From Actibacterium pelagium (GTDB lineage Bacteria; Pseudomonadota; Alphaproteobacteria; Rhodobacterales; Rhodobacteraceae), in NCBI RefSeq assembly GCF_002285415.1, contig NZ_NSBU01000007.1, forward strand, positions 560,501-624,500: a stretch of DNA of 64,000 nucleotides. Reading direction: 5' to 3'. The position numbers and the translations under genes were made by a program. Under the pieces are notes generated by a model. That model was not told where the DNA came from. It searched no databases and saw only the letters and a program-made list of their open reading frames with translations. This document shows, in pieces, positions 1 to 64,000 of this stretch; the first letter of the stretch is position 1; the number at the start of each line of letters is the position of its first letter.

Positions 1-267
1 GCAGCCGCGATTGCGGGGTCGGCTGATCTTCTGCTTACCTTCAACGCGCAGGATTTTCCGCGCAACACCTTGGCCGAAGAAGGAATTTTACGGGATGGCC
101 CAGACCATTTCCTGTTCGAGCTTTGGCAACAGAACCCCGACAAGGTCTTGGCCGCGGTTACCCGTGTCCATGCCGAAGCTGAACGGCTTTCAGGACAGCA
201 TTGGGACCTGCGTAAATTGTTGAAAAAGGCCCGGCTTCCGCGACTGGGGAAGGCCTTGGCCACCTAG
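1..267 (+). CDS. PIN-domain protein, C-terminal part (5' truncated)
   Basis: The frame is open from base 1, so the start lies outside the window; 88 residues are visible. The block GSADLLLTFNAQDFP is the C-terminal half of a PIN fold: the first Asp is one of the acidic metal ligands and the NxxDF pattern is typical of VapC-like ribonucleases. The rest is an alpha-helical tail rich in Lys, Arg and Leu. PIN proteins are usually metal-dependent RNases of toxin-antitoxin pairs, but any antitoxin would lie upstream and cannot be seen. The stop codon interlocks with that of the convergent M48 gene through a shared CTAG. Confidence 0.75.
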   Translation, partial: AAAIAGSADLLLTFNAQDFPRNTLAEEGILRDGPDHFLFELWQQNPDKVLAAVTRVHAEAERLSGQHWDLRKLLKKARLPRLGKALAT

Positions 268-956
268 GTGGCCGCCACGTTCCATCTGGCTTCCAGATTT
301 TCGATCGCCTGAATGCGTTCTTCCGTCTTCGGGTGGCTCATCAGCCATGCGGGCACTGCACCACCGCGTTGCTTGGTCAGGCCTTCCAGCTTACCGAACA
401 AAGATTTCTGCGGAGCCGTCCCAATGCCTGACTTCACCAATAGGGCCGAGGCATAGGCGTCGGCCTCATACTCGTCTGCGCGTGATAGGCGGGCCGCCAA
501 AAGGGTGGTCAGGAAGTTTGCGACATAGACACCAAAGCCCGGCAGAAAGCGCGATAGGATCATGCCAAGCGCTGTACGCAGCGCGTTCTGACCGGAAAAG
601 TCGATCATCCTGCGGCGTGAATGGCCAAGGGCCACGTGGCCCAGCTCGTGCGCGATGACCGAGGCCAACTCGTCTGCTGTGACCTCTCCGGCGCGATACT
701 TGTTGAAGAACCCGCGCGTGATGAAGATGCGCCCGTCAGGGGCGGCAAGTCCGTTGACAGGCTCGACCTCATAGATATGGACCGGGATGCGCTTGATATC
801 CAAAGCCCGCGCCATCTGGTCGGTCAGAACTTTCAACAGAGGGTCCGCCAGTTCGGTGGACTGTGCATCCAGTTCCCGCGCAGTCCGCCACGCGGAAAAG
901 CGGTACATGAAAAAGCCATACAGAACGGCCAGCAGGATTGGGGTCAGCTTCAACAT
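264..956 (-). CDS. M48-family membrane-anchored metalloprotease
   Basis: This is a zinc-dependent endopeptidase of the M48 (HtpX/Ste24-like) family, 230 residues from the ATG at 956; a TTG at 977 is a weaker alternative. An N-terminal hydrophobic segment (about residues 4-20) anchors it to the membrane. The zinc motif HELGH lies at about 103-107, and the third ligand is the Glu of EYEAD near 162. Members degrade or survey misfolded envelope proteins; the substrate here is unknown. It is the last gene of a minus-strand run from 5938, 36 bp after the DedA gene. It is shorter than HtpX and lacks its extra C-terminal membrane helices. Confidence 0.85.
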   Translation of the reverse strand: MLKLTPILLAVLYGFFMYRFSAWRTARELDAQSTELADPLLKVLTDQMARALDIKRIPVHIYEVEPVNGLAAPDGRIFITRGFFNKYRAGEVTADELASVIAHELGHVALGHSRRRMIDFSGQNALRTALGMILSRFLPGFGVYVANFLTTLLAARLSRADEYEADAYASALLVKSGIGTAPQKSLFGKLEGLTKQRGGAVPAWLMSHPKTEERIQAIENLEARWNVAAT

Positions 957-992
957 AGTTTGAATATGGGGGCGCAAGGGCCAAAGGGCAAT

Positions 993-1598
993 TCAGCTTT
1001 TTGCATCAGGTCGCTGGTGCAGTGCCGCGCGCAACCAGAACAGCAGCCCAACAACGACGCAGGCAGCGGCCAACAACCCTGTCGCGTTGCTGAGAATGTC
1101 CGACACAAGTGAGATACTGCTGGAAAAAGCATAGCCAATTCCGATGTAGCCAAAGACCCAAACCAGTTCCCCGCTGATTGACCCCAAAGAGAACTGTCGG
1201 TGGCTCAATCCGCTCGCGCCTCCTGCAAGGTTTACATAGGGGCCAAGCGGGGCCACCAGCCAACGCGTGAAGAACACCGTCAGAAAGCCTCTTTTGTGCA
1301 AAAGATTAGAGGCCTTATCGACAAGTTTTCGCCTATGCGGGGCCCTTGCAAACCGGTCGAGCAATAGCTTTCCGCCATATCGTCCAACGAGATAGGCCGC
1401 CTGATCCCCGCTAATGGCGCCAATCGAACCGACCAGCAAAGCCTGCGTCAGGGTGACTTCGCCGCCGGCGATGAAACCGCCTGTCACCAGTAACAACAGT
1501 GACGTGGGAAGAGGCACGGCCATGCAGGACAGGAAGATGCTGATCCCCAACACCCAGACCCCGTAGACCGACACAAGGCTAAGCAGGCTATCGGTCAA
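993..1598 (-). CDS. DedA/VTT-family membrane protein
   Basis: Polytopic inner-membrane protein of the DedA (VTT, SNARE-associated) family, members of which are linked to lipid-carrier recycling and envelope integrity. Family signatures are GDQAAYLVGRYGG followed by FFTRWLVAPLGPYVNLAGG, and about five hydrophobic segments are visible. The frame also allows a TTG at 1640, but that would overlap the upstream gene by 53 bp. The TTG at 1598, preceded by GAG at a usable distance, gives a start (TDSLLSLVSVYG) that resembles family members and overlaps by only 11 bp. Both starts are non-ATG, so the N-terminus is uncertain. Confidence 0.8.
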   Translation of the reverse strand: MTDSLLSLVSVYGVWVLGISIFLSCMAVPLPTSLLLLVTGGFIAGGEVTLTQALLVGSIGAISGDQAAYLVGRYGGKLLLDRFARAPHRRKLVDKASNLLHKRGFLTVFFTRWLVAPLGPYVNLAGGASGLSHRQFSLGSISGELVWVFGYIGIGYAFSSSISLVSDILSNATGLLAAACVVVGLLFWLRAALHQRPDAKS

Positions 1599-1938
1599 TT
1601 GCAGCTCTTTCAGCTTCAATTGCAGCGTATAGCCCGTCAATCAATACCGTCAGGCGAATACCGTTTTCAGCGGCGATCCGATCTAGAGGCATATGTTTTC
1701 CGGTAGGCACGTCCGCGGGAAGGGCGTCGCGGATGACATCCCGCGGCACAGCGTAAGAGTGCGCGATGTATCCAGCGGTCATCCAGCCTTCGATCTGCTG
1801 ATCCCGGTGGGCGGGATCAGTCCAATAGATCCACTGTGCAACAATGCGTACCGCGAAGAACAGGGTCACCACCAGCGCCAATGCCAATGCGATCAGGGCG
1901 CCTTTGTGCTTGTGCCAGAGGTACCCGAGTGCCGACAT
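1588..1938 (-). CDS. Small single-span membrane protein, function unknown
   Basis: This is a 116-residue protein with one strong transmembrane segment (about residues 13-32) and a soluble C-terminal part. The sequence after the membrane span (GWMTAGYIAHSYAVPRD) has the look of a conserved lineage-specific protein, but no family is recognised. Its start codon follows the stop of the CoxE-like gene with no gap, and its 3' end overlaps the DedA gene, so it is co-transcribed within the moxR operon. A helper role for the VWA/MoxR pair or for DedA is possible but not shown. Confidence 0.7.
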   Translation of the reverse strand: MSALGYLWHKHKGALIALALALVVTLFFAVRIVAQWIYWTDPAHRDQQIEGWMTAGYIAHSYAVPRDVIRDALPADVPTGKHMPLDRIAAENGIRLTVLIDGLYAAIEAERAAIDR

Positions 1939-3123
1939 CTAGCGCCCCAGTTCTTTCATCCCGCGTTCGATCCCTTCAAGGGTGAGGGGGACCATGCGAT
2001 CTTCGAATATCTCGCGGATCATTGTGACGGATTGGGTGTATTGCCAATGGCGTTCCGGTACCGGGTTCAGCCAGATGTGATGCGGCCATTGCTGGCGGGC
2101 GCGTTGCAGCCAGACTTCGCCGGGTTCTTCGTTCCAGAACTCGTTCGCGCCGCCGGGGGCAAAGATCTCATAGGGTGACATGCTGGCGTCTCCCACGAAG
2201 ATGCATTTGTAGTCACTGCCATAGGTGCGCAGCACCTCGGCGGTAGGTGTCTGCTGGTCCCATCTGCGGACGTTATCGCGCCAGACGCCGTTATAAAGGC
2301 AGTTGTGGAAGTAATAGTATTCGAGATGCTTGAATTCGGTTTTTGCCGCCGAAAACAGTTCTTCGACCATCTTGATATGCGGGTCCATTGATCCGCCAAC
2401 ATCCAAGAACATCAACACCTTAACAGCGTTTCTTCGTTCGGGTCGTGTCTTGACGTCCAAATAGCCGTGATCAGCGGTCGCCTTGATGGTCTCATCAAGA
2501 TCCAGCTCTTCATGCGCCCCGTCACGTGCCCATTTGCGCAGGCGTTTCATCGCGACCTTGATGTTGCGTGTGCCCAGTTCGATGGTGTCATCAAGATTGC
2601 GGAATTCGCGCTTGTCCCAGACCTTTACCGCGCGCTGGTGGCGGCTTTTGTCTTGACCAATCCGAACGCCTTCCGGGTTGTAACCATAGGCGCCAAAGGG
2701 CGAGGTCCCCGCGGTGCCGATCCACTTGTTTCCGCCCTGATGGCGACCTTGCTGTTCTTTCAAACGCTCTTTCAGCGTCTCCATCAGCTTGTCGAACCCG
2801 CCCAGGGATTCAATCTCGGCCATCTCTTCGGATGTCATGTGCTTTTCGGCCATCTTGCGCAGCCAGTCTTCGGGCAGCTCTAACGCCTCCAACACATCGC
2901 CAAGTTCGATGGCTTCCATTCCCTCGAAGGTCTTCGCAAAGGCCTGATCAAAGCGATCAAGATGACGCTCGTCCTTAACCATCGAGATACGGGCGAGGTA
3001 ATAGAAAGCTTCGACGTCGTAGGTCGCCAGCCCGCGCTTCAGAATTTCGAGGAAACTCAGAAACTCACGCAAAGACACCGGCACCCCGGTTTCGCGTAGC
3101 GTTTCAAAAAAGCGCAGGAACAT
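1939..3123 (-). CDS. VWA-domain protein, CoxE-like
   Basis: This 394-residue protein carries a von Willebrand A domain in its C-terminal half with the MIDAS motif DVGGSMD (about residue 248 onward), preceded by a helical region with charged linkers. It resembles CoxE-type VWA proteins, which pair with MoxR AAA ATPases to mature or insert metal cofactors into partner enzymes. A MoxR gene lies in the same operon (5099-5938), but no carbon monoxide dehydrogenase genes are present, so the client is unknown. The ATG at 3123 was chosen because the longer frame from 3255 reads antisense-like sequence through the small upstream gene. Confidence 0.85.
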   Translation of the reverse strand: MFLRFFETLRETGVPVSLREFLSFLEILKRGLATYDVEAFYYLARISMVKDERHLDRFDQAFAKTFEGMEAIELGDVLEALELPEDWLRKMAEKHMTSEEMAEIESLGGFDKLMETLKERLKEQQGRHQGGNKWIGTAGTSPFGAYGYNPEGVRIGQDKSRHQRAVKVWDKREFRNLDDTIELGTRNIKVAMKRLRKWARDGAHEELDLDETIKATADHGYLDVKTRPERRNAVKVLMFLDVGGSMDPHIKMVEELFSAAKTEFKHLEYYYFHNCLYNGVWRDNVRRWDQQTPTAEVLRTYGSDYKCIFVGDASMSPYEIFAPGGANEFWNEEPGEVWLQRARQQWPHHIWLNPVPERHWQYTQSVTMIREIFEDRMVPLTLEGIERGMKELGR

Positions 3124-3127
3124 CAGT

Positions 3128-3292
3128 TTATCCGAAACGGTTGATGCCAAGCGTGATGAATAGGCCGATGATCGCGAACAGAATGCCGAAACCCGCCGCG
3201 TATTGCAGCATATCAAGCCCTTTGCCGCCACGGCGTTTCGCAAGGAAAGCCCCATAGACAGCGCCGATGAATGTTGCAGCGTAAAAGATCAT
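3128..3292 (-). CDS. 54-residue small membrane protein
   Basis: This gene is short and easily missed. Its ATG at 3292 overlaps the stop of the DUF2927 gene in an ATGA arrangement, a sign of translational coupling, and it ends 4 bp before the VWA gene. The product has two hydrophobic segments (about residues 2-17 and 31-49) around a basic loop AKRRGGKG, suggesting a two-span membrane protein. No family can be named with certainty. Placement between overlapping operon genes supports it being real. Confidence 0.65.
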   Translation of the reverse strand: MIFYAATFIGAVYGAFLAKRRGGKGLDMLQYAAGFGILFAIIGLFITLGINRFG

Positions 3293-4635
3293 GAGGTGCT
3301 CCCTTTGCCGATTGCGGCGATCTCGCGCAGTTCGGCGCGTATTTTCTGTTCAGAGCCGAAGCCATATCGCGCCCAACCCAGACTGTCGAGCCGCACTTTC
3401 TTTGCCGCATCCCCTCGGTTCAGGCGGTCCAGCGCCTCGGCCTTAAGCATCAGCATCTTGGCAAGTAGCGCGGCGTTCTGGTGGCCCGAGACAACACGGG
3501 AATAGTGGTCCACGCGGTCCAGAACCACGTCGTACTGGCCAGTGGCCAAAGCAAAGGCTGACAGGTGCAAGCTGACATGGGCGGCCTGCAGGTCAGTGCG
3601 GCCCAAACCGACATATGTCTTCTCGGACAAAAGCAAGAAGCGTGCGGCGTTTTCATTGTCGCGCCCGATCAGCGCACGGCCCAGCACAAACTGGCTGAAG
3701 GCCAGACGACCGTCATTCCAGCCAGCATTCACGGCGATCCTGACAGCCGTTTCTGCCGAACGCTGCGCGCGGGAAGACCCGGGCGAGGCCTGCAAGGCGC
3801 CCTCGATCGCGTTGGTCCAGGTGCGGGGGGTGTCGGCAAGGGGGGTGCCCCCGTAGCCGCGGCCTGTGGGATTGATCCGCGACAGAACACCCGGAATTCG
3901 AGCTGCCGCCTCATTCCGCGTCAGGCCCGTGGGCATCGCGGGATCATAGAAGGCCCGTAAGATCAGCATATCAAAGCTGGTCAGGACCGTGTGCATGTTG
4001 TCGTCGTTAAAGACGCTGTCATGCAACCGGTACAGGTCGTTCACTGGCCCCAAGGCCTGTGCAATCTCTTCGTTCAGACAGTCGCGGATTTCTTGCGGGC
4101 TTTCGTCGCCCGGCAGGAAGATCGCCATCGAAGTCCGCTCTTGCAAAGCGGTCCAGGACATAGATGCTGCCCGGTGATTGCGCCGCAGCTCTTCCAGCGA
4201 GCTGACATTGGGCATCACGAAACAGGCCGCACCGGGAATGGCCCGCGCGATCTGCGATCGAGAAACCACTGCAACGGTGATATTCGCGGGCTGTGTGGCA
4301 GGAACCTCTCGGATGTCGATCCGCGCTTCGCGCCGCAGGCGAGAAATGAGGTTGTCCAGATCGGTCTGAAGGGTGGGGGGCTTCTTACCGGTCACTCGCA
4401 ATGTCACGGGGCCCTGAAACCGGGACATGTTTTTCAGCTTCAGCCCGCTTTCCATCTGGAAGGCGAGATCAAGAAAGTCTTCGGCGATCTCGGTATTGCT
4501 GCGCGGAGAGCTGCGCGTTGGCGCGCCCGAGAACCGCTTCATCGCTGGAAGGTCGGAAGGCTGTGCTGTTGGGGCTTGGGGCTCTGCCGCACAGGCCCCA
4601 AGAGCCAGACACAAAAGAACTGCCTTCCGAAGCAT
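3289..4635 (-). CDS. DUF2927 domain lipoprotein
   Basis: This 448-residue secreted protein has a lipoprotein signal (hydrophobic residues 5-13, then LGAC, with Cys15 as the lipidation site). The middle third fits the DUF2927 domain of Rhodobacterales, a presumed zincin-like fold (EEIAQALGPVNDLYRL block). The C-terminal part is helical and repeat-like, with TPR character. The function is unknown. It sits 3 bp after the GNAT gene and overlaps the small membrane protein gene. Envelope location plus M48 and DedA in the same operon suggests a role in envelope maintenance; that is inference. Confidence 0.75.
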   Translation of the reverse strand: MLRKAVLLCLALGACAAEPQAPTAQPSDLPAMKRFSGAPTRSSPRSNTEIAEDFLDLAFQMESGLKLKNMSRFQGPVTLRVTGKKPPTLQTDLDNLISRLRREARIDIREVPATQPANITVAVVSRSQIARAIPGAACFVMPNVSSLEELRRNHRAASMSWTALQERTSMAIFLPGDESPQEIRDCLNEEIAQALGPVNDLYRLHDSVFNDDNMHTVLTSFDMLILRAFYDPAMPTGLTRNEAAARIPGVLSRINPTGRGYGGTPLADTPRTWTNAIEGALQASPGSSRAQRSAETAVRIAVNAGWNDGRLAFSQFVLGRALIGRDNENAARFLLLSEKTYVGLGRTDLQAAHVSLHLSAFALATGQYDVVLDRVDHYSRVVSGHQNAALLAKMLMLKAEALDRLNRGDAAKKVRLDSLGWARYGFGSEQKIRAELREIAAIGKGSTS

Positions 4636-4638
4636 GGC

Positions 4639-5091
4639 CTAACCCTTCACATATTTGATGAAGGGGGTCAGGCGACCGATGCGGTCATAAAGCTTTCGCG
4701 CCTCAGTATTGAAATCCTGCGTCATCCAATAGACATCCCCGGCACCAAGCGCATCTGCATCGTCATAGACCCCCTGAATAAGGGCGCGTCCGACACCTTG
4801 GCCGCGGACCTTGGGGTCCGCAAACAGGTCTTGCAGATACACAACATTTTCCACGCGCCAACAGTGGCGGTGCGACAGATAATGCGCAAGCCCGACGGGC
4901 TTTCCATCCACCTCGGCAATCAGGCCGCGATACTCGTTCGGATCGTCAGAGACCAATCTGGCAAAGGTGGTTTCATAAACTTCGGGCGAGACTTCGGACT
5001 CGTAGAATTCCAGATAGGCCCGCCAAAGAGCGTGCCACGCCTCTTTGTCCGAGGGGGCGATTGGACGCACTTGAAGGTTCGGCAACGCCAT
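4639..5091 (-). CDS. GNAT-family N-acetyltransferase
   Basis: This 150-residue protein spans one complete GNAT fold. Acetyl-CoA binding motif A is visible as VRGQGVGRALI (about 95-105), preceded by the beta-4 strand VVYLQDLFADP, and the C-terminal strands follow (FNTEARKLYDRIG). GNAT enzymes acetylate amines on small molecules or protein N-termini; the substrate cannot be read from sequence. It lies 7 bp downstream of moxR and 3 bp upstream of the DUF2927 gene. Confidence 0.85.
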   Translation of the reverse strand: MALPNLQVRPIAPSDKEAWHALWRAYLEFYESEVSPEVYETTFARLVSDDPNEYRGLIAEVDGKPVGLAHYLSHRHCWRVENVVYLQDLFADPKVRGQGVGRALIQGVYDDADALGAGDVYWMTQDFNTEARKLYDRIGRLTPFIKYVKG

Positions 5092-5098
5092 CTTGGAT

Positions 5099-5938
5099 CT
5101 ACCGCTCGCGCCGGGCCATGAACGCCAAACGTTCGAACAGGTGCACGTCCTGCTCGTTTTTCAAGAGCGCGCCATGAAGTTTGGGCAAAGCATTCGCGCC
5201 GCCGCGTTTCAGGTCCTCGGCGTCCAGATCTTCGGCCAAAAGCAGTTTCAGCCAATCCAGCACTTCCGAGGTTGACGGCTTCTTCTTCAGCCCACCTGTG
5301 TCACGGATTTCGTAGAATTGGGTCAGGGCGGTGGTCAGCAGGCTGTCCTTGATGCCGGGATGATGGACTTCGACGATCTGACGAAGGGTCTCTTCGTCGG
5401 GGAAGCTGATATAGTGAAAGAAGCAGCGGCGCAGAAACGCGTCGGGCAGTTCTTTTTCGTTGTTCGAGGTGATGATGACCACCGGACGCTGCTTGGCGCG
5501 GATGGTTTCACCGGTCTCGTAGACGTGGAACTCCATCTTATCGAGTTCCTGTAGAAGGTCGTTTGGAAATTCAATGTCGGCCTTGTCGATCTCGTCGATC
5601 AGCAGAACAACTTTTTTGCCTGCCTCAAACGCCTGCCACAGCTTGCCCTTGCGGATGTAGTTGGCAACGTCATGCACCCGTTCATCGCCCAACTGGCTGT
5701 CGCGCAACCGGCTGACGGCGTCATATTCATACAGGCCCTGCGCTGCGCGGGTGGTGGATTTGATGTTCCACTCGATCATTTCCATGCCCAAGGCATCGGC
5801 GACTTGGCGCGCCAACTCTGTTTTGCCGGTTCCCGGTTCGCCTTTGACCAGCAATGGGCGTTCCAGTGTGATCGCCGCATTCACAGCCAGCGACAGATCG
5901 GCTGACGCCACATAACTTTCGGTACCGCTAAATTTCAT
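5099..5938 (-). CDS. MoxR-family AAA+ ATPase
   Basis: This 279-residue AAA+ ATPase of the MoxR/CoxD type has Walker A GEPGTGKT (33-40), Walker B VLLIDEID (111-118) and a sensor-1 region IITSNNEKELP followed by the arginine-rich FLRRC. MoxR ATPases act as chaperones with VWA-domain partners, and such a partner is encoded at 1939-3123. It is the first gene of the eight- or nine-gene minus-strand operon; its promoter must lie in the 200 bp shared with divergent dksA. Confidence 0.9.
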   Translation of the reverse strand: MKFSGTESYVASADLSLAVNAAITLERPLLVKGEPGTGKTELARQVADALGMEMIEWNIKSTTRAAQGLYEYDAVSRLRDSQLGDERVHDVANYIRKGKLWQAFEAGKKVVLLIDEIDKADIEFPNDLLQELDKMEFHVYETGETIRAKQRPVVIITSNNEKELPDAFLRRCFFHYISFPDEETLRQIVEVHHPGIKDSLLTTALTQFYEIRDTGGLKKKPSTSEVLDWLKLLLAEDLDAEDLKRGGANALPKLHGALLKNEQDVHLFERLAFMARRER

Positions 5939-6138
5939 GCGCTCGATCCTGTTTTTCTATCTGTTTCCCGCTTCCTAAGCGTATTGCCAATCACTTTCCA
6001 GCGACGAGCAGAAAAATGCCACGATTGATCTATAAGCCTAGTGACAAGAAGGGTCCATTCCGCTAAACGCAGCGGCAGGAGAGCCGGGTGACTGATTTAA
6101 AAACGAATATTGAAACCGGCCTGCAGCAAGGAGCAGGT
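5939..6138. promoter_or_regulatory. Divergent promoter region between moxR and dksA
   Basis: This non-coding stretch must hold the promoters of the moxR operon (minus) and dksA (plus). It is less GC-rich than the flanking genes. No operator palindrome stands out, and no -35/-10 pair can be assigned with confidence. Confidence 0.45.
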
Positions 6139-6561
6139 ATGAAAGCTGAAGTATTTTTGCCGGACGATTACCGTCCTGCCGAGGACGAGCCTTTCATGAA
6201 TGACATGCAGCTGGAGTATTTCCGCCGCAAGCTGGAACATCTCAAAGCTGAACTGTTGGATGAAAGCCGTTCAACCATCGAACACCTACAGGATGGTACA
6301 CGCAACATTCCCGATGTGGCTGACCGCGCAAGCGAGGAAACCGATCGCGCGCTGGAGCTTCGCATTCGCGACCGTCAGCGCAAGCTGGTTGGTAAGATCG
6401 ACTCTGCGCTGCGCCGCATTGACGAAGGTGAATACGGGTACTGCCAGGACACCGGCGAGCCTATCTCGCTGAAACGTCTGGATGCGCGTCCGACCACCAC
6501 GCTGAGCCTTGAGGCGCAAGAGCGTCACGAGCGCCGCGAGAAGGTCCATCGCGACGACTGA
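6139..6561 (+). CDS. dksA: DksA-type RNA polymerase-binding regulator
   Basis: DksA binds the RNA polymerase secondary channel and works with ppGpp in stringent control. The start at 6139 is preceded by AAGGAG at good spacing, so it is preferred over a GTG at 6088; the product is 140 residues. The N-terminal coiled coil keeps the functional tip (PDVADRAS, with two Asp and an Ala as in enterobacterial DksA). The C-terminal finger has only one cysteine (YCQDTGEPISLKRLDARP); the other three zinc-ligand positions are T, S and A. Single-cysteine DksA is known, to my recollection, from Rhodobacter, so this is a lineage trait rather than damage. Confidence 0.92.
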   Translation: MKAEVFLPDDYRPAEDEPFMNDMQLEYFRRKLEHLKAELLDESRSTIEHLQDGTRNIPDVADRASEETDRALELRIRDRQRKLVGKIDSALRRIDEGEYGYCQDTGEPISLKRLDARPTTTLSLEAQERHERREKVHRDD

Positions 6562-6584
6562 TCCCGTGGGATCGGAATGGATTA

Positions 6585-6617
6585 GCACCGGGGCCGTGGC
6601 TCCGGTGTTTGTTTTTT
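6585..6617 (+). terminator. Rho-independent terminator after dksA
   Basis: A GC-rich hairpin with arms CACCGG and CCGGTG is followed directly by TTTGTTTTTT. It lies 24 bp after the dksA stop and before the monooxygenase gene, so dksA is probably transcribed alone. Confidence 0.8.
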
Positions 6618-6627
6618 GGGGGTGCGG

Positions 6628-7794
6628 ATGCTGATTGGTCAGCGTGCAACGGTTCTAGGGGCAGGGATCGCCGGTTTGGCGGCTTCTATCGCATTGGCGC
6701 AGCGCGGGGCACAGGTGCATGTATTGGATCAGGCCGAAGCGATCCGAGAAGTCGGCGCAGGCCTGCAGATCAGCCCGAATGGTGTCGCGGTCCTGAAGGC
6801 GCTTGGGTTGGGGCCAGAGTTAGAGCGGATCGGACTGCGCGCCGAAGCGGTAAACCTGCGGGACTATCGTAAAGGGCGCTTGGTCACTCGATTGCCGTTA
6901 CAGAACGCGGCTGGTGCCTATTACTTCCTGCACCGTGCTGATCTGATCGACATGTTGCACAACGCCGCGACAGAGGCCGGGGTGCGTATTCGACTGTTGC
7001 AGAAGGTGCGAGAGGTAACCGTTGAAGACGGCAAAGCCTCTTTCGAAACCATGCAAAATGTCCGCCACTCACCCGATCTGCTGATTGGCGCGGATGGTGT
7101 TCATTCCAAGGCGCGCCCGGCTGTAAACGGGGCCGCCGAGCCGTTTTTCACAGGTCAGGTCGCATGGCGTGCAACGGTGCCGAACACTGACGGTTTACCG
7201 AACGAGGTTTCGGTATACATGGGGCCCGGGCGCCACATGGTGATTTATCCTCTTAGAGGTGGCGAACTGGTGAACATAGTCGCCGTCGAAGAGCGGGCGG
7301 CATGGGCGGAAGAAGGTTGGAATTACAAAGACGATCCTTCAGAATTACTCAATTCTTTCAGTGGGTTTGCGACAGAAGTTCAGTCACTTCTTGATCGTGT
7401 CGAAGATGTTTACCTTTGGGGATTGTTCCGTCATCCCGTGGCCCAAAACTGGCACAAGGGAAATGCCGCTCTTCTGGGTGATGCGGCGCATCCAACGCTT
7501 CCGTTTCTGGCGCAGGGCGCGAACATGGCGTTGGAGGACGCGTGGGTTTTGGCCGATAGCCTTGCAAGCCATCCGGACCAAGAAACAGCCCTTGCGGCCT
7601 ACCAGCATCTGCGTCGGGCACGATGTGAAAAGATTGTCGATGCCGCCAGCAAAAACGCCAAGAACTATCACCTGAGTTTCCCACCTCTGCGCTTTGCAGC
7701 CCACACGGCGCTACGAATTGCGGGTGGCCTGTCGCCCGACATGATGCTGCGTCGGTTTGACTGGCTTTATGGGTATGACGTGACGTCCTCTTAA
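6628..7794 (+). CDS. FAD-dependent monooxygenase, salicylate-hydroxylase-like
   Basis: This is a class A flavoprotein monooxygenase of about 388 residues. It shows the FAD-binding GAGIAG motif (11-16), a DG motif (LIGADGVHSKARP) and the GD motif (LLGDAAHPTLPFLAQG). Such enzymes use NAD(P)H and O2 to hydroxylate aromatic substrates; the substrate is not identifiable. TTG (6616) and GTG (6622) starts are possible, but the former lies in the T-run of the dksA terminator, so the ATG at 6628 is chosen. No ring-cleavage gene is adjacent. Confidence 0.85.
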   Translation: MLIGQRATVLGAGIAGLAASIALAQRGAQVHVLDQAEAIREVGAGLQISPNGVAVLKALGLGPELERIGLRAEAVNLRDYRKGRLVTRLPLQNAAGAYYFLHRADLIDMLHNAATEAGVRIRLLQKVREVTVEDGKASFETMQNVRHSPDLLIGADGVHSKARPAVNGAAEPFFTGQVAWRATVPNTDGLPNEVSVYMGPGRHMVIYPLRGGELVNIVAVEERAAWAEEGWNYKDDPSELLNSFSGFATEVQSLLDRVEDVYLWGLFRHPVAQNWHKGNAALLGDAAHPTLPFLAQGANMALEDAWVLADSLASHPDQETALAAYQHLRRARCEKIVDAASKNAKNYHLSFPPLRFAAHTALRIAGGLSPDMMLRRFDWLYGYDVTSS

Positions 7795-7857
7795 TCCTCC
7801 CTTGTTTAAAGAATTGGCAGCATTACTTGCGCTGGAAAGGCAAGAGTAGTCAGAAAG

Positions 7858-8307
7858 ATGCGTTTAATGGTGTACCTGTTGGTTGGGCTTTGTGTGGCTG
7901 TGATTGGCCTGATGGGTTGGGTGCGTCTTGCGCCACATGACGTGGAGCGGTTCCACACAGAGGTTAGGGCTGAGAACCAAACCACCTTCGATGTTAAAAA
8001 AATCGGGGCGCTTGCGGTCACGGATGCCTATCCACAAAGCCCACAGGTTGTGATGCAGCGGTTTGTGGACATTGCGTTGAACTCTCCTCGAACCAAGGTG
8101 CTGGCGGGTTCTGTCGAAAGTGGTCGCATAACCTTGGTGACGCGGACCCTGTTTTGGGGGTTCGCGGATTATTCCACCATCGAAAGCGTTCATAGCCCCG
8201 AAGGCACCCGGTTGAAGATCTTTGCGCGGATGCGTTGGAATGGCTCAGATTGGGGTGTGAACGCCAAGCGGTTGAAAGGTTGGTTGAAGACGTTCACGGA
8301 CGTCTGA
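7858..8307 (+). CDS. DUF1499 domain protein
   Basis: This 149-residue protein has an N-terminal membrane segment (about 4-22) and a DUF1499 domain, recognised by the pattern RFVDIALNSPRTKVLAGS and the later FWGFADYSTIE. The function of DUF1499 proteins is unknown; they occur widely in alphaproteobacteria and chloroplasts. Its 3' end overlaps by 63 bp the 3' end of a small secreted-protein gene on the other strand. Confidence 0.8.
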   Translation: MRLMVYLLVGLCVAVIGLMGWVRLAPHDVERFHTEVRAENQTTFDVKKIGALAVTDAYPQSPQVVMQRFVDIALNSPRTKVLAGSVESGRITLVTRTLFWGFADYSTIESVHSPEGTRLKIFARMRWNGSDWGVNAKRLKGWLKTFTDV

Positions 8308-8535
8308 CATCGAGCAGCCGGTTCCTGTATCACGCCATGCGGGGTTGTTCAGAACCATCTCGCAGCGGGCGATATAGGAACGACCACCGACATTCAGGCA
8401 AATACTTTGCCCAAGCTCCACACGATCCCCCACGCTGTCTGTGCAGAAGCAATCCAAAGCCGTCCCACTGTGTTTCGGCTCTTGTGCCGTTCCCGCATGG
8501 GGCAGGGTGGCCAGTATGAGAAATGCCAGTCTCAT
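8245..8535 (-). CDS. Small secreted cysteine-containing protein
   Basis: This is a 96-residue protein with a short signal peptide (MRLAFLILATLPHAGTAQ, cleavage after TAQ likely). The mature part contains six cysteines arranged as CFC, C, C and C (CFCTDSVGDRVELGQ, ICLNVGGRSYIARCEM, GTGC), suggesting disulfides in the periplasm. The pattern looks conserved among roseobacters, but no named family is recalled. It faces DUF1499 tail to tail and its upstream region abuts prfA. The antisense overlap lowers certainty about its C-terminus. Confidence 0.6.
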   Translation of the reverse strand: MRLAFLILATLPHAGTAQEPKHSGTALDCFCTDSVGDRVELGQSICLNVGGRSYIARCEMVLNNPAWRDTGTGCSMSDVRERLQPTFQPLGVHTPI

Positions 8536-8604
8536 ACCCCAGATTACCACATCTTGGGCTTCAAGTCCTCTTGACCCCGGCGGATGCTTGCGCAAGACAA
8601 ACGC

Positions 8605-9657
8605 ATGGTTCCCTTTGATAAACTTGATCAGATCACCCAGAGGTTCGAATACCTCGAAGCGCAGCTTGCTGGCGGCGCGGCCGATGACTTTGCTAAAGTC
8701 AGCCGCGAATATGCCGAGGTAAAACCCGTTGCCGACCAGATCGCGGCCTATCGCCAGTTGCTGGACGATATCGCCGAGGCTGAGGCGATGTTGGATGACC
8801 CCGAGATGAAAGAGCTGGCAGAGGAAGAACTGCCCGGCCTCAAGGCGCAACGCCCCGAGATGGAAGAGGCGCTGCAAATTGCGCTTTTGCCAAAGGATGC
8901 CGCGGATGCCCGGCCGGCAATCATCGAAATTCGCCCGGGTACGGGCGGTGACGAGGCGGCGTTGTTCGCAGGGGACCTGCTGCGCATGTACCAGCGTTAC
9001 GCCGAAGCGCAGGGATGGAAGTTCGAAATCCTTGAAGAGCAGTCATCGGAACTGGGCGGGATCAAGGAAGTGACCGCAAATATTCAGGGCGAGGGCGTCT
9101 TTGCCCGGATGAAATACGAATCCGGCGTGCACCGGGTGCAGCGTGTGCCCGAGACCGAAAGTGGCGGGCGAATTCATACCTCGGCGGCGACCGTCGCCGT
9201 GCTGCCAGAGGCCGAAGAGGTCGATATCGACATTCCCGCCGGCGACATTCGTATCGACACGATGCGCAGTTCGGGTGCAGGTGGTCAGCACGTGAACACG
9301 ACTGACTCGGCGGTGCGGATTACGCACCTTCCGACTGGTGTGGTCGTGACAAGCTCTGAGAAGTCGCAGCATCGCAACCGCGAGATCGCGATGCAGGTTC
9401 TGCGGACACGCCTGTATGATCTAGAGCGTCAGCGGATCGCCGATGAACGTTCGGCAGATCGGGCTAGCCAAGTCGGCTCGGGCGACCGTTCGGAACGTAT
9501 TCGCACGTATAACTTCCCTCAGGGCCGGATGACGGATCACCGCATCAACCTGACGCTTTATAAGCTGGATCAGGTCATGCAGGGCGATCTGGATGAGGTT
9601 ATCGACGCCCTGATCGCCGACGATCAGGCCCGCAAACTGGCAGAGATGGACGCGTGA
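8605..9657 (+). CDS. prfA: Peptide chain release factor 1
   Basis: RF1 recognises UAA and UAG stop codons and triggers peptide release. The 350-residue product contains the universal GGQ motif (GAGGQHVNT, about residues 226-228) and the RF1-type codon-reading tripeptide PET (about 182-184, before [12 protein letters not shown]). The start [10 protein letters not shown] at 8605 fits the usual alphaproteobacterial N-terminus; an ATG at 8584 would add seven residues, and neither has a strong Shine-Dalgarno. It overlaps prmC, which encodes its methyltransferase, by 4 bp (GTGA). Confidence 0.95.
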
Positions 9658-10487
9658 CCGGTGCAGAGGCGCTGCGGGCTGGGGTTGCCCGCCTGAAGGC
9701 CGCCGGTATCGAAGACCCGGCCCGCGACGCGCGCCGCCTTTTGGCCTTTGCCATTGGGCAAGACATGTCTCGCCTGACTTTGGTGTTGCCTGACCCGATC
9801 ACTGAAGATCAGAACGACGTCTTTCGAACAGCTATTCTTGCGCGGGCAGAGAAACAGCCGGTGTCTCAGATCATTGGCTACCGTGACTTCTTCGGTCGGC
9901 GGTTCAAGGTCACGCGGGATACGCTGGACCCGCGTCCCGAGACCGAAGATCTGGTTGCAGAGGCCTTGAAACACCCGTTTTCAAATGTGTTGGACATGGG
10001 GACAGGGACAGGGTGCATCCTGTTGTCCTTGCTCGCAGAGCGTCCTTTGGTAAAAGGTCTGGGCACCGATCTGTCTGATGCGGCCCTGTCGGTGGCCCGC
10101 GAAAACGCGGACAGGTTGAACATAGCGGATCGGGCAAGTTTCGCTCGGTCTGACTGGTACGCCAATGTCGCCGGGCGCTTTGATCTGATCGTCTCGAACC
10201 CACCCTATATCGCCGCCGATGAAATGGATGCGCTTGACGCCTCTGTCCGCGATTGGGAACCCCGCAGCGCCTTGACCGATGAGGCTGACGGGCTGTCCGC
10301 CTATCGCGTGATTGCGGCAGGTGCCAAAGATCATCTGACGCCGGGCGGCCGGTTGTTGGTCGAGATCGGCTGGATGCAGGGCGAAGCTGTTGCCGCGATT
10401 TTTCGGGCCGCCGGGCTTGAATCCGTATCGGTTCATCCCGATCTGGATGGAAGAGACCGGGTCGTGACCGGTAGGCAACAATCTTAG
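9654..10487 (+). CDS. prmC: Release factor glutamine methyltransferase
   Basis: PrmC (HemK) N5-methylates the glutamine of the GGQ motif in RF1 and RF2 using S-adenosylmethionine. The 277-residue product has an N-terminal helical substrate-binding region, the SAM motif [11 protein letters not shown] (about 112-122) and the catalytic NPPY ([12 protein letters not shown]). It starts at GTG 9654, coupled to the prfA stop. The adjacency prfA-prmC is the classical arrangement and confirms both calls. Confidence 0.95.
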
Positions 10488-10725
10488 AAAACCGATCGGT
10501 TTGCGTCCTAATTCCCCCGCAAACAGGGTCAATTCCTTCGTTTTCTGGATTTTTGGCTTGTCTTGCCACCCGTGGCATGGTTAGTCAGATGGAGTGGATG
10601 GCTGGATGCCTTGGACGCTCCCCACCACGTTAAGCCAGACAATCGCCAGATCCGGTGGCACCCCGTGCAAGAGGTACGGAACGGATCACAACTCGCCAAG
10701 ATAAGGCTGAACAGCAGATAATAGT
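10488..10725. other. Intergenic region prmC to DUF4167 gene
   Basis: These 238 bases hold no convincing gene. A short palindrome AAACCGATCGGTTT occurs just after prmC but has no T-run. A minus-strand frame with a signal-like N-terminus overlaps the next gene's start and was not accepted. The promoter of the DUF4167 gene presumably lies here. Confidence 0.5.
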
Positions 10726-11271
10726 ATGAGATCTTCCAAGTCACGTTCGCGGAATAAGAACAACCGTTCGCGCTCGATGGGTAACATCATCAACCGTGTT
10801 TTCGACAGCTCTGGCCCCGAAGGCAAGGTGCGCGGAACACCGCAGCAGATCATTGATAAATACAACCAGTTGGCGGCAGACGCACAGCTGTCGAATGACC
10901 GTGTTGCGGCTGAAAACTTTCAGCAGCACGCCGAGCACTACGCACGTCTTCTAAGCGACGCACAGCGTGAGGCCGAGGCTAAGCGCGAGCAGCAGGAACG
11001 TCATAACCGCGAACGCCAGCAGCAGCGCGAGCAGCAGCAGCAGGCGAAAGAGCAAAAGGTCGATGGCACCGGCGATCAGCCCGACATCGCTGACGCGGGC
11101 CCCGTGGGGTTCGCGGACGAGTCACAAGACAGCGGTCTGGTGGACACTCCGGAAGAAAAGAAAAGCGCTCCGCGCCCTGCACGCCGTGGTCGTCCGAAGA
11201 AATCGGAAGCCAAGGACGCAGATGTCGCCCCGCAGGATGCGCCTGCACAAGACGCTCCGGCAGCAGAGTAA
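10726..11271 (+). CDS. DUF4167 domain protein
   Basis: This 181-residue protein begins with a basic RSR/NKN-rich stretch followed by the conserved DUF4167 block (NRVFDSSGPEGKVRGTPQQI, then DRVAAENFQQHAEHY). The middle is a charged coiled coil rich in Q, E and R (about 80-115), and the tail is Ala/Pro/Lys-rich with an AT-hook-like RRGRPKK. Basic ends plus the RGRP core suggest nucleic-acid binding, but the function is not known. It converges on rsmA. Confidence 0.85.
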   Translation: MRSSKSRSRNKNNRSRSMGNIINRVFDSSGPEGKVRGTPQQIIDKYNQLAADAQLSNDRVAAENFQQHAEHYARLLSDAQREAEAKREQQERHNRERQQQREQQQQAKEQKVDGTGDQPDIADAGPVGFADESQDSGLVDTPEEKKSAPRPARRGRPKKSEAKDADVAPQDAPAQDAPAAE

Positions 11272-11288
11272 CTGGCCCTAGGCCAGTT
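11270..11288. terminator. Hairpin at the convergent junction of DUF4167 and rsmA
   Basis: An 8-bp perfect stem (AACTGGCC with GGCCAGTT) and a 3-nt loop lie between the two convergent stops; the rsmA stop codon sits in the loop. There is no T-run on either side, so intrinsic termination is uncertain, but the position suggests a bidirectional 3'-end hairpin. Confidence 0.45.
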
Positions 11289-12114
11289 CCCGCGCCAGGG
11301 CGCAAAACCCCTCTAGCGATACATTTTCAGCGCGCAGCGTCGGTTCAATCCCCGCTGCGCGAAGACGGTCCTCGATATCGGGGGCCTGACCCTTCAGGCT
11401 TGCGCGCAGCATTTTGCGACGCTGGTTGAAGGCCGCGGCCACGACGCGTGACAGGATTTTCGCATCGGCCTCAAACGCCGGTTTCTCGCGACGTTTCAGA
11501 TGCACGACTGCTGAATGGATTTTGGGTGGCGGTGTAAACGCCTCGGGCGGAAGGGTCATGACGATCTTCGCCTCGGCGCGCCATTGCGCAAGGATCGCCA
11601 GACGGCCATAGGCCTTGGAGCCCGGTTTGGCGACGATCCGCTCTGCGACCTCTTTCTGAAACATCAGCGTCAGGCTGTCCCAGAACGGGGGCCAGGAGTC
11701 GGGTGTCAACCAGCGAACCAGCAGTTCCGTGCCGACATTATAGGGCAGGTTCGCCACGACGCGGACTGGGGCGGTCAGGTGTTCCAGCGGGTCGACCTCT
11801 AGCGCGTCGCCATTGATCACCTTCAGGCGACCGGGGTAGGCGGCTTCGACCTCTGCCAGCGCCGACAGGCACCTTTGGTCTTTCTCAATCGCCAGAACGC
11901 GGCGCGCGCCTTCGGCGAGCAATCCACGTGTCAGGCCACCGGGGCCGGGGCCAATTTCCAGAACGTCGCATTCAGATAGATCGCCCGCCTGACGTGCGAT
12001 TTTCGCGGTCAGGTTAAGATCCAAAAGGAAGTTCTGGCCAAGAGATTTCTTGGCAGCAAGTTCATGCGTCGCGATGACCTCGCGCAGGGGGGGAAGACCG
12101 TCAATCGTAGCCAT
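11278..12114 (-). CDS. rsmA: 16S rRNA dimethyladenosine transferase
   Basis: RsmA (KsgA) dimethylates two adjacent adenosines near the 3' end of 16S rRNA during late 30S assembly. The 278-residue product shows [10 protein letters not shown] (about 22-31), the SAM motif [11 protein letters not shown] (about 52-62) and catalytic NLPYNV (about 120-125). It is the last gene of the lptF-lptG-lptD-surA-pdxA-rsmA operon, starting 9 bp after pdxA. The same surA-pdxA-rsmA order is conserved in many proteobacteria. Confidence 0.96.
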
Positions 12115-12123
12115 GTGGGTCTC

Positions 12124-13101
12124 TTACGCGGTTCCGCGCGCCAGCGCCATGGCTTGTGCCATGCGAAGAGCGGCGATCAGGCTGGTCGGCTCTGCTTGCC
12201 CCTTGCCCGCGATATCAAAGGCCGTGCCATGGTCAGGTGAGGTGCGGATGAAGGGCAGTCCAAGAGTGACATTTACCCCGCCCGCGAAATCGAGGGTCTT
12301 GATCGGGATCAGGGCTTGATCGTGATACATCGCCACGGCCGCGTCATACTTGGCGCGGGCTGCCGCATGAAACGCTGTGTCGGCGGGGTGGGGGCCGGTC
12401 AGTTGCAGGCCCTCGGCCCTTAGCCGATCCAGAAGCGGTATGATCATATCCAGCTCTTCATGTCCCATGGCGCCGCCTTCGCCCGCGTGCGGATTCAGCC
12501 CCATGATTGCGAGGCGCGGATCAGAGATGCCGAAATCGCGGATCAGGCCATCGCGGGTGATGCGGATGGTTGCTTCCAAAAGGTCTTTGGTCAGGGTCTT
12601 TGGAACTTCGGACACCGGGATATGGATCGTCGCGGGCACCACGCGCAATGCATCGCAAGCCAGCATCATGACCACCCGATCTACGCCACCAAGGGCGGCC
12701 AGAAACTCTGTATGGCCGGGATAGGCAAAGTCCGCCCCGTCCTTGAGTGCTTTCTTGTTGATCGGGTTCGTACAAACGGCAGAGGCTGCGCCGGATTGCG
12801 CGTACTCGACGGCCATTTCGATCGACTGGATAACACCAAAGGCATTTGCGGCAGAAGGCTGGCCCGGTGCCGCACCCTCTGCGAACGGGAGAGATATGAC
12901 GGGCAGCCCGTTAGCCATCGCTGCCGACGCCTGATCAGGCGATGGGATGCGAACCACGGGAAGGTCAGCTGGCAGATGCGCAGGATCGCCGATCCAGAAG
13001 AAGGTCAATTCATCCTTCAGTGCCTGCCAGGCCTTCGCGGTGATCTCGGGGCCGACACCGGCCGGTTCCCCACAGCTAAGCGCGATGGGGGCGGTGGTCA
13101 T
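12124..13101 (-). CDS. pdxA: 4-hydroxythreonine-4-phosphate dehydrogenase
   Basis: PdxA oxidises 4-phosphohydroxy-L-threonine in the DXP-dependent route to pyridoxal phosphate. The 325-residue product begins with the typical SCGEPAGVGPEI, has the metal/substrate block PGHTEFLA, the GLNPHAGEGG motif and the MYHDQALIP stretch with metal-binding His and Asp. The start codon overlaps the surA stop by 4 bp (ATGA), indicating coupling. Length matches the family. Confidence 0.96.
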   Translation of the reverse strand: MTTAPIALSCGEPAGVGPEITAKAWQALKDELTFFWIGDPAHLPADLPVVRIPSPDQASAAMANGLPVISLPFAEGAAPGQPSAANAFGVIQSIEMAVEYAQSGAASAVCTNPINKKALKDGADFAYPGHTEFLAALGGVDRVVMMLACDALRVVPATIHIPVSEVPKTLTKDLLEATIRITRDGLIRDFGISDPRLAIMGLNPHAGEGGAMGHEELDMIIPLLDRLRAEGLQLTGPHPADTAFHAAARAKYDAAVAMYHDQALIPIKTLDFAGGVNVTLGLPFIRTSPDHGTAFDIAGKGQAEPTSLIAALRMAQAMALARGTA

Positions 13102-14300
13102 GGACGCTTGATGATCGCGCTGGCGCGAAGCTCTGCAAGGTAGCCGTCGGCATAGGCATTTACGCGCTGGTTACGCAGGCTATTCCGCAACGCCGTGCGG
13201 TCGAAATCTTCGTCCAGCGCAGGTGTGCGTCCGCACAGCATGTACAGGACATTCTGACCGCCCTGATTGACGACTGCGGTTTCGTTTTCGTCCAATTTCG
13301 CAAGGGTCAGCGCCGTCGCGTCATCTAGATCTGCAATCGCCAGAACCTCGCGCTGCAGGCGCTCTTCGGGCTGTCCTTTGGCGACGCCGTACAGGTCGTC
13401 GCATGTGTCGATTTCAGAGGTCACGCGACCGGGGGCCGTGTCGCCCAAGGCATAGCGCGCAAACTCGACCGACACTGAGTCCGGCAGCTCTGCGTCAAGC
13501 TCTTCCAAATCACGGACCATGAATACGGCAATTGCATTACCGCCAAGCGGGATCGGGTCCGAAACCTCGTTTGGCCCCAGAACAAGAAGGCGGCTGGCAA
13601 GTGCTGGCGGCAGGTTCGAGAGGTCAACCCAATCGACGCGTCCACCACGGGCGCCAGTCGGCGCAACAGAAAGGCTGCGCGCCGCGGCTGCAAAGGCGCC
13701 AGGTGACTTGATCTGCTCTTTCAAACGAGCAGCTGTGGCCTGCGCCTGCTCTTTGAACTCGGGTGTGTCTGCGCGTAGGATAATCTCTGAGATCAGAATG
13801 CGAGCCGACCCCGAACGCGAGCTGATCGCAATAGCGCGGTCGATCTCATCCTCGGTGATCTGGGACCGAGGGCCAAAGCGACGGCCAACGACCTCGCGCC
13901 AGACCAAACCGGCGCGAACAAATTCACGGAAGGATTCAGGAGCGATCCCGCGTTGGGTCAGCAATGTTTCAAACTGTTTCAGATTCAGATTTGCACGGCC
14001 CGCAAATTCTTCCATGCCCAAGGTGACGTCTTCAGGAGAGGGAGAAACACCTAGCCGAGCCCCTGCATCCACACGCAGACGGTCCTCAATCAGCCCTTTT
14101 TCGGCTTCTTCGACCAGATCGCCAGGTGAATTCAACAATTCCAACATCAGGATGCGTTGCTGCAGTTCATACCCGGTGATGCCCCGTCCATTGACGATGA
14201 TCTGAGGTGCAAACGGATTCGCGTTTTGTGCCAGGGCAGCCATTGGTGCCATGGTCAAAGTCACGAGCAGAAGAAGCAGATTGCGCAACATCAAAGTCAT
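13098..14300 (-). CDS. SurA-type periplasmic peptidyl-prolyl isomerase
   Basis: This exported chaperone has a signal peptide (hydrophobic stretch then AALAQ). The N-terminal SurA helical domain includes GRGITGYELQQR, and a parvulin-like PPIase domain follows (SEIILRADTPEF to about residue 270). It would help fold outer-membrane proteins such as LptD, encoded directly upstream. The ATG at 14300 with AGGTAGG before it is chosen; ATG at 14291 is equally possible. The parvulin domain is divergent, so catalytic isomerase activity is not certain. Confidence 0.88.
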   Translation of the reverse strand: MTLMLRNLLLLLVTLTMAPMAALAQNANPFAPQIIVNGRGITGYELQQRILMLELLNSPGDLVEEAEKGLIEDRLRVDAGARLGVSPSPEDVTLGMEEFAGRANLNLKQFETLLTQRGIAPESFREFVRAGLVWREVVGRRFGPRSQITEDEIDRAIAISSRSGSARILISEIILRADTPEFKEQAQATAARLKEQIKSPGAFAAAARSLSVAPTGARGGRVDWVDLSNLPPALASRLLVLGPNEVSDPIPLGGNAIAVFMVRDLEELDAELPDSVSVEFARYALGDTAPGRVTSEIDTCDDLYGVAKGQPEERLQREVLAIADLDDATALTLAKLDENETAVVNQGGQNVLYMLCGRTPALDEDFDRTALRNSLRNQRVNAYADGYLAELRASAIIKRP

Positions 14301-14308
14301 CCTACCTG

Positions 14309-16423
14309 TTAAACACCGGTGCAAGAGCGGCGATAGCTTTGCCCGGTCGCATTATTGCCGAAACCACCAAAGGTGACATCGATTCCGAAGTCTGTCGTCG
14401 GCCTGACTGTATCCGAGGAAGTGAACCTGCGCGATACAGAAAGGTCAACAATGACACATTCGTTCTTATAGATCAGGCCAAGTCCCGCCTCTTGAGCGCG
14501 GTCCTGAGTGAAGTCATAGCGCCATTCAGCTCGGCCGCTCCAGTTGCGGTCAAAGCGGTAGGTGCCGTCAAAGTCCCATTCAGAACTGTCCTCTGTACGC
14601 CCTTCAAGCGCATTCTTTGCCAGCCAGACATAGGCTGTTTCGAACTCGAACTTGGCTTGCTGCCAATCCACGCGAAGCTGGCTGCTGCTTAGTCCGAGCG
14701 TGTCATCAAGAAGCGAGCGGTTGGAAATCGTCAGGTTTTTAGAGCTGAAAATCTTTGTGCTGACCAGCCAATCCGAAGTGTAGCCATCCAGACCAGAGCC
14801 CTGGTCGAACTGGTCGAGATCCCGTTCATAGAATACGCGGCCAACATCAATGCCGAAGGACCATCCGTTTGCAGAATACCGGGTCCATCCAACACCAAGG
14901 TTCGCGCGCAATCCGCGTTCAACCACGTCTTCGCCGGCAAACCGGTCCAAAGCAAACAGATTGCCTTCGTCCAGAACCGGGCTGAGGCTGTCATCGTTCG
15001 GGACATCATCGCCCGATGGGTCTGCCCAGGCCAATTGAAGCACTGGTTCCAGCACGTAGCTGGCCCCGTTGTAGCCCGACTTGACCAGTGGATAGCGCAT
15101 CTCCACCGCAAGGCTGGGGGTAAGTCGCGTCAGTTGATTATCAAAAGAACCGTCGTCATCGACGTTATAGGCATCGAATTTAAGACGTGCGTCGGCGGTT
15201 AGCAGAAGCCCGTTGTCGAATGTCCAGCTGTTGGTCCAATCGGCGCCAAGGTGCAGGCGCTGAATGTCGCGACCATCCGCATCGTCGGATGAATCGCGTT
15301 CAAACGCCAAAAGTCCGGCCTCGACCCCGAAAACGCCTGCGGATTGCGATGGCCGGATTTTGAGCTCGTATCCAAGGTCCAAAACCTTCGTGGGTACAAA
15401 TTCTTTATCGATGTCAGAGCGTAAGGGATTGTAATGAATGGCCTCGGTGCGAATGATCTCGTCTCGCGTTACACGGGTCAGTTTCACGTTGCTTTCCAAA
15501 CGATCCGCATCGGAATAGTCGTAATCCAGAAGGTAGGAAGGGTCAGAGGTGTCCTGAAGCTGGAACTCTAGCACAAAATCTCGGGGCAGTTCGAACCGGC
15601 CATTACCGAAGATATAAGAGCGCGGGTCATCCTCGATATCATCCTTTGAAATCGCGCCGTTCCATTCCATACGACCGTTTCGGAAAGCATGTCGATAACG
15701 CAGTTCCAGAGTGCGCGTCTGACCCGTCGACAGATAAGGTGTGACAGTCAGATCAGCGTGGTCACCCAGAGTGATGAAATACGGAAACTTGATACCGGTG
15801 CCCAAAGCGTCGGTGATCCGGATCGACGGGGACAGGAACCCGGTCGAACGTTTCAGTGTCGGGTCGGGCAGGCGCAGCGACGGCAGATACAGTACCGGTA
15901 CGCCTGCGATTTCAAACCGGGCGTTCTCGAAGTAAATCTGCTGCTCTTCCTCGTCATGCACGACGCGGCTGGCGCGGATTTGCCAAAGCGGAACTTCGTC
16001 TTTCACGCAGATGCGGCAGGATGAGGCAACAGTCTTGTCCAACACCAAATAGCGGTCATCTACACGATGGATCTGTGCCGCGGCGATCTGCATCTGCTGA
16101 TCCAGCAACAAGCGTGCGCTTTGCAGGATGCCCGAGGTCAATGCCGGGTCCAGATCGGCACTGCTGGCCATGAGAACGATGTTTTCGCCGGATGCCAGCG
16201 TCAGGGGGCCTTCGATCTTCAAGCGGTCGGTGTCGGGGTCATAGGTGATACGCGTGGCGCGCAGGTGGGAGCCATCGTAGAAAACCTCGACGTTGCCCTC
16301 AGCAACCAACACATCGTCTGACTTGATGGACATGCGGTCGGCGATCATGGTGACGCCCGCCGTCTGGGCAAAGCTGGCAAACGGGGCCAAACACAACAAA
16401 GCCAGCCAAATTACGCGGCGCAT
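14309..16423 (-). CDS. lptD: LPS-assembly outer-membrane protein LptD
   Basis: LptD is the outer-membrane beta-barrel that inserts lipopolysaccharide, working with LptE. The 704-residue product starts with a signal peptide (cleavage near SFAQ), then an OstA/LptA-like jellyroll (MSIKSDDVLVAEGNVEVFYDG) and a long beta-barrel domain with the expected alternating aromatic strands. The cysteine pair SSCRICV is typical of the alphaproteobacterial form. The ATG at 16423 overlaps the lptG stop by 1 bp (TGATG), so the much longer upstream frame is not the real N-terminus. Confidence 0.93.
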   Translation of the reverse strand: MRRVIWLALLCLAPFASFAQTAGVTMIADRMSIKSDDVLVAEGNVEVFYDGSHLRATRITYDPDTDRLKIEGPLTLASGENIVLMASSADLDPALTSGILQSARLLLDQQMQIAAAQIHRVDDRYLVLDKTVASSCRICVKDEVPLWQIRASRVVHDEEEQQIYFENARFEIAGVPVLYLPSLRLPDPTLKRSTGFLSPSIRITDALGTGIKFPYFITLGDHADLTVTPYLSTGQTRTLELRYRHAFRNGRMEWNGAISKDDIEDDPRSYIFGNGRFELPRDFVLEFQLQDTSDPSYLLDYDYSDADRLESNVKLTRVTRDEIIRTEAIHYNPLRSDIDKEFVPTKVLDLGYELKIRPSQSAGVFGVEAGLLAFERDSSDDADGRDIQRLHLGADWTNSWTFDNGLLLTADARLKFDAYNVDDDGSFDNQLTRLTPSLAVEMRYPLVKSGYNGASYVLEPVLQLAWADPSGDDVPNDDSLSPVLDEGNLFALDRFAGEDVVERGLRANLGVGWTRYSANGWSFGIDVGRVFYERDLDQFDQGSGLDGYTSDWLVSTKIFSSKNLTISNRSLLDDTLGLSSSQLRVDWQQAKFEFETAYVWLAKNALEGRTEDSSEWDFDGTYRFDRNWSGRAEWRYDFTQDRAQEAGLGLIYKNECVIVDLSVSRRFTSSDTVRPTTDFGIDVTFGGFGNNATGQSYRRSCTGV

Positions 16424-17523
16424 CACCCGTCCTCCAGATGCAACAAGATACTCATGGCCAACAAAATCCCTGCTACCGGAGGCCCCCAGGCCGCCAGAAG
16501 AATGGGAATCTGTCCGTTCTCCCCAAGTACTTGCGCGAAGTTGCGCATGAAAAACAAGCCCAAGCCTAGGCCAAGAGCTGTAAGAACCATGGTTCCGGTG
16601 CGACCAAAACGCGAGTGGCGCATGGTCAGACTGGCCCCTAGCAGCACCATGGCGACAAACAGCAGGGGTAGGGCAAGCTCCATCTGTTGCCACATCACGT
16701 GGCGACGGGTGGTAAAGCCTGCACGCTCCAGATCGCGAATGAAGGTCGGAAGCTCCCAGAAAGAGATATCCGACGGCTCTCCGAAACTGTCACGAATGCG
16801 GTCGGCGGTCAGGTCCGAGGCGAGGGTCAAAGTGGCATGCAACGTCGAGGACTGTTCAGGGTTCAGTATCTCGGGGCCAAGGTCCCAACGTTTTGCATTT
16901 GTAAGTTGCCATGCGCCTTCGACCAGAACGGCGCTTTCGGCCTTGATGCGGAACAGCGCCTGAGAGCGTGCGTCCAGCGACATAAAGGTGACATCGCCCA
17001 GAACAGCCCCGTCATTGTCGGCTTCAGCGGCATGGATGACCATTTGACCCTCAGCAGTTGCCTGACGCAACCACAGCCCTTCGCGGCTTATCGACAGCGT
17101 ATTTTGCGAGCCACTTTCGTAATTCGCAGAAAGGCGTTTGTAAGTGGCCGAGGTGGCCGCAACGATTGGATTGAAAAGCCCGACCAGTATCGCCCCAAGT
17201 ACCAGCGCCGAAATCACGGGCGCGATCAGACTGCGCAGTGCAGACCGGCCTGCGGCGCGGGTGATCACCATCTCGCTGGTTCTGGCAAGGCCCAGATACA
17301 GGGCCAAGGTGGTCAGGATGACGATCAGAGGCAGGATGCGATAAATCGCTTTGGGCGCGTTCAGGAGTGCCAATTCCAAAGCTTGGCCAAAGCTGATCGT
17401 GCCGATCTCGAACTTTCGTATCTGGTCGACCACATCAAGAAGTAGTAGGAACACCAGAAAGCCCGCGAAAATCGCGGCGAAGTTGATGGCGAACCGACGA
17501 GCGAAATACAGGTGCAGGATCAT
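16423..17523 (-). CDS. lptG: LPS export ABC transporter permease LptG
   Basis: LptG is one of two permeases of the LptB2FG machine that extracts LPS from the inner membrane. The 366-residue product has the YjgP/YjgQ layout: three N-terminal transmembrane helices, a periplasmic jellyroll (about residues 130-260) and three C-terminal helices. It overlaps lptF (ATGA) and lptD (TGATG), showing a tightly coupled operon. LptG is distinguished from LptF by order and by the longer periplasmic stretch ending in a PTFIRDLERAG-type element. Confidence 0.92.
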   Translation of the reverse strand: MILHLYFARRFAINFAAIFAGFLVFLLLLDVVDQIRKFEIGTISFGQALELALLNAPKAIYRILPLIVILTTLALYLGLARTSEMVITRAAGRSALRSLIAPVISALVLGAILVGLFNPIVAATSATYKRLSANYESGSQNTLSISREGLWLRQATAEGQMVIHAAEADNDGAVLGDVTFMSLDARSQALFRIKAESAVLVEGAWQLTNAKRWDLGPEILNPEQSSTLHATLTLASDLTADRIRDSFGEPSDISFWELPTFIRDLERAGFTTRRHVMWQQMELALPLLFVAMVLLGASLTMRHSRFGRTGTMVLTALGLGLGLFFMRNFAQVLGENGQIPILLAAWGPPVAGILLAMSILLHLEDG

Positions 17524-18656
17524 GATTCCACCTCTGTCTCGGTTGCATTGTGGCTGCGCTTTGTCCCTTGGCTGATAAAGAGCAGGCCAATGGCCATCAG
17601 GACACCAATAATCGGCGACAGGTAAACCACCGGCCAGCTCTTGTCAGATTGACGGGCCAGATCCGAAGCTGCGTTGTCGATCAGTTGCAGGACAATCAGC
17701 AGAAAGATCGCAAATGCGATCTGGCGACCAAAGCCGAAGCGGCTGTATTGGCCAAGCATCAGTGCTGCAAAGCCGATCATTGCCCCGGCCAATGCAAGGA
17801 ACGGCTGTGCGATCCGGGCGTGGCCTTCGTATAGGAACTCCGCCCTTGAGCTGTTCATATGATGAACCTGCCAAGGTGTGGGGGTGATCAATTCTTGCGT
17901 CGATAGCTCTTCGATCCTGACGTTTCTGCGGCCTGTGTCGGCAAGTCCCTGAAGGTCATAAACAGCGTCCTTGAAGCGCGTGGTTGTCAAGCGCTGGTCC
18001 GACGTGCGCAAAGTTTGCGAGGTCCCTTCGAACATAATCAGCTTCAGGCCCTCTTCACTGGGAACGAGAAGCGCTTGGTTGGCGATATAGGTGATCTGCC
18101 GCGCTTCATTGCTGGCATCCAGAAGGTAGACGCCGTTCAACTGTCCCTGATCGGTGATCTCACCCACAAAAAAGGTGATCCCGTTGCCGGGGTGGATGAA
18201 ACGGCCCTCACGCAGCAGTTTTGCGGCGTCGTTGTTGGCGATCGCCTGTCGTCGGTCGGCCAGTTCGCTGCGGCTGATGGGAACAAGGATATGGTTCAGA
18301 ATGCTGATGAGCACGGTCACCATAAGCCCAAACACCACCACCGCGCGCATCATTCGGAAGGGTGAGAACCCCATAGAGCGGGCAACCACCAGCTCGCTTT
18401 CACTGGACATGCGGTTGATGACAAATATGGTCGCGGTGAACGCGGAAATTGGCAGCACAAGGCGAATGACATTCGGCAGTGCCAGCGCGGTGAACTCCAG
18501 AAAGACGCTCGCGGATTGGCCATCGCCAATCAGCTCTTCGAAAAGCAACGCAGCGCGGTTGACCCAATAAACGGACACAAGAACAAGAGAGAAGAAACCA
18601 AACAGCAATGTCAGCTGTGACAGAAGATATCGGTCAAAGGTTTTCACTGGGTCCAT
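17520..18656 (-). CDS. lptF: LPS export ABC transporter permease LptF
   Basis: LptF is the partner permease of LptG. The 378-residue product from ATG 18656 (MDPVKTFDRYLL) has the YjgP/YjgQ topology: N-terminal helices, the conserved coupling region RSMGFSPFRMMRA (about 97-109), a periplasmic domain and three C-terminal helices. A longer frame to 18722 adds 22 residues not typical of the family. It is the first gene of the lpt-surA-pdxA-rsmA operon, divergent from pepA. Confidence 0.92.
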   Translation of the reverse strand: MDPVKTFDRYLLSQLTLLFGFFSLVLVSVYWVNRAALLFEELIGDGQSASVFLEFTALALPNVIRLVLPISAFTATIFVINRMSSESELVVARSMGFSPFRMMRAVVVFGLMVTVLISILNHILVPISRSELADRRQAIANNDAAKLLREGRFIHPGNGITFFVGEITDQGQLNGVYLLDASNEARQITYIANQALLVPSEEGLKLIMFEGTSQTLRTSDQRLTTTRFKDAVYDLQGLADTGRRNVRIEELSTQELITPTPWQVHHMNSSRAEFLYEGHARIAQPFLALAGAMIGFAALMLGQYSRFGFGRQIAFAIFLLIVLQLIDNAASDLARQSDKSWPVVYLSPIIGVLMAIGLLFISQGTKRSHNATETEVES

Positions 18657-18773
18657 CCCAAGGTTCAATCTGCGGGCGACCCTAGACCAAATGACAGATG
18701 GGTGAAACTCATAACTGGTCAAGGTGGCGGGCAGCCGCTAGGTATTTGATAAAGCCAAAATCGGAGAGACTTC
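18657..18773. promoter_or_regulatory. Divergent promoter region lptF / pepA
   Basis: These 117 bp separate the divergent lptF operon and pepA and must contain both promoters. No clear operator was seen. The sequence GGAGAG lies just before the pepA start as a ribosome-binding site. Confidence 0.45.
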
Positions 18774-20240
18774 ATGACAACGCCCCCCTCGATTTCCATC
18801 GTCGAACTGGATCTGGATGCCATTGCCTCGGCAACTGGGCGGGTCGCCCTGTTTATCAATGCCGAGGGCAAGATGGACCCCGCTGCACGTCGGGTGAACA
18901 AGCTGTCGAAAGGCGGTGTTCAACGCGCCTTAGGTAGCAAGGCCTTCGAGAAGCTGAAATCGGGCGGTGTGATCTCATTGACCTTCCCGCCGCAGATGGA
19001 AGCCAAAGCAATTGATATCGTTAAGCTAGAGCGGCGTCCCTCGGTTTCCGAGGCGCGCAAGGCAGGTGCCGCGCTGGCACAGCTTCGCGGCGAGGATGAT
19101 GTGCTTCTTTTGGCGGGTTCGGCCCCAAAGGCTGCGGAAATCGGTCTGGGCTTCGCCCTGCGGGCCTATGACTTCACCGACCACAAGACCGCAGATGCCC
19201 CGGTTACGGGCACTGTGACTTTGGCCGTAACGAAACCGGATGACATTGCCGATGACGCCGCGGTTGGCGCTGCAATCGCAGAGGGTGTATTCTTCACGCG
19301 TGATCTTGTGAACGAACCTGCAAACGTGCTGACCACGCAAAACTTCGCGGACAGGCTGGTTGCCATGAAGGACATCGGGCTGAAGGTCGAGGTTCTGGAA
19401 GAGGCCGAACTGGAAAAGCTTGGCATGGGCGCGCTGCTTGGGGTCGGGCAGGGCTCTGAAAGCCCGTCGAAGGTTGTCGTGATGCAGTGGAATGGCGGCG
19501 GAGATGAGGCCCCCTTTGCGCTGGTTGGCAAAGGTGTTGTCTTTGATACTGGCGGCATCAGCCTGAAACCCGCAGGTGGCATGGAAGACATGACCATGGA
19601 TATGGGCGGTGCGGGTACCGTTGCAGGTGTCATGCGCGCGATCGCTTTGCGGAAGGCCAAGGCCAATGTTGTCGGCCTTGTAGGCCTCGTCGAAAACATG
19701 CCTGACGCGCTTGCACAGCGTCCGGGCGATGTTGTGACCTCGATGAAGGGTGACACGATCGAGGTTATCAACACAGACGCCGAAGGCCGTTTGGTTCTGG
19801 CCGATGTGCTATGGTACACGCAGGAACGGTTCAAACCTTCGGGGATCATTGATCTGGCGACGCTGACAGGCGCGATCATCATCGGCCTTGGGCATGAAAA
19901 CGCGGGTGTGTTCTCGAATGACGACGACCTGTCCAAAGCCTTCTTGAAAGCGGCCGAGACCGAGGAAGAAGGCGCATGGCGCATGCCGATGGGGCAGGCC
20001 TATGACGACAAGCTGAAGTCGCGCATTGCCGACATGATGAATGTCGGCGGGCGGGATGCGGGCTCTATCACGGCGGCGCAGTTCCTGAAGCGCTTCGTCA
20101 AGGACGAGACGCCTTGGATTCACCTGGATATTGCCGGTGTTGCTTCGGTCAAAACGCCGACAACTTTCGCGCCGAAAGGGGCAACTGGCTGGGGCGTGCG
20201 TGCGCTTGATCGTCTGATCCGCGACAAGTTCGAGGTCTGA
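18774..20240 (+). CDS. pepA: Leucyl aminopeptidase (M17)
   Basis: This is a cytosolic zinc/manganese aminopeptidase of family M17, 488 residues. The C-terminal catalytic domain carries the hallmark NTDAEGRLVLADVLWY (about residues 333-348), the metal-binding Lys/Asp block VGKGVVFDTGGISLKP and MEDMTMDMGGAGTVAGVM. The N-terminal domain (about 1-165) is the hexamerisation/regulatory part. It is followed directly by holC with a TGATG junction, an arrangement also found in enterobacteria. Confidence 0.95.
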   Translation: MTTPPSISIVELDLDAIASATGRVALFINAEGKMDPAARRVNKLSKGGVQRALGSKAFEKLKSGGVISLTFPPQMEAKAIDIVKLERRPSVSEARKAGAALAQLRGEDDVLLLAGSAPKAAEIGLGFALRAYDFTDHKTADAPVTGTVTLAVTKPDDIADDAAVGAAIAEGVFFTRDLVNEPANVLTTQNFADRLVAMKDIGLKVEVLEEAELEKLGMGALLGVGQGSESPSKVVVMQWNGGGDEAPFALVGKGVVFDTGGISLKPAGGMEDMTMDMGGAGTVAGVMRAIALRKAKANVVGLVGLVENMPDALAQRPGDVVTSMKGDTIEVINTDAEGRLVLADVLWYTQERFKPSGIIDLATLTGAIIIGLGHENAGVFSNDDDLSKAFLKAAETEEEGAWRMPMGQAYDDKLKSRIADMMNVGGRDAGSITAAQFLKRFVKDETPWIHLDIAGVASVKTPTTFAPKGATGWGVRALDRLIRDKFEV

Positions 20241-20701
20241 TGGGCGCTGCGTATTTCTATCACCTGACCCGCGCACCGCTGGAAGCGACGTTGCCCATGC
20301 TGCTGGAGAAATCTCTGGCAGCAGGCTGGCGCGTTGTTGTGCGCGGAACAACCCCGGACAGGATGCGCTGGCTGGACGAACGGCTTTGGCTGCGACCTGA
20401 GGATGGGTTTCTGCCCCATGGCGTTGCAGGTACTGGCTTTGACGCCGATCAGCCGGTTTTGCTGACGACTGACAATGCGGCCCCAAATGGGGCGGCGTGC
20501 TTGATGTCCGTGGACGGGGCAGAAATCAGTGCTGAAGACTGTGAAGGCTCTGAACGGGTCTGCATCCTGTTCGACGGCAACGACCCAGAGGCGGTGCAGC
20601 ATGCGCGCGGCCAGTGGAAGTTGCTGACCGGTCAGGGTGTGGCTGCGCAATACTGGTCCGAGGAATCGGGCCGGTGGGAGAAAAAGGCAGACTCAGCCTA
20701 A
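20240..20701 (+). CDS. holC: DNA polymerase III chi subunit
   Basis: The chi subunit links the clamp loader to single-stranded-DNA-binding protein. The 153-residue product shows the HolC pattern FYHLTRAPLEATLPMLLEKSLAAG at its start, the DERLW motif (about 46-50), a middle segment on liability of numbers of Ala/Gly, and the C-terminal FDGNDPEAVQHARGQWK block. It starts within the stop of pepA (TGATG), so the two are co-translated. Confidence 0.93.
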   Translation: MGAAYFYHLTRAPLEATLPMLLEKSLAAGWRVVVRGTTPDRMRWLDERLWLRPEDGFLPHGVAGTGFDADQPVLLTTDNAAPNGAACLMSVDGAEISAEDCEGSERVCILFDGNDPEAVQHARGQWKLLTGQGVAAQYWSEESGRWEKKADSA

Positions 20702-20717
20702 GCTGTCTCGGTCCAGA

Positions 20718-21299
20718 TTATCTTTGCAGGATTAGGGTGCCGTTGTTGAAGGTCACCGTGTCGAACCGCTGCAAATAGGCCATGCCCAGAAGCGATGTGT
20801 CCAAATCGCCTTCGTTCACCCATGCACGGACATTGCGATCCACGATCGGGCCGATGGCAATCGTATCCAGCCGGACAGGGGCCGTGCGGACCATCCCATT
20901 TGCCGTGCTTGCCTGACCGGTGAACCGAAGATCGTTTTCGCTGAACCCGGCCTTTCGGGCGTCGGCCCGGCTTAGAACGATACTGGTCGCGCCGGTGTCG
21001 ACGACGAAATCGACCTCGGTATCGTTGATAGTGACCGTCAGGTAGTAATGGCCGTCGAAGGACCGGGGCACCTCGATCCGACCGCTGTCTTCGAACACGG
21101 ACTGCCGGGGGGATAGGTCACTGCGGATGTCACTCCAAAGTCCGTAACCGGCGATGAAGCCAAGGAAGATCATCCCCCAGATCGATAGCTGCTGCATCGT
21201 CTTGCCAAGGTTCTGGCGCGACGACAGCAGAAAGCTGCCTCCGATGGCGATCAGAAGCACGACAAGGTAAATCAGGCGACCGATTTCATTTTCGGACAT
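20718..21299 (-). CDS. Retropepsin-like clan AA aspartic protease
   Basis: This 193-residue membrane-anchored protein has N-terminal hydrophobic segments (about 8-24 and 37-53) and a C-terminal retropepsin-like domain with the active-site motif VDTGATSIVLS (about 115-125) and the flap-side GMAYLQRFDTV. It matches the bacterial TIGR02281-type aspartic protease family, in which a dimer forms the active site in the periplasm. The physiological substrate is unknown. Confidence 0.87.
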   Translation of the reverse strand: MSENEIGRLIYLVVLLIAIGGSFLLSSRQNLGKTMQQLSIWGMIFLGFIAGYGLWSDIRSDLSPRQSVFEDSGRIEVPRSFDGHYYLTVTINDTEVDFVVDTGATSIVLSRADARKAGFSENDLRFTGQASTANGMVRTAPVRLDTIAIGPIVDRNVRAWVNEGDLDTSLLGMAYLQRFDTVTFNNGTLILQR

Positions 21300-21356
21300 T
21301 GGGGCTCCTTCAAGTGGTGCTCTTTATGTAGGCATCATCGCGAAGGTTTGCAGGTC

Positions 21357-21980
21357 TCAGACCGGAACAAGGCCAAAATCGCGCAATCCGTCCAAAACGA
21401 ACTGAACCGACAGGGCCGCCAGCAGCATCCCCAGCAAGCGTGTGACCACGTTGATCCCGGTGCGACCCAAGGCGCGTTCCAGCAGACCCGAGGTCAGGAA
21501 GAACAGCATCGTCATGGCCAACACGCCCAGCATGATCAGGATAACCACGGCGATCTGACCCCAGTCGCCCGAAGATTCACCCGTCAGCAGGATCATCGTT
21601 GCGATAGAGCCGGGGCCTGCAATCAGCGGCGTGGCCAATGGGAAGACAGAGGGATCGGGATGAGGTTCTTCCTCTGCCTGATCTTCACGGCGCTTGGTGC
21701 GGCGCTCAAAGAGCATTTCCAGAGCGGTCAGGAACAAAAGCAATCCGCCTGAAATCCGGAAGGCCGCCATCGAGATGCCGACGAAGCCCAGTACAGCCTC
21801 GCCGAGCAAGGCGAACAGGGTCAGCACAAACGCGGCGATAAACAGCGAACGCAGGGCAACAGCCCGACGCTGCGCGGCGGGTTGGCCTTGTGTCAATGCG
21901 ACGAAAATCGGGGTCAGCCCAATCGGATCAATGATCACGAAGAGCGTTGCAAAAACGGTCAGATAGAATGTCGGGTCCAT
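21357..21980 (-). CDS. MarC-family integral membrane protein
   Basis: A 207-residue polytopic protein with about six hydrophobic spans, characteristic MarC/UPF0056 elements FVIIDPIGLTPIFVALT (about 14-30) and PLIAGPGSIATMILL. MarC proteins were once linked to multiple antibiotic resistance, but their function remains unknown. It is downstream of the ABC-F gene on the same strand with a 51-bp gap. Confidence 0.9.
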   Translation of the reverse strand: MDPTFYLTVFATLFVIIDPIGLTPIFVALTQGQPAAQRRAVALRSLFIAAFVLTLFALLGEAVLGFVGISMAAFRISGGLLLFLTALEMLFERRTKRREDQAEEEPHPDPSVFPLATPLIAGPGSIATMILLTGESSGDWGQIAVVILIMLGVLAMTMLFFLTSGLLERALGRTGINVVTRLLGMLLAALSVQFVLDGLRDFGLVPV

Positions 21981-22031
21981 TTCCGCCTCCTGCTGCCAGT
22001 TGAATCACGGTCGCCGGGGTTTGCCAAGAGC

Positions 22032-23879
22032 TTATGCCTCGGCCGTTTCCAGCTTTTCGAGAGCGTCCATCCATAAGGCTTCGGCCCGGTCAAGGCCATC
22101 CATCACCTCGGCATGCTTCTTCCGCCATTTGGCGACCTCGTCACCCTTGCCGGGTTCGTACAGAGTGGGGTCGGCCAGAATACCATCCAGCTTTTCCTTC
22201 ATCTCGGTCAGCTTTTCGACGCGAGCCTCGCATTTCCGGACCTCGGACCGCAGCGCAAGGATATCATCACGCGACGCGCGTTTCGGCTTGGCGGTCGGGG
22301 TGGTCTTCTCGGCGGGTTTGTCCGAGGTCAGCAGCAGCTTGCGATAGGATTCAAGGTCGTCGTCATAGGGCGTAACGCGCCCGTCCCTTACCAGCCAAAG
22401 CCGGTCGGCGACCATCGACAGCAGGTGCATATCGTGGCTGACCAGGATCACCGCGCCGCTATAGGCCGTCAACGCCTCGACCAGCGCCTCGCGGCTTTCG
22501 ATATCAAGGTGGTTGGTGGGCTCGTCGAGGATCAGCATGTGCGGTGCATCAAGTGTGGCCAGCAACAGCGACAGACGTGCCTTCTGACCACCAGACAGAC
22601 GTCCGACCACGGTGTCCGCCTGATCCGGGCCAAGGCCGAACCCAGCAAGTTTGGCGCGCAGCTTCGATTGGTGCACGTCGGGTCGTTCCCGCTGGATGTG
22701 CTGCAAGGGGGTTTCGTCGACATGCAACTCATCCACCTGATGCTGCGCGAAATAGCCGATCCGCAGTTTTGAGGCTTTTGTGACGCGTCCGCCCATCGGG
22801 GAAAGCCTGTCTGACAGCAGCTTCGATAGGGTCGACTTGCCCTGACCGTTCTTGCCAAGCAGCGCGATCCGGTCGTCCTGATCGATCCGCAGGTTCAGGC
22901 GAGACAGAACAACAGTGTCACCATACCCGACCGAAGCGCTTTCGGTCGCAACGATGGGCGGTGATAGCTCTTCGGGTTCGGGGAAGGTGAATACAACACG
23001 CGCAGCCTCTTCCGGGGCCGTGATGGGCTGCATCTTTTCCAGCATCTTCACGCGGCTTTGGGCCTGTTTCGCCTTGGTCGCCTTGGCCTTGAACCGGTCG
23101 ACAAAACTTTGCAGATGAGCGCGGCGCGCCTCTTGTTTCTTGGCTTGGGCGGCCTGCACAGCGCGCTGTTCGGCCCGTTGGCGGGCGAACTGGTCATAAG
23201 GACCTTGCCACAGTGTCAGCTTGCGATTGTCCAGATGCAGGATCGCACCGACAGCGCGGTTCAGCAGGCCGCGGTCGTGGCTGATGATCAGGACAGTGTG
23301 AGGATACTTCGCCAGATAGCTTTCCAGCCATAGCGCGCCTTCGAGGTCCAGATAGTTGGTCGGTTCGTCAAGCAGCAACAGGTCGGGCTGAGAGAACAGA
23401 ACAGCTGCAAGCGCGACGCGCATCCGCCATCCGCCCGAAAAGGCAGAGCAGGGCATCTTCTGCTCGTCGGCATCAAACCCGAGACCGCGCAGAATTGACG
23501 ACGCCCGGCCCTCTGCCGACCATGCGTCAATATCGGCAAGCCGCGTCTGAATTTCAGCGATCCTGCCGGGGTCACTTGCCGTTTCGGCCTCTGCCATCAA
23601 TTCGGCGCGTTCGGTGTCGGCCGCCAGAACCGTATCCAGCAAAGACGTCTCGGACGAGGGGACCTCTTGGGCGACACCACCGATGCGGGCGCGGGCAGGC
23701 AGAGAGATCTGACCGCCTTCCAGCGACAGCTCTTGGCGGATCAGTCGGAAGAGGGTGGTTTTACCCGCCCCGTTCCGGCCAACCAGACCCACCTTATGGC
23801 CCGTAGGAATGGTGGCGCTGGCCCCTTCGAACAGGGGGCGGCCTTCGATAGAGTAAGTGATGTCGCTGATCTTAAGCAT
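22032..23879 (-). CDS. ABC-F family ATPase (Uup/YheS-like)
   Basis: A 615-residue protein with two nucleotide-binding domains and no membrane spans. Domain 1 has [14 protein letters not shown] and [11 protein letters not shown]; domain 2 has [20 protein letters not shown] and [12 protein letters not shown] charged interdomain linker (about 235-275) and a C-terminal coiled coil (about 535-610) are typical of ABC-F proteins, which act on the ribosome or on DNA rather than in transport. The ATG at 23879 ([13 protein letters not shown]) is the family-typical start. It is divergent from ndk. Confidence 0.92.
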
Positions 23880-23990
23880 AACGCCCGTGTGCCGCAGGGC
23901 GCAGGCGGCGTCAATCACCGCTTTTCAAGTCAGTCATCCCATGTTAGTGGGGCGCCAATTTCCAACTTCCGTGCCTTAGGAGGCTTAGAC

Positions 23991-24413
23991 ATGGCTATTC
24001 AACGCACCTTCTCGATCGTTAAACCCGACGCAACCAAGCGTAACCTGACCGGCGCCATCAACGCCAAGCTGGAAGCTGCTGGCCTGCGCATCATCGCGCA
24101 AAAGCGCATCCACCTGACCAAAGCGCAAGCTGGCGTTTTCTACGCTGTGCACGCAGAGCGCCCCTTCTACGACGAACTGTGCGAGTTCATGGCATCCGAG
24201 CCGATCGTCGTTCAGGTTCTGGAAGGTGAAGACGCCATCGCGAAAAACCGTGAAGTCATGGGCGCCACCAACCCGGCAGAAGCTGCTGAAGGCACCATCC
24301 GTAAAGAGTTCGCGCTGTCGATCGGCGAAAACTCTGTCCACGGTTCGGACGCAGAAGAAACCGCGGCCGTTGAGATCGCGTACTTCTTCTCGGGCCTCGA
24401 GCTGGTTGGCTAA
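23991..24413 (+). CDS. ndk: Nucleoside diphosphate kinase
   Basis: Ndk balances nucleoside triphosphate pools by phosphotransfer through a phosphohistidine. The 140-residue product begins [18 protein letters not shown], and the active-site histidine lies in NSVHGSD (about 117). AGGAGG precedes the ATG at 23991 at good spacing. Codon use is biased to frequent codons, as expected for a highly expressed gene. It is a single-gene unit ending in a strong terminator. Confidence 0.97.
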
Positions 24414-24435
24414 ACCTAGGCCATACTAATTTCGG

Positions 24436-24465
24436 AAACCCGGGCCGTCGCGCCCGGGTTTTTTT
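24436..24465 (+). terminator. Rho-independent terminator after ndk
   Basis: A 7-bp GC stem (CCCGGGC with GCCCGGG, 6-nt loop), flanked by AAA and a run of seven T, lies 22 bp after the ndk stop. A textbook intrinsic terminator. Confidence 0.92.
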
Positions 24466-24525
24466 ATGCTTCACAGTCAGTGTCTTCCGGCTTAGCGTTC
24501 ACCGAAACGAAAAAGGGAAGTCGCT

Positions 24526-25275
24526 ATGAAATGTGCAATCGTCACCGGAGCCGCCAGAGGAATTGGATTGGCCACTGCGCGCCAGCTGCTTGCCGATGGA
24601 TGGAAGGTCGCTCTGGTTGACCGCGACGCGGAAGCTTTGGAAACCGATGCGGCTGTATTGGGGGAAAACGCCCGCACCTTCCTGTGCGATGTTTCCGATT
24701 CAGATCAAATTGATCGTATGATTTCATCGGTTCTGGAATGGACGGGCCGGATCGATGGGTTGGTGAACAACGCAGGCGTCGCCGACTTTGGCCCGATTGA
24801 AGAGACTAATTTCGATCGTTGGCGCACCGTGATGGAAACCAATCTGGACGGTGTCTTTCTTTGCAGCCAGGCGGCGGCTCCGGCTTTGAGGGAAAGCGGT
24901 GGGGCCATTGTGAATATCGCCAGCATCTCGGGGCTGCGCGCCTCGACCCTGAGGGTGGCCTATGGCACGTCCAAGGCGGCGGTGATCCAGCTGACGAAGC
25001 AGCAGGCGGCGGAACTGGGAGAGTTCAATGTTCGGGCCAATTGTGTTTGCCCAGGGCCGGTCCGGACAAAACTGGCGATGGCTGTCCACTCGCAAGAGAT
25101 CATCGATGCGTATCACGATGCGATCCCCCTGAACCGGTACGGCTCCGAACAAGAGATTGCGAATGTGATCGCGTTCCTGTGCTCGGAAAAAGCCAGCTAT
25201 GTCACGGGTCAGGTTATCGCCGTGGATGGCGGGTTCGAGTCGACCGGGGTCGGTCTACCAGCGCTGCGCGCCTAA
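24526..25275 (+). CDS. SDR-family oxidoreductase
   Basis: A 249-residue classical short-chain dehydrogenase/reductase. It has the cofactor motif TGAARGIG (about 7-14), NNAGVADFG, the catalytic Ser in NIASISGLR and the YGTSK catalytic Tyr/Lys pair. Asp after the second beta strand (LVDRDAE) suggests NAD rather than NADP. The substrate is unknown. The stop overlaps the convergent TfoX-like gene by 4 bp. Confidence 0.88.
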   Translation: MKCAIVTGAARGIGLATARQLLADGWKVALVDRDAEALETDAAVLGENARTFLCDVSDSDQIDRMISSVLEWTGRIDGLVNNAGVADFGPIEETNFDRWRTVMETNLDGVFLCSQAAAPALRESGGAIVNIASISGLRASTLRVAYGTSKAAVIQLTKQQAAELGEFNVRANCVCPGPVRTKLAMAVHSQEIIDAYHDAIPLNRYGSEQEIANVIAFLCSEKASYVTGQVIAVDGGFESTGVGLPALRA

Positions 25276-25601
25276 GGGCACTTGACCACACCGATCTCAT
25301 CCAGTGTTTTTTCCAATGCTGAAAAGGCTTTAGGCTGCGACGTTGATTTGATTTTGTCGAAGCGGACGCGCAGTGCGTCCTTTTCCTTGCCTTTGCAGTC
25401 GTTCCACGGACGGCCCTGAAGGCCCATCTCGATCACGTAGTAACCGATGAAATGGGGGCGGTGCCCGTTTTCTAGAAGTTTGCGATAGGCCGCGTCTGTA
25501 CCGATCTCTCGCAATTGCTCTGCCGTGGAGATGCCAACCTTGCGGAAGGCCTCTTCCATAGCGGGGCCAAGATTTCGGATTGAAGACACAGGGTTCGCCA
25601 C
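25272..25601 (-). CDS. TfoX C-terminal-domain protein
   Basis: This 109-residue protein carries only the TfoX/Sxy C-terminal helical domain (NLGPAMEEAFRKVGI, then TDAAYRKLLENG and FIGYYVIEMGLQGRPWND). TfoX controls competence in gammaproteobacteria, but stand-alone C-terminal domains in alphaproteobacteria have no established role. The helix-hairpin-helix-like N-terminal motif suggests nucleic-acid contact. Confidence 0.85.
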   Translation of the reverse strand: MANPVSSIRNLGPAMEEAFRKVGISTAEQLREIGTDAAYRKLLENGHRPHFIGYYVIEMGLQGRPWNDCKGKEKDALRVRFDKIKSTSQPKAFSALEKTLDEIGVVKCP

Positions 25602-25652
25602 GTGCGGGTCCTTTCAGCCCGCAGGATAGCCCCCGCTGCCTAAATTGAAACC

Positions 25653-25808
25653 CTAGAAGCTGGCCCAGTCCTGAAAGCGGCTGGGGCATTTTGGCGTGTC
25701 TACCTCACGGCGATCACGCTGACGGCTGGCATCCATATGGGACGGGTTAGTAATCGAATTATTAGATGCCTGATTGGGCAACTCGGGGGTCTTTTGATCA
25801 GTGTGCAT
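25653..25808 (-). CDS. 51-residue hydrophilic hypothetical protein
   Basis: A short frame from ATG 25808 is preceded by GCAGGAG and a 5-6 nt A/T spacer, the best ribosome-binding site in this region. The product is hydrophilic, rich in Asn, Asp, Arg and Pro (for example DASRQRDRREVDTP), with no signal or membrane segment and no recognised family. The strong RBS is the main support; a conserved homologue would be needed to be sure. It is followed by the TfoX-like gene 51 bp downstream. Confidence 0.45.
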   Translation of the reverse strand: MHTDQKTPELPNQASNNSITNPSHMDASRQRDRREVDTPKCPSRFQDWASF

Positions 25809-26044
25809 TTTTTCACTCCTGCCATGATTGACGTACGAGTAAATTATCATGAAATCGTTATATTCCTGATGCTTGGCTGATCATTCTTCCCGGGGCATTG
25901 ATATAATTTCGTGACCCAAACGTAAGGTTCTTGGGACATTCGGATAGGTTTTCGTACAAAGGTGGGGGGCTCTATCCGAACTGGCCAATGTGTCTGTTAC
26001 AGCGGCCAGTTCCTTGTTTTCAACCATGGCATTGCGATTCGTTC
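25809..26044. other. AT-rich intergenic region with a hairpin after comE
   Basis: No gene is seen in these 236 bases. A perfect 8-bp inverted repeat (AACTGGCC at 25979-25986, GGCCAGTT at 26004-26011) lies 34 bp beyond the comE stop and may be the 3'-end hairpin of the nine-gene operon, though no T-run follows on the minus strand. The remaining AT-rich part probably holds the promoter of the small gene at 25653-25808. Confidence 0.45.
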
Positions 26045-26599
26045 TTAAGACTGAACCGCGTCCATGAAGCGATCACGAATGGTGATCGGGTTCGTTTTGA
26101 TCACGGGCACCTGTACGTTGCCGCTGTCGCATTTTGATACGATGACGGTCATTTTCTTCGATGCCAAAGCGGCCTTCAGTGCCTCTGGCGTTTCTTCGTC
26201 AGAGACCTCAACAACGTTCTCGCAACCGCAAGCGCTGGCCACAGCCGCCAAAGAGGTTTTGCCGCCTGCATAGGTCGGTTGATCCCCAGTTGATCCGTAA
26301 GAGCCATTGTCCACGATCAGCAGGATGTAGTTGTCTTGCGGGTTGTTCCCGATCGTTGAGAGCGTCGCCAGATTTGTCAGGACCGATCCATCTCCGTCGA
26401 TGGAAATCACCGGTTTGTTCTGCGCTAGGGCCAGTCCGAACCCGATTGAGCTGGCCAGTCCCATTGTTCCGAGCATGTAGAAATTGGTGGGCTGGTCGTC
26501 CAGCGCATGCAGTTCCTGGCTTGGCGCACCAATGTTGCAGACGACAAGCTGGTCAGAGATCACCGGGATCAGTGTTTTCAGAAGGTCGTGACGTATCAT
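26045..26599 (-). CDS. comE: Sulfopyruvate decarboxylase, beta subunit
   Basis: ComE is the TPP-binding subunit of sulfopyruvate decarboxylase, converting sulfopyruvate to sulfoacetaldehyde and CO2. The 184-residue product carries the TPP motif starting GDGSVLTN (about 69-76) and ending in the NGSYGSTG region. The split of a TPP enzyme into an alpha subunit (next gene upstream, ATGA overlap) and this beta subunit is the ComDE layout. Phosphonopyruvate decarboxylase is a close relative and would be the main alternative, but the nearby xsc, pta and soeABC genes favour the sulfonate reaction. Last gene of the operon from 34846. Confidence 0.88.
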   Translation of the reverse strand: MIRHDLLKTLIPVISDQLVVCNIGAPSQELHALDDQPTNFYMLGTMGLASSIGFGLALAQNKPVISIDGDGSVLTNLATLSTIGNNPQDNYILLIVDNGSYGSTGDQPTYAGGKTSLAAVASACGCENVVEVSDEETPEALKAALASKKMTVIVSKCDSGNVQVPVIKTNPITIRDRFMDAVQS

Positions 26600-27102
26600 G
26601 TTGCGGTCCTCCAGAATGTGGCGTCAGTCAGGATGGCGACAGGTTTGCTACACATCTGCGCGTGGTTCAGGATCCCAGGCAGTTCCTCGACATCTTCGGG
26701 TCGGTGGAAGTGATAGGTCGGGATGTGAAGCTGGTTCAGGATCGCCTTGGTGTGCAGGGCCATCTCGACCTGACAGGCGACGGGTTCTCCGACTTCACCA
26801 CGGTAGCTGATCAGCATGGGTAGGGGGATCTGGTAGAACTGGATCAGTGTCGCCAGCGTGTTCACCACAACACCAAGCGCCGTGTTCTGCATGAAGATCG
26901 CCGGGCGTCCACCGCCAAGATAGGCACCCGCGCACAGGCCCATGCCTTCGTCTTCCTTGTTGGACGGTACATGTTTAATTGCTGGGGTCTGATCAAGAAC
27001 CTCGATCACGCCCGCAAGCTGTTTGCACGGAACCGAGGTGACAAAATCCACCCCGTTATCGACGAAATCGCCGATGATCCGTCTGTCGATGTCTTTGGCC
27101 AT
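26596..27102 (-). CDS. comD: Sulfopyruvate decarboxylase, alpha subunit
   Basis: This 168-residue protein is the PYR-domain half of a TPP-dependent decarboxylase. The cofactor-activating glutamate lies in HVPSNKEDEG (about 45-53), followed by the GLCAGAYLGG loop and the substrate-side SYRGEVGEP. Together with ComE it forms one active site across the subunit interface. It starts 8 bp after the 2-hydroxyacid dehydrogenase gene, which would supply sulfopyruvate. The free alpha/beta subunit form is typical for sulfopyruvate decarboxylases of methanogens and roseobacters. Confidence 0.88.
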   Translation of the reverse strand: MAKDIDRRIIGDFVDNGVDFVTSVPCKQLAGVIEVLDQTPAIKHVPSNKEDEGMGLCAGAYLGGGRPAIFMQNTALGVVVNTLATLIQFYQIPLPMLISYRGEVGEPVACQVEMALHTKAILNQLHIPTYHFHRPEDVEELPGILNHAQMCSKPVAILTDATFWRTAT

Positions 27103-27110
27103 GAATCCTC

Positions 27111-28028
27111 CTATGAAAGCCGGTCCAGCACGTGATCCGCGATCATCGCGCTGACCCTGATGTTGCTGTCTTGTGTGACGCCAGCGATGTGTGGTGTCAG
27201 AATGAGATTTTGCAGGCCATCAAAGATCTGGGCAGCCTCTTGAGTAAGGGGTTCGGTTTCGAATACGTCCAATGCCGCGCCTGCGATTTGACCCTCTGCC
27301 AACGCGGTGGCGAGGGCCGCGTCGTTCACGACGCCTCCGCGCGCGGCATTGATCACAACGGCGTCGGAGCGCATTTGGGCAAGGCGCTCGGCGTTGATGA
27401 TATGGCGGGTGTCCGGGGTTAGCGGGACGTGCAGGCTGATCACGTCTGCGGTCTTCAGGACGTTCTCGAGGGGCAGGGAGGTGGCGCCGTCCCATACAGG
27501 GCTGTCGGCTGGAAGCATTGGATCGTAGGCAATGACCTCCATACCAAGCGCACGCGCCAACCGGGCGGTTTCCTGCGCGATGGCACCAAAGCCAATGAAC
27601 CCTATGACGCGCCCGAACACTTCGCGTCCTGAACAGTCTGTTCTGGGCCATTCCCCGGCCATCATCCGATCCCCGGCCTGATAAGCGTTGCGCAGCAGTA
27701 TCAGCGCGTTGGTGATGACATATTCGGCGACTGACAAGGTGTTTGCACCCGTCGCAGGGATGACCTCAATCCCCCGTGCGCGACAGGCGTCGAGGTCAAT
27801 GTTGTCCAACCCGACGCCAAGCCGCCCGACAACCTTCAGATCTGGCGCGGCGTTCAGCAAGTCTTCGGTGACCTTGGTCCGGTTTCGCACGATCAACGCC
27901 TGTATTCCGGTCATCATCGTTGGAATATCAGACTGTCTGTCAGCAAGGTCCGGATCATAGGTGGTCGGGTACGTGGCTTTCAGTTTTTCAACCGAGGCCC
28001 CATCCATGAATTCTGTGATCAGGATCAT
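27111..28028 (-). CDS. D-isomer-type 2-hydroxyacid dehydrogenase, probable (S)-sulfolactate dehydrogenase
   Basis: A 305-residue NAD-dependent dehydrogenase of the SerA/2-hydroxyacid family. It has the nucleotide loop GFGAIA (146-151) and the catalytic triad Arg230 (NAARGG), Glu257 (DVFETEP) and His280 (LTPHIAG). Sulfolactate dehydrogenase SlcC of Chromohalobacter belongs to this family and is (S)-specific, the enantiomer that SQ breakdown yields. Position between the aldehyde dehydrogenase and ComDE genes fits oxidation of sulfolactate to sulfopyruvate. A 3-phosphoglycerate dehydrogenase is less likely: the protein lacks an ACT domain and the context is catabolic. Overlaps the upstream gene by 4 bp. 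Confidence 0.78.
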   Translation of the reverse strand: MILITEFMDGASVEKLKATYPTTYDPDLADRQSDIPTMMTGIQALIVRNRTKVTEDLLNAAPDLKVVGRLGVGLDNIDLDACRARGIEVIPATGANTLSVAEYVITNALILLRNAYQAGDRMMAGEWPRTDCSGREVFGRVIGFIGFGAIAQETARLARALGMEVIAYDPMLPADSPVWDGATSLPLENVLKTADVISLHVPLTPDTRHIINAERLAQMRSDAVVINAARGGVVNDAALATALAEGQIAGAALDVFETEPLTQEAAQIFDGLQNLILTPHIAGVTQDSNIRVSAMIADHVLDRLS

Positions 28029-29479
28029 ATGCCAAGCCCCGCCACGCAGGTGTATTTGGTCTCTAAATAGTCATCCAGGCCTTGGCTGCCGCCTTCCTTG
28101 CCCATGCCGCTTTCCTTCAGGCCACCGAAGGGGGCTTCGACAGTGGTAATCAAGCCAGAGTTGATGCCGATAAGGCCATATTCCAAGCCCTCGTTCAGGC
28201 GGAAAGCGCGGCCCAGATCTTGGGTGTAGGCATAGGCGGCCAGACCGAATTCCGTGGCATTGGCGGCGGCAATGGCTTCTTCTTCAGTGTCAAACTTGAA
28301 CACGGCAGATAGCGGGCCGAAAATCTCATCCGTTGCAAACTGCATGTCGGCAGAGGCGTTCTGAATCACGGTCGGCTCAAAGAATGTTCCGCCATTGGCG
28401 TGGCGGCGCCCTCCTTGAACGACCTCACCGCCTTTAGAGACCGCGTCCGCGATCATCTCTTCTACCTTGGCCACGGCTGCTTGGTCGATCATCGGGCCTT
28501 GCTGGACACCATCTTCCACACCGTTGCCGACCAGCAAACCGGCGGTGGCTTCTTTCAAGCGCGCGACAAAGGCATCGTGAATTCCGGCCTGAACGTAAAA
28601 CCGGTTCGTGCAAACGCAGGTCTGTCCCATGTTGCGGTACTTTGCGATCATCGCGCCATCAATCGCCGCATCCAGATCGGCATCGTCGAAGACAATAAAT
28701 GGGGCATTCCCGCCCAGTTCCATCGAGACTTTCTTGACCGTATCTGCCGATTGCCGGATCAGGGTTTTACCCACCTCGGTCGAGCCGGTGAAGGTCACCT
28801 TCCGCACGATCGGGCTGTCCATGATGGCCCCACCGATCTGGCGGGATGATCCGGTGACGATATTCAAGACACCCGCAGGAAAGCCCACATCTTCTGCCAG
28901 TTTGCCCCAGACTAGACCAGAGTAAGGTGTCGCGGTCGCGGGTTTCGCGACAACGGTGCAACCTGCGGCCAGAGCAGGGCCCAGCTTTCGGGCCAGCATT
29001 GAAGATGGGAAGTTCCAAGGCGTAATCGCGCCGACAACTCCGACGGGATGGCGCGTCACAAGAAGTTTGCGGTCAGCGGTCGGAGATGGGACGATTTCCC
29101 CCTTCGCACGGCGGATTTCTTCCGCAAACCAGCGGATATAGGCCGCGCCGATGGCGATTTCTCCGCGCGCTTCAAAGATGGGTTTGCCTTGTTCAGCTGT
29201 CAGTAACTGGGCCAGCGTTTCCTGATTGTCCATCAGGGCATCGTGGAGCTTGTGCAGTAATCCCACGCGGAACAGCAGATCGCTGTGTGACCAAGAGATA
29301 AAAGCCTCTTGCGCGGCAGTGATGGCACGTTCGGTCTCGGCGGAACCACAGTTGGGGATAGTGCCGATCACGTCGCTTGTCGCGGGGTTGGTGACGTCAA
29401 TTGTGCCGCCGCTGTCGGCCCCGGTCCATTCGCCTCCGATCAGGTTCGACTGCATCAGTAGGTTGTCGAAATCAGTCAT
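28025..29479 (-). CDS. Aldehyde dehydrogenase, probable sulfolactaldehyde dehydrogenase
   Basis: A 484-residue NAD(P)-dependent aldehyde dehydrogenase of the succinate-semialdehyde type. The catalytic residues are Glu254 (MELGGNAP) and Cys288 (GQTC), with TPWNFP and FTGSTEVGK in the cofactor site. In sulfo-Entner-Doudoroff and sulfo-transaldolase pathways a GabD-like enzyme oxidises 3-sulfolactaldehyde to sulfolactate; this gene occupies exactly that step between the aldolase and the sulfolactate dehydrogenase. Succinate semialdehyde as substrate cannot be excluded from sequence alone. Start and stop overlap both neighbours (ATGA). Confidence 0.8.
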   Translation of the reverse strand: MTDFDNLLMQSNLIGGEWTGADSGGTIDVTNPATSDVIGTIPNCGSAETERAITAAQEAFISWSHSDLLFRVGLLHKLHDALMDNQETLAQLLTAEQGKPIFEARGEIAIGAAYIRWFAEEIRRAKGEIVPSPTADRKLLVTRHPVGVVGAITPWNFPSSMLARKLGPALAAGCTVVAKPATATPYSGLVWGKLAEDVGFPAGVLNIVTGSSRQIGGAIMDSPIVRKVTFTGSTEVGKTLIRQSADTVKKVSMELGGNAPFIVFDDADLDAAIDGAMIAKYRNMGQTCVCTNRFYVQAGIHDAFVARLKEATAGLLVGNGVEDGVQQGPMIDQAAVAKVEEMIADAVSKGGEVVQGGRRHANGGTFFEPTVIQNASADMQFATDEIFGPLSAVFKFDTEEEAIAAANATEFGLAAYAYTQDLGRAFRLNEGLEYGLIGINSGLITTVEAPFGGLKESGMGKEGGSQGLDDYLETKYTCVAGLGI

Positions 29480-30474
29480 GTTGTCGTCCTCGAGAATACG
29501 TATTGGGTATGCTGTTCATAGGTTTCGCCCGGTCGAAGAACGGCTAAGGGAAAACCATCATGGTGGTTGGCATCCGGCCAGACCTGAGGCTCCATCGCGA
29601 TACCGGCGCAGGCGCTCATGGGCTGGCCATGCAGGCCGATCAGGGGGATGTTGATCTTGGCACCGTCATAGATCTGAAGCCCCGGTTCCGTGGTTCGACA
29701 CTCCATCGTGACACCAGAGGCAAGGCTTTGCAGGGTCGCGACTGTACGCAGCTCTGTTCGGGAGTTCGACAGGCAGAAATTGTGGTCGATGGGGAAGGCC
29801 TGCACGATTGGTGCAGGCGTCGTGAAATCAAATGGCGTTCCTTCAACCGGACGTATTTCGCCCGTCGGTATTAGCTCTGCGTCGACAGGCAGATAGTGAT
29901 CTGCCGCGACGGTCAGCAAGTGCTCTGACGCCGACGCTTCACTATCCAGTGTGAAATAGCTGTGATGGGCAAAGTTGCACAACGTGGGCGCATCGGTCGT
30001 CGCGATGATCCGAATATCCAGAACACCGTCAGTCTCTAGTGCAAAGGTGACTTCCACCGTCAGGTCGCCGGGAAACCCCATGTGTCCGTCAGGCAGATCA
30101 AGCCTTAGTGTGGCGTGCGAGGCAGAATGGTCTTGAAACTTCCAAACCTGTTTGCCCGTCCCCTTGGATCCGCCATGCAGGTGGTGCTTACCCAGAAAAT
30201 TCCGATCCAGTTGGTATGTCGTGCCATCCAGTTCCAGATGCCCATCGCGAATGCGGTTTGCATAGCGTCCGGCGGTAGCGCCGAAATGGGGGGAGTGGAT
30301 CAGGTATGGGGCGAATTCTGGAAAGCCCAGAACCAACGGTGCATCGTGCCCATCCAAACGAAGGTCTTGCAAGACCGCTCCGTAGGTAATGACCGAAGCC
30401 GTGAGGCCGCCGCCCTGAAGTGTTACGCGATCAATGGTCTGGCCGTCCGGCATTATGCCAAAGGGTTCGATCAC
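29476..30474 (-). CDS. Aldose 1-epimerase (mutarotase), possible sulfoquinovose mutarotase
   Basis: A 332-residue GalM-family mutarotase. Signatures are GRYANRI (69-75), KHHLHGG (about 96-102) with a substrate-binding His, and FAHHSYFTL with the catalytic His near 170. The GTG at 30474 forms a GTGA overlap with the upstream stop and gives the family-typical beginning EPFGIMPDG, so the longer frame to 30543 is rejected. In the E. coli yih cluster a mutarotase (YihR) interconverts SQ anomers before isomerisation. Here it follows a putative sulfoquinovosidase gene, so the same job is likely. Confidence 0.82.
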   Translation of the reverse strand: MIEPFGIMPDGQTIDRVTLQGGGLTASVITYGAVLQDLRLDGHDAPLVLGFPEFAPYLIHSPHFGATAGRYANRIRDGHLELDGTTYQLDRNFLGKHHLHGGSKGTGKQVWKFQDHSASHATLRLDLPDGHMGFPGDLTVEVTFALETDGVLDIRIIATTDAPTLCNFAHHSYFTLDSEASASEHLLTVAADHYLPVDAELIPTGEIRPVEGTPFDFTTPAPIVQAFPIDHNFCLSNSRTELRTVATLQSLASGVTMECRTTEPGLQIYDGAKINIPLIGLHGQPMSACAGIAMEPQVWPDANHHDGFPLAVLRPGETYEQHTQYVFSRTTT

Positions 30475-31559
30475 AACTTTAGCTCGATCGATTGACCGGT
30501 GCGTGCGCTTTCTTCGGCGGCCTCGCCGACAATTACTGACCAAAGACCGTCCAGAAGAGATACCTCGGGCTTACCTTGGCCGCTGACCACAAGATCACGG
30601 AACCTTTTATGCTGATAAAAGGTCGAACCGTGGTGGTCACCTGCGGCAAGGACAGTCTCGTCAACTTCGACTTCTTCGACAGTAACCGTCTTGGAAGCAC
30701 GCTCTGAAATCTCAATCTCGGCAGCGCGTTCCTTACCATCCACACTGAAGCGGGCAGGGCCGGGGACCTTGGCGTCGATGCGAGCCTTCTCACCGGTGAC
30801 AGACACAACTTCCTGCCAATAAGAGCCTTCGGCAAACATGCACAGGTCCAACATCCCTCGCGCACCGCTTTCGAAATCAACGACCACATAGGCGTTGTCC
30901 AGTATGTCGGGCGTCTTGCCGTCATAACTCTCGTCCAGATGGTTCACATCGACACCGGCAGAGGCATAGACCCGAACCGGGTCGCTTTGCAGGGTAAGAC
31001 GCATGAGGTCCCAGAAGTGGCAGCATTTCTCGACGAGTGTTCCACCAGTTCGGGCGTTCATCCGGTTCCAGTCCCCTACCTTTTCAAGGAAGGGGAAACG
31101 GTGTTCGCGGATTGACATCATGCGCGGCGTGCCCACGGTGCCGTCGGCCAATTCCTTCAATAGACGCTGGACCGGCGGCATGTATCGATACTCCATCGCC
31201 ACCCAAACCGGAGCCTGTCGGCTTTCGGATCGAGCCATAATATCGCGGCAATGCTGGGACGTCGTGCAAAGAGGTTTTTCGACAAGGATGGGCAGGTTGG
31301 TGTCCAGTACATCCAGCAAAATTTCATGGTGCATATCATTCGGGGCTGCAATCAGCAGCGCGTCACAAAGGCCGGACGACAACATGTCTTTGTAGTCTGA
31401 AAAAGCCTTGGCGCGACCACCCGCGGTTTTGACCGAAAGATCTCGCATTCCATCGTTTGGATCAGAGATCGCCGCAACCTCGCAGTCGCCAAGAAGGGAA
31501 ATATTTCGGATGTGTTCTTGGCCCATCATACCAGAGCCAATGATGCCGTATCTTACCAT
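30471..31559 (-). CDS. Gfo/Idh/MocA-family protein, candidate NAD-dependent sulfoquinovosidase
   Basis: A 362-residue NAD-binding protein with the Rossmann motif GIIGSGMMG (5-13), the EKP motif (94-96) and a substrate domain with conserved Lys/His (TLVEKCCHFWDL, about 174-185). Family members are usually sugar dehydrogenases, but some (GH109 and, to my recollection, the GH188 sulfoquinovosidase SqgA) use transient NAD oxidation to cleave glycosides. No GH31 sulfoquinovosidase is encoded in this operon, so this protein is the obvious candidate to release SQ from its glycosides. A simple sugar dehydrogenase remains the alternative. Starts 1 bp after the isomerase gene. Confidence 0.7.
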   Translation of the reverse strand: MVRYGIIGSGMMGQEHIRNISLLGDCEVAAISDPNDGMRDLSVKTAGGRAKAFSDYKDMLSSGLCDALLIAAPNDMHHEILLDVLDTNLPILVEKPLCTTSQHCRDIMARSESRQAPVWVAMEYRYMPPVQRLLKELADGTVGTPRMMSIREHRFPFLEKVGDWNRMNARTGGTLVEKCCHFWDLMRLTLQSDPVRVYASAGVDVNHLDESYDGKTPDILDNAYVVVDFESGARGMLDLCMFAEGSYWQEVVSVTGEKARIDAKVPGPARFSVDGKERAAEIEISERASKTVTVEEVEVDETVLAAGDHHGSTFYQHKRFRDLVVSGQGKPEVSLLDGLWSVIVGEAAEESARTGQSIELKL

Positions 31560-31560
31560 T

Positions 31561-32937
31561 TCAAAGCTCCAGCACTGGCAGACCCATGGCTGCCGCGACT
31601 TCTTTTAACAGAGGCCTGTGCTCTCCATAGGCAAGCGCCATATGGTGTTCGAGGCCGCTATCCATCACGCGCGTCAGCACTTGGTCGGCAGAGGTGTCAA
31701 AACGGACAACACCCGAGGTTCCGGTAAAGGACTTTGGTCGGTCCAGCATATCCCCGCCTGCCAGGATCATTTTTGGCTTCCCATGAGCTTGACTGATCCG
31801 CATGAAAGTGACCCGCCCGGGTTTCAACGGAAACTCGTAGAGCAGTGGCATTTTGCGATTGGTATGGATCGTTGCGAGCGGCTTTTCGCCCTCAGCCAGC
31901 ATCGACAGGGGGGCTTGGCCGCAATGCCAGACAACACTGGTGTCGTCGCTTGTGTCTATGTCGACGAGGTCGGTCAGAAACACGGCTTCCCCGCTTGCCT
32001 CTTGCAGAACAAGTTGGGTGAGCGCGCCATAGACGTCTGCCTCGCAGGCGCAGGGAACCCGGGCTTCACCCATCAAGGAAACAGGGCCGCAGACAGCGCC
32101 GCCGTACTCGGTAAAGGTTTCCGGCCAGCATCGGATGGCGAAGGCGTCGAAACGACCATCTTTGCGAATGCCGTCCAATGCGATTTTCAGGCGAAGGGAG
32201 CGGTCCAACTCTGTCTGGTCGACATCTTCCAGCCCTTCAGCATCCACGGTCCGGCGCAGTTCTTCGACGTCATCCGCATCCGCGATTTTGCCCGCGTCAA
32301 AAAGGGTGTCGAGGTTTAACTCCTCCACCTCGACACCCGCCAGGGCTTTCAGGTTTGCCTTGTCATAAGCACAGGTATCAAACCCGACCGGATGCTCGCC
32401 CAAGCGCGCGATCCGTTTCCCGGCTGTCTTCCTAACGACCTCTTCTGCCGCCTCAGAGGTGGTTGCAGCGATCGTTCCCTCCAACTGTCCAACCACGCGC
32501 TTGCCAGACAGCAGGTCTGCCAGTTCTCCCGCAATGTCGTCTGCTGGATCGGCGTAAAGCCACGAAAACTTCCGTCCGCTCAGCCCCAAAGCGTGGCTGG
32601 CAAGGTTTAGCCCACAGAAAGAGTTGAGCCTCAGCCGCCCTCCGATCCGAGGTTCCGGAATGGCCCATATGGCCATTGGCAGATCAAAGGCATTCGCGGC
32701 AGCAACGGTCAGCGAGGCATCCGTGAACGTTACCTGTAGTAGCAGCAAGAAGTCGATTTCTTGCCTCTTCAGGTCGGCGATTGCGGCTTCGGTGGCTTCT
32801 GCATCGAACAAAAGGGTTCGAGGCCCCAAAACCTTTGCGCCAGCCGCCTCCAGCGCTGTCAGCATTGCCGAAAGGTTTTTTTCGGCGAATGGGACGTCAA
32901 ATGTCGGACGCCCAAGTGGCAGGATGCCTAGCTTCAT
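31561..32937 (-). CDS. L-fucose/arabinose-isomerase-like protein, probable sulfoquinovose isomerase
   Basis: A 458-residue protein of the L-fucose/L-arabinose isomerase superfamily: alternating Rossmann-like N-terminal region (MKLGILPLGRPTFDVPF), a central part with RCWPETFTEYGG and CACEADVYG (metal- and substrate-site acids), and a beta-rich C-terminal domain with GGDMLDRPKSFTGTSG. E. coli uses the unrelated YihS for SQ isomerisation, but the transaldolase-type SQ pathways of Firmicutes use an isomerase of this superfamily (SqvD/SftI, from memory). Its place between the aldolase and the mutarotase genes suits SQ to sulfofructose. The substrate is inferred. Overlaps the aldolase gene by 4 bp. 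Confidence 0.72.
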   Translation of the reverse strand: MKLGILPLGRPTFDVPFAEKNLSAMLTALEAAGAKVLGPRTLLFDAEATEAAIADLKRQEIDFLLLLQVTFTDASLTVAAANAFDLPMAIWAIPEPRIGGRLRLNSFCGLNLASHALGLSGRKFSWLYADPADDIAGELADLLSGKRVVGQLEGTIAATTSEAAEEVVRKTAGKRIARLGEHPVGFDTCAYDKANLKALAGVEVEELNLDTLFDAGKIADADDVEELRRTVDAEGLEDVDQTELDRSLRLKIALDGIRKDGRFDAFAIRCWPETFTEYGGAVCGPVSLMGEARVPCACEADVYGALTQLVLQEASGEAVFLTDLVDIDTSDDTSVVWHCGQAPLSMLAEGEKPLATIHTNRKMPLLYEFPLKPGRVTFMRISQAHGKPKMILAGGDMLDRPKSFTGTSGVVRFDTSADQVLTRVMDSGLEHHMALAYGEHRPLLKEVAAAMGLPVLEL

Positions 32938-33965
32938 GCGTTAAATCCTGCGTATTCGTGTCTGAATGTTTCGTCAGCCGGGGTAAAGCGTGCGCCGCTT
33001 CCTCCAAAGCATGGATGTTCGAACCAAGGCGCAGCCTTGTCGTCAGCAAGGGCAGAGATTTCGTTCATGTAATCCGATGCACCGGTGCGCAGATCACGTT
33101 CAATCTTGTCCCAATCAGGGTAATGATTGAACGCATCCAGCCAGATCGCGCGTCCAGCCAAAAAGCCAGAGGCGCCTGCAGTAAAGGCGTGTTCAAGAAC
33201 CTTCTTGAACTCTGCTTTGCCAGCACCGGCTGACAGCATCACCCAAGGGCGTCCTGCAAGGCGGCCCATTTCGTCAAAGGTTCCCTGAACGCTGGCCGAC
33301 CCATCCGCGTCTGCGGCGTTTACGGGACTTTCCAGTTTGAATACGTCGATGCCGTAGTCCGGTTTGGAGAATTCTTCGACCGAGCCCAGCACATCGTCGG
33401 CCTTCTTGCCCTGCATCTCGACATAGTCCTTGGTCTGATGCGCGTCCTTGGCAAGCGGATAGACCAGCAGTTCGAACAGGAAGGGGATGTCGTAGTGCAC
33501 ACACTCCTCGCCGATGCGTTTGACATAGTCTTGCTGCGCCTGACACACGGCCGGGTCCGCGTCCGGGCGATACCACGCCAATACTTTCACCGCGTCGCCG
33601 CCCATCCGCTTGATCTTCGCCACAGACCAATCGTCTATATCCGAGGAAAGGCGGCCCCCGTCGGTTTCGGTGAACAGAGAGTCTTCCAGCGTTACAATCA
33701 AACCCTTTGTGGGCGAGTAGGTGTCGATCGCATGTGGAATCGCGTAAGCCGGGTCAAGAAGCATTGCTGACGACTGTTCCTGCAACGTCTCAACCAACAT
33801 TCGTTTGAACCGGGCAACCTGATCCCATGGGGCAGTGTCGACACCAAGATGTTTTGCGATCGGGTTCTTGATCGGTGGCCGCTGGTCAACTGCGGTCATC
33901 TTGAATTTCCCTTTGGCATCCGCCATCCGGCGCAAGCCCCACAGTTTTCCAGGCGACAGTTGCAT
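32934..33965 (-). CDS. LacD/DeoC-type class I aldolase, probable sulfofructose-1-phosphate aldolase
   Basis: A 343-residue TIM-barrel aldolase related to tagatose-1,6-bisphosphate aldolase LacD and to YihT. The N-terminal motif TAVDQRPP and Lys127 (GGDAVKVLAWYRPD) bind phosphate and substrate, and the Schiff-base lysine is Lys210 in DVFKLESPVN, matching LacD. It would split 6-deoxy-6-sulfofructose 1-phosphate into dihydroxyacetone phosphate and 3-sulfolactaldehyde. The ATG at 33965 overlaps the kinase stop (TGATG); a longer frame to 34040 is antisense-like. LacD-type activity on tagatose bisphosphate is the alternative, but no tagatose genes are present. Confidence 0.8.
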   Translation of the reverse strand: MQLSPGKLWGLRRMADAKGKFKMTAVDQRPPIKNPIAKHLGVDTAPWDQVARFKRMLVETLQEQSSAMLLDPAYAIPHAIDTYSPTKGLIVTLEDSLFTETDGGRLSSDIDDWSVAKIKRMGGDAVKVLAWYRPDADPAVCQAQQDYVKRIGEECVHYDIPFLFELLVYPLAKDAHQTKDYVEMQGKKADDVLGSVEEFSKPDYGIDVFKLESPVNAADADGSASVQGTFDEMGRLAGRPWVMLSAGAGKAEFKKVLEHAFTAGASGFLAGRAIWLDAFNHYPDWDKIERDLRTGASDYMNEISALADDKAAPWFEHPCFGGSGARFTPADETFRHEYAGFNA

Positions 33966-34846
33966 CAGGCCCTCTCTCTTAAGAATTGTTCGGTTTCTGC
34001 ACGGGTGGGGGCGCCTTTTGGGCCTCCGCGCCGCGTGCATTTGAGCGCGGCGACAGCGTTGCTAAATTTCGCCGCTTCTAATTCGTTCATGCCTTCCCCA
34101 AGCGCCAACGCGAAAGCGCCGTGCCAACAGTCACCCGCGCCAAGGGTATCGACAGCTTCGACAGGAAGGCTTGGGACGTGTCCTGTCCCTTCGTCACTGT
34201 GAAAAAGGAGGCCCTGCGCGCCCATGGTCACACATACCCAGCCGCCGAATTCTTCATGAGCAGCTGCAATCGCTTCCGCTGGTGTTTTGTCCGGCACAAA
34301 GGATTCTAACCCCTGCAAAGAGAACGCAAGGTGGCTGGCTGGATACAGTGAATCCGGTTCGTCCGACGCCTCGATATCCAGAATGCCGGGTACGTTTCTC
34401 TTCTTGGCCAGTTCCATCGCGGTCACTGCGCCTTTGGTCCAACGCGTGTCGGCCAGAACGGCCGAGATGTCTTGGGTACTGTCGAAGTGATCGGTGGTCT
34501 CAACAAGATCGCGACCACGGAAGTTTACGATCTGACGTTCGCCCGCAGCGTCGATTAGAATGGAAGAATATGCCGAAATGCTGCCCGACCGATCGCATAG
34601 ATCGACGTCCACGCCTTCGTCACGCAGTTCGGACAGGATCGATTCACCGACCGCGTCAGAGCCAAGACGCGCCGACAGCAAGGGTGTTCCCCCAAGCCGC
34701 GCGATGGCGACAGCGGCGTTTGCCGCGCAGCCACCGCCAATGACCTTTGCGTCATCCGCGCGATATTTCGTGGCCTCGGTTGGAAAGTCTTTTAGGTAAA
34801 AGACGTAATCCGCAACGGCCATGCCAACCAAAAGCACTCGTGTCAT
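33965..34846 (-). CDS. PfkB-family sugar kinase, YihV-like (sulfofructose kinase)
   Basis: A 293-residue ribokinase/PfkB kinase with GGGCAANAA (37-45) and the ATP-site DTLGAGDCWHG (233-243; Asp239 is the catalytic base). It shares with E. coli YihV, as I recall that sequence, the start (VADYVFYLKDFPTEATKY against a MDRIYYVEGLPTESGKY pattern), the LADxRW segment and the C-terminal ALKCTRxGG. YihV phosphorylates sulfofructose at C1. This is the most specific indicator that the operon handles SQ. It is the first gene of the nine-gene operon. Confidence 0.85.
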   Translation of the reverse strand: MTRVLLVGMAVADYVFYLKDFPTEATKYRADDAKVIGGGCAANAAVAIARLGGTPLLSARLGSDAVGESILSELRDEGVDVDLCDRSGSISAYSSILIDAAGERQIVNFRGRDLVETTDHFDSTQDISAVLADTRWTKGAVTAMELAKKRNVPGILDIEASDEPDSLYPASHLAFSLQGLESFVPDKTPAEAIAAAHEEFGGWVCVTMGAQGLLFHSDEGTGHVPSLPVEAVDTLGAGDCWHGAFALALGEGMNELEAAKFSNAVAALKCTRRGGPKGAPTRAETEQFLRERA

Positions 34847-34974
34847 GCTTTAAACTTCCATTTTGAGGCAATACTTGGCGGTTTCACGGACGACTCATCA
34901 GTTGAGGTGTAGAGTTCATTCAACGCCACCACCTGATTGGTTCCAAGGTTCAGATCACCAATTTTTTCGAAATA

Positions 34975-34999
34975 TTCGAACTTTCTTACAAACGAAAGC
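34975..34999 (-). promoter_or_regulatory. Candidate DeoR operator upstream of the sulfosugar operon
   Basis: Read on the minus strand, the site is GCTTTCGTTT, one base, TA, eight bases, CGAA. The same arrangement with identical spacing occurs at 35796-35820 on the other side of the DeoR gene. It lies 129-153 bp upstream of the kinase start in an AT-rich region. TTTCG/CGAA arms are usual in DeoR/GlpR-type operators. An overlapping near-palindrome TTCGAAATATTCGAA is at 34966-34980. Confidence 0.55.
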
Positions 35000-35028
35000 A
35001 ATTTAGAAAATCACTATATCGGGCGAAA

Positions 35029-35787
35029 TCACGCTTCTACCACTCTGACTTTCTTGTTTTGACACAGCTGTCTCAGCACTTCAGAGCACCTCGTGTCTGT
35101 GACCAAGACGTTGATGTCATCTAGGTCAGCAACACGGATCGGAGCCATCTTCTGAAACTTGGAACTGTCTGCGCAAAGGATAGTGTTTCTGGCGTATTTC
35201 ATCATTGCCCGGACCACCGACACCTCTGCTATATCATAGTCCAGCAAAGCGCCGTCATGAGAGATTGCTGCCACCCCAAAGATCGCGAAGTCGGGCCGGA
35301 ATTGCGAAATGAATTCTACCGCCTGATGTCCCACGATGGAACCGTCCGACGGTCGGACACGTCCACCCGGAACCATTAGATCAACGCCGGGAAAGTCCTT
35401 GATTTCATCTGATATTTTTACAGAATCCGTAACCACACGAAGCCCTTTGTGGTGGACAAGTGCCCGTGCTACAGCAGAGGTGGTCGTACCAGAGTTTATC
35501 ATCACGGCAACGTTGTCTGGTATCAGTTTCGCGCAGGCGTCTCCGATCCTGGTCTTCTGTGCCTCGGCGATGTTTTGGCGGGCTTCATAACCTGTGTATT
35601 CGATCCCGGCTAACAGGGATGCGCCTCCGTGAAATCGAACGACACGGTTGTCTTCAGCTAGCGTTCCAAGATCGCGGCGGATGGTCTGTGGGGTCACCCC
35701 CAAGTCTGCCGAAAGTTCTTCAACTGATGCGCGCCCCGACTTGGTCAGAAGCTTGATTATGTTCTCGAGTCTCTGTTCAGATTTCAT
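35029..35787 (-). CDS. DeoR/GlpR-family transcriptional regulator
   Basis: A 252-residue repressor. The N-terminal winged helix-turn-helix (about 5-57; EELSADLGVTPQTIRRDL) is DeoR type, and the rest is a DeoR_C sugar-phosphate sensor domain (NSGTTTSAVARAL, later GVAAISHDGALLDYD). In E. coli the SQ cluster is controlled by the DeoR-type YihW/CsqR, which responds to SQ and its glycoside; this gene lies in the same place relative to kinase and transporter. It probably represses both the catabolic operon and the TRAP genes, based on the shared sites on each side. A sugar-phosphate ligand is expected. Confidence 0.88.
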   Translation of the reverse strand: MKSEQRLENIIKLLTKSGRASVEELSADLGVTPQTIRRDLGTLAEDNRVVRFHGGASLLAGIEYTGYEARQNIAEAQKTRIGDACAKLIPDNVAVMINSGTTTSAVARALVHHKGLRVVTDSVKISDEIKDFPGVDLMVPGGRVRPSDGSIVGHQAVEFISQFRPDFAIFGVAAISHDGALLDYDIAEVSVVRAMMKYARNTILCADSSKFQKMAPIRVADLDDINVLVTDTRCSEVLRQLCQNKKVRVVEA

Positions 35788-35795
35788 CCGCCCTC

Positions 35796-35820
35796 GCTTT
35801 CGTTTTTACAGATAACCGAA
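35796..35820 (+). promoter_or_regulatory. Candidate DeoR operator between deoR gene and TRAP genes
   Basis: Same element as at 34975-34999: GCTTTCGTTT, one base, TA, eight bases, CGAA. It begins 8 bp beyond the DeoR start codon and 180 bp before dctQ, so it could serve autoregulation and TRAP control. Confidence 0.55.
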
Positions 35821-35999
35821 AATTGGTGGTCGGTGTAAAGGATCAATCCTTTTCGTTGTCCGCCATAATCAACGTCTGTGTGGGTTGCTCCCATTCGCCC
35901 CGACTTGCGTGGATAGGTTTAATTTTCCAAGGTCCATCTACGTGATGCCGGCAAAAGACTTGGCACTCTGGGAGGAAACCAACAGAAAGGTGCGCCAAA

Positions 36000-36575
36000 A
36001 TGCATCTTGTTATCAAACCGTTAGAGTTTGTGCTGACCTACCTTTTACGGGCTGGAAGGTATATTGCGACCGCTGCGATTGGGCTGATGGTGCTGATTAT
36101 CTTGCTTCAAGTTTTCATGCGCTACGTTCTCAACAGTGCGTTGCCTTGGCCTGATGAGGCTGCACGGTTTCTGATGCTTTGGATGACAGGGTTAATGGCG
36201 CCCTCGGCGTATCGTTGGGGCGGCTTTGTAGCGATTGATACCTTCAGTGACCTTCTAGGACGGCGCAGCGGATTGATCCTGAACCTGTTCATTCTTCTCT
36301 TGTCTCTTGCGGTTCTGGTGGTCGCGCTTCAACTCGGACTGAAACACATCAAATCTGGGTGGCTGTTCAACTCCAGTTCGTTGAAAATTCCCCTGCAAAT
36401 CATTGGGGAAGAGCCGATCCGGTTGAAGCTGGCATGGATGTACATGTCGGTCTACGTCGGCTTTGTCGGACTGGTGCTGGTCAACATAGAGATGTTGCTG
36501 AAGAACCTGCACATGTTGTTCAGCGATGTCGATTACGGGGACGTCCCGGATCAAACAGTCATGAGTGCGGAGTAA
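36000..36575 (+). CDS. dctQ: TRAP transporter small permease (DctQ family)
   Basis: A 191-residue membrane protein with four hydrophobic spans and the DctQ signature around RYVLNSALPWPDEAARFLMLW (about 41-60), where the Glu/Arg pair is typical. It is the small subunit of a tripartite ATP-independent periplasmic transporter driven by the sodium or proton gradient. The AAAGGTG before the ATG at 36000 is the likely ribosome-binding site. The gene starts a three-gene unit divergent from the DeoR gene, so the system probably imports the substrate of the sulfosugar operon. Confidence 0.9.
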   Translation: MHLVIKPLEFVLTYLLRAGRYIATAAIGLMVLIILLQVFMRYVLNSALPWPDEAARFLMLWMTGLMAPSAYRWGGFVAIDTFSDLLGRRSGLILNLFILLLSLAVLVVALQLGLKHIKSGWLFNSSSLKIPLQIIGEEPIRLKLAWMYMSVYVGFVGLVLVNIEMLLKNLHMLFSDVDYGDVPDQTVMSAE

Positions 36576-36579
36576 GATT

Positions 36580-38058
36580 ATGCTAGTCTGGTTTCTGCCT
36601 CTATTCCTGGTTTTCATCCTGATCGGCACGCCAATCTTCTTTGCAATGCTTGCCAGCCCGGGCATCCTGATGTGGGTCACGGACACGACACGTGACTGGA
36701 ACCTGCTTTACCGTAATGTTTACAACGGGATGGATAGCTTCCCTCTGATGGCGATCCCATTCTTCATGCTCGCGGGTGAGTTGATGAATCGTGGTGGTAT
36801 TACCATGCGTCTGGTTGCTTTCAGTCAGGCTCTTATGGGTCATCTAAGGGGTGGTCTGGCGCAGGTTAACATCCTGTCTTCGATCTTGTTTGCCGGTCTC
36901 TCGGGCTCTGCGGTTGCCGACACTTCCGCGCTTGGATCAATGTTGATCCCTGCGATGGAGAAGGAAGGATATTCCCGTCGCTTTGCCGCCGCCATTACTG
37001 CGGCTTCATCTGTCATTGGCCCGATCATCCCACCGTCGGGCATCATGATCATTTACGCCTTCGTGATGGGTGAAAGTGTTGCCGCGCTGTTCCTTGGTGG
37101 CATCGTTCCGGGCATTCTGGTCGGTGTCGGTCTTATGCTGGCTGTACGCCTTCTGGCCGACAAATATGAGCTGCCTGCAGCCCACAAAGTGGAACTGAAC
37201 CCAGAGCCGCTGTCCTTTGTCGAATACTGGCTGTCGTTCCTGTTGGTCCGTCTGAACCTGACCGCCTTAATCTATGCCTTCGCTCCGGTCACGGAAGAGA
37301 CACCCGGGACAACCAAACTTCTTTACGCTGGTGCCGCGCTAGTCGGATCTCATGTCGCAGCGCTGTTGATGCGTCGGGCGGTGTCGCCAGAGTTTCGATC
37401 TGTTTGTAAACGTGCTGCGCTGCCTCTTCAAACCCCGGTCCTTATCTTGGGCGGGATCTTGGGTGGTGTCTTTACGCCAACAGAAGCCGCCGCCGTGGCC
37501 GTGGCCTATGCTTTCCTGATCTCGTTCTTCGTACTTCGTTCGCTGACATTGAAGGCGCTTCCCAGTGTTCTGATGCGTGCGGCGATCACCTCATCCACCG
37601 TGCTGCTTCTGGTCGGCGCGGCGATTGCGTTCAAGGTGATCGTGGCCCTCAGCCACCTACCTGAAAACATGGCTGAATTCGTTCTGGGGCTGACCTCGAA
37701 CCCGCTCTTGCTGTTGTTCTTAATCAACCTCGTTTTGTTTATCGTGGGCATGTTTCTGGACGCGGGACCGGCAATCATCATTCTTGGTCCGATCCTGGCG
37801 CCGATCTTTATTGATCTGGGCATTCACCCGATCCACTTCGCCATCATTATGAGCGTCAATCTGACCGTAGGGCTTGCGACACCGCCGATGGGGCTTGTCT
37901 TATTTGTCGCCAGTGCGGTGAGCGGCGAGAAGGTCCAGTCCATTGCGCGTACAATTCTGCCATTCTTGCTGGTCGAGATCATTGTGATCTTCATGATCAC
38001 CTATATCCCGGCCATTTCACTGGCGGTCCCGTCGTTCTTCGGGTTCGTCGAGTGGTAA
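36580..38058 (+). CDS. dctM: TRAP transporter large permease (DctM family)
   Basis: A 492-residue polytopic protein with about 12-13 membrane spans and DctM signatures (GTPIFFAML near 15, FAGLSGSAVADTSALGS, SSVIGPIIPPSGIMIIYA, and VNLTVGLATPPMGLVLF near the end). It forms the substrate-translocating elevator part of the TRAP transporter. The ATG at 36580 with GGAG upstream is chosen over a GTG at 36565. It carries a somewhat longer middle loop (about 195-275, with LNPEPLSFVEYW) than short DctM forms. Confidence 0.92.
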   Translation: MLVWFLPLFLVFILIGTPIFFAMLASPGILMWVTDTTRDWNLLYRNVYNGMDSFPLMAIPFFMLAGELMNRGGITMRLVAFSQALMGHLRGGLAQVNILSSILFAGLSGSAVADTSALGSMLIPAMEKEGYSRRFAAAITAASSVIGPIIPPSGIMIIYAFVMGESVAALFLGGIVPGILVGVGLMLAVRLLADKYELPAAHKVELNPEPLSFVEYWLSFLLVRLNLTALIYAFAPVTEETPGTTKLLYAGAALVGSHVAALLMRRAVSPEFRSVCKRAALPLQTPVLILGGILGGVFTPTEAAAVAVAYAFLISFFVLRSLTLKALPSVLMRAAITSSTVLLLVGAAIAFKVIVALSHLPENMAEFVLGLTSNPLLLLFLINLVLFIVGMFLDAGPAIIILGPILAPIFIDLGIHPIHFAIIMSVNLTVGLATPPMGLVLFVASAVSGEKVQSIARTILPFLLVEIIVIFMITYIPAISLAVPSFFGFVEW

Positions 38059-38091
38059 TCGAAAATACAAAAGATCAACAAGGAGGAGCAC

Positions 38092-39141
38092 ATGTTTAAG
38101 AAACTACTGACCACACTGGCGGTTGCGGCGATTGCCGTTCCGGCAGTTGCGGCTGACTATAACCTGCGGGTTCAGGTCGGCTCGAACATCAATGACGAAG
38201 ACTACGACGGCATCGTTGTTTTCAAAGACTTCGTAGAAGCGGCCTCTAACGGCGCGATTTCGGTGGAAGTCTTCGCAGGCACCCAGTTCTGCGCTAACGG
38301 GGCAGAGTGTCTTCAGTCGGTTGCCGACGGTACCATCGACGTTGCCATGACCACTTCCAGCGGTGGCGCGGGTATCTTCCCCTATATCCAAGTCTTCGAC
38401 CTGCCGTACCTGATGCGCGACGATCGTGTTGCCGAAGAGGTGCTGCGCGGTGGCGATTTCGTGAATCTTCTGCGCGCCAAAGCGCTGGAAGATTCAGGCG
38501 GGGCGATCCGCTTGATGACCATCGGTAACACCGGTGGCTGGCGCAACTTTGCTAACACCAAACGTGTTGTTCGTGAGCCGGCAGATATCGCTGGTCTGAA
38601 GATCCGGACCGTTGTTGCGGACCTTCCGCAGGAACTGGTGAAGGCACTTGGTGCATCGCCGACCCCGATCCCGTGGCCTGAACTGTTCACCTCGTTCCAG
38701 ACGGGTGTGGTTGAAGGTTCGAAGAATGGCATCACCGATATCATGGGTATGAAATTCCCCGAAGCGGGCCTGCAGTATATCACGCTCGATGGCCACGCCT
38801 ACATGGGGGCCTTGTGGTGGATGAACAACGAAAAGATCCAAAGCCTTCCGGCCGATCTGCAGCACGTCGTCAACAATGGCTTCTACGCACTTCAGCAGGC
38901 AACTTTTGCCTCTCCAAAGCGCAAAGCGATCCAAGCCTATCAGGACTTTGTTGAAGGCGGCGGAAACATCTATGTTCCGACCGTCGAGCAAAAGACCGCG
39001 TTCAAAGACGCAGCAGCGCCTGTATACGACTGGTTCCGTTCGAACGTTCGCGGTGGATCGGAAGTTATCGACGCTCTGATCGCTGCTTCGGCAGATGCTG
39101 AAGCCAAGATCGACAGTATGAACGGCATGGCTATTAAATAG
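38092..39141 (+). CDS. dctP: TRAP transporter substrate-binding protein (DctP family)
   Basis: A 349-residue periplasmic receptor with a signal peptide (cleavage near VAA|DYN). The DctP core includes IGNTGGWRNFANTKR and ADIAGLKIRTV, whose Arg usually forms a salt bridge with the acidic group of the ligand. A sulfonate could take the same role as a carboxylate. AAGGAGGAG precedes the ATG. A terminator follows, so the transporter is a three-gene unit. Ligand identity (SQ, sulfoquinovosyl glycerol, sulfolactate) is not readable from the sequence. Confidence 0.92.
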   Translation: MFKKLLTTLAVAAIAVPAVAADYNLRVQVGSNINDEDYDGIVVFKDFVEAASNGAISVEVFAGTQFCANGAECLQSVADGTIDVAMTTSSGGAGIFPYIQVFDLPYLMRDDRVAEEVLRGGDFVNLLRAKALEDSGGAIRLMTIGNTGGWRNFANTKRVVREPADIAGLKIRTVVADLPQELVKALGASPTPIPWPELFTSFQTGVVEGSKNGITDIMGMKFPEAGLQYITLDGHAYMGALWWMNNEKIQSLPADLQHVVNNGFYALQQATFASPKRKAIQAYQDFVEGGGNIYVPTVEQKTAFKDAAAPVYDWFRSNVRGGSEVIDALIAASADAEAKIDSMNGMAIK

Positions 39142-39162
39142 GTCTTGCTGAATGAGACAGTC

Positions 39163-39191
39163 AAAGGCCTCGGTGTTGTCGGGGCCTTTTT
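39163..39191 (+). terminator. Rho-independent terminator after dctP
   Basis: Stem AAAGGCC with GGCCTTT, extended inward by three further pairs, loop of about seven bases, then TTTTT. It lies 22 bp after the dctP stop and also separates it from the convergent YdjC-like gene. Confidence 0.82.
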
Positions 39192-39195
39192 CTAT

Positions 39196-40017
39196 TCAGG
39201 CCAATTCGGTCCAACTGACAAGTTCGATATCAAGTTGGTCGATTACCTGTTGGCTTTCCGGGTTTGAGAAAAATTCAAACTCCTTGCGCCGCGGCTTGCT
39301 GTGATGTGGGGCGAAGAGATCCATGCCTTGGGCCGTATCGGCGTGCAGGGCATAGTATAACAACCCTACCGAAGCCGTTTCGATCAGTTGTTTGACATGT
39401 AGTTCGATTGGCTGGTCATCAGGGCAAAATCCGATGATGAAATTGTCAAACACGGGCCACCCCAAGTGCTCTGCCTCCTGTTTTAGTTCTGACAGAAAGC
39501 CCGGATCAAAATCGGGCACCCGCACACTGTTAACCAGCGGGTCTAAAGTCTTGCAGGTCAGCACCGGGATGCCAAACTTTTTGCCCAGATCAAACAATGA
39601 CCAAACAAATGGTTCCAGCAAGGCGGCTCCCATATGAGCATCCAGATGTGTCGGGCGCAGGCCGTCAGAAATGACGCGCTCGACTTGGGCCGCCATTTCA
39701 TCTGCAACAGCCAGCGGATCCGCACTTTCCAATACCTGTTCAGGGCGGCGGTGGAAAAAACCTTCCTCGTCGACTAGCCCGCCAAGTTGCCCGGTCATCG
39801 GGCGCCACCGATAGTTTGACCATTCAGATGTCAGCGTGATGTGAACCCCCATGTCCTGATCGGGGTTGTCCTGCCAGTGGTCGCGGGCCATGAGATAGTA
39901 AGGGCAGGGCACCATCGTCGAGGCTGATTTCACGACCCCTACCTTAGACAAGGTGGACCAAGCCTCGACGGATCCGGCTGACATGCCCACGTCGTCAAGA
40001 TGCGTCAGCAACTTCAT
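39196..40017 (-). CDS. ChbG/YdjC-family carbohydrate deacetylase
   Basis: A 273-residue protein of the YdjC/ChbG family, metal-dependent deacetylases of N-acetylated oligosaccharides. The N-terminal LTHLDDVGMSAG has the metal-binding Asp pair, VHITLTSEW and THLDAHMG supply the histidines. In enterobacteria ChbG removes one acetyl group from chitooligosaccharide phosphates. Here it overlaps by 4 bp a NagB-like gene, suggesting a two-step use of an amino or acetylated sugar. There are no chitinase or NAG-kinase genes nearby, so the real substrate is open. Confidence 0.83.
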   Translation of the reverse strand: MKLLTHLDDVGMSAGSVEAWSTLSKVGVVKSASTMVPCPYYLMARDHWQDNPDQDMGVHITLTSEWSNYRWRPMTGQLGGLVDEEGFFHRRPEQVLESADPLAVADEMAAQVERVISDGLRPTHLDAHMGAALLEPFVWSLFDLGKKFGIPVLTCKTLDPLVNSVRVPDFDPGFLSELKQEAEHLGWPVFDNFIIGFCPDDQPIELHVKQLIETASVGLLYYALHADTAQGMDLFAPHHSKPRRKEFEFFSNPESQQVIDQLDIELVSWTELA

Positions 40018-40874
40018 GCAAGCTCCGGTTCTGGTGTTTCAAGGACATGTGACACAGCCGAGATTTGCCAATCTGCGTGGTTTTGAACCAGCGATGCGGG
40101 AAATGCGGGAGTGACAGGCCCGAATGCCAGTCGCCGGATCGCCGCGCTTTGCCAAGATCGGTTCATGAACAGATGCAGTTTGCGCGCAGATAGAATTTCC
40201 CGCATGCCAACGGTAACAGCAAGTCTGGGAATGCGGGCAACGTTGCCGCGTGCCGCAGTGACAGAGTTGATCAAGCGCGTTTCGCGAAGCAGGGGCACGA
40301 CCCGCGTTGGCAGAGTTGCGAAGTAGGCAGCATCTGTCACACCTTCCATCGGTTCGTTGAAGGCAAGGTGCCCCGTTATGCCGACGCCTGCATAAGTGAT
40401 GTCGACGCCGCCAAAGGCCTCTATCCGCTTTTGGACGGATTTTGGGTTTCGGGGATCGGGAATGATGACTTCAGGCTGATCGTCCGGCGCCAAGTTGGCG
40501 AGAAGGTTCCGTTCAATATGGCCCCGAAAACTAAGCGGGTCACTATCGTCGATCCAAGCGCCTTCGTCCGTCAGATACTCGTCCATCACGATCAACGTCA
40601 TTTTGCGAAGGGAAACGCCAGCGCCTTGGCAGAGCTTTGCTAGAAGCGGGTACTGGCCCACCGGGCCGACCGGCACGATGGCAACAAAGTGAGTCCGTCC
40701 CGCATCAAGCGTCGCTACATAGTCATCAAAAATGGCCTTTGCGAAGGCCTCAATCATTTCTTCGTTGGAAGGATATACTGTCAGCCTTGGCCCAAGGCTT
40801 TGGATCACCGCATCGCGTGAAAGTCGCAGTGCGTTGCGCGTAGTCTCGTCTTGATCATTGTAAGTCGCTGTCAT
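40014..40874 (-). CDS. NagB-like isomerase/deaminase with altered active site
   Basis: A 286-residue protein of the glucosamine-6-phosphate deaminase fold. The MDEY motif (97-100) keeps the base equivalent to NagB Asp72, and GVGITGHLAFNEP (163-175) keeps the ring-opening His169, but the Asp of the usual GVGxDGH is Thr167. The phosphate loop of NagB (PTGGTP type) reads PVGPVGQYP, and the later phosphate-binding Lys region is NRSWQSAAIRR. The enzyme may thus use a sugar without 6-phosphate. It overlaps the YdjC-like gene. The ATG at 40874 is preferred to a TTG at 40889. Confidence 0.75.
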   Translation of the reverse strand: MTATYNDQDETTRNALRLSRDAVIQSLGPRLTVYPSNEEMIEAFAKAIFDDYVATLDAGRTHFVAIVPVGPVGQYPLLAKLCQGAGVSLRKMTLIVMDEYLTDEGAWIDDSDPLSFRGHIERNLLANLAPDDQPEVIIPDPRNPKSVQKRIEAFGGVDITYAGVGITGHLAFNEPMEGVTDAAYFATLPTRVVPLLRETRLINSVTAARGNVARIPRLAVTVGMREILSARKLHLFMNRSWQSAAIRRLAFGPVTPAFPASLVQNHADWQISAVSHVLETPEPELA

Positions 40875-41037
40875 TGGGTGGCCCCGCAATCAAGCTGTCT
40901 TTCTTGTAGTATGCGTAAGGGGAAACGCCGCGCAACTTTTTAAAAACACAAAAGAATTGGGGATAACTTCCAAAACCCGCCTCTAAGGCGGCTTCACGTT
41001 GTTTCAGGATTGATTGGGCCTCGATGACCGCGTCCAT
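40855..41037 (-). pseudogene. AraC-family regulator remnant (C-terminal HTH only)
   Basis: This 60-codon frame encodes the second helix-turn-helix of an AraC-type DNA-binding domain: AALEAGFGSYPQFFCVFKKL followed by GVSPYAYYKK, the usual C-terminal signature. The first HTH and the whole sensor domain are missing, and an in-frame stop lies four codons before the first ATG. Its end overlaps the NagB-like start. It is best read as a decayed regulator of the downstream NagB/YdjC genes, although a residual small protein could still be made. Confidence 0.6.
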
Positions 41038-41056
41038 AAGGGCCAGTCATGCTCGG

Positions 41057-41557
41057 TCACTCTCGGAAGGGGTAAAGCCACGCCTGGTAATCTTTGACCA
41101 ACACGATGGCCCGATCAATCTCTTCCGGGGTCATCTTCTTGATGATTTCTTCTTGGCTGATTGCTGCATCCGGGTCGCCCCCGATTGCGGACAAAACGTA
41201 CCACATGTAGGCGCGCACCAAGTCGGGCGCGGGCATGCCCAGCCCAACTTCGTAGTACCAGCCAACCCCGGACTGTGCGCCGGGGTGACCTTTCATCGAA
41301 GACCGCAGGTACCATTCGAAGGCGCGTTCATAATCTTGCTCGACCCCCAAGCCCATGGCGTACATCACGCCGATCAATTCTTCCGCATCCGCATTTCCCG
41401 ACCGTGCGAGGGGCCAAAGCGCCTCCATCGCGGCTTCGTACTGATCGGTTTCCATTAAATCGCGCGCTTCCTCCAATGCGCTATTGGAAAAGCTGGCAGA
41501 GGGCGCAATAGTTACTGTTATGCACAGACATAAGCTGCGGAAAAATCTGACGAACAT
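41057..41557 (-). CDS. Sel1-repeat periplasmic protein
   Basis: A 166-residue exported protein: signal peptide (about 1-24, ending PSASFS), then Sel1/TPR-type repeats, visible as AEELIGVMYAMGLGVEQDYERAFEW and the next AQSGVGWYYEVGLGMP... unit, with the regular A/G/Y spacing. Such repeats mediate protein contacts. Its 5' end overlaps by 38 bp the 5' end of the divergent cytochrome gene, so both signal peptides are encoded on opposite strands of the same bases. The partner is unknown. Confidence 0.8.
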   Translation of the reverse strand: MFVRFFRSLCLCITVTIAPSASFSNSALEEARDLMETDQYEAAMEALWPLARSGNADAEELIGVMYAMGLGVEQDYERAFEWYLRSSMKGHPGAQSGVGWYYEVGLGMPAPDLVRAYMWYVLSAIGGDPDAAISQEEIIKKMTPEEIDRAIVLVKDYQAWLYPFRE

Positions 41558-42878
41558 CGCGACCGGATCCCTGTTTCTGGCAAGCCTGTTTTTGTCGGTT
41601 CCCCAAGCTTATGCGGTAGAGCTTCCTGATCCGATCCGAGACAGCGATTATCGTCCGTTTGATCCGGTTCGGGCAAAGCTGGGGCAACTTCTGTTTTATG
41701 ATAAGATTTTGTCGGGCAACCGCAATATTTCCTGTTCGACTTGCCATGCAATTGAACACGGAACTTCGGATGGTTTACCGCTTGGGATCGGGGAAGGCGG
41801 CATTGGTGTCGGCCACAAACGGCGCTTTGCTGATGGCGCAGACAAACCGTTCAAGCGGGTGCCCCGCAACTCTCCGGCGCTGTTCAATCTGGGGCACAAG
41901 TCGATCTCGGTGATGTTCCACGATGGGCGTGTGACGTCGCAAGACAGCTATGGTGTTGGTTTCAACACTCCGGTCGAGGAATGGTTGCCGGAGGGTCTGC
42001 AAAGTATTGTCGCCGCACAGGCGCTGATGCCCTTGACGTCCGAGGTCGAAATGGCCGGATCGCGCGAGGAAAATGAAGTTGCTGCCGCTGCGAACAGACG
42101 TATCGACAATGTATGGCCTGCCTTGGTCGCGCGAGTAGCTGCGGTGCCCGAATATGTGGACTTGTTCGTCACTGCATATCCCGACATCGAAGTGCAGGCT
42201 GATATCACGGCGGTGCATATTGCCAACGCCTTGGATGATTTCCAAAGCAGCGAGTGGCGATCAACAGCCAGCCCATTTGATGCCTATCTGAACGGAGATA
42301 TTGATGCGCTGACGGATCAGCAAACGCAGGGGATGGAGTTATTTTATGGCAAGGCCAACTGCTCTACCTGCCATTCTGGCCCGCTGCTGACAGATCAGCA
42401 ATTTCATGCACTGGCGGTTCCGCCATTCGGGCCGGGGCGTGTGCGGAAGTTTGACCCTTATGCCCGCGATGTGGGGCGGATGTCCGAGACGGACCAGCTA
42501 GAGGATGCCTACCGGTTTCGGACGCCGTCGCTTCGAAACGTGACGCTGACTGGCCCGTGGGGGCACAACGGGGCCTTTGGGACCCTGGAGGCGACGGTGC
42601 GACACCATTTGGACCCGGAAGGCTCTTTCAAGACATGGAGCCGAGAACAGGTTCAGTTGCCTCCTGATCCGGCGTTCGCGGCTACGGATTTTGTGATTTG
42701 GGAAGATCAAAGAGAGATATCGCGGATCAAAGCCAAGTACGACATCCAACCGGTGGGTCTTCTGGACGTGGAAGTGAAGGCCATCCTTTCTTTTCTTGAG
42801 GCGTTAACAGACGATGGGGCGCTGAATGGCCGTTTGGGCAAGCCAGAGAAGGTTCCAAGTGGTCTGCCAATCGATTGA
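41520..42878 (+). CDS. Di-heme cytochrome c peroxidase / MauG-family protein
   Basis: A 452-residue periplasmic protein with a signal peptide (cleavage near AYA|VEL) and two c-type heme motifs, CSTCH (about 77-81) and CSTCH (about 288-292). The block RNSPALFNLGHKSISVMFHDG and the later RTPSLRNVTLTGPWGHNG are typical of the CCP/MauG family, whose members reduce hydrogen peroxide or oxidise a protein substrate. The ATG at 41520 gives a clean signal peptide; upstream TTG 41484 is rejected. No mau genes are near, so a peroxidase role is more likely than tryptophylquinone maturation. Confidence 0.87.
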   Translation: MHRHKLRKNLTNIATGSLFLASLFLSVPQAYAVELPDPIRDSDYRPFDPVRAKLGQLLFYDKILSGNRNISCSTCHAIEHGTSDGLPLGIGEGGIGVGHKRRFADGADKPFKRVPRNSPALFNLGHKSISVMFHDGRVTSQDSYGVGFNTPVEEWLPEGLQSIVAAQALMPLTSEVEMAGSREENEVAAAANRRIDNVWPALVARVAAVPEYVDLFVTAYPDIEVQADITAVHIANALDDFQSSEWRSTASPFDAYLNGDIDALTDQQTQGMELFYGKANCSTCHSGPLLTDQQFHALAVPPFGPGRVRKFDPYARDVGRMSETDQLEDAYRFRTPSLRNVTLTGPWGHNGAFGTLEATVRHHLDPEGSFKTWSREQVQLPPDPAFAATDFVIWEDQREISRIKAKYDIQPVGLLDVEVKAILSFLEALTDDGALNGRLGKPEKVPSGLPID

Positions 42879-43032
42879 CGTTCTCAAAGTCGGGAAAGTT
42901 GAAGTTGGACAGTTGATTGCGGCGGGTATCCGGTCTTTTGATGCATAGAAAATAAGCACCGAAGCGTTCAGAATTTTACTGATTTTTAGGTCCAATTGGC
43001 AGTTTTTTTGCCAAAGTCGGCACTAAATTCAA

Positions 43033-43064
43033 CTGGCCCTATCGCTGTCTGCAATCTGGCCCTA
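43033..43064 (+). promoter_or_regulatory. Candidate TauR direct-repeat operator upstream of xsc
   Basis: Two direct repeats CTGGCCCTA at 43033-43041 and 43056-43064 are 23 bp apart start to start, about two helical turns. They match the CTGGAC(C/T)TAA repeats that I recall for the MocR-type regulator TauR of Rhodobacter capsulatus, and equivalent pairs occur before tauR and tpa in this window. A -10-like TATAGC follows at 43072. The xsc start is 80 bp downstream. Confidence 0.7.
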
Positions 43065-43144
43065 AACCAAGTATAGCCAGAGGGAATAAAACCCGTTCAA
43101 ATCAATCCCGAAGAACGGGGTTCTAGCGATTCAGGAGAAGCTTT

Positions 43145-44923
43145 ATGAAGATGACCACCGAAGAAGCCTTCGTGAAGGTTCTACAGATGCATGGGATCGA
43201 CCATGCGTTTGGCATTATCGGGTCGGCGATGATGCCGATTTCGGATTTGTTCCCGGTTGCAGGCATCAAGTTTTTTGACTGCGCGCACGAGTGTAACGCC
43301 GGCATGATGGCCGACGGGTTCACCCGCGCTTCGGGGAAGATGTCGATGATGGTGGCCCAGAATGGTCCGGGCATCACCAACTTCGTGACCCCGGTGAAAA
43401 CGGCGTACTGGAACCACACACCGCTGCTGTTGGTCACCCCGCAGGCGGCGAACAAGACCATCGGGCAGGGCGGGTTCCAAGAAGTCGAGCAGATGAAACT
43501 GTTCGAAGACATGGTTGCCTATCAGGAAGAGGTTCGTGACCCATCGCGGATCGCCGAGGTTCTGAACCGCGTGATCCTGCAGGCCAAGCGTGCCAGCGCA
43601 CCGGCGCAGATCAACGTACCGCGCGACTACTGGACTCAGGTTGTTGATATTGACCTGCCGGCGGTGGTCGAATTTGAACGCCCCTCTGGCGGCGAGGCCG
43701 CTGTGGCTGAAGCAGCAAAGCTGCTGTCCGAAGCCAAATTCCCCGTGATCCTGAATGGCGCGGGTGTCGTGATCGGTGGCGCAATTGCGGACTCGATGGC
43801 ATTGGCAGAGCGTCTCGATGCTCCGGTTTGCTGCGGCTACCAGCACAATGACGCGTTCCCGGGGTCGCACCCGCTGTTCGCCGGTCCCTTGGGTTATAAC
43901 GGCTCGAAGGCAGGGATGGAGCTGATCGCGAAGGCCGACGTCGTACTGGCGCTTGGTACGCGTCTGAACCCGTTCTCGACCTTGCCGGGTTATGGCATCG
44001 ATTACTGGCCCGCCAACGCCAAGATCATTCAGGTCGACATCAACCCTGATCGCATTGGCCTGACCAAGAAGGTCTCGGTTGGCATCGTGGGTGATGCGAA
44101 GAAAGTCGCACAAGGAATTTTGGCGCAACTGACCGACGAGGCGGGTGACGCAGGCCGCGCTGATCGCAAGGCAACCATCGCGACCACCAAGTCCGCATGG
44201 GCGCAGGAACTGACGTCGATGGACCACGAAGACGACGATCCGGGCACCACCTGGAACGAGCGTGCCCGCGACCGCGAGCCCGAAAAGATGTCGCCCCGTA
44301 TGGCTTGGCGCGCAATTCAGTCGGCCTTGCCGAAAGAGGCAATCATCTCGTCTGATATCGGCAATAACTGCGCAATCGGTAATGCCTATCCGACCTTTGA
44401 AACGGGCCGTAAGTACTTGGCACCCGGTCTTTTTGGCCCCTGTGGTTATGGCTTCCCGGCGATTTGCGGGGCCAAGGTCGCTTGCCCGGATACGCCGGTT
44501 GTTGGTTTCGCTGGGGACGGTGCGTTCGGTATCTCGATGAACGAAATGGTCTCGATCAGCCGCGACGACTGGCCCGCGATCACTATGGTGATCTTCCGCA
44601 ACTATCAGTGGGGTGCGGAAAAGCGGAACACCACGCTTTGGTTCGACGATAACTTCGTGGGTACCGAGCTTGCGCAAGAGGTCAGCTATGCTGGTATCGC
44701 CAAGTCCTGCGGCATTGAAGGCGTGGCGGTCTATGGCATGGAAGAGCTGACCGATGCCCTGAACAAAGCGATCAAGGCGCAGATGGAAGAGGGCAAAACC
44801 ACCTTCCTAGAGGTCATGCTGAACCAGGAACTGGGTGAACCCTTCCGCCGCGACGCCATGAAGGCGCCGGTGGCCGTCGCGGGGATCAACCCGGACGACA
44901 TGCGCCCACAGCAGGTCGGCTAA
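43145..44923 (+). CDS. xsc: Sulfoacetaldehyde acetyltransferase
   Basis: Xsc is a TPP enzyme that cleaves the C-S bond: sulfoacetaldehyde plus phosphate gives acetyl phosphate and sulfite. The 592-residue product has the family start MTTEEAFVKVLQMHGIDHAF, the TPP-activating Glu49 (CAHECNAG), and the TPP-binding motif beginning GDGAFGIS (Asp458). Length fits the usual 590 residues. AGGAGAAG precedes the ATG. It is followed without a gap by ackA, with soeABC downstream. It receives sulfoacetaldehyde from ComDE (sulfosugar route) and Tpa (taurine route). The two CTGGCCCTA repeats before it suggest control by TauR. Confidence 0.95.
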   Translation: MKMTTEEAFVKVLQMHGIDHAFGIIGSAMMPISDLFPVAGIKFFDCAHECNAGMMADGFTRASGKMSMMVAQNGPGITNFVTPVKTAYWNHTPLLLVTPQAANKTIGQGGFQEVEQMKLFEDMVAYQEEVRDPSRIAEVLNRVILQAKRASAPAQINVPRDYWTQVVDIDLPAVVEFERPSGGEAAVAEAAKLLSEAKFPVILNGAGVVIGGAIADSMALAERLDAPVCCGYQHNDAFPGSHPLFAGPLGYNGSKAGMELIAKADVVLALGTRLNPFSTLPGYGIDYWPANAKIIQVDINPDRIGLTKKVSVGIVGDAKKVAQGILAQLTDEAGDAGRADRKATIATTKSAWAQELTSMDHEDDDPGTTWNERARDREPEKMSPRMAWRAIQSALPKEAIISSDIGNNCAIGNAYPTFETGRKYLAPGLFGPCGYGFPAICGAKVACPDTPVVGFAGDGAFGISMNEMVSISRDDWPAITMVIFRNYQWGAEKRNTTLWFDDNFVGTELAQEVSYAGIAKSCGIEGVAVYGMEELTDALNKAIKAQMEEGKTTFLEVMLNQELGEPFRRDAMKAPVAVAGINPDDMRPQQVG

Positions 44924-46072
44924 ATGACGGTTGGGGGCGATATCCTCGTTCTGAACGCGGGCTCGTCCTCGATCAAATTTGCTCTGTTCGATGCAAAGTT
45001 GAACGAAAAGCTATCAGGCATCGCCGCCGAAATCGGTGGCGGTGGCTTTCTGCAAATTGATGATGAGAAACAGGCGACGCCGTTCATTGATCATCGTGCA
45101 GCCCTTACCGGAATACTGAAGGCGCTGGAAAAGCGCGGGGTGAAACCGACAGAATTGGCTGCCGCCGCACATCGCGTTGTGCATGGTGGGCGCCATCTGA
45201 CCCGTCCTGTACGGATCACGCCAGAGGTCACGACAGAGATCGCCGCCTGTTCTCCGCTGGCCCCGTTGCACAACCCTCATAACTTGGCGGCCATTCTGGC
45301 CCTAGCCGAAGCCGCGCCGGATCTGCCGCAGTTCGCCAGCTTTGATACCTCTTTCCATGCGACCAACCCCGAGGTTGCGACGCGCTTTGCCATCCCTCGG
45401 ATGCAGGAAACTCAGGGCATTCGGCGCTATGGATTTCACGGGCTCAGCTACGCGTCGCTGACCGAGAGCCTGCCCGTGGTTTCGAAAGAAAAGCTGCCGT
45501 CGCGCTTGCTGGCCTTTCACCTTGGAAATGGTGCTTCGCTTTGCGCGATCAAGAATGGAAAGTCGATTGCGACCACCATGGGCTATTCGCCGCTTGATGG
45601 TCTGACCATGGGTACCCGCTCTGGTGGGATTGATGCCAATGCTGTTTTGAAACTGGTCGAGGAAAACGGGTTAGAGCGGACCAAGGCGATCCTGAACCAT
45701 GAAAGCGGTCTTTTGGGCCTGTCCGGCGGCAAGTCGGACATGCGCAAGCTGATGCTGGATCAATCGGCTGACAGTGCCTTTGCTATCGAGCATTTCTGCT
45801 ATTGGTCCCTTCGTCATGCGGGGTCGCTGATCTCTGCGCTCGAAGGTTTGGATGCCATCGCCTTTACTGGCGGGATTGGTGAAAACGCCATCGGCGTGCG
45901 CGCCCGAATCCTACGAGGGCTGGAATGGATCGGCGCGCGCATGGACCCCGATGCCAATCACCGAAATGGGCCGCGCCTTCACGCGAAAAGCTCGAAAATT
46001 GCGATTTGGGTGATCAAGGCTGAAGAAGAGAAGATGATCGCCACGGATGCCTTGAGACTGATGAATGACTGA
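44924..46072 (+). CDS. ackA: Acetate kinase
   Basis: A 382-residue ASKHA-fold kinase interconverting acetyl phosphate and acetate with ATP. Signatures are LNAGSSSIKFALFD (about 10-23), the phosphate-loop HLGNGASLCAI, TMGYSPLDGLTMGTRSG with the catalytic Arg, and GGIGENAIGVR near the end. It starts directly at the xsc stop, so the two are translationally linked; it could drain surplus acetyl phosphate from Xsc to acetate with ATP gain, while Pta makes acetyl-CoA. The pta gene faces it from the other strand. Confidence 0.93.
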   Translation: MTVGGDILVLNAGSSSIKFALFDAKLNEKLSGIAAEIGGGGFLQIDDEKQATPFIDHRAALTGILKALEKRGVKPTELAAAAHRVVHGGRHLTRPVRITPEVTTEIAACSPLAPLHNPHNLAAILALAEAAPDLPQFASFDTSFHATNPEVATRFAIPRMQETQGIRRYGFHGLSYASLTESLPVVSKEKLPSRLLAFHLGNGASLCAIKNGKSIATTMGYSPLDGLTMGTRSGGIDANAVLKLVEENGLERTKAILNHESGLLGLSGGKSDMRKLMLDQSADSAFAIEHFCYWSLRHAGSLISALEGLDAIAFTGGIGENAIGVRARILRGLEWIGARMDPDANHRNGPRLHAKSSKIAIWVIKAEEEKMIATDALRLMND

Positions 46073-46087
46073 TCAGGCCGGTTCCAT

Positions 46088-46939
46088 TTATCCCATAGCG
46101 ATCGCCACAGCCGTTGCATCGACGATGTCATCCACCGTGGCGCCGCGGCTAAGGTCGCAGACCGGGCGGGCGAAACCCTGCAGGAATGGGCCGATTGCCT
46201 TGGCGCCGGCCAATTCTTGCGCCAATTTGTACCCGATGTTGCCCGCGTCCAGCGATGGGAAGATTAACACGTTGGCGTCGCCGTCGCCCATGCCTTTGGC
46301 TGCCGCGATGCGCGGGTTCAGTGCTGCATCGGCTTGGATTGGGCCAAGAAAGCCGGTTTCGTTCACCGCCGCGCGCACCCGGTCCACACTGTCGCCGGCG
46401 CCGCTGGTGCCGGTTGAGAAGGACAGCATCGCCACCCGTGCAGAGCCCAGTAAGGCTTTGGCCGAGGCCTCTGACGCCCGCGCGATTGCTGCCAAAGCCT
46501 CTGCGTCCGGGTCCACGTTCACCGCGCAATCTGCAAAGACCATTTCGCGCCCGTCAGGGAACACCATCAGAAAGAACGACGAGGGAAGGGCGACCCCATC
46601 AGCAAGACCGATCCCGATCGACGCCGCTTCGATCACGCGCCGGGTTGGGCTATCTGCGCCCGCAACCATCGCGTCGGCCTCGCCTGCAGCCACCATCGCG
46701 GCCGCGCGATACAGGGGTTTCGTCAACATGCGTCGTGCGACAGGCTCTTTCAGGCCTCGTGCGGCAATCAAAGCGGCAACCTGGGCCTCTGACACGTCGG
46801 CCAGACCGACAGGCTGGCATAGGCCTTCGTCACGCATCCGATCAGTTGCCTCGGCAACGCGCGCATCCTCAAGTTCCGGAAACACAACCCGTGCCTGTTT
46901 GGCGCGGGCTTGTTCATATGCACTGTTCAAAACCGACAT
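46088..46939 (-). CDS. pta: Phosphate acetyltransferase (short form)
   Basis: Pta converts acetyl phosphate, the Xsc product, and CoA to acetyl-CoA. The 283-residue product has PTA/PTB signatures VVFPELEDARV (about 17-27), GADSPTRRVIEA, VFADCAVNVDPDAE and MLSFSTGTSGAGD. It is shorter than the usual 320 residues because the N-terminal start is close to the first conserved block. It lies on the opposite strand from xsc-ackA, ending 15 bp from ackA and starting 33 bp from the divergent citrate synthase gene. The ATG at 46939 (MSVLNSAYEQARAK) is chosen over a long upstream frame that reads antisense to citrate synthase. Confidence 0.88.
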   Translation of the reverse strand: MSVLNSAYEQARAKQARVVFPELEDARVAEATDRMRDEGLCQPVGLADVSEAQVAALIAARGLKEPVARRMLTKPLYRAAAMVAAGEADAMVAGADSPTRRVIEAASIGIGLADGVALPSSFFLMVFPDGREMVFADCAVNVDPDAEALAAIARASEASAKALLGSARVAMLSFSTGTSGAGDSVDRVRAAVNETGFLGPIQADAALNPRIAAAKGMGDGDANVLIFPSLDAGNIGYKLAQELAGAKAIGPFLQGFARPVCDLSRGATVDDIVDATAVAIAMG

Positions 46940-46972
46940 GTTGAATTCCCTTCTACCTGCAAGGAGACACCC

Positions 46973-48106
46973 ATGACCGAGACCGTCAAGATCAACCGTG
47001 GCCTGAAGGGTGTTTATTTCGAGCGATCCGGTGTCTCTGATATCAACGGCGCGAAGGGAGAGCTTATCTATCGCGGCTACTCGATCCACGATCTGGCGAC
47101 CCACGCGACCTTTGAAGAGGTTTGCTATCTTCTGATCCACGGAGAGCTGCCAACCGCCAACCAACTGGCCGAATTCGACGCCAAGCTGCGGGGATATCGC
47201 TGTGTGCCCGATCAGGTGTTGTCAGTGATTGAAGCCTGCAAGGACGGTCATCCGATGGACGTTCTGCGCACCGCCGTGTCTGCTATGGCGGCTTTGGATG
47301 CAGGCAGCCTGCAGGTCGGGGAAGAGGCCTTTGTCGAAAACGGTTTGAAACTGACCGCTCAGGTGCCCACGCTTATCGCGGCGCACGAAGCGCTGCGCAA
47401 TGGCCGTGATCCGGTCGCACCTGATGCCAGCCTAAGCCACGCTGCCAACTGGCTGTGGATGCTGAAGGGTGAAAAGCCATCCGAAGATGCTGCGCGCCTT
47501 GCCGACGTGGATTTCATATTGCACGCCGAACATGGGGCCAATGCCTCTAGCTTCGCGGCGCGGGTCACGGTGGGCACCGAGGCCAATCTGCACGGGGCAA
47601 TCGTGACGGCGCTGTCGACCCTGGCCGGTCCTGCCCATGGCGGCGCGGCAGAGGACGTCATGAAGATGGTCCACGAGATCGGCAAACCCGAAAACGCGGC
47701 CGAATACGTGAAAGCCAAACGCAAGAACCGCGAGGCTGTCACCGGTTTTGGCCACCGCGTTTATCGCGCCGAAGACCCGCGCGCGCGTCACATGCGTGAA
47801 GGTGTCCGCAAACTGGGTCAGGAGATGGGCGCGCCCGAGTGGTATGAGATCTTGCAGGCTGTTGTAGAGGCGATGAAGCCGTATTCGCGTCACGGGCTGA
47901 ACGTGAACGTCGATTTCTATTCGGGCGTTATCTATCAGTTGCACGGCATCCCGATGGACCTGTACGTCCCGATCTTTGCCATTGGCCGGATGCCCGGATG
48001 GGTCATCCAATGCATCGAGCAGCAGCGCGGAAATATCCTGATCCGGCCCCTGACGCTCTACAATGGTCCCGAAAAACGCGACTGGGTTGCGATTTCTGAC
48101 AGATAA
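46973..48106 (+). CDS. Citrate synthase (short, dimer type)
   Basis: A 377-residue type I citrate/2-methylcitrate synthase. Catalytic histidines are in ILHAEHGANASSF and GPAHGGAAED, the catalytic Asp in VDFYSGVIYQ, and the substrate-binding GFGHRVYRAEDPRA is intact. AAGGAG precedes the ATG at 46973. The compact form differs from the long gltA of the TCA cycle. In this setting it would condense the acetyl-CoA from Xsc/Pta with oxaloacetate. A 2-methylcitrate role is possible, but no prp genes are present. Confidence 0.88.
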   Translation: MTETVKINRGLKGVYFERSGVSDINGAKGELIYRGYSIHDLATHATFEEVCYLLIHGELPTANQLAEFDAKLRGYRCVPDQVLSVIEACKDGHPMDVLRTAVSAMAALDAGSLQVGEEAFVENGLKLTAQVPTLIAAHEALRNGRDPVAPDASLSHAANWLWMLKGEKPSEDAARLADVDFILHAEHGANASSFAARVTVGTEANLHGAIVTALSTLAGPAHGGAAEDVMKMVHEIGKPENAAEYVKAKRKNREAVTGFGHRVYRAEDPRARHMREGVRKLGQEMGAPEWYEILQAVVEAMKPYSRHGLNVNVDFYSGVIYQLHGIPMDLYVPIFAIGRMPGWVIQCIEQQRGNILIRPLTLYNGPEKRDWVAISDR

Positions 48107-48120
48107 ACGGGCACAAATCG

Positions 48121-48134
48121 TGTAAGCGCTTACA
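48121..48134. promoter_or_regulatory. Perfect LacI-type operator palindrome upstream of soeA
   Basis: TGTAAGCGCTTACA is a perfect 14-bp palindrome with the central CG step and outer TG/CA typical of LacI-family operators (TGnAAnCGnTTnCA). It is 15 bp after the citrate synthase stop and 52 bp before soeA. No LacI-family gene is in the window, so the regulator is elsewhere. Confidence 0.55.
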
Positions 48135-48185
48135 TAGCGGGTCGAACTAAGGTAAAGCGGATAGAGCGAGGAAGGATTTCAGTAC

Positions 48186-51044
48186 ATGGCGCAAACAAAA
48201 CCAATCGTCGAAACGTCCCCGAAAGTTTCGGACGAGGTCCGCCAGACAACCTGTTACATGTGCGCCTGTCGCTGCGGCATCGACGTGCACCTTCGCGATG
48301 GCAAAGTCAGCTATATCGAAGGCAATCGGAACCATCCGGTGAACAAGGGTGTGATCTGCGGCAAGGGTGCCTCGGGCATCATGCAGCATTATTCACCGGC
48401 TCGTTTGCGGGCCCCGATGAAACGGGTGGGACCGCGCGGCTCTGGCCAGTTCGAAGAGATTTCGTGGGACGAAGCACTGGAACTGGCCACTGAATGGCTG
48501 GGTAAGGTGCGCAAGACCGATCCCAAGCGTTTGGCCTTTTTTACAGGGCGCGATCAAAGCCAGTCTTTGACCGGGCTTTGGGCGATGAAATACGGCACGC
48601 CGAATTTCGCCGCGCATGGTGGGTTCTGTTCGGTCAATATGGCTGCAGGTGGGTTGTACACCTTCGGTGGCGCTTTCTGGGAATTTGGTGATCCTGATTG
48701 GGATTACACGAAGTACTTCATGTTGTTTGGTGTTGCCGAAGACCATGCCTCTAACCCGATCAAGAAGGGTATCGGTAAGATCAAGAAGCGTGGGGCCAAG
48801 TTCGTCTCTGTGAACCCGGTACGCACCGGCTATAACGCGGTTGCGGATGAGTGGATCGGAATTCGTCCGGGCACGGATGCGTTGTTCGTTGGGGCGTTGA
48901 TCCACGAACTGTTCCGAATGCAGCAGATCGATCTGGACTATCTGATCCGCTACACGAATTCGCCTTGGCTGGTCATTCAGGACCCGGGGGCAGAAGATCA
49001 TGGCTTGTTCGCACGTAACGACGATGGCGACCCGTTGGTCTGGTCGAACGAGGCAGGTGGCTTTGGAAGCGGCAAGATCAGCGACCTGTCCGCGTCCCTA
49101 ACCGGAACGCGCACCCTGCCTGATGGGCGGACGGCGCGGACGGTGTTCGAGTTGATGGCAGAACGCTATCTGGGTGACGAATATTCCCCGGAAGCCGTTG
49201 AAGAGCGCACAGGTGTGCCAGCAACTCAAATCCGCAAGATTGCGGCAGAGCTAGCCCATGTTGCCTTCGAGGAAGAAGTCATCATCCAGCGTGAGTGGAC
49301 CGACGCCTGGGGCCGCAAGCACGACAAGCTGATCGGGCGTCCCATCTCGATGCATGCAATGCGCGGGATTTCGGCCCATTCCAACGGGTTCCAGACCTGC
49401 CGGATGATCCACATCCTGCAGATCCTTCTGGGGTCGATCGATTGCCCCGGGGGCTTCCGTTACAAGCCGCCGTATCCCAAGCAAACACCCCCTAATTTGC
49501 TGCCTCACGGTGCTTCTGGCGACATCAAGCCAGAGATGCCTCTTGGCGGTCCTCATCTGGGCTTCCCACATGGGCCGCATCATCTGCTGCTAGACGAAGA
49601 GGGCGGGCCGAACCGGCTGGACAAGGGCTTTAGCTGGGACGCGCCGATGTCGGCGCACGGGCTGATGCACATGGTCATCAACAACGCCGCCGAGAAAGAC
49701 CCTTACGGGATCGACGTGCTGTTCATGTATATGGCCAACATGGCGTGGAACAGTTCGATGAACACGCCGGGCACGATTGATGCGCTGACCAAGACGGATG
49801 AGAACGGCGACTATGTGATCCCCAAGATCATCTATTCGGACGCCTATTACTCTGAAACGGTGCCCTTTGCCGACCTGATCCTGCCCGACACGACCTATCT
49901 AGAACGCTACGATTGTATTTCGCTGCTGGATCGCCCGATTTCCGAGCCCGAGATTCTGGCGGACTCAATCCGCTATCCGGTGGTCGAGCCCGACCGTGAC
50001 GTGCGCGGGTTCCAAACCGTGCTGATCGACCTTGGCGCGCGTCTGGGTCTTCCCGGTTTTGTCGATGATGCGGGTGCGCCGCTTTATCCCGGTGGATATC
50101 CGGACTACATGGTCAACCACGAGCGTAAGCCGGGTGTCGGTCCCCTAGCCGGGTTCCGAGGGAAGGACGGCACCGAATATGGTGTCGGTGACAAGAACCC
50201 TGACCAGCTGAAGCGCTACATCGAGAACGGGTCGTTCTGGGAGCAGCGCTTTGATCCCGAACACGCGTATTTCCGGCATGCGAACCGTGGCTATCTGGAC
50301 TGGGGGATCAAGAAGGGCATTCGCCTGACGCCCGACGCCACCATTTTCCAGCTCTATTCAGAGCCGGTGCAAAGGTTCCGGCTGGCTGCGGAAGGCCACG
50401 GAGACCGCCAGCCGCCTGATCGGGCGCGCGAGCGCATTCAGAAGTACTTCGACCCGCTGCCGTTCTGGTACGAGCCCATGGAAGGGGCGATGGTCGATAC
50501 GTCCAAGTTCGCGTTGCATGCGATCACGCAGCGTCCCATGCACATGTACCATTCGTGGGGATCGCAGAACGCGTGGCTGCGGCAGATCACGGCGCAGAAC
50601 CGGCTGTATATCCACACCTCGGTAGGAGAGCAGATCGGAGCGAAGGATGACGACTGGGTCTGGCTCAGCTCGCATCAGGGGCGCGTCAAATGTCAGGTCA
50701 AGCTAATGGACGGGGTGAACCCGCACACGGTTTGGACATGGAACGCTATCGGCAAACGTCGTGGGGCTTGGGGGCTTAGCGACGATGCGCCGGAAAGTAA
50801 TCAGGGTTTCCTGCTGAACCACCTGATCTCGGAGCTGTTGCCAGCGGGTGGGGGCGGCTATCGCTATTCGAACTCGGACCCGATCACGGGGCAGGCCGCG
50901 TGGTTCGACCTGCGCGTGTCCATCGAGAAAGCCGATGGCGACGAGAAAACAGAGCCCTTCTTTGAACCCGTCGGAACCGGCATGCAGGAACCGTCGCCAA
51001 CCAAAGTCGCCTTCGGCGCAGAGTTCCGGAGGAAAGCCCAATGA
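48186..51044 (+). CDS. soeA: Sulfite dehydrogenase SoeA, molybdopterin subunit
   Basis: A 952-residue molybdopterin oxidoreductase of the polysulfide/thiosulfate reductase branch. Four cysteines (23, 26, 30, 58) bind an N-terminal iron-sulfur cluster, and Cys148 (GGFCSVN) is the probable molybdenum ligand. There is no twin-arginine signal, so the enzyme is cytoplasmic, the known trait of SoeABC, which oxidises sulfite to sulfate and passes electrons to the quinone pool. With soeB, soeC and upstream xsc this would detoxify sulfite from sulfonate cleavage. A formate dehydrogenase role is excluded by the missing Sec/Cys pattern and context. Confidence 0.88.
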   Translation: MAQTKPIVETSPKVSDEVRQTTCYMCACRCGIDVHLRDGKVSYIEGNRNHPVNKGVICGKGASGIMQHYSPARLRAPMKRVGPRGSGQFEEISWDEALELATEWLGKVRKTDPKRLAFFTGRDQSQSLTGLWAMKYGTPNFAAHGGFCSVNMAAGGLYTFGGAFWEFGDPDWDYTKYFMLFGVAEDHASNPIKKGIGKIKKRGAKFVSVNPVRTGYNAVADEWIGIRPGTDALFVGALIHELFRMQQIDLDYLIRYTNSPWLVIQDPGAEDHGLFARNDDGDPLVWSNEAGGFGSGKISDLSASLTGTRTLPDGRTARTVFELMAERYLGDEYSPEAVEERTGVPATQIRKIAAELAHVAFEEEVIIQREWTDAWGRKHDKLIGRPISMHAMRGISAHSNGFQTCRMIHILQILLGSIDCPGGFRYKPPYPKQTPPNLLPHGASGDIKPEMPLGGPHLGFPHGPHHLLLDEEGGPNRLDKGFSWDAPMSAHGLMHMVINNAAEKDPYGIDVLFMYMANMAWNSSMNTPGTIDALTKTDENGDYVIPKIIYSDAYYSETVPFADLILPDTTYLERYDCISLLDRPISEPEILADSIRYPVVEPDRDVRGFQTVLIDLGARLGLPGFVDDAGAPLYPGGYPDYMVNHERKPGVGPLAGFRGKDGTEYGVGDKNPDQLKRYIENGSFWEQRFDPEHAYFRHANRGYLDWGIKKGIRLTPDATIFQLYSEPVQRFRLAAEGHGDRQPPDRARERIQKYFDPLPFWYEPMEGAMVDTSKFALHAITQRPMHMYHSWGSQNAWLRQITAQNRLYIHTSVGEQIGAKDDDWVWLSSHQGRVKCQVKLMDGVNPHTVWTWNAIGKRRGAWGLSDDAPESNQGFLLNHLISELLPAGGGGYRYSNSDPITGQAAWFDLRVSIEKADGDEKTEPFFEPVGTGMQEPSPTKVAFGAEFRRKAQ

Positions 51045-51781
51045 CCTGCCTTCCTGAAAAGACAGACAAGAAGCTTGGCCTTGTCATTGATCTGGACATT
51101 TGCGTCGGCTGCCACGCCTGTGCGACCAGCTGTAAAGAGTGGAACACCAGCGGCTACAGTGCGCCCTTGTCGGATCATGATCCCTATGGCGCGGACCCTT
51201 CTGGCGCTTGGTTGAACCGTATTCATTCGTTCGAGGCCACAACGGCCGAGGGCGTTTCTAAAACGGTTCATTTCCCAAGATCCTGCCTCCACTGCGAAGA
51301 GCCTGATTGCGTAACCGTTTGCCCAACCGGCGCGTCCTATAAGCGCGAGGAAGACGGTATCGTTCTGGTCAATCCGGACACCTGTATCGGCTGCAAGCTT
51401 TGCTCTTGGGCCTGTCCTTATGGGGCTCGGGAATACGACTATGACGATGGGGTAATGAAGAAATGCACCCTATGCGTCGACCGGATCTACAACGAGAACA
51501 TCCCCGAAGAAGACCGCGTCCCGGCCTGTGTCCGCGCTTGCCCAACCGGTGCCCGCGCCTTCGGGGACCTTGGTGATCCGGACAGCGACGTTTCCAAGTC
51601 CGTGGCCGAGCGCGACGGATTCAACCTGCTTGACGAATTCGGCTACAAGCCGGTGAACAAATATCTGCCCCCACGCATCAACAGTGTTCAGGCTGCCCCC
51701 GTAGCCGAGGAACCCGCCGCCCCGGATGGGTCGCGGTTGGAAAAACTGTTTGCTTGGGCTGACAAAGCCCTGTCGCGGTAA
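51041..51781 (+). CDS. soeB: Sulfite dehydrogenase SoeB, 4Fe-4S subunit
   Basis: A 246-residue ferredoxin-like electron-transfer subunit with four cysteine clusters: CVGCHACATSC (about 23-33), CLHCEEPDCVTVC, CIGCKLCSWAC and CTLC ... CVRAC. They carry electrons from SoeA to the membrane subunit. The ATG overlaps the soeA stop (ATGA), and soeC starts 11 bp after it. A short Ala/Pro-rich tail (about 215-246) is not conserved in other members. Confidence 0.92.
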   Translation: MTCLPEKTDKKLGLVIDLDICVGCHACATSCKEWNTSGYSAPLSDHDPYGADPSGAWLNRIHSFEATTAEGVSKTVHFPRSCLHCEEPDCVTVCPTGASYKREEDGIVLVNPDTCIGCKLCSWACPYGAREYDYDDGVMKKCTLCVDRIYNENIPEEDRVPACVRACPTGARAFGDLGDPDSDVSKSVAERDGFNLLDEFGYKPVNKYLPPRINSVQAAPVAEEPAAPDGSRLEKLFAWADKALSR

Positions 51782-51792
51782 GAGGTCCCAAG

Positions 51793-52734
51793 ATGCATCC
51801 AGCCTATTCCGTTATCGTTTTCACAACCTCATCTGGCGCGGGTTACGGCCTGTTGTTCTGGCTGTCTCTTGCCCATCTGGCAGGGCGTTTGCCGGGCGGC
51901 GCGATGGCTTTCGTCGCTATCGCACTAGCGCTGGCGCTGATCACTGTCGGTCTGTTGTCCTCGACCATGCACCTAGGTCATCCCGAACGCGCCATCGGGG
52001 CGTTTTCGCAATGGCGGTCTTCTTGGCTGTCGCGCGAGGGCGTGGCCGCGGTTGCGACCTATGCACCGGCAGGCCTGCTGGCGCTGATCTGGTTGATCGG
52101 GGCTGACACAGGTGTGACCAAACTGTTGGCGTTGCTTTCGGCAATAGGGGCGGTTGCAACGGTCTATTGCACAGGCATGATTTATGGCTCTTTGCGTACC
52201 ATCCGGCAGTGGAACAAGGGGCTGACACCTGTCGTCTACCTAGCGCTTTCCGGGGCAACGGGGGCGCTTCTACTGGCTGTATTGATGTCGTTGTTTGGCG
52301 CTTCGGCCCAATGGATCGGGGTGATCACTCTGGTCTCGCTGGTGATCGCGGGTGTCGCCAAGCTTGCCTATTGGCGCCAGATTGATGCCGACCCGGGTCA
52401 GTACACGACCGCAATGGCAACCGGCCTTGGCGGGCAGGGTGGCTCTGTCCGTCCGCTGGATCCGCCCCACACCAAGCCGAATTTCGTGATGCGTGAAATG
52501 GGCTATCAGGTGGCGCGCAAGCATGCCTCTCGTCTGCGCCGTCTGTCGGCCATCGCGCTGTTCGCGGTTCCGATTGTTGCGGTTCTTATCGCGGTCTTCG
52601 CCCCGGGTGGCGCGGCGGTTCTCTATCTGATTGCGGCCCTTGCCGCCGGGTGGGGCGTCGCAACGGAACGCTGGTTGTTCTTCGCCGAAGCCGAGCACGT
52701 CAGCCAGTTGTACTACGGCGCGACGCGGGCTTGA
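51793..52734 (+). CDS. soeC: Sulfite dehydrogenase SoeC, membrane anchor (DmsC-like)
   Basis: A 313-residue integral membrane protein with about eight hydrophobic spans of the DmsC type. The conserved stretch SSTMHLGHPERAIGAFSQWRSSW (about 57-78) marks the family. It anchors SoeAB to the cytoplasmic side of the inner membrane and transfers electrons to quinone. It completes the soeABC unit; no fourth gene follows before the XRE regulator. Confidence 0.9.
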   Translation: MHPAYSVIVFTTSSGAGYGLLFWLSLAHLAGRLPGGAMAFVAIALALALITVGLLSSTMHLGHPERAIGAFSQWRSSWLSREGVAAVATYAPAGLLALIWLIGADTGVTKLLALLSAIGAVATVYCTGMIYGSLRTIRQWNKGLTPVVYLALSGATGALLLAVLMSLFGASAQWIGVITLVSLVIAGVAKLAYWRQIDADPGQYTTAMATGLGGQGGSVRPLDPPHTKPNFVMREMGYQVARKHASRLRRLSAIALFAVPIVAVLIAVFAPGGAAVLYLIAALAAGWGVATERWLFFAEAEHVSQLYYGATRA

Positions 52735-52754
52735 TCTAAAACTAACCGGCTTCG

Positions 52755-52810
52755 TGAAAAAACGTTTTGAAATTTCACAGACTCGTGTGAAAATTTCAGG
52801 ACGTTTTTCA
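52755..52810. promoter_or_regulatory. Long imperfect inverted repeat with two internal palindromes
   Basis: Two short palindromes, TGAAATTTCA (52768-52777) and TGAAAATTTCA (52788-52798), lie 20 bp apart, flanked by TGAAAAAACG (52755) and CGTTTTTCA (52802). The whole block is a near-perfect 56-bp inverted repeat with a six-base centre. It is 15 bp upstream of the XRE-cupin start, so it is the likely operator of that regulator. Confidence 0.6.
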
Positions 52811-52824
52811 TTAGGGGTGAGTCG

Positions 52825-53394
52825 ATGGGGTCTGTGACGACCTTTCCAGCCACGCTAGGCAAAGACATCCGGGCGCTGCGGAAGTCGCGGAAGATGACGC
52901 TTGATGAGCTCGCACAGCGATTGGATCGCTCTGTGGGGTGGGTCTCTCAGGTCGAGCGCGATATCTCGACCCCGACGATGGACGACCTACGCCAGATCGC
53001 AGGTGTTTTCGATGTGCCGCTATCGCTGTTTTTTGGAACTGCGACTGCGGCTGTGAACGAGCAGGGGCAGATCGTCCGCGCCTCGGCCCGCCGGGCTATT
53101 GGAGAACGTGAAAGCGGGTTGATCGAAACCTTGATCTCGCCTGACCTGACTGATGATTTCGAGGTTATCCATTCGACCTTCAACCCGGGGTCGTCCATCG
53201 AACACACGGTCAAGCGCCCCACGACCGAGGTCGGTTACCTGATCTCGGGGAAGCTGGATATCTGGATCGAAGGTGAACCCTTTACCGTCGAAGCCGGTGA
53301 CAGTTTCCGCATCAAGGAAGCCGCCTTCCGTTGGGCCAACCCCTATGACGTCCCGGCCGTTTCGGTCTGGGTCATTTCTCCACCGATTTATTAA
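52825..53394 (+). CDS. XRE-cupin transcriptional regulator
   Basis: A 189-residue regulator with an N-terminal helix-turn-helix of the Cro/XRE type (about 12-66; DELAQRLDRSVGWVSQVERD) and a C-terminal cupin_2 domain (about 115-187; FNPGSSIEHTVKRPTTEVGYL, later VEAGDSFRIKEAAFRWAN). Such proteins sense small molecules and control amine or sugar catabolism. AGGGGTG precedes the ATG. It starts the methylated-amine module 10 bp before the first flavoprotein gene, and an inverted-repeat operator lies just upstream, implying autoregulation of the operon. Confidence 0.9.
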   Translation: MGSVTTFPATLGKDIRALRKSRKMTLDELAQRLDRSVGWVSQVERDISTPTMDDLRQIAGVFDVPLSLFFGTATAAVNEQGQIVRASARRAIGERESGLIETLISPDLTDDFEVIHSTFNPGSSIEHTVKRPTTEVGYLISGKLDIWIEGEPFTVEAGDSFRIKEAAFRWANPYDVPAVSVWVISPPIY

Positions 53395-53404
53395 GAGGCT
53401 TGTC

Positions 53405-55846
53405 ATGTCGCTTCCATCCACTGCACGGGTCGTCATCATCGGGGGAGGGATCGTCGGTGTTTCGACGCTGTACCACCTTGCCAAAGCCGGATGGTCCGAC
53501 TGCGTCCTGCTAGAGAAAAACGAACTGACTGCCGGGTCCACTTGGCACGCGGCGGGGAACTGCCCGAACTTTTCGACCAGCTACGGCGTGATGAACATGC
53601 AGCGCTACGGGCTGGAACTGTATCGCAATCTGGCCGAAGAGGTTGATTATCCGATCAACTATCACGTCACCGGCGCGGTTAGACTGGCCCACACCCACGA
53701 ACGGATGATGGAGTTCGATCGCGTGCGCGGCATGGCCGCCCATATGGGGCTGCAGATGGACATTTGCACGCCGGATGAGCTGCAGCAGCACATGCCATTC
53801 ATGGAGACCCATGATCTGGAAGGTGGTCTGTGGGATCCATTAGATGGGGACATCGACCCCTCGCAGGTCACGCAGGCGCTGGCCAAAGGTGCGCGGGCAC
53901 ATGGCGCCAAGATCGCGCGCTTTACACCCGCGACCGGTGTCAGCCGCGAGAATGGCGAATGGGTGGTGCACACCGAAAAGGGTGATATCCGTTGCGATTA
54001 CGTTGTGAACGCAGCGGGTTACTATGCTGCGCGGGTGGGGGACTGGTTCTTGCCGCACGGTGGCCGCAAGGTGCCCCTGACGGTGATGAGCCATCAGTAT
54101 TTCCTGACCGAAGCCATCCCAGAGATCGAAGCGTGGACCAAAGAACATGGCCGCAAGGTGCCGATGCTGCGTGATGTGGATACGTCCTATTACCTGCGGC
54201 AAGACACCTACAGCCTGAATCTTGGCCCGTATGAGCGGAACTGTCAGGCCGCTTGGGTCACCAGCAGCGACCCGATGCCCGATGACTTTAGCTTCCAGCT
54301 TTATCCTGACGATTTGGACCGTCTGGAATGGTACATCATGGACGCGATGGAGCGTGTGCCGCTGCTTGGCACCCAAGGCGTGTCACGCAACATTAACGGC
54401 CCCATCCCCTATGCCCCCGACGGGTTGCCGATGATCGGCCCGATGCCCGGCGTTCCAAACGCGTTCGAGGCGCACAGCTTCACCTTTGGCATCGCGCAGG
54501 GTGGTGGCGCTGGCAAGGTCATGTCTGAATGGATCATGCACGGTTATACCGAGTGGGACATGTGGTCGACCGACCCGCGTCGCTACACCGATTACACTGA
54601 CCAGCAATACCATCTTGGCAAGGCGCTAGAGACCTATGGCCACGAATACGCGATGCACTTTCCGCATCATGAATGGCCGGCTGAGCGGAACAAAAAGACC
54701 TCTCCGAACCACGACCGTCTAATTGCGGATGGTGCGCAGATGGGGGCCTATAGCGGGTGGGAGCGCGCAAATTGGTTCGCCAAGGGCAGCGATGATACCA
54801 GCGAAGAGGCAACCCATACCTGGGACCGTAGCGGTCCGTGGGAACCCCGAGTGCGCGAAGAGGTCGAAGCGATCCGCGATGGCGTTGGTGTCATCGATAT
54901 GTGCGGGTTCTCTCGCTACACTCTGTCGGGTGACGGTGCGGCGGAATGGCTGCGTTGTACTATTGCCGGGGCACTGCCGAAAGTCGGCCGGATGAACCTG
55001 ATCTATATCGCAGATCAGCGCGGTAGGGTGCTGACCGAGATGTCCTGTATTCGTCATGGAGAGGATGACTTCACCCTGATGACCGCAGCCGTCGCCCAGT
55101 GGCACGATTTCGAAATCCTGTCGCGTAGTTTGCCAGATGGTCTGACCCTGAAGGACATTACGAAATCCGTCACTACGATGCTGGTCACCGGGCCGAAATC
55201 GCGCGATTTGTTCGGGGGGATTTCTGATGCTGACTTGAGCCTTGGCTGGCTGACACATCAGCAGGCCACCGTTGCAGGAAAACCAGCGATGCTGGCGCGC
55301 GTCTCATTCGTTGGGGAATTGGGGTGGGAGGTCCATGTAGACACCGCCGACGCGGCAGAGGTCTATGCGGCGATCCGCGACGCTGGCGCGACACCCTTCG
55401 GGATGTACGCATTGAACGCGATGCGGATCGAGAAAGGCTATCTGACGTGGAAGGGTGACCTGTCGACGGACTACTCGCTGTTTGAAACCAATCTTGGCCG
55501 CTTTGTGCGTCTGCAAAAGCCGCAGGATTTTCCCGGCAAGGCAGCGCTGATTGCCCAAGAAAAAGCGGGCCTTACAAAACGTATGGTTGCGCTGGTCGTC
55601 GATCCTGACGAACAGGACGCGCCATATATGGCCGCGGTTTTCAAAGACGGCGAACGCGTGGGCGAGGTTCTGTCCTCGGCCTATGGATATCGCGTTGAGA
55701 AAGCCATCGCCATGGCCATGCTGGACATCGGCAGCACGGCCCCCGGAACGGTAGTCGCAGTCGAAGTTTACGGCAAAATGCTGAAGGCTACGGTACAGGG
55801 TGACGATCCGCTGTGGGACCCTGAAAACGCACGTATTCGCGCCTAG
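53405..55846 (+). CDS. FAD-dependent dehydrogenase with GcvT domains, dimethylglycine-dehydrogenase-like (paralogue 1)
   Basis: An 813-residue fusion: N-terminal FAD domain (VVIIGGGIVGVS, 9-20) with TWHAAG (46-51), where His48 is the predicted covalent FAD site as in dimethylglycine dehydrogenase, then C-terminal aminomethyltransferase (GcvT) domains binding tetrahydrofolate (about 430-813). It oxidises an N-methyl group and passes formaldehyde to THF as 5,10-methylene-THF. The GNCPNFS segment after the His differs from the GLIAQL of paralogue 2. The ATG at 53405 is chosen because the longer frame reads through the XRE gene. Exact substrate unknown. Confidence 0.85.
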   Translation: MSLPSTARVVIIGGGIVGVSTLYHLAKAGWSDCVLLEKNELTAGSTWHAAGNCPNFSTSYGVMNMQRYGLELYRNLAEEVDYPINYHVTGAVRLAHTHERMMEFDRVRGMAAHMGLQMDICTPDELQQHMPFMETHDLEGGLWDPLDGDIDPSQVTQALAKGARAHGAKIARFTPATGVSRENGEWVVHTEKGDIRCDYVVNAAGYYAARVGDWFLPHGGRKVPLTVMSHQYFLTEAIPEIEAWTKEHGRKVPMLRDVDTSYYLRQDTYSLNLGPYERNCQAAWVTSSDPMPDDFSFQLYPDDLDRLEWYIMDAMERVPLLGTQGVSRNINGPIPYAPDGLPMIGPMPGVPNAFEAHSFTFGIAQGGGAGKVMSEWIMHGYTEWDMWSTDPRRYTDYTDQQYHLGKALETYGHEYAMHFPHHEWPAERNKKTSPNHDRLIADGAQMGAYSGWERANWFAKGSDDTSEEATHTWDRSGPWEPRVREEVEAIRDGVGVIDMCGFSRYTLSGDGAAEWLRCTIAGALPKVGRMNLIYIADQRGRVLTEMSCIRHGEDDFTLMTAAVAQWHDFEILSRSLPDGLTLKDITKSVTTMLVTGPKSRDLFGGISDADLSLGWLTHQQATVAGKPAMLARVSFVGELGWEVHVDTADAAEVYAAIRDAGATPFGMYALNAMRIEKGYLTWKGDLSTDYSLFETNLGRFVRLQKPQDFPGKAALIAQEKAGLTKRMVALVVDPDEQDAPYMAAVFKDGERVGEVLSSAYGYRVEKAIAMAMLDIGSTAPGTVVAVEVYGKMLKATVQGDDPLWDPENARIRA

Positions 55847-55864
55847 AGACCAAAGGAGACCGCG

Positions 55865-57412
55865 ATGACCGATGCACCACGCAAACGCAGAGGAGGCGGT
55901 CGCGCCGCCCGCGTCGCTCTTCGTGCGGCTCCGCTGGCTGAAGAATTACGTCCGGTGCGGGCGGGGATGACCGGGGGTGTCTACAAACCTCTGAGTGACA
56001 GCGATATCCAACGTATCCACGAGGCCGCATTGAATGCGCTTGAACAGATCGGGATGGTCAACGCTCCGGATTCGGGGGTGGAGATCCTGACCGGTGCTGG
56101 GTGTACGTTGGGCGATGATGGCCGCATCCGTTTCCCACGTGCATTGGTCATGGACATGTTGGCCAAGGCTGCAAAGTCGGTCACCTTGCCCGGACGAGAT
56201 CCGAAACATGATCTGGATTTGTCAGACTCCCGCGTTCATTTCGGTACTGCGGGGGCCGCGATCAGCATCGTGGACACGCAGGATGGCAGCTATCGCGACA
56301 GTACCTTGCAAGACCTCTACGACGCGGCGCGGATCGTTGAGCAGCTAGAGCATGTGCACTTCTTCCAGCGGCCCTTGGTGGCGCGGGATATCACCGACAA
56401 CCTCGCGTTGGATATGAACACGATCTACGCCTCTTGCGCCGGAACTACCAAGCATATCGGGACCAGCTTTGTAGGCCCTCAAAACGTCCAACCCTGTTTG
56501 GAGCTGCTTTACGAGATCGCAGGGGGCGAGGCCGCGTATCGCGCGCGTCCATTCGTGTCGAACACCAACTGTTTCGTTGTGCCGCCGCTGACCTTTGCAG
56601 AGGAAAGCTGTCAGGTGATGGAGTTGTGCGTTCGCGCCGGGATGCCCGTCTTGCTGTTGTCTGCGGGGCAGGCGGGTGCAACCGCACCAGCGCCCATCGC
56701 CTCTGCGATCGTGCAGGCGGTTGCCGAGTGTCTGGCGGGCGTTGTCTATGTCAACGCGATCCAGCCCGGAGCGCCGGCAATAATCGGCACATGGCCCTTT
56801 GTCAGTGACTTACGCACGGGCGCCATGAGCTCTGGCTCGGGCGAGCAGGCATTGCTGTCGGCCGCAAGCGCGCAGATGCATCACTTCTATGGGCTTCCGG
56901 GTGGGGCCGCTGCGGGCATGTCGGATTCCAAGATGCCTGACATGCAAGCTGGCTGGGAGCAGGCAATCAGCAACGTGATGGCGGGTCTTTCGGGCCTCAA
57001 CATGGTCTACGAGGCTGTTGGCATGCATGCCTCGCTTCTTGGGCTTAGTCATGAATCGCTTGTGCTTGGCAATGACTTGCTGGGTCAGGTGCAGCGTTGT
57101 GTTCGCGGGATTGACGTGAACGAAGACACGGTGGGCCTTGATGTCATGAAGGCGGTTTGTCTGGGCGGGCCGGGGCACTATCTGGGCCACGAACAGACGC
57201 TTGGCATCATGCAGACGGAATACATTTATCCCGACATGGCGGATCGCCAATCGCCGGGGGAATGGGATTTGGCTGGTCGTCCTAATCTGGTGGAAAAGGC
57301 CCGCGCCAAAGTCTCTGAAATTCTTGGTCGGGACGGGCACCAGTTCCCCGCAGAGTTGGACCAGAAACTCCACGACAACTTCAACATCCTTCCGCTGCAA
57401 CGGCAGGTTTGA
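55865..57412 (+). CDS. MttB-family methyltransferase, non-pyrrolysine type
   Basis: A 515-residue protein of the trimethylamine methyltransferase (MttB) superfamily. The frame has no internal amber codon, so it belongs to the non-pyrrolysine branch, whose known members demethylate quaternary amines such as glycine betaine, proline betaine or carnitine. Conserved features include VHFGTAGAAISIVD, TNCFVVPPLTFAEES and the GGAAAGMSDSKMPDMQAGWEQ region. The corrinoid partner protein is not in this window. It sits between two DMGDH-like genes, so a sequential N-demethylation of a quaternary amine is likely. Confidence 0.85.
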   Translation: MTDAPRKRRGGGRAARVALRAAPLAEELRPVRAGMTGGVYKPLSDSDIQRIHEAALNALEQIGMVNAPDSGVEILTGAGCTLGDDGRIRFPRALVMDMLAKAAKSVTLPGRDPKHDLDLSDSRVHFGTAGAAISIVDTQDGSYRDSTLQDLYDAARIVEQLEHVHFFQRPLVARDITDNLALDMNTIYASCAGTTKHIGTSFVGPQNVQPCLELLYEIAGGEAAYRARPFVSNTNCFVVPPLTFAEESCQVMELCVRAGMPVLLLSAGQAGATAPAPIASAIVQAVAECLAGVVYVNAIQPGAPAIIGTWPFVSDLRTGAMSSGSGEQALLSAASAQMHHFYGLPGGAAAGMSDSKMPDMQAGWEQAISNVMAGLSGLNMVYEAVGMHASLLGLSHESLVLGNDLLGQVQRCVRGIDVNEDTVGLDVMKAVCLGGPGHYLGHEQTLGIMQTEYIYPDMADRQSPGEWDLAGRPNLVEKARAKVSEILGRDGHQFPAELDQKLHDNFNILPLQRQV

Positions 57413-57423
57413 AAGGTAGCATC

Positions 57424-59865
57424 ATGAATATCCCGAACAAAGCACGGGTGGTTATTGTTGGTGGGGGCGTGATTGGCTGTTCTGTCGCCTATCACCTGAC
57501 CAAGCTTGGTTGGACCGATGTGGTTCTGCTGGAGCGTAAGCAGCTGACCTCTGGCACCACTTGGCACGCGGCGGGCCTTATTGCGCAGTTGCGGGCGACG
57601 CAGAACATGACGCGCTTGGCGAAGTACAGCCAAGAGCTTTACGGCCAGCTAGAGGAAGAAACCGGCGTAGCCACCGGATTTCGCCGAAACGGATCAATCA
57701 CACTTGCGCTGAGCGAAGAGCGGAAAGAAGAGATTTTGCGTCAGGCCTCGATGGCGAAGGCCTTTGGGGTCGAGGTCGAACAGATCAGCCCTGAAGAGGT
57801 TGCGAAGCTGCACCCACATGTCAATGTTCAGGACGCCACCGCCGCGGTCTATCTGGACAAGGACGGGCAGGGCGATCCGGCAAACATCGCGCTGGCCCTT
57901 GCGCGTGGCGCGAAGAACCGTGGCGCGAAAGTCATCGAACGCACCAAGGTCACTGGCTTTCGTAAGGACGGCCGCCGTATCACAGCGGTCGAATGGGAGA
58001 ATGATCAGGGCCAAGGCGTGATCGAATGCGATCACGTCGTGAACTGCGCTGGCATGTGGGGCCATGAGGTGGGGCGCAAGATGGGCGTGAACGTGCCTTT
58101 GCACGCTTGTGAACATTTCTACATCGTCACCGACACTGTCCCGGGCCTGACCCAGCTTCCGGTGCTGCGCGTGCCCGAGGAATGCGCTTATTACAAGGAA
58201 GATGCCGGCAAACTGTTGCTTGGCGCCTTCGAACCCGTGGCCAAGCCGTGGGGCATGAACGGAATTCCCGAGGACTTTGAATTCGACCAGCTGCCTGAAG
58301 ATTTCGACCACTTTGAGCCGATCCTTGAGGCTGCCGTCAATCGTCTGCCGCTGCTTGCCGAAACTGGCATTCATACCTTCTTCAACGGCCCCGAAAGCTT
58401 TACCCCCGATGACGCCTATCACCTTGGCCTTGCGCCCGAGATGGACAATGTCTGGGTCGCGGCCGGGTTTAACTCGATTGGCATTCAATCTGCAGGTGGG
58501 GCTGGCATGGCCTTGGCAGAATGGATGGAGAGCGGCCAAAAACCCTTTGATCTGGGTGATGTCGATATCTCTCGGATGCAGCCCTTCCAGGGCAACAAAA
58601 CCTATTTGTTCGAGCGCTCGAAAGAGACGCTTGGGCTCTTGTACGCCGACCACTTCCCTTACCGCCAAAAGGCCACTGCGCGGGGCATTCGACGCTCTCC
58701 CCTGCATGAGGCCCTGAAGGCAGAGGGGGCAGTGGTCGGCGAACTTGCTGGCTGGGAACGCGCCAACTGGTTCGCGGACAAAGGACAGGAGGCTGCCTAC
58801 CAGTATTCCTGGAAGCGTCAGAACTGGTTCGAGAACTCGGCACGTGAACACAGGGCGATCCGTGAAAACGTCGGCATCTACGACATGAGTTCCTTCGGTA
58901 AAATCCGTGTTGAAGGCCCCGATGCCGAAGCGTTTTTGAACTATGTCTCTGCCAGCAACCTGTCGGTGCCGGTGGGCAAGATCGTCTACAGCCAGTTTCT
59001 GAACAGAACCGGCGGGATCGAGGCCGATGTCACCATCACGCGCCTGTCCGAAACCGCCTATTTGATCGTGACCCCCGCTGCGACCCGTCTGGCGGATGAG
59101 ACATGGCTGAGCCGTCATGTGGGTGACCATCGTGTTGTGATAACGGACATGACCGCGGCAGAGGCGGTCATCTGCGTTATGGGGCCGAATGCACGTGACC
59201 TTCTACAAAAGGTCTCGCCCAACGATTTCACCAATGAAACCAACCCCTTCGGAACTTGCCAAGACATCGAAATCGGCATGGGTCTGGCCCGAGCGCATCG
59301 CGTGACCTATGTCGGCGAGCTTGGATGGGAGCTTTATGTCTCGACCGACATGGCCGTCCATGTTTTCGAGGTCCTACGCGAAGCGGGCCGGGAGATGGAT
59401 GCCAAGCTTTGCGGGCTACACATGATGGACAGTTGCCGGATCGAGAAGGGTTTCAGACACTTCGGTCACGACATTTCCAGCGAGGATCACATTCTGGAAG
59501 CGGGCCTTGGCTTTGCGATCAAGAAGACGGATGTCGAGTTCATTGGGCGCCCTGCGGTTCAGGCCAAACGAGAGCAAGGCTTGCAGAAACGCATGGTGCA
59601 ATTCCTGCTGACCGACCCCGAACCGCTTTTGTATCACGCAGAACCAATTCTGCGGGATGGCAAGACCGTGGGCTATCTGACATCGGGCAACTACGGTCAT
59701 CATCTTGGCGCTGCGGTCGGCATGGGCTATGTGCCTTGTGCGGGTGAAACTGTGCAGGAACTGCTTGCCTCCAGCTTCGAGATTGAAGTGGCTGGTCAAA
59801 GGTTTGCGGCGACGGCCTCGTTGAAGCCTCTTTACGATCCGAAATCAGAACGTGTGAAAGTCTGA
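57424..59865 (+). CDS. FAD-dependent dehydrogenase with GcvT domains, dimethylglycine-dehydrogenase-like (paralogue 2)
   Basis: An 813-residue fusion with the same layout as the gene at 53405: FAD motif VVIVGGGVIGCS (9-20), covalent-FAD His48 in TTWHAAGLIAQL, then GcvT-type THF-binding domains ending with KLCGLHMMDSCRIEKGFRHFG and SGNYGHHLG blocks. It follows the canonical DMGDH pattern more closely than paralogue 1. The two differ throughout, so this is an old duplication. AAGGTAG precedes the ATG at 57424. Together with MttB and PurU it would strip N-methyl groups to one-carbon THF. Confidence 0.87.
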   Translation: MNIPNKARVVIVGGGVIGCSVAYHLTKLGWTDVVLLERKQLTSGTTWHAAGLIAQLRATQNMTRLAKYSQELYGQLEEETGVATGFRRNGSITLALSEERKEEILRQASMAKAFGVEVEQISPEEVAKLHPHVNVQDATAAVYLDKDGQGDPANIALALARGAKNRGAKVIERTKVTGFRKDGRRITAVEWENDQGQGVIECDHVVNCAGMWGHEVGRKMGVNVPLHACEHFYIVTDTVPGLTQLPVLRVPEECAYYKEDAGKLLLGAFEPVAKPWGMNGIPEDFEFDQLPEDFDHFEPILEAAVNRLPLLAETGIHTFFNGPESFTPDDAYHLGLAPEMDNVWVAAGFNSIGIQSAGGAGMALAEWMESGQKPFDLGDVDISRMQPFQGNKTYLFERSKETLGLLYADHFPYRQKATARGIRRSPLHEALKAEGAVVGELAGWERANWFADKGQEAAYQYSWKRQNWFENSAREHRAIRENVGIYDMSSFGKIRVEGPDAEAFLNYVSASNLSVPVGKIVYSQFLNRTGGIEADVTITRLSETAYLIVTPAATRLADETWLSRHVGDHRVVITDMTAAEAVICVMGPNARDLLQKVSPNDFTNETNPFGTCQDIEIGMGLARAHRVTYVGELGWELYVSTDMAVHVFEVLREAGREMDAKLCGLHMMDSCRIEKGFRHFGHDISSEDHILEAGLGFAIKKTDVEFIGRPAVQAKREQGLQKRMVQFLLTDPEPLLYHAEPILRDGKTVGYLTSGNYGHHLGAAVGMGYVPCAGETVQELLASSFEIEVAGQRFAATASLKPLYDPKSERVKV

Positions 59866-59868
59866 GCC

Positions 59869-60753
59869 ATGAAGAAAATCTGCCTGACCGTGACATGCCC
59901 GTCCAAACGCGGGATTGTCTCTGCCATTTCGACCTATCTGGCCGAGAACGGCTGCAACATCCTCGACAGTTCGCAGTTCGATGACATGGAGACAGGGAAG
60001 TTCTTCATGCGGGTCAGTTTCTTTGTGGAAGAAGGGGCCTCGTTTGAAACCCTGCGTGATGGTTTTGCCGAGACTGCCGCGCCGTTCGACATGGATTTCG
60101 CCTTCCATGACGAAAGCCAGAAGATGAAGGTCATCATCATGGTGTCGCGGTTCGGGCACTGCCTGAACGACCTTCTATATCGCGTGAAGATCGGCGCGTT
60201 ACCTATTGAAATCGTTGCGGTTATTTCCAATCATATGGACTATCAAAAGGTTGTGGTTAACGCAGATATTCCTTTTTATCACATCAAGGTCACGAAAGAG
60301 AACAAACCCGAAGCCGAAGCTGCGATCATGAATGTGGTCGAGGATACAGGCGCCGAACTGATCGTTCTGGCACGCTACATGCAGATCCTTTCTGACGAGA
60401 TGTGCCAAAAGATGTCGGGGCGGATTATCAATATCCACCATTCCTTCCTGCCGTCCTTCAAGGGGGCTAACCCGTACAAGCAGGCCTATGAGCGTGGGGT
60501 GAAGTTGATCGGGGCGACATCGCACTATGTGACCGCCGATCTGGATGAGGGGCCTATCATCGAGCAAGACATCGTACGGATCACCCACGCGCAATCTGCG
60601 TCTGACTATGTGTCTTTGGGGCGTGATGTGGAAAGCCAGGTTCTGGCCCGGGCAATCCATGCCCATGCACATCACCGGTCTTTCCTTAACGGAAATAAAA
60701 CCGTTGTATTTCCGGCGTCTCCGGGCAGTTTCTCATCCGAGCGGATGGGCTAG
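59869..60753 (+). CDS. purU: Formyltetrahydrofolate deformylase
   Basis: PurU hydrolyses 10-formyl-THF to formate and THF, recycling THF when one-carbon units are in excess. The 294-residue product has an N-terminal ACT domain (about 1-85) and a C-terminal formyl-transferase-like domain with NIHHSFLPSFKGANPYKQAY (about 189-208) and the catalytic ADLDEGPIIEQD. It begins 3 bp after the second flavoprotein gene; formate would go to a formate dehydrogenase elsewhere. Its stop interlocks with the tauR stop (CTAG). Confidence 0.94.
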   Translation: MKKICLTVTCPSKRGIVSAISTYLAENGCNILDSSQFDDMETGKFFMRVSFFVEEGASFETLRDGFAETAAPFDMDFAFHDESQKMKVIIMVSRFGHCLNDLLYRVKIGALPIEIVAVISNHMDYQKVVVNADIPFYHIKVTKENKPEAEAAIMNVVEDTGAELIVLARYMQILSDEMCQKMSGRIINIHHSFLPSFKGANPYKQAYERGVKLIGATSHYVTADLDEGPIIEQDIVRITHAQSASDYVSLGRDVESQVLARAIHAHAHHRSFLNGNKTVVFPASPGSFSSERMG

Positions 60754-62216
60754 GCGGCTACCTTTTCAATCGCTTCTGCGATCAGCGCGATACCGTCCTC
60801 TATCCGGTTCGCGCTGAGCGAGGAATAGGCCATCCGGAAATGCGAATGATCCGGGGTTTCCGGGAAGAATGCAGATCCCGGTTCAATCAGAACGCTTTGT
60901 TTTTGCAAGTTGCGCGCCAATTGCCGGGTGTCGATTCCTTCGGGCGCCTGCATCCAGAAGGATGACCCGCCGTGTCGGGCGTTGCTGGCCGGGGTTAGCC
61001 CGTATTTCCGGATGCTGTCCTCCATCACAGTTCGCCTGCGCGCATAGGCGCGGGACATCCGGGCGATTTGTGCGTCGAAATGGCCAAGAGACAGAAAATA
61101 AGCTGCCGTCCGCTGCATGTGTCCGGGCGGGTGCCGCAGAATAACACGGCGCAAGCGGCGCAGCTCTTCGATCAGGGGTGGGGCGGCGACAACGTAGCCT
61201 AACCGAAGTCCCGGGAAGAGAGATTTCGAGAAAGACCCGACATAGATCACCGATCCGGCCTGATCCAAAGACTTCAGCGCCGGGGATGGGGATTTCAGAA
61301 GGGAAACCTCGAATTCATAATCATCCTCGACAATGACAAAGTCGTTCTGACGCGCGAGGTCCAGCATCTCTTTTCGACGGCCAAGAGGCATGGTGACATT
61401 GGTCGGACAATGATGGCTGGGCGTGGCAAAGACTACGTCGGCGTCGCTTGGAATCTGTGAAGGTGGCAGGCCCTCGGCATCGACGTCGATCGCCTCTATT
61501 TTGCAATTAATAGGGGCCAAAACCTCGTGCAGCCCGGGGTATGAGGGGTTTTCGATTACCGCTTTCTGGCCTTGGCCAAGAAGGGCCTCGGCCGTCAGCC
61601 AAAGCGCGTTTTGCGAGCCCATGGTGATCAGAATTTCATCCGGATTCGCACGAATGCCGCGGCGGGGCAGGATGTGGCGCAGAATGTATTCGATCAGCAT
61701 CGGATCATCGCGCTGATAGTGGTCTGTTGCGAGCATATCGAAGTCGCGTCGACCTACCGCGCGCAACGCGCAGGCGCGCCAGTTACGGTGGTCGAACAGG
61801 GTCGAATCCGATTGGCCATAGATGAAGGGATATTTGAACTCGCGCCAATTAGGAGGGCGGAATATCTGTTCTCGCATTCTCGGGGTAGGCCGCAGTTTTG
61901 CCGCCCAATCGACCCCGTCCTCGCGAGGCGTACGAACCTCTTCAAATGTTGGACGAAGCGGTGCTGTTTCCGAAACAAAATAGCCCGAGCGCCCCCGCGA
62001 CGTCAGGTAGTCGTTCGCCACAAGTTCGGTGTAGGCCAGTGTCACGGTGATACGTGCGACGCCGAGATGGTCGGCCAGTTTACGCGAAGAAGGCAGTTTT
62101 TCCCCAGACACGCAGCGACCCGAGACGATGGCCTCGGACACGACTTGCTGGATCTGTTGTTGCAGGGTGGCCTCGCTGCCGGGGGGCAGCGAAAACATCT
62201 CTGGAGGTATTACCAT
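60750..62216 (-). CDS. tauR: TauR, MocR-type (GntR/aminotransferase) regulator of taurine use
   Basis: A 488-residue MocR-subfamily regulator: N-terminal GntR winged helix (about 15-80; GEKLPSSRKLADHLGVARITV) and a class I aminotransferase-like domain with the PLP lysine in SFSKSLFPGLR. The TauR identity rests on its place next to tpa and on CTGGNCC/TTA direct repeats before its own start, tpa and xsc. TauR activates tpa and xsc and, as MocR proteins usually do, should repress itself. The ATG at 62216 begins only 3 bp from the repeat; an ATG at 62198 is an alternative. Confidence 0.88.
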   Translation of the reverse strand: MVIPPEMFSLPPGSEATLQQQIQQVVSEAIVSGRCVSGEKLPSSRKLADHLGVARITVTLAYTELVANDYLTSRGRSGYFVSETAPLRPTFEEVRTPREDGVDWAAKLRPTPRMREQIFRPPNWREFKYPFIYGQSDSTLFDHRNWRACALRAVGRRDFDMLATDHYQRDDPMLIEYILRHILPRRGIRANPDEILITMGSQNALWLTAEALLGQGQKAVIENPSYPGLHEVLAPINCKIEAIDVDAEGLPPSQIPSDADVVFATPSHHCPTNVTMPLGRRKEMLDLARQNDFVIVEDDYEFEVSLLKSPSPALKSLDQAGSVIYVGSFSKSLFPGLRLGYVVAAPPLIEELRRLRRVILRHPPGHMQRTAAYFLSLGHFDAQIARMSRAYARRRTVMEDSIRKYGLTPASNARHGGSSFWMQAPEGIDTRQLARNLQKQSVLIEPGSAFFPETPDHSHFRMAYSSLSANRIEDGIALIAEAIEKVAA

Positions 62217-62218
62217 AT

Positions 62219-62249
62219 CTGGACCTATTGCGCCGGGCGTTTGGACTTA
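62219..62249 (+). promoter_or_regulatory. Candidate TauR operator at the tauR start
   Basis: CTGGACCTA (62219-62227) and TTGGACTTA (62241-62249) are direct repeats 22 bp apart on the plus strand, opposite to tauR itself. A further half-site (reverse of TTAGGGTCC) follows at 62252-62260. The orientation and position over the tauR promoter or start suggest autorepression. Confidence 0.65.
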
Positions 62250-62285
62250 TGTTAGGGTCCTGCGTCGCCCGACGCAATCTGTCGG

Positions 62286-63665
62286 TTAGCCAAATACTTT
62301 GGTCAGGGCCTTGTCCATTGCATCTGTAATCTTGTCGATGTCGTCGGCTGTGGCGATCAGGGCCGGGGACAGGCACAAGGTGTTGTTGAACCCGGGCAAG
62401 GATCGGTTGGTCGCCCCGATGATCACACCCTGCGCCATGCAGTCGGCAACCACGGCCTGAACCTGCGCTTCGGGCACCGGTTCCTTGCTGTCGCGATCCT
62501 GAACCAGCTCGGCCCCGCAGAAGAGCCCAAGTCCACGGATGTCACCAATGACTTTGTGCTTGTCCATCAACCCTTGCAGGTTGGCCATTACGCGTTCGCC
62601 CATGGCCGTGGTGTTGTCCAGAAGGGCTTCGTCTTCGATGATCCGCATGTTTTCCAGAGCCGCCACCGGACCAGCGGTACAGCCACCAAAGGTCGAAATA
62701 TCGCGGAAGTGGTTCATTGGATCAGAGGCGTCGTCTTTGAACATTTCGAACACGCGCTCTGTGGTGACCATGCAGGCGATCGCGGCATAGCCAGAGGCCA
62801 CGCCCTTGGCCATGGTGACAAAGTCGGGCTCGATACCAAAATGCTGATATCCAAACCATTTACCGGTCCGGCCTACACCGCAGACAACCTCGTCGATATG
62901 CAGCAGAATGTCGTATTTACGGCAGATTTCCTGGACCCGCTGCCAATAGCCGACGGGCGGGGTGATTACGCCGCCGCCAGCGGTCACAGGCTCTAGGCAC
63001 AGGGCGCCGACCGTGTCAGGGCCTTCGCGCAGGATTACCTGTTCGATCTGGTCCGCAGCCCATTCACCGTAATGCTCTGTTTCAACCTGTGCGCGGTATT
63101 CAAGGCAATGGGGCACCTCGACGAAACCCGGCGTGTAAGGCCCGTATTGCGCGTTACGCTCGGGCTGACCACCTGCGGACATCGTCGCGATGGTCGCGCC
63201 GTGATAGTCGCGCTCGCGGTACAGGATCTTGTGCTTCTTGCCGCCGTGATGCTTGTGCGCAATCTGGCGAACCATTTTGAAGGCTTTCTCGTTCGCCTCA
63301 CTTCCCGAGTTCACATAGTAAACGCGGCTCATCCCCGGCATCTTGTCGATCAGGCGTTCCGCAAATTGCGCGCCCGGGATCGAGCCTGCGGACTGCGCGA
63401 AATAGTTCAGTTTGACCAACTGGTCACGAACCGCATCCGCGATGGATTCGCGTCCATAGCCGACATTCACAGTCCACACACCGCCAGAGACTGCATCCAG
63501 ATGTTCTTTGCCGGTGGCGTCCCAAAGGCGCATGCCTTTGCCTTCGACCATGATCTTGGGGTCATTGGTTTCAAGCGGTTTGTGCTGAAGCAAGTGATGC
63601 CAAACATGCGCCTTGTCCGAGGCGATCACTTCATCAAAATCGTTCATAGATGCAGAGTGGGTCAC
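62286..63665 (-). CDS. tpa: Taurine-pyruvate aminotransferase
   Basis: Tpa is a class III (omega) aminotransferase turning taurine and pyruvate into sulfoacetaldehyde and alanine. The 459-residue product has the PLP lysine in MAKGVASGYA (about residue 290), NSGSEANEKAFK, RERDYHGATIATMS and HIDEVVCGVGRTG. Length and sequence style match Tpa of roseobacters. A GTG at 63665 with GGAG 8 bp before it is the start; ATG 63647 is an alternative. The sulfoacetaldehyde made here joins the Xsc route at 43145, which is 18 kb away. The CTGGCCCTA repeats upstream indicate TauR control. Confidence 0.92.
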   Translation of the reverse strand: MTHSASMNDFDEVIASDKAHVWHHLLQHKPLETNDPKIMVEGKGMRLWDATGKEHLDAVSGGVWTVNVGYGRESIADAVRDQLVKLNYFAQSAGSIPGAQFAERLIDKMPGMSRVYYVNSGSEANEKAFKMVRQIAHKHHGGKKHKILYRERDYHGATIATMSAGGQPERNAQYGPYTPGFVEVPHCLEYRAQVETEHYGEWAADQIEQVILREGPDTVGALCLEPVTAGGGVITPPVGYWQRVQEICRKYDILLHIDEVVCGVGRTGKWFGYQHFGIEPDFVTMAKGVASGYAAIACMVTTERVFEMFKDDASDPMNHFRDISTFGGCTAGPVAALENMRIIEDEALLDNTTAMGERVMANLQGLMDKHKVIGDIRGLGLFCGAELVQDRDSKEPVPEAQVQAVVADCMAQGVIIGATNRSLPGFNNTLCLSPALIATADDIDKITDAMDKALTKVFG

Positions 63666-63763
63666 GGTGTTGCTCCATTACGGTTTGGGGTGAGGGCCGA
63701 ATAGCCATGGGGCACAATCTTCGGCTTGCATCAAGACAGTTGAGACGAATAGCGATTGTGGAG

Positions 63764-63795
63764 TAGGGCCAGTTTCGCGTTACCCATAGGGCCAG
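63764..63795 (-). promoter_or_regulatory. Candidate TauR direct-repeat operator upstream of tpa
   Basis: On the minus strand, CTGGCCCTA occurs at 63795-63787 and 63772-63764, 23 bp apart, the same pair and spacing as before xsc. It lies 99 bp upstream of the tpa start, between tpa and the preceding GcvT-type gene. Confidence 0.7.
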
Positions 63796-63811
63796 ATGTC
63801 ACGCGTCGTTG

Positions 63812-64000
63812 CTAACTTCTGACACGTGTGAAGTCTGGATCGTAGGGAGAGAATGCAATGACCTCTGCCGGGATGCGCTTTCCACATAGATCCAGCTCCA
63901 TCCGGTTGCCCTTTCGCGCCTGTTCTGGATCAACAAATGCGTAGGCCACATTCATCCCCACGCGATGCCCCCATGCGCCGGACGTGATGGTTCCGACAAC
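63812..64000 (-). CDS. GcvT/DMGDH-type protein, C-terminal fragment (runs off the window)
   Basis: The frame is open from base 64000 and ends at the TAG at 63814-63812; 62 residues are visible. TITSGAWGHRVGMNVAYAFVDP followed by PAEVIAFSPYDPDF is the C-terminal beta-barrel of an aminomethyltransferase-type protein, as in dimethylglycine or sarcosine dehydrogenases. It is a third GcvT-type gene near the two at 53405 and 57424, on the tpa strand. The N-terminal part lies outside, so it cannot be said whether an FAD domain is present. Confidence 0.7.
   Translation of the reverse strand, partial: VVGTITSGAWGHRVGMNVAYAFVDPEQARKGNRMELDLCGKRIPAEVIAFSPYDPDFTRVRS

Follow-up and report, generated by a model that had tools for sequence, protein, structure and literature searches.

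We describe a locus of Actibacterium pelagium that probably encodes a tandem pathway operating within one cell, by which a glycoside of the plant sulfosugar sulfoquinovose (SQ) would be converted to DHAP, acetyl phosphate, and sulfate. Judged from family assignments, there is a gene candidate for each step of this conversion. About 10 billion tons of SQ are produced a year, according to the accessible part of PMC10755693. In the accessible part of PMC13372026 (2026), the products of sulfoglycolytic pathways are short organosulfonates, which are secreted and then mineralized through cross-feeding; for one bacterium to have both halves is called unusual in the available text of PMC12421959. A preliminary description of this DNA held that classic sulfoglycolytic bacteria leave C-S cleavage to partners, a statement with known exceptions: in the text available for each paper, one-cell sulfosugar breakdown through sulfolactate has been demonstrated once, for sulfofucose with SuyAB (2025, PMC12421959), and predicted once, for clusters with GH188 and SuyAB (2024, PMC11465081). 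Our literature search, which drew on partial texts, returned no report of a version with ComDE and Xsc.

In the proposed order of use, a TRAP transporter would import SQ or SQ glycosides, and a GH188 sulfoquinovosidase would release SQ from the glycoside. A mutarotase, isomerase, kinase, and class I aldolase, together a hybrid sulfo-EMP set, would convert SQ to DHAP and (S)-sulfolactaldehyde, which an aldehyde dehydrogenase would turn into (S)-sulfolactate. SlcC would then yield sulfopyruvate, ComDE would decarboxylate it to sulfoacetaldehyde, and Xsc would cut the C-S bond of the latter to give acetyl phosphate and sulfite; Pta and AckA would take the acetyl group and SoeABC would convert sulfite to sulfate. 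We infer these activities, their order, the substrate, and the flux from the genes described below.

Organization of the locus

The window analyzed is a stretch of 64,000 nt (GCF_002285415.1, NZ_NSBU01000007.1, positions 560,501 to 624,500, forward strand), and all coordinates refer to it. Nine genes form a compact operon on the minus strand (26045-34846), encoding in order the kinase, aldolase, isomerase, GH188 sulfoquinovosidase, mutarotase, aldehyde dehydrogenase, SlcC-type dehydrogenase, ComD, and ComE. Six of the eight junctions measure -4, 1, -4, -4, 8, and -4 bases; with the listed starts the remaining two are -76 and -73, and an internal ATG of the aldolase gene at 33965 reduces the -76 junction to a 1-base overlap. 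Because these tight junctions coincide with a gene set and order that recur in other genomes, the operon is more than a chance arrangement. A second block (43145-52734) carries xsc, ackA, citrate synthase, and a soeABC-like set on the plus strand and pta on the minus strand; the separation of xsc from the operon, in block and in strand, counts against the proposed route. The preliminary description had the correct span (26045-52734), and profile and PDB matches bear out its operon gene set, but it made no mention of the genes between both blocks, which encode a TRAP transporter (36000-39141) and two pairs, one YdjC/NagB-like and the other Sel1/MauG-like. The YdjC/NagB pair was considered as a member of the route and rejected, being found in the loci of only 2/80 relatives (all locus counts refer to the best 80 of 224 isomerase relatives). 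A DeoR/GlpR-family regulator (35029..35787, minus strand; PF00455, 158 bits), present in the loci of 42/80 relatives, is the probable repressor of the operon, and the xsc/soe block would be co-regulated with it.

Upper pathway genes

The first gene of the operon (33965..34846, minus strand) encodes a YihV-like kinase of the PfkB family, the type of sulfofructose kinase that belongs to sulfo-EMP pathways. Its best PDB match is the sulfofructose kinase 7ag6 (180 bits), followed by 2rbc (152 bits). In our alignment, K27, N108, and R135 are kept in 69/69, 66/71, and 72/72 relatives, respectively, and we take them to be equivalent to the sulfonate-binding residues K27, N109, and R138 of YihV.

The adjoining gene (32934..34040, minus strand; likely start 33965) encodes a class I aldolase of the DeoC/LacD family (PF01791, 91.9 bits), proposed to act as sulfofructose-1-phosphate (SFP) aldolase. 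One lysine, presumably the Schiff-base lysine, is kept in 68/69 relatives. PDB matches were 8tnf (312 bits), LacD (140 bits), and YihT (74 bits). The protein falls by PF01791 within the class I superfamily of sulfo-EMP SFP aldolases and not with the class II aldolase SqiA of sulfo-EMP2; the earlier label of a YihT-type aldolase was right as to class I, but LacD is closer than YihT, and this counts against the route.

The isomerase gene (31561..32937, minus strand) encodes a putative SftI-like SQ isomerase with an arabinose/fucose isomerase fold. Its sole NCBIfam match is NF048012 (SftI), at 273.8 bits far under the cut-off of 700, which is a further point against the route. The sequence gave no match in the PDB at E<=1, and its fold was therefore predicted; the AlphaFold model had a mean pLDDT of 91.8, and Foldseek matched it to L-arabinose isomerase (E 9.6e-24). 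The only Pfam match is Fucose_iso_C, and not PF07221, to which the available text of PMC12421959 assigns the YihS-family SQ isomerases.

What the preliminary description listed as a glycosidase candidate (30471..31559, minus strand) proved to be a Gfo/Idh/MocA protein that matches the GH188 sulfoquinovosidases 8qc2/8qc3 at about 403 bits, and we predict it to be an NAD+-dependent sulfoquinovosidase (SqgA). The SQ-contact residues given in the accessible part of PMC10755693 were mapped onto it by motif spacing. The positions of ArSqgA K107, Y136, R166, L170, K172, E189, H193, and H321 are all kept, also in 66/66 aligned relatives, whereas Glu163, named in the same text, maps one position off an invariant Glu and was left out of the count. 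Homology, the sulfonate-binding Arg166/Leu170/Lys172, and the contact residues together place the protein in GH188. The last upper-pathway gene (29476..30543, minus strand; true start probably internal) encodes an aldose-1-epimerase, or mutarotase (PF01263, 263 bits), found in the loci of 38/80 relatives.

Lower pathway genes

The proposed sulfolactaldehyde dehydrogenase of the GabD/SlaB type (28025..29479, minus strand) scored 635.6 bits with TIGR01780 against a cut-off of 646.35 and occurs in the loci of 35/80 relatives. Its best PDB matches are succinate-semialdehyde dehydrogenases, from which the present data cannot separate it, another point against the route. The D-2-hydroxyacid dehydrogenase that follows (27111..28028, minus strand; PF02826, 190 bits, PGDH-like; loci of 53/80 relatives) is proposed to be the (S)-sulfolactate dehydrogenase SlcC; it matched no SlcC-specific model, and the assignment is to the D-2-hydroxyacid dehydrogenase family. 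The operon ends with genes for the alpha (ComD, 26596..27102, minus strand; TIGR03845, 155.3 bits, cut-off 147.95) and beta (ComE, 26045..26599, minus strand; TIGR03846, 231.4 bits, cut-off 221.5) subunits of sulfopyruvate decarboxylase. Sulfogalactonate dehydratase and other Entner-Doudoroff (ED) enzymes were not among the families of the nine-gene operon.

In the second block, the sulfoacetaldehyde acetyltransferase Xsc (43145..44923, plus strand) scored 949.3 bits with TIGR03457 (cut-off 676.4), so that ComD, ComE, and Xsc, the set for sulfolactate biomineralization through Xsc, all lie above curated cut-offs. The acetate kinase AckA follows (44924..46072, plus strand; TIGR00016, 338 bits, over cut-off). 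A short phosphate acetyltransferase, Pta, was recognized in translation at about 46088..46939 on the minus strand by PF01515 in two pieces (230.6 and 24.6 bits); a plus-strand ORF at 46065-46976 was rejected as pta because it had no NCBIfam or Pfam match at E<=0.001. Next come a type II citrate synthase (46910..48106, plus strand, start probably 46973; TIGR01800, 420.6 versus a cut-off of 421.3) and three plus-strand genes for a SoeA-like molybdopterin subunit (48186..51044; PF00384, PF04879, PF01568), a SoeB-like iron-sulfur subunit (51041..51781; DsrO/DmsB-type matches, under cut-offs), and a SoeC-like membrane anchor of the DmsC family (51793..52734; PF04976, 64.1 bits). Molybdopterin, iron-sulfur, and NrfD/DmsC-type anchor subunits are thus encoded together, as in SoeABC; no dedicated Soe model matched, and the assignment is by domain type. 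The genes of this block were named correctly in the preliminary description, with the qualification for soeABC and with pta on the opposite strand.

Transport cassette

The TRAP transporter genes on the plus strand, recognized by profile matches, encode DctQ (36000-36575), DctM (36565-38058), and DctP (38092-39141), which together may import SQ or SQ glycosides. DctP identity in the relatives' clusters is mostly 64-78% (one 50%), and DctP is 67-75% identical in 14/20 MauG loci taken from outside isomerase clusters. Divergently arranged downstream are genes for a Sel1-repeat protein (41057..41557, minus strand; PF08238, 54.9 bits) with, by our own reading, a signal-like N terminus, and for a MauG-like diheme protein with two CxxCH motifs (41484..42878, plus strand, start probably 41520; PF03150, 120.5 bits; TIGR03981, 253.6 bits, under the cut-off of 340). 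The Sel1 protein is present in 51/80 relatives' loci at 64-79% identity (50 aligned) and the MauG-like gene in 50/80 (49 aligned). An ORF antisense to the Sel1 gene ("hyp144," 41024-41458, plus strand) was rejected as its shadow.

The TRAP-Sel1-MauG cassette is common to isomerase clusters and to sulfo-SMO-type clusters of the same order, the latter identified from representatives of a single locus (L126) whose proteins matched alkanesulfonate monooxygenase (243.6 bits, under cut-off), a FerA-type flavin reductase (under cut-off), and an aldo/keto reductase. Specificity of the pair for the sulfo-EMP cluster was rejected for this reason and because MauG-like proteins occur in 182/292 genomes of the order (E<=1e-60). 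Because both cluster types carry the same transporter and pair, SQ is supported as the substrate; with the kept GH188 contact residues and the kinase residues, this favors the substrate suggested in the preliminary description. Our literature search, limited to partial texts, found no paper describing the Sel1/MauG-like pair in sulfosugar use.

Recurrence in other genomes

All nine genes are linked in 13/80 relatives and ComDE in 19/80; named isolates with the nine linked genes are Shimia haliotis, Aliiruegeria lutimaris, Tropicimonas sediminicola, and Shimia abyssi. Some of the profile scans in the relatives covered chosen ORFs. No aldolase match was counted in 11/80 relatives and no SqgA in 13/80. 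In some relatives, SuyAB-like or TauD-like genes take the place of ComDE close to the cluster, and most are without a nearby lower module; of 65 relatives with at least 6.5 kb of downstream sequence, 37 showed neither linked ComDE nor linked SuyB or TauD. In Tropicimonas sediminicola (L075), soeABC directly follows comE, and the gene next to comE is 79% identical to the SoeA-like subunit. Three genomes of another genus (g38) carry xsc and the soeABC trio within about 20 kb of sulfoglycolytic genes; no SlcC or ComDE was found in the examined stretch of these three, and one of them (G059) had no ComE over cut-off, which counts against the route, as do the relatives that lack an aldolase match, SqgA, or a linked lower module.

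Genome-wide tests compared 19 isomerase-bearing genomes with the 273 others among 292 genomes of the order, with 9 genomes whose isomerase match was weak (23-31% identity) taken as negative. For Xsc, only matches over cut-off were counted, since those at E<=0.001 are uninformative (all 14 control genomes match). In Fisher tests, which ignore shared ancestry, Xsc was present in 19/19 versus 178/273 (p=6e-4), the association of ComE with the isomerase was weak (12/19 versus 99/273, p=0.03), a point against the route, and SmoC and the isomerase nearly excluded each other (SmoC in 1/19 versus 139/273, p=6e-5). The SmoC-type SQ monooxygenase matched in 140/292 genomes of the order and had no match in the window genome at E<=1e-120.

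Relationship to known pathways

The sulfo-EMP pathway of E. coli (yih) and Arthrobacter AK01 shares with this locus the predicted intermediates, a YihV-type kinase, and a class I DeoC/LacD-superfamily aldolase, and the Arthrobacter version also has a GH188 sulfoquinovosidase; it differs in its YihS-family isomerase, and here the importer is of the TRAP type. Because SlcC and ComDE follow in the operon, sulfolactate would not be the end point here, unlike in sulfo-EMP. With sulfo-EMP2 of Firmicutes (SqvD, SqiK, SqiA), the locus apparently shares the kind of isomerase, as SftI and SqvD presumably form one family. The aldolase here is class I, whereas SqiA is class II in the available text of PMC12890257, and the kinase here is YihV-like.

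As far as the accessible text goes, the tandem sulfofucolytic-sulfolactate sulfolyase pathway of Paracoccus wurundjeri (PMC12421959) likewise runs from sulfosugar to sulfite in one cell via sulfolactate, but by an ED route from sulfofucose with SuyAB, compared with EMP, probable SQ, and ComDE-Xsc here. The predicted actinobacterial clusters with a GH188 Tyr variant (PMC11465081, available text) combine GH188, a fucose-type isomerase, sulfofructose kinase, SFP aldolase, sulfolactaldehyde dehydrogenase, a PGDH-like dehydrogenase, and a C-S cleaving module; they have SuyAB, Tyr in the GH188 site, and an ABC transporter, whereas the window has ComDE-Xsc and Leu. The sulfo-SMO clusters of the Roseobacter clade resemble the locus in their TRAP, Sel1, and MauG cassette, in SqgA in some, and in C-S cleavage by the SQ-importing cell, but there a flavin monooxygenase cuts the C-S bond first.

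Should the operon function as proposed, some alphaproteobacteria would carry out the two halves together, and models in which sulfolactate or DHPS is released wherever a sulfo-EMP gene set occurs would be wrong for these bacteria. The route is directly testable in the named isolates with nine linked genes. We tentatively suggest, as a proposal with slightly less than even chances, that the hybrid of sulfo-EMP with SlcC, ComDE, Xsc, and Soe is a separate and widespread alphaproteobacterial form of one-cell SQ mineralization, replacing sulfo-SMO in part of the Rhodobacterales and in Hyphomicrobiales. Both routes would depend on the shared uptake cassette, whose periplasmic Sel1/MauG-like diheme pair may oxidize either the substrate, before import, or a partner in the periplasm.

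Alternative explanations

It is improbable that sulfoglycolysis in this organism ends at excreted sulfolactate, with ComDE, Xsc, and Soe serving other sulfonates such as taurine, isethionate, cysteate, or DHPS. Such an arrangement would suit the frequency of Xsc over cut-off in the order (197/292 genomes, 178 of them without a full-length isomerase match), the strand of the xsc block, the many relatives' clusters without a nearby lower module, and the location of ComDE away from the isomerase in 7/12 ComE-positive isomerase genomes. Nevertheless, in the window slcC, comD, and comE follow directly on the upper-pathway genes (gaps -4, 8, -4), and of 20 genomes whose locus includes ComD, 19 have Xsc over cut-off and the remaining one is a MAG. 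These junctions, the linkage of ComDE in relatives, and xsc and soeABC near sulfoglycolytic genes elsewhere also argue for the earlier proposal of C-S cleavage and sulfite oxidation within one cell. A main role for SuyAB in cleaving SQ-derived sulfolactate after racemization, with ComDE/Xsc as a side route, is very improbable. As a point against the ComDE-Xsc route, the window genome does carry SuyB-like and SuyA-like genes, which match their counterparts in L058 and L111 at 79% and 69%, respectively, and lie next to an SDR gene and one of the histidinol dehydrogenase family. SuyAB-like genes also occur in the relative L111, together with SlcC and a ComC-type dehydrogenase. However, the SuyAB-like locus is on contig C6 and the operon on C7, ComDE is inside the SQ operon, and the racemase partner is uncertain because both ComC-type matches (171 and 158 bits) are far under the cut-off of 500.

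LacD enzymes tolerate C4 epimers; therefore, the aldolase does not discriminate between SQ and sulfofucose (6-sulfo-galactose). That the operon serves sulfofucose or another sulfohexose, by way of sulfotagatose, phosphorylation, cleavage by the LacD-like aldolase, and the same lower pathway, is nonetheless quite improbable. In favor of this reading, tagatose-bisphosphate aldolase is the named family nearest to the aldolase, the best NCBIfam match of the mutarotase is galactose-1-epimerase (under cut-off), and PMC12421959, in its available text, weighed an EMP-like sulfofucose route before showing the ED route. Against sulfofucose and for SQ stand the GH188 contact residues, including one at the C4-OH, kept in the window and in 66/66 relatives, the match of the isomerase to an SQ isomerase as its sole family, and the TRAP cassette common to sulfo-SMO-type clusters.

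SuyAB-like and TauD-like genes

The SuyB label is based on the Pfam GD_AH domains of the L058 protein and its position beside SlcC; in NCBIfam, the SuyB-like protein matched galactarate dehydratase only (124.7 bits, cut-off 730.85). The "HpsN-like" protein on C6 passes the histidinol dehydrogenase model (451.7 versus 243.8) and owes its HpsN label to context. ORFs of L096, L102, and L043 considered as SuyAB by size were rejected, since Pfam gave other families or none. The TauD-like label derives from PF02668 (113.8 bits) in the L074 protein, and in clusters of this type (L074) two large genes lie upstream.

Gene layout and enzyme assignments

The genome comprises 3.49 Mb on 7 contigs, and the window covers positions 560501–624500 of contig C7. 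The nine-gene operon occupies its minus strand (window 26045–34846), in the order kinase, aldolase, isomerase, SqgA (GH188 NAD+-dependent sulfoquinovosidase), mutarotase, aldehyde dehydrogenase (ALDH), SlcC-type dehydrogenase, ComD and ComE, with a DeoR-family regulator gene directly upstream. Six of its eight junctions are spaced by −4, 1, −4, −4, 8 and −4 bases. As listed, kinase and aldolase overlap by 76 bases and SqgA and mutarotase by 73; the true starts of the aldolase (at 33965) and the mutarotase are probably further in. TRAP transporter genes lie on the plus strand, and 3′ of them come a minus-strand YdjC/NagB-like pair and then a divergent Sel1/MauG-like pair. The second block (window 43145–52734) carries xsc, ackA, citrate synthase and a three-gene SoeABC-type molybdoenzyme on the plus strand; pta falls in the interval separating ackA from citrate synthase and is encoded on the opposite, minus strand, and two further Pta matches lie elsewhere in the genome. 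The preliminary description had placed a sulfosugar operon and an xsc/ackA/pta/citrate synthase/soeABC block in this stretch, an observation borne out by family matches, operon spacing and recurrence in other genomes. As predicted gene content, a one-genome route from sulfoquinovose (SQ) through C-S cleavage to sulfite oxidation is well supported.

ComD, ComE and Xsc each score above their curated cut-offs in a family-model scan. The top solved-structure match of the kinase is a sulfofructose kinase (7ag6), and its K27, N108 and R135, conserved in 69/69, 66/71 and 72/72 relatives, respectively, align to K27, N109 and R138 of the YihV sulfonate site. The aldolase is of class I, with the proposed lysine conserved in 68 of 69 relatives; its nearest structure is the unannotated 8tnf, followed by tagatose-bisphosphate aldolases. 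SqgA scores about 403 bits against the GH188 enzymes of solved structure, and the ArSqgA residues that contact SQ and its sulfonate, as listed in the available text of PMC10755693, are conserved in it and in all 66 aligned relatives. The single family match of the isomerase is the SQ isomerase SftI (273.8 bits; cut-off 700), which is also the sole match at E ≤ 1e-10 across 38 aligned members; a sequence search of the PDB gave no match at E ≤ 1. Its AlphaFold model (mean pLDDT 91.8) resembles L-arabinose and L-fucose isomerases (TM 0.49–0.59 on the query). ALDH, SlcC and SoeABC are putative assignments at the family level.

Conservation of the operon among isomerase relatives

Scanning genome contigs with the isomerase gave 224 relatives, and locus counts cover the best 80 of these: mainly alphaproteobacterial records with names of Rhodobacteraceae type or of the Rhizobiaceae group, plus two MAGs labelled Gammaproteobacteria. 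The nearest isomerases among them come from Primorskyibacter aestuariivivens (73%) and from a MAG of Marivivens (74%), so the source is very probably a member of the Rhodobacterales of Roseobacter type. The usual order is DeoR, DctQ, DctM, DctP, Sel1 (minus strand), MauG, kinase, aldolase, isomerase, SqgA, mutarotase, ALDH, SlcC, ComD and ComE. Clusters among the best 80 of 224 are frequently partial (kinase 72, aldolase 69, SqgA 67, SlcC 53, mutarotase 38 and ALDH 35), and some are interrupted by contig ends. ComDE is linked in 19 of the 80; the complete set of nine pathway genes, linked and on the same strand, occurs in 13.

Sixty-five of the best-80 loci have at least 6.5 kb of downstream sequence. 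Linked ComDE was found there in 15, a SuyB-like gene in 8, a TauD-like dioxygenase in 5 and none of these in 37, the SuyB and TauD labels each being based on one representative. In one locus (L111), the gene after SlcC encodes a ComC-type dehydrogenase (NF040650, 196 bits against a 500-bit cut-off) and adjoins SuyA/SuyB-like genes. Because ComDE, SuyB-like or TauD-like genes variously follow in relatives, the C-S cleaving lower module looks interchangeable between clusters.

In five Silicimonas/Boseongicola-type loci (L068, L074, L076, L085 and L100), genes for isomerase, kinase, ALDH and SlcC occur together with a TauD-like dioxygenase gene whose products are 86–88% alike, and aldolase and SqgA are absent; these clusters are a possible third route to C-S cleavage of a C3 sulfonate. 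Another locus (L162, G041:C3:483000-500000) contains mutarotase-ALDH-ComD-ComE but no kinase, aldolase or isomerase; its genome has a SmoC match, and the locus looks like a remnant or donor module.

Association with xsc and soeABC

Isomerase matches at E ≤ 1e-10 occur in 28 of 292 Rhodobacterales genomes; 19, including the window genome, are near full length at 57–100% identity, and the other 9 are at 23–31%. Xsc exceeds its cut-off in 197/292 genomes, comprising all 19 isomerase genomes versus 178 of the 273 others (Fisher p = 6e-4, in a test that ignores shared ancestry). ComE does so in 111/292, including 12 of the 19 (p = 0.03, with the same disregard of ancestry); in 5 of the 19 it is no more than about 6 kb from the isomerase, and in the 7 other ComE-positive ones ComDE is elsewhere. 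Twenty genomes have ComD in a named locus (19 with linked ComDE), and Xsc exceeds its cut-off in all except one, a MAG.

Three genomes from a different genus (g38) have xsc and soeABC no more than about 20 kb from the sulfoglycolytic cluster, and in one of them a histidinol-dehydrogenase-family gene adjoins soeC; no SlcC or ComDE was seen in that stretch of the three. In Tropicimonas sediminicola (L075), soeABC directly follows comE. This recurring proximity is the best evidence for the linkage and is suggestive, though not proof, that the operon and the xsc/soe block belong together.

Relation to sulfo-SMO clusters and the substrate

The Sel1-repeat gene (window 41057–41557, minus strand) and its divergent partner encoding a MauG-like diheme protein (41484–42878, plus strand) accompany the operon widely. 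Sel1 is recognisable in 51 of the best 80 of 224 clusters at 64–79% identity, exceeding that of the kinase (37–62%); in the 64 best-80 loci whose upstream sequence extends for 6 kb or more, Sel1 is present in 47 and MauG in 46. In our reading, the sequence of the MauG-like protein contains two CxxCH motifs and begins with a signal-like stretch.

Twenty MauG-like genes located away from isomerase clusters were compared together with their surroundings. A flavin reductase is conserved in 13 of these 20 loci, an aldo/keto reductase in 12 and an alkanesulfonate-monooxygenase-like gene in 10, with families assigned from representatives in locus L126; this gene set marks sulfo-SMO-type clusters. As in relatives of the window operon, the TRAP-Sel1-MauG cassette is present in 14 of the 20; Sel1-MauG occurs without TRAP in 2, and both are absent from the 4 with 44–48% MauG matches. 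SqgA is present in 4/20. Orthologs of the SQ monooxygenase SmoC occur in 140/292 genomes, but in 1 of the 19 isomerase genomes versus 139 of the 273 others; in that sole exception (G052), the stretch around the isomerase includes no member of the set other than kinase and isomerase. Two distinct upper pathways share one importer and nearly exclude one another, which would be expected if they had a common substrate. Among the genomic arguments for SQ as the operon substrate this pattern is the strongest, and it is an argument from association.

The YdjC-type carbohydrate deacetylase and NagB-like deaminase genes between the two blocks (window 39196–40889, minus strand) could point to an amino-sugar substrate; the pair adjoins TRAP genes also in 2 of the best 80 of 224 loci (L038 and L039).

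The Sel1/MauG pair is conserved in sulfo-EMP and sulfo-SMO-type clusters alike, and its role could be to mature or protect a partner in the periplasm, or its target could be the substrate itself. No link of SQ to MauG was found in the titles and abstract openings of the matches listed.

Other putative C-S cleaving routes and earlier work

A putative second C-S cleaving route is encoded on contig C6 (L158, 5768–10310), where a SuyB-like gene (79% to its counterpart in locus L058) has a SuyA-like gene nearby, a neighbour exceeding the histidinol dehydrogenase model cut-off and an adjoining SDR gene. From this context, it is probably a DHPS (HpsN/SuyAB) route. The genome's two ComC-type proteins score far under cut-off. 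SQ yields (S)-sulfolactaldehyde (PMC12421959, available text), and the sulfolyase SuyAB is one for (R)-sulfolactate (PMC11131964, available text). The path through SlcC-ComDE-Xsc is therefore more direct for carbon from SQ.

No sulfo-EMP operon extended by SlcC-ComDE was found in the titles and abstract openings of the matches listed from the open-licence literature, where an account may exist unseen. In the available text of PMC12421959, the nearest demonstrated case combines sulfofucose, an Entner-Doudoroff route and SuyAB, whereas the window has a sulfo-EMP operon with SlcC-ComDE; the same text cites Klebsiella converting about 10% of SQ to sulfate, by means not settled there. Clusters predicted in PMC11465081, as far as its available text goes, pair GH188 with SuyAB, whereas the window pairs it with ComDE.

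Beyond the second block, genes for DAO/GCV_T demethylase-like proteins flank an MttB-family gene (window 53273–59865, plus strand; TIGR02369, 357.8 bits, short of its 525-bit cut-off); the cluster may serve the demethylation of a methylamine or betaine.
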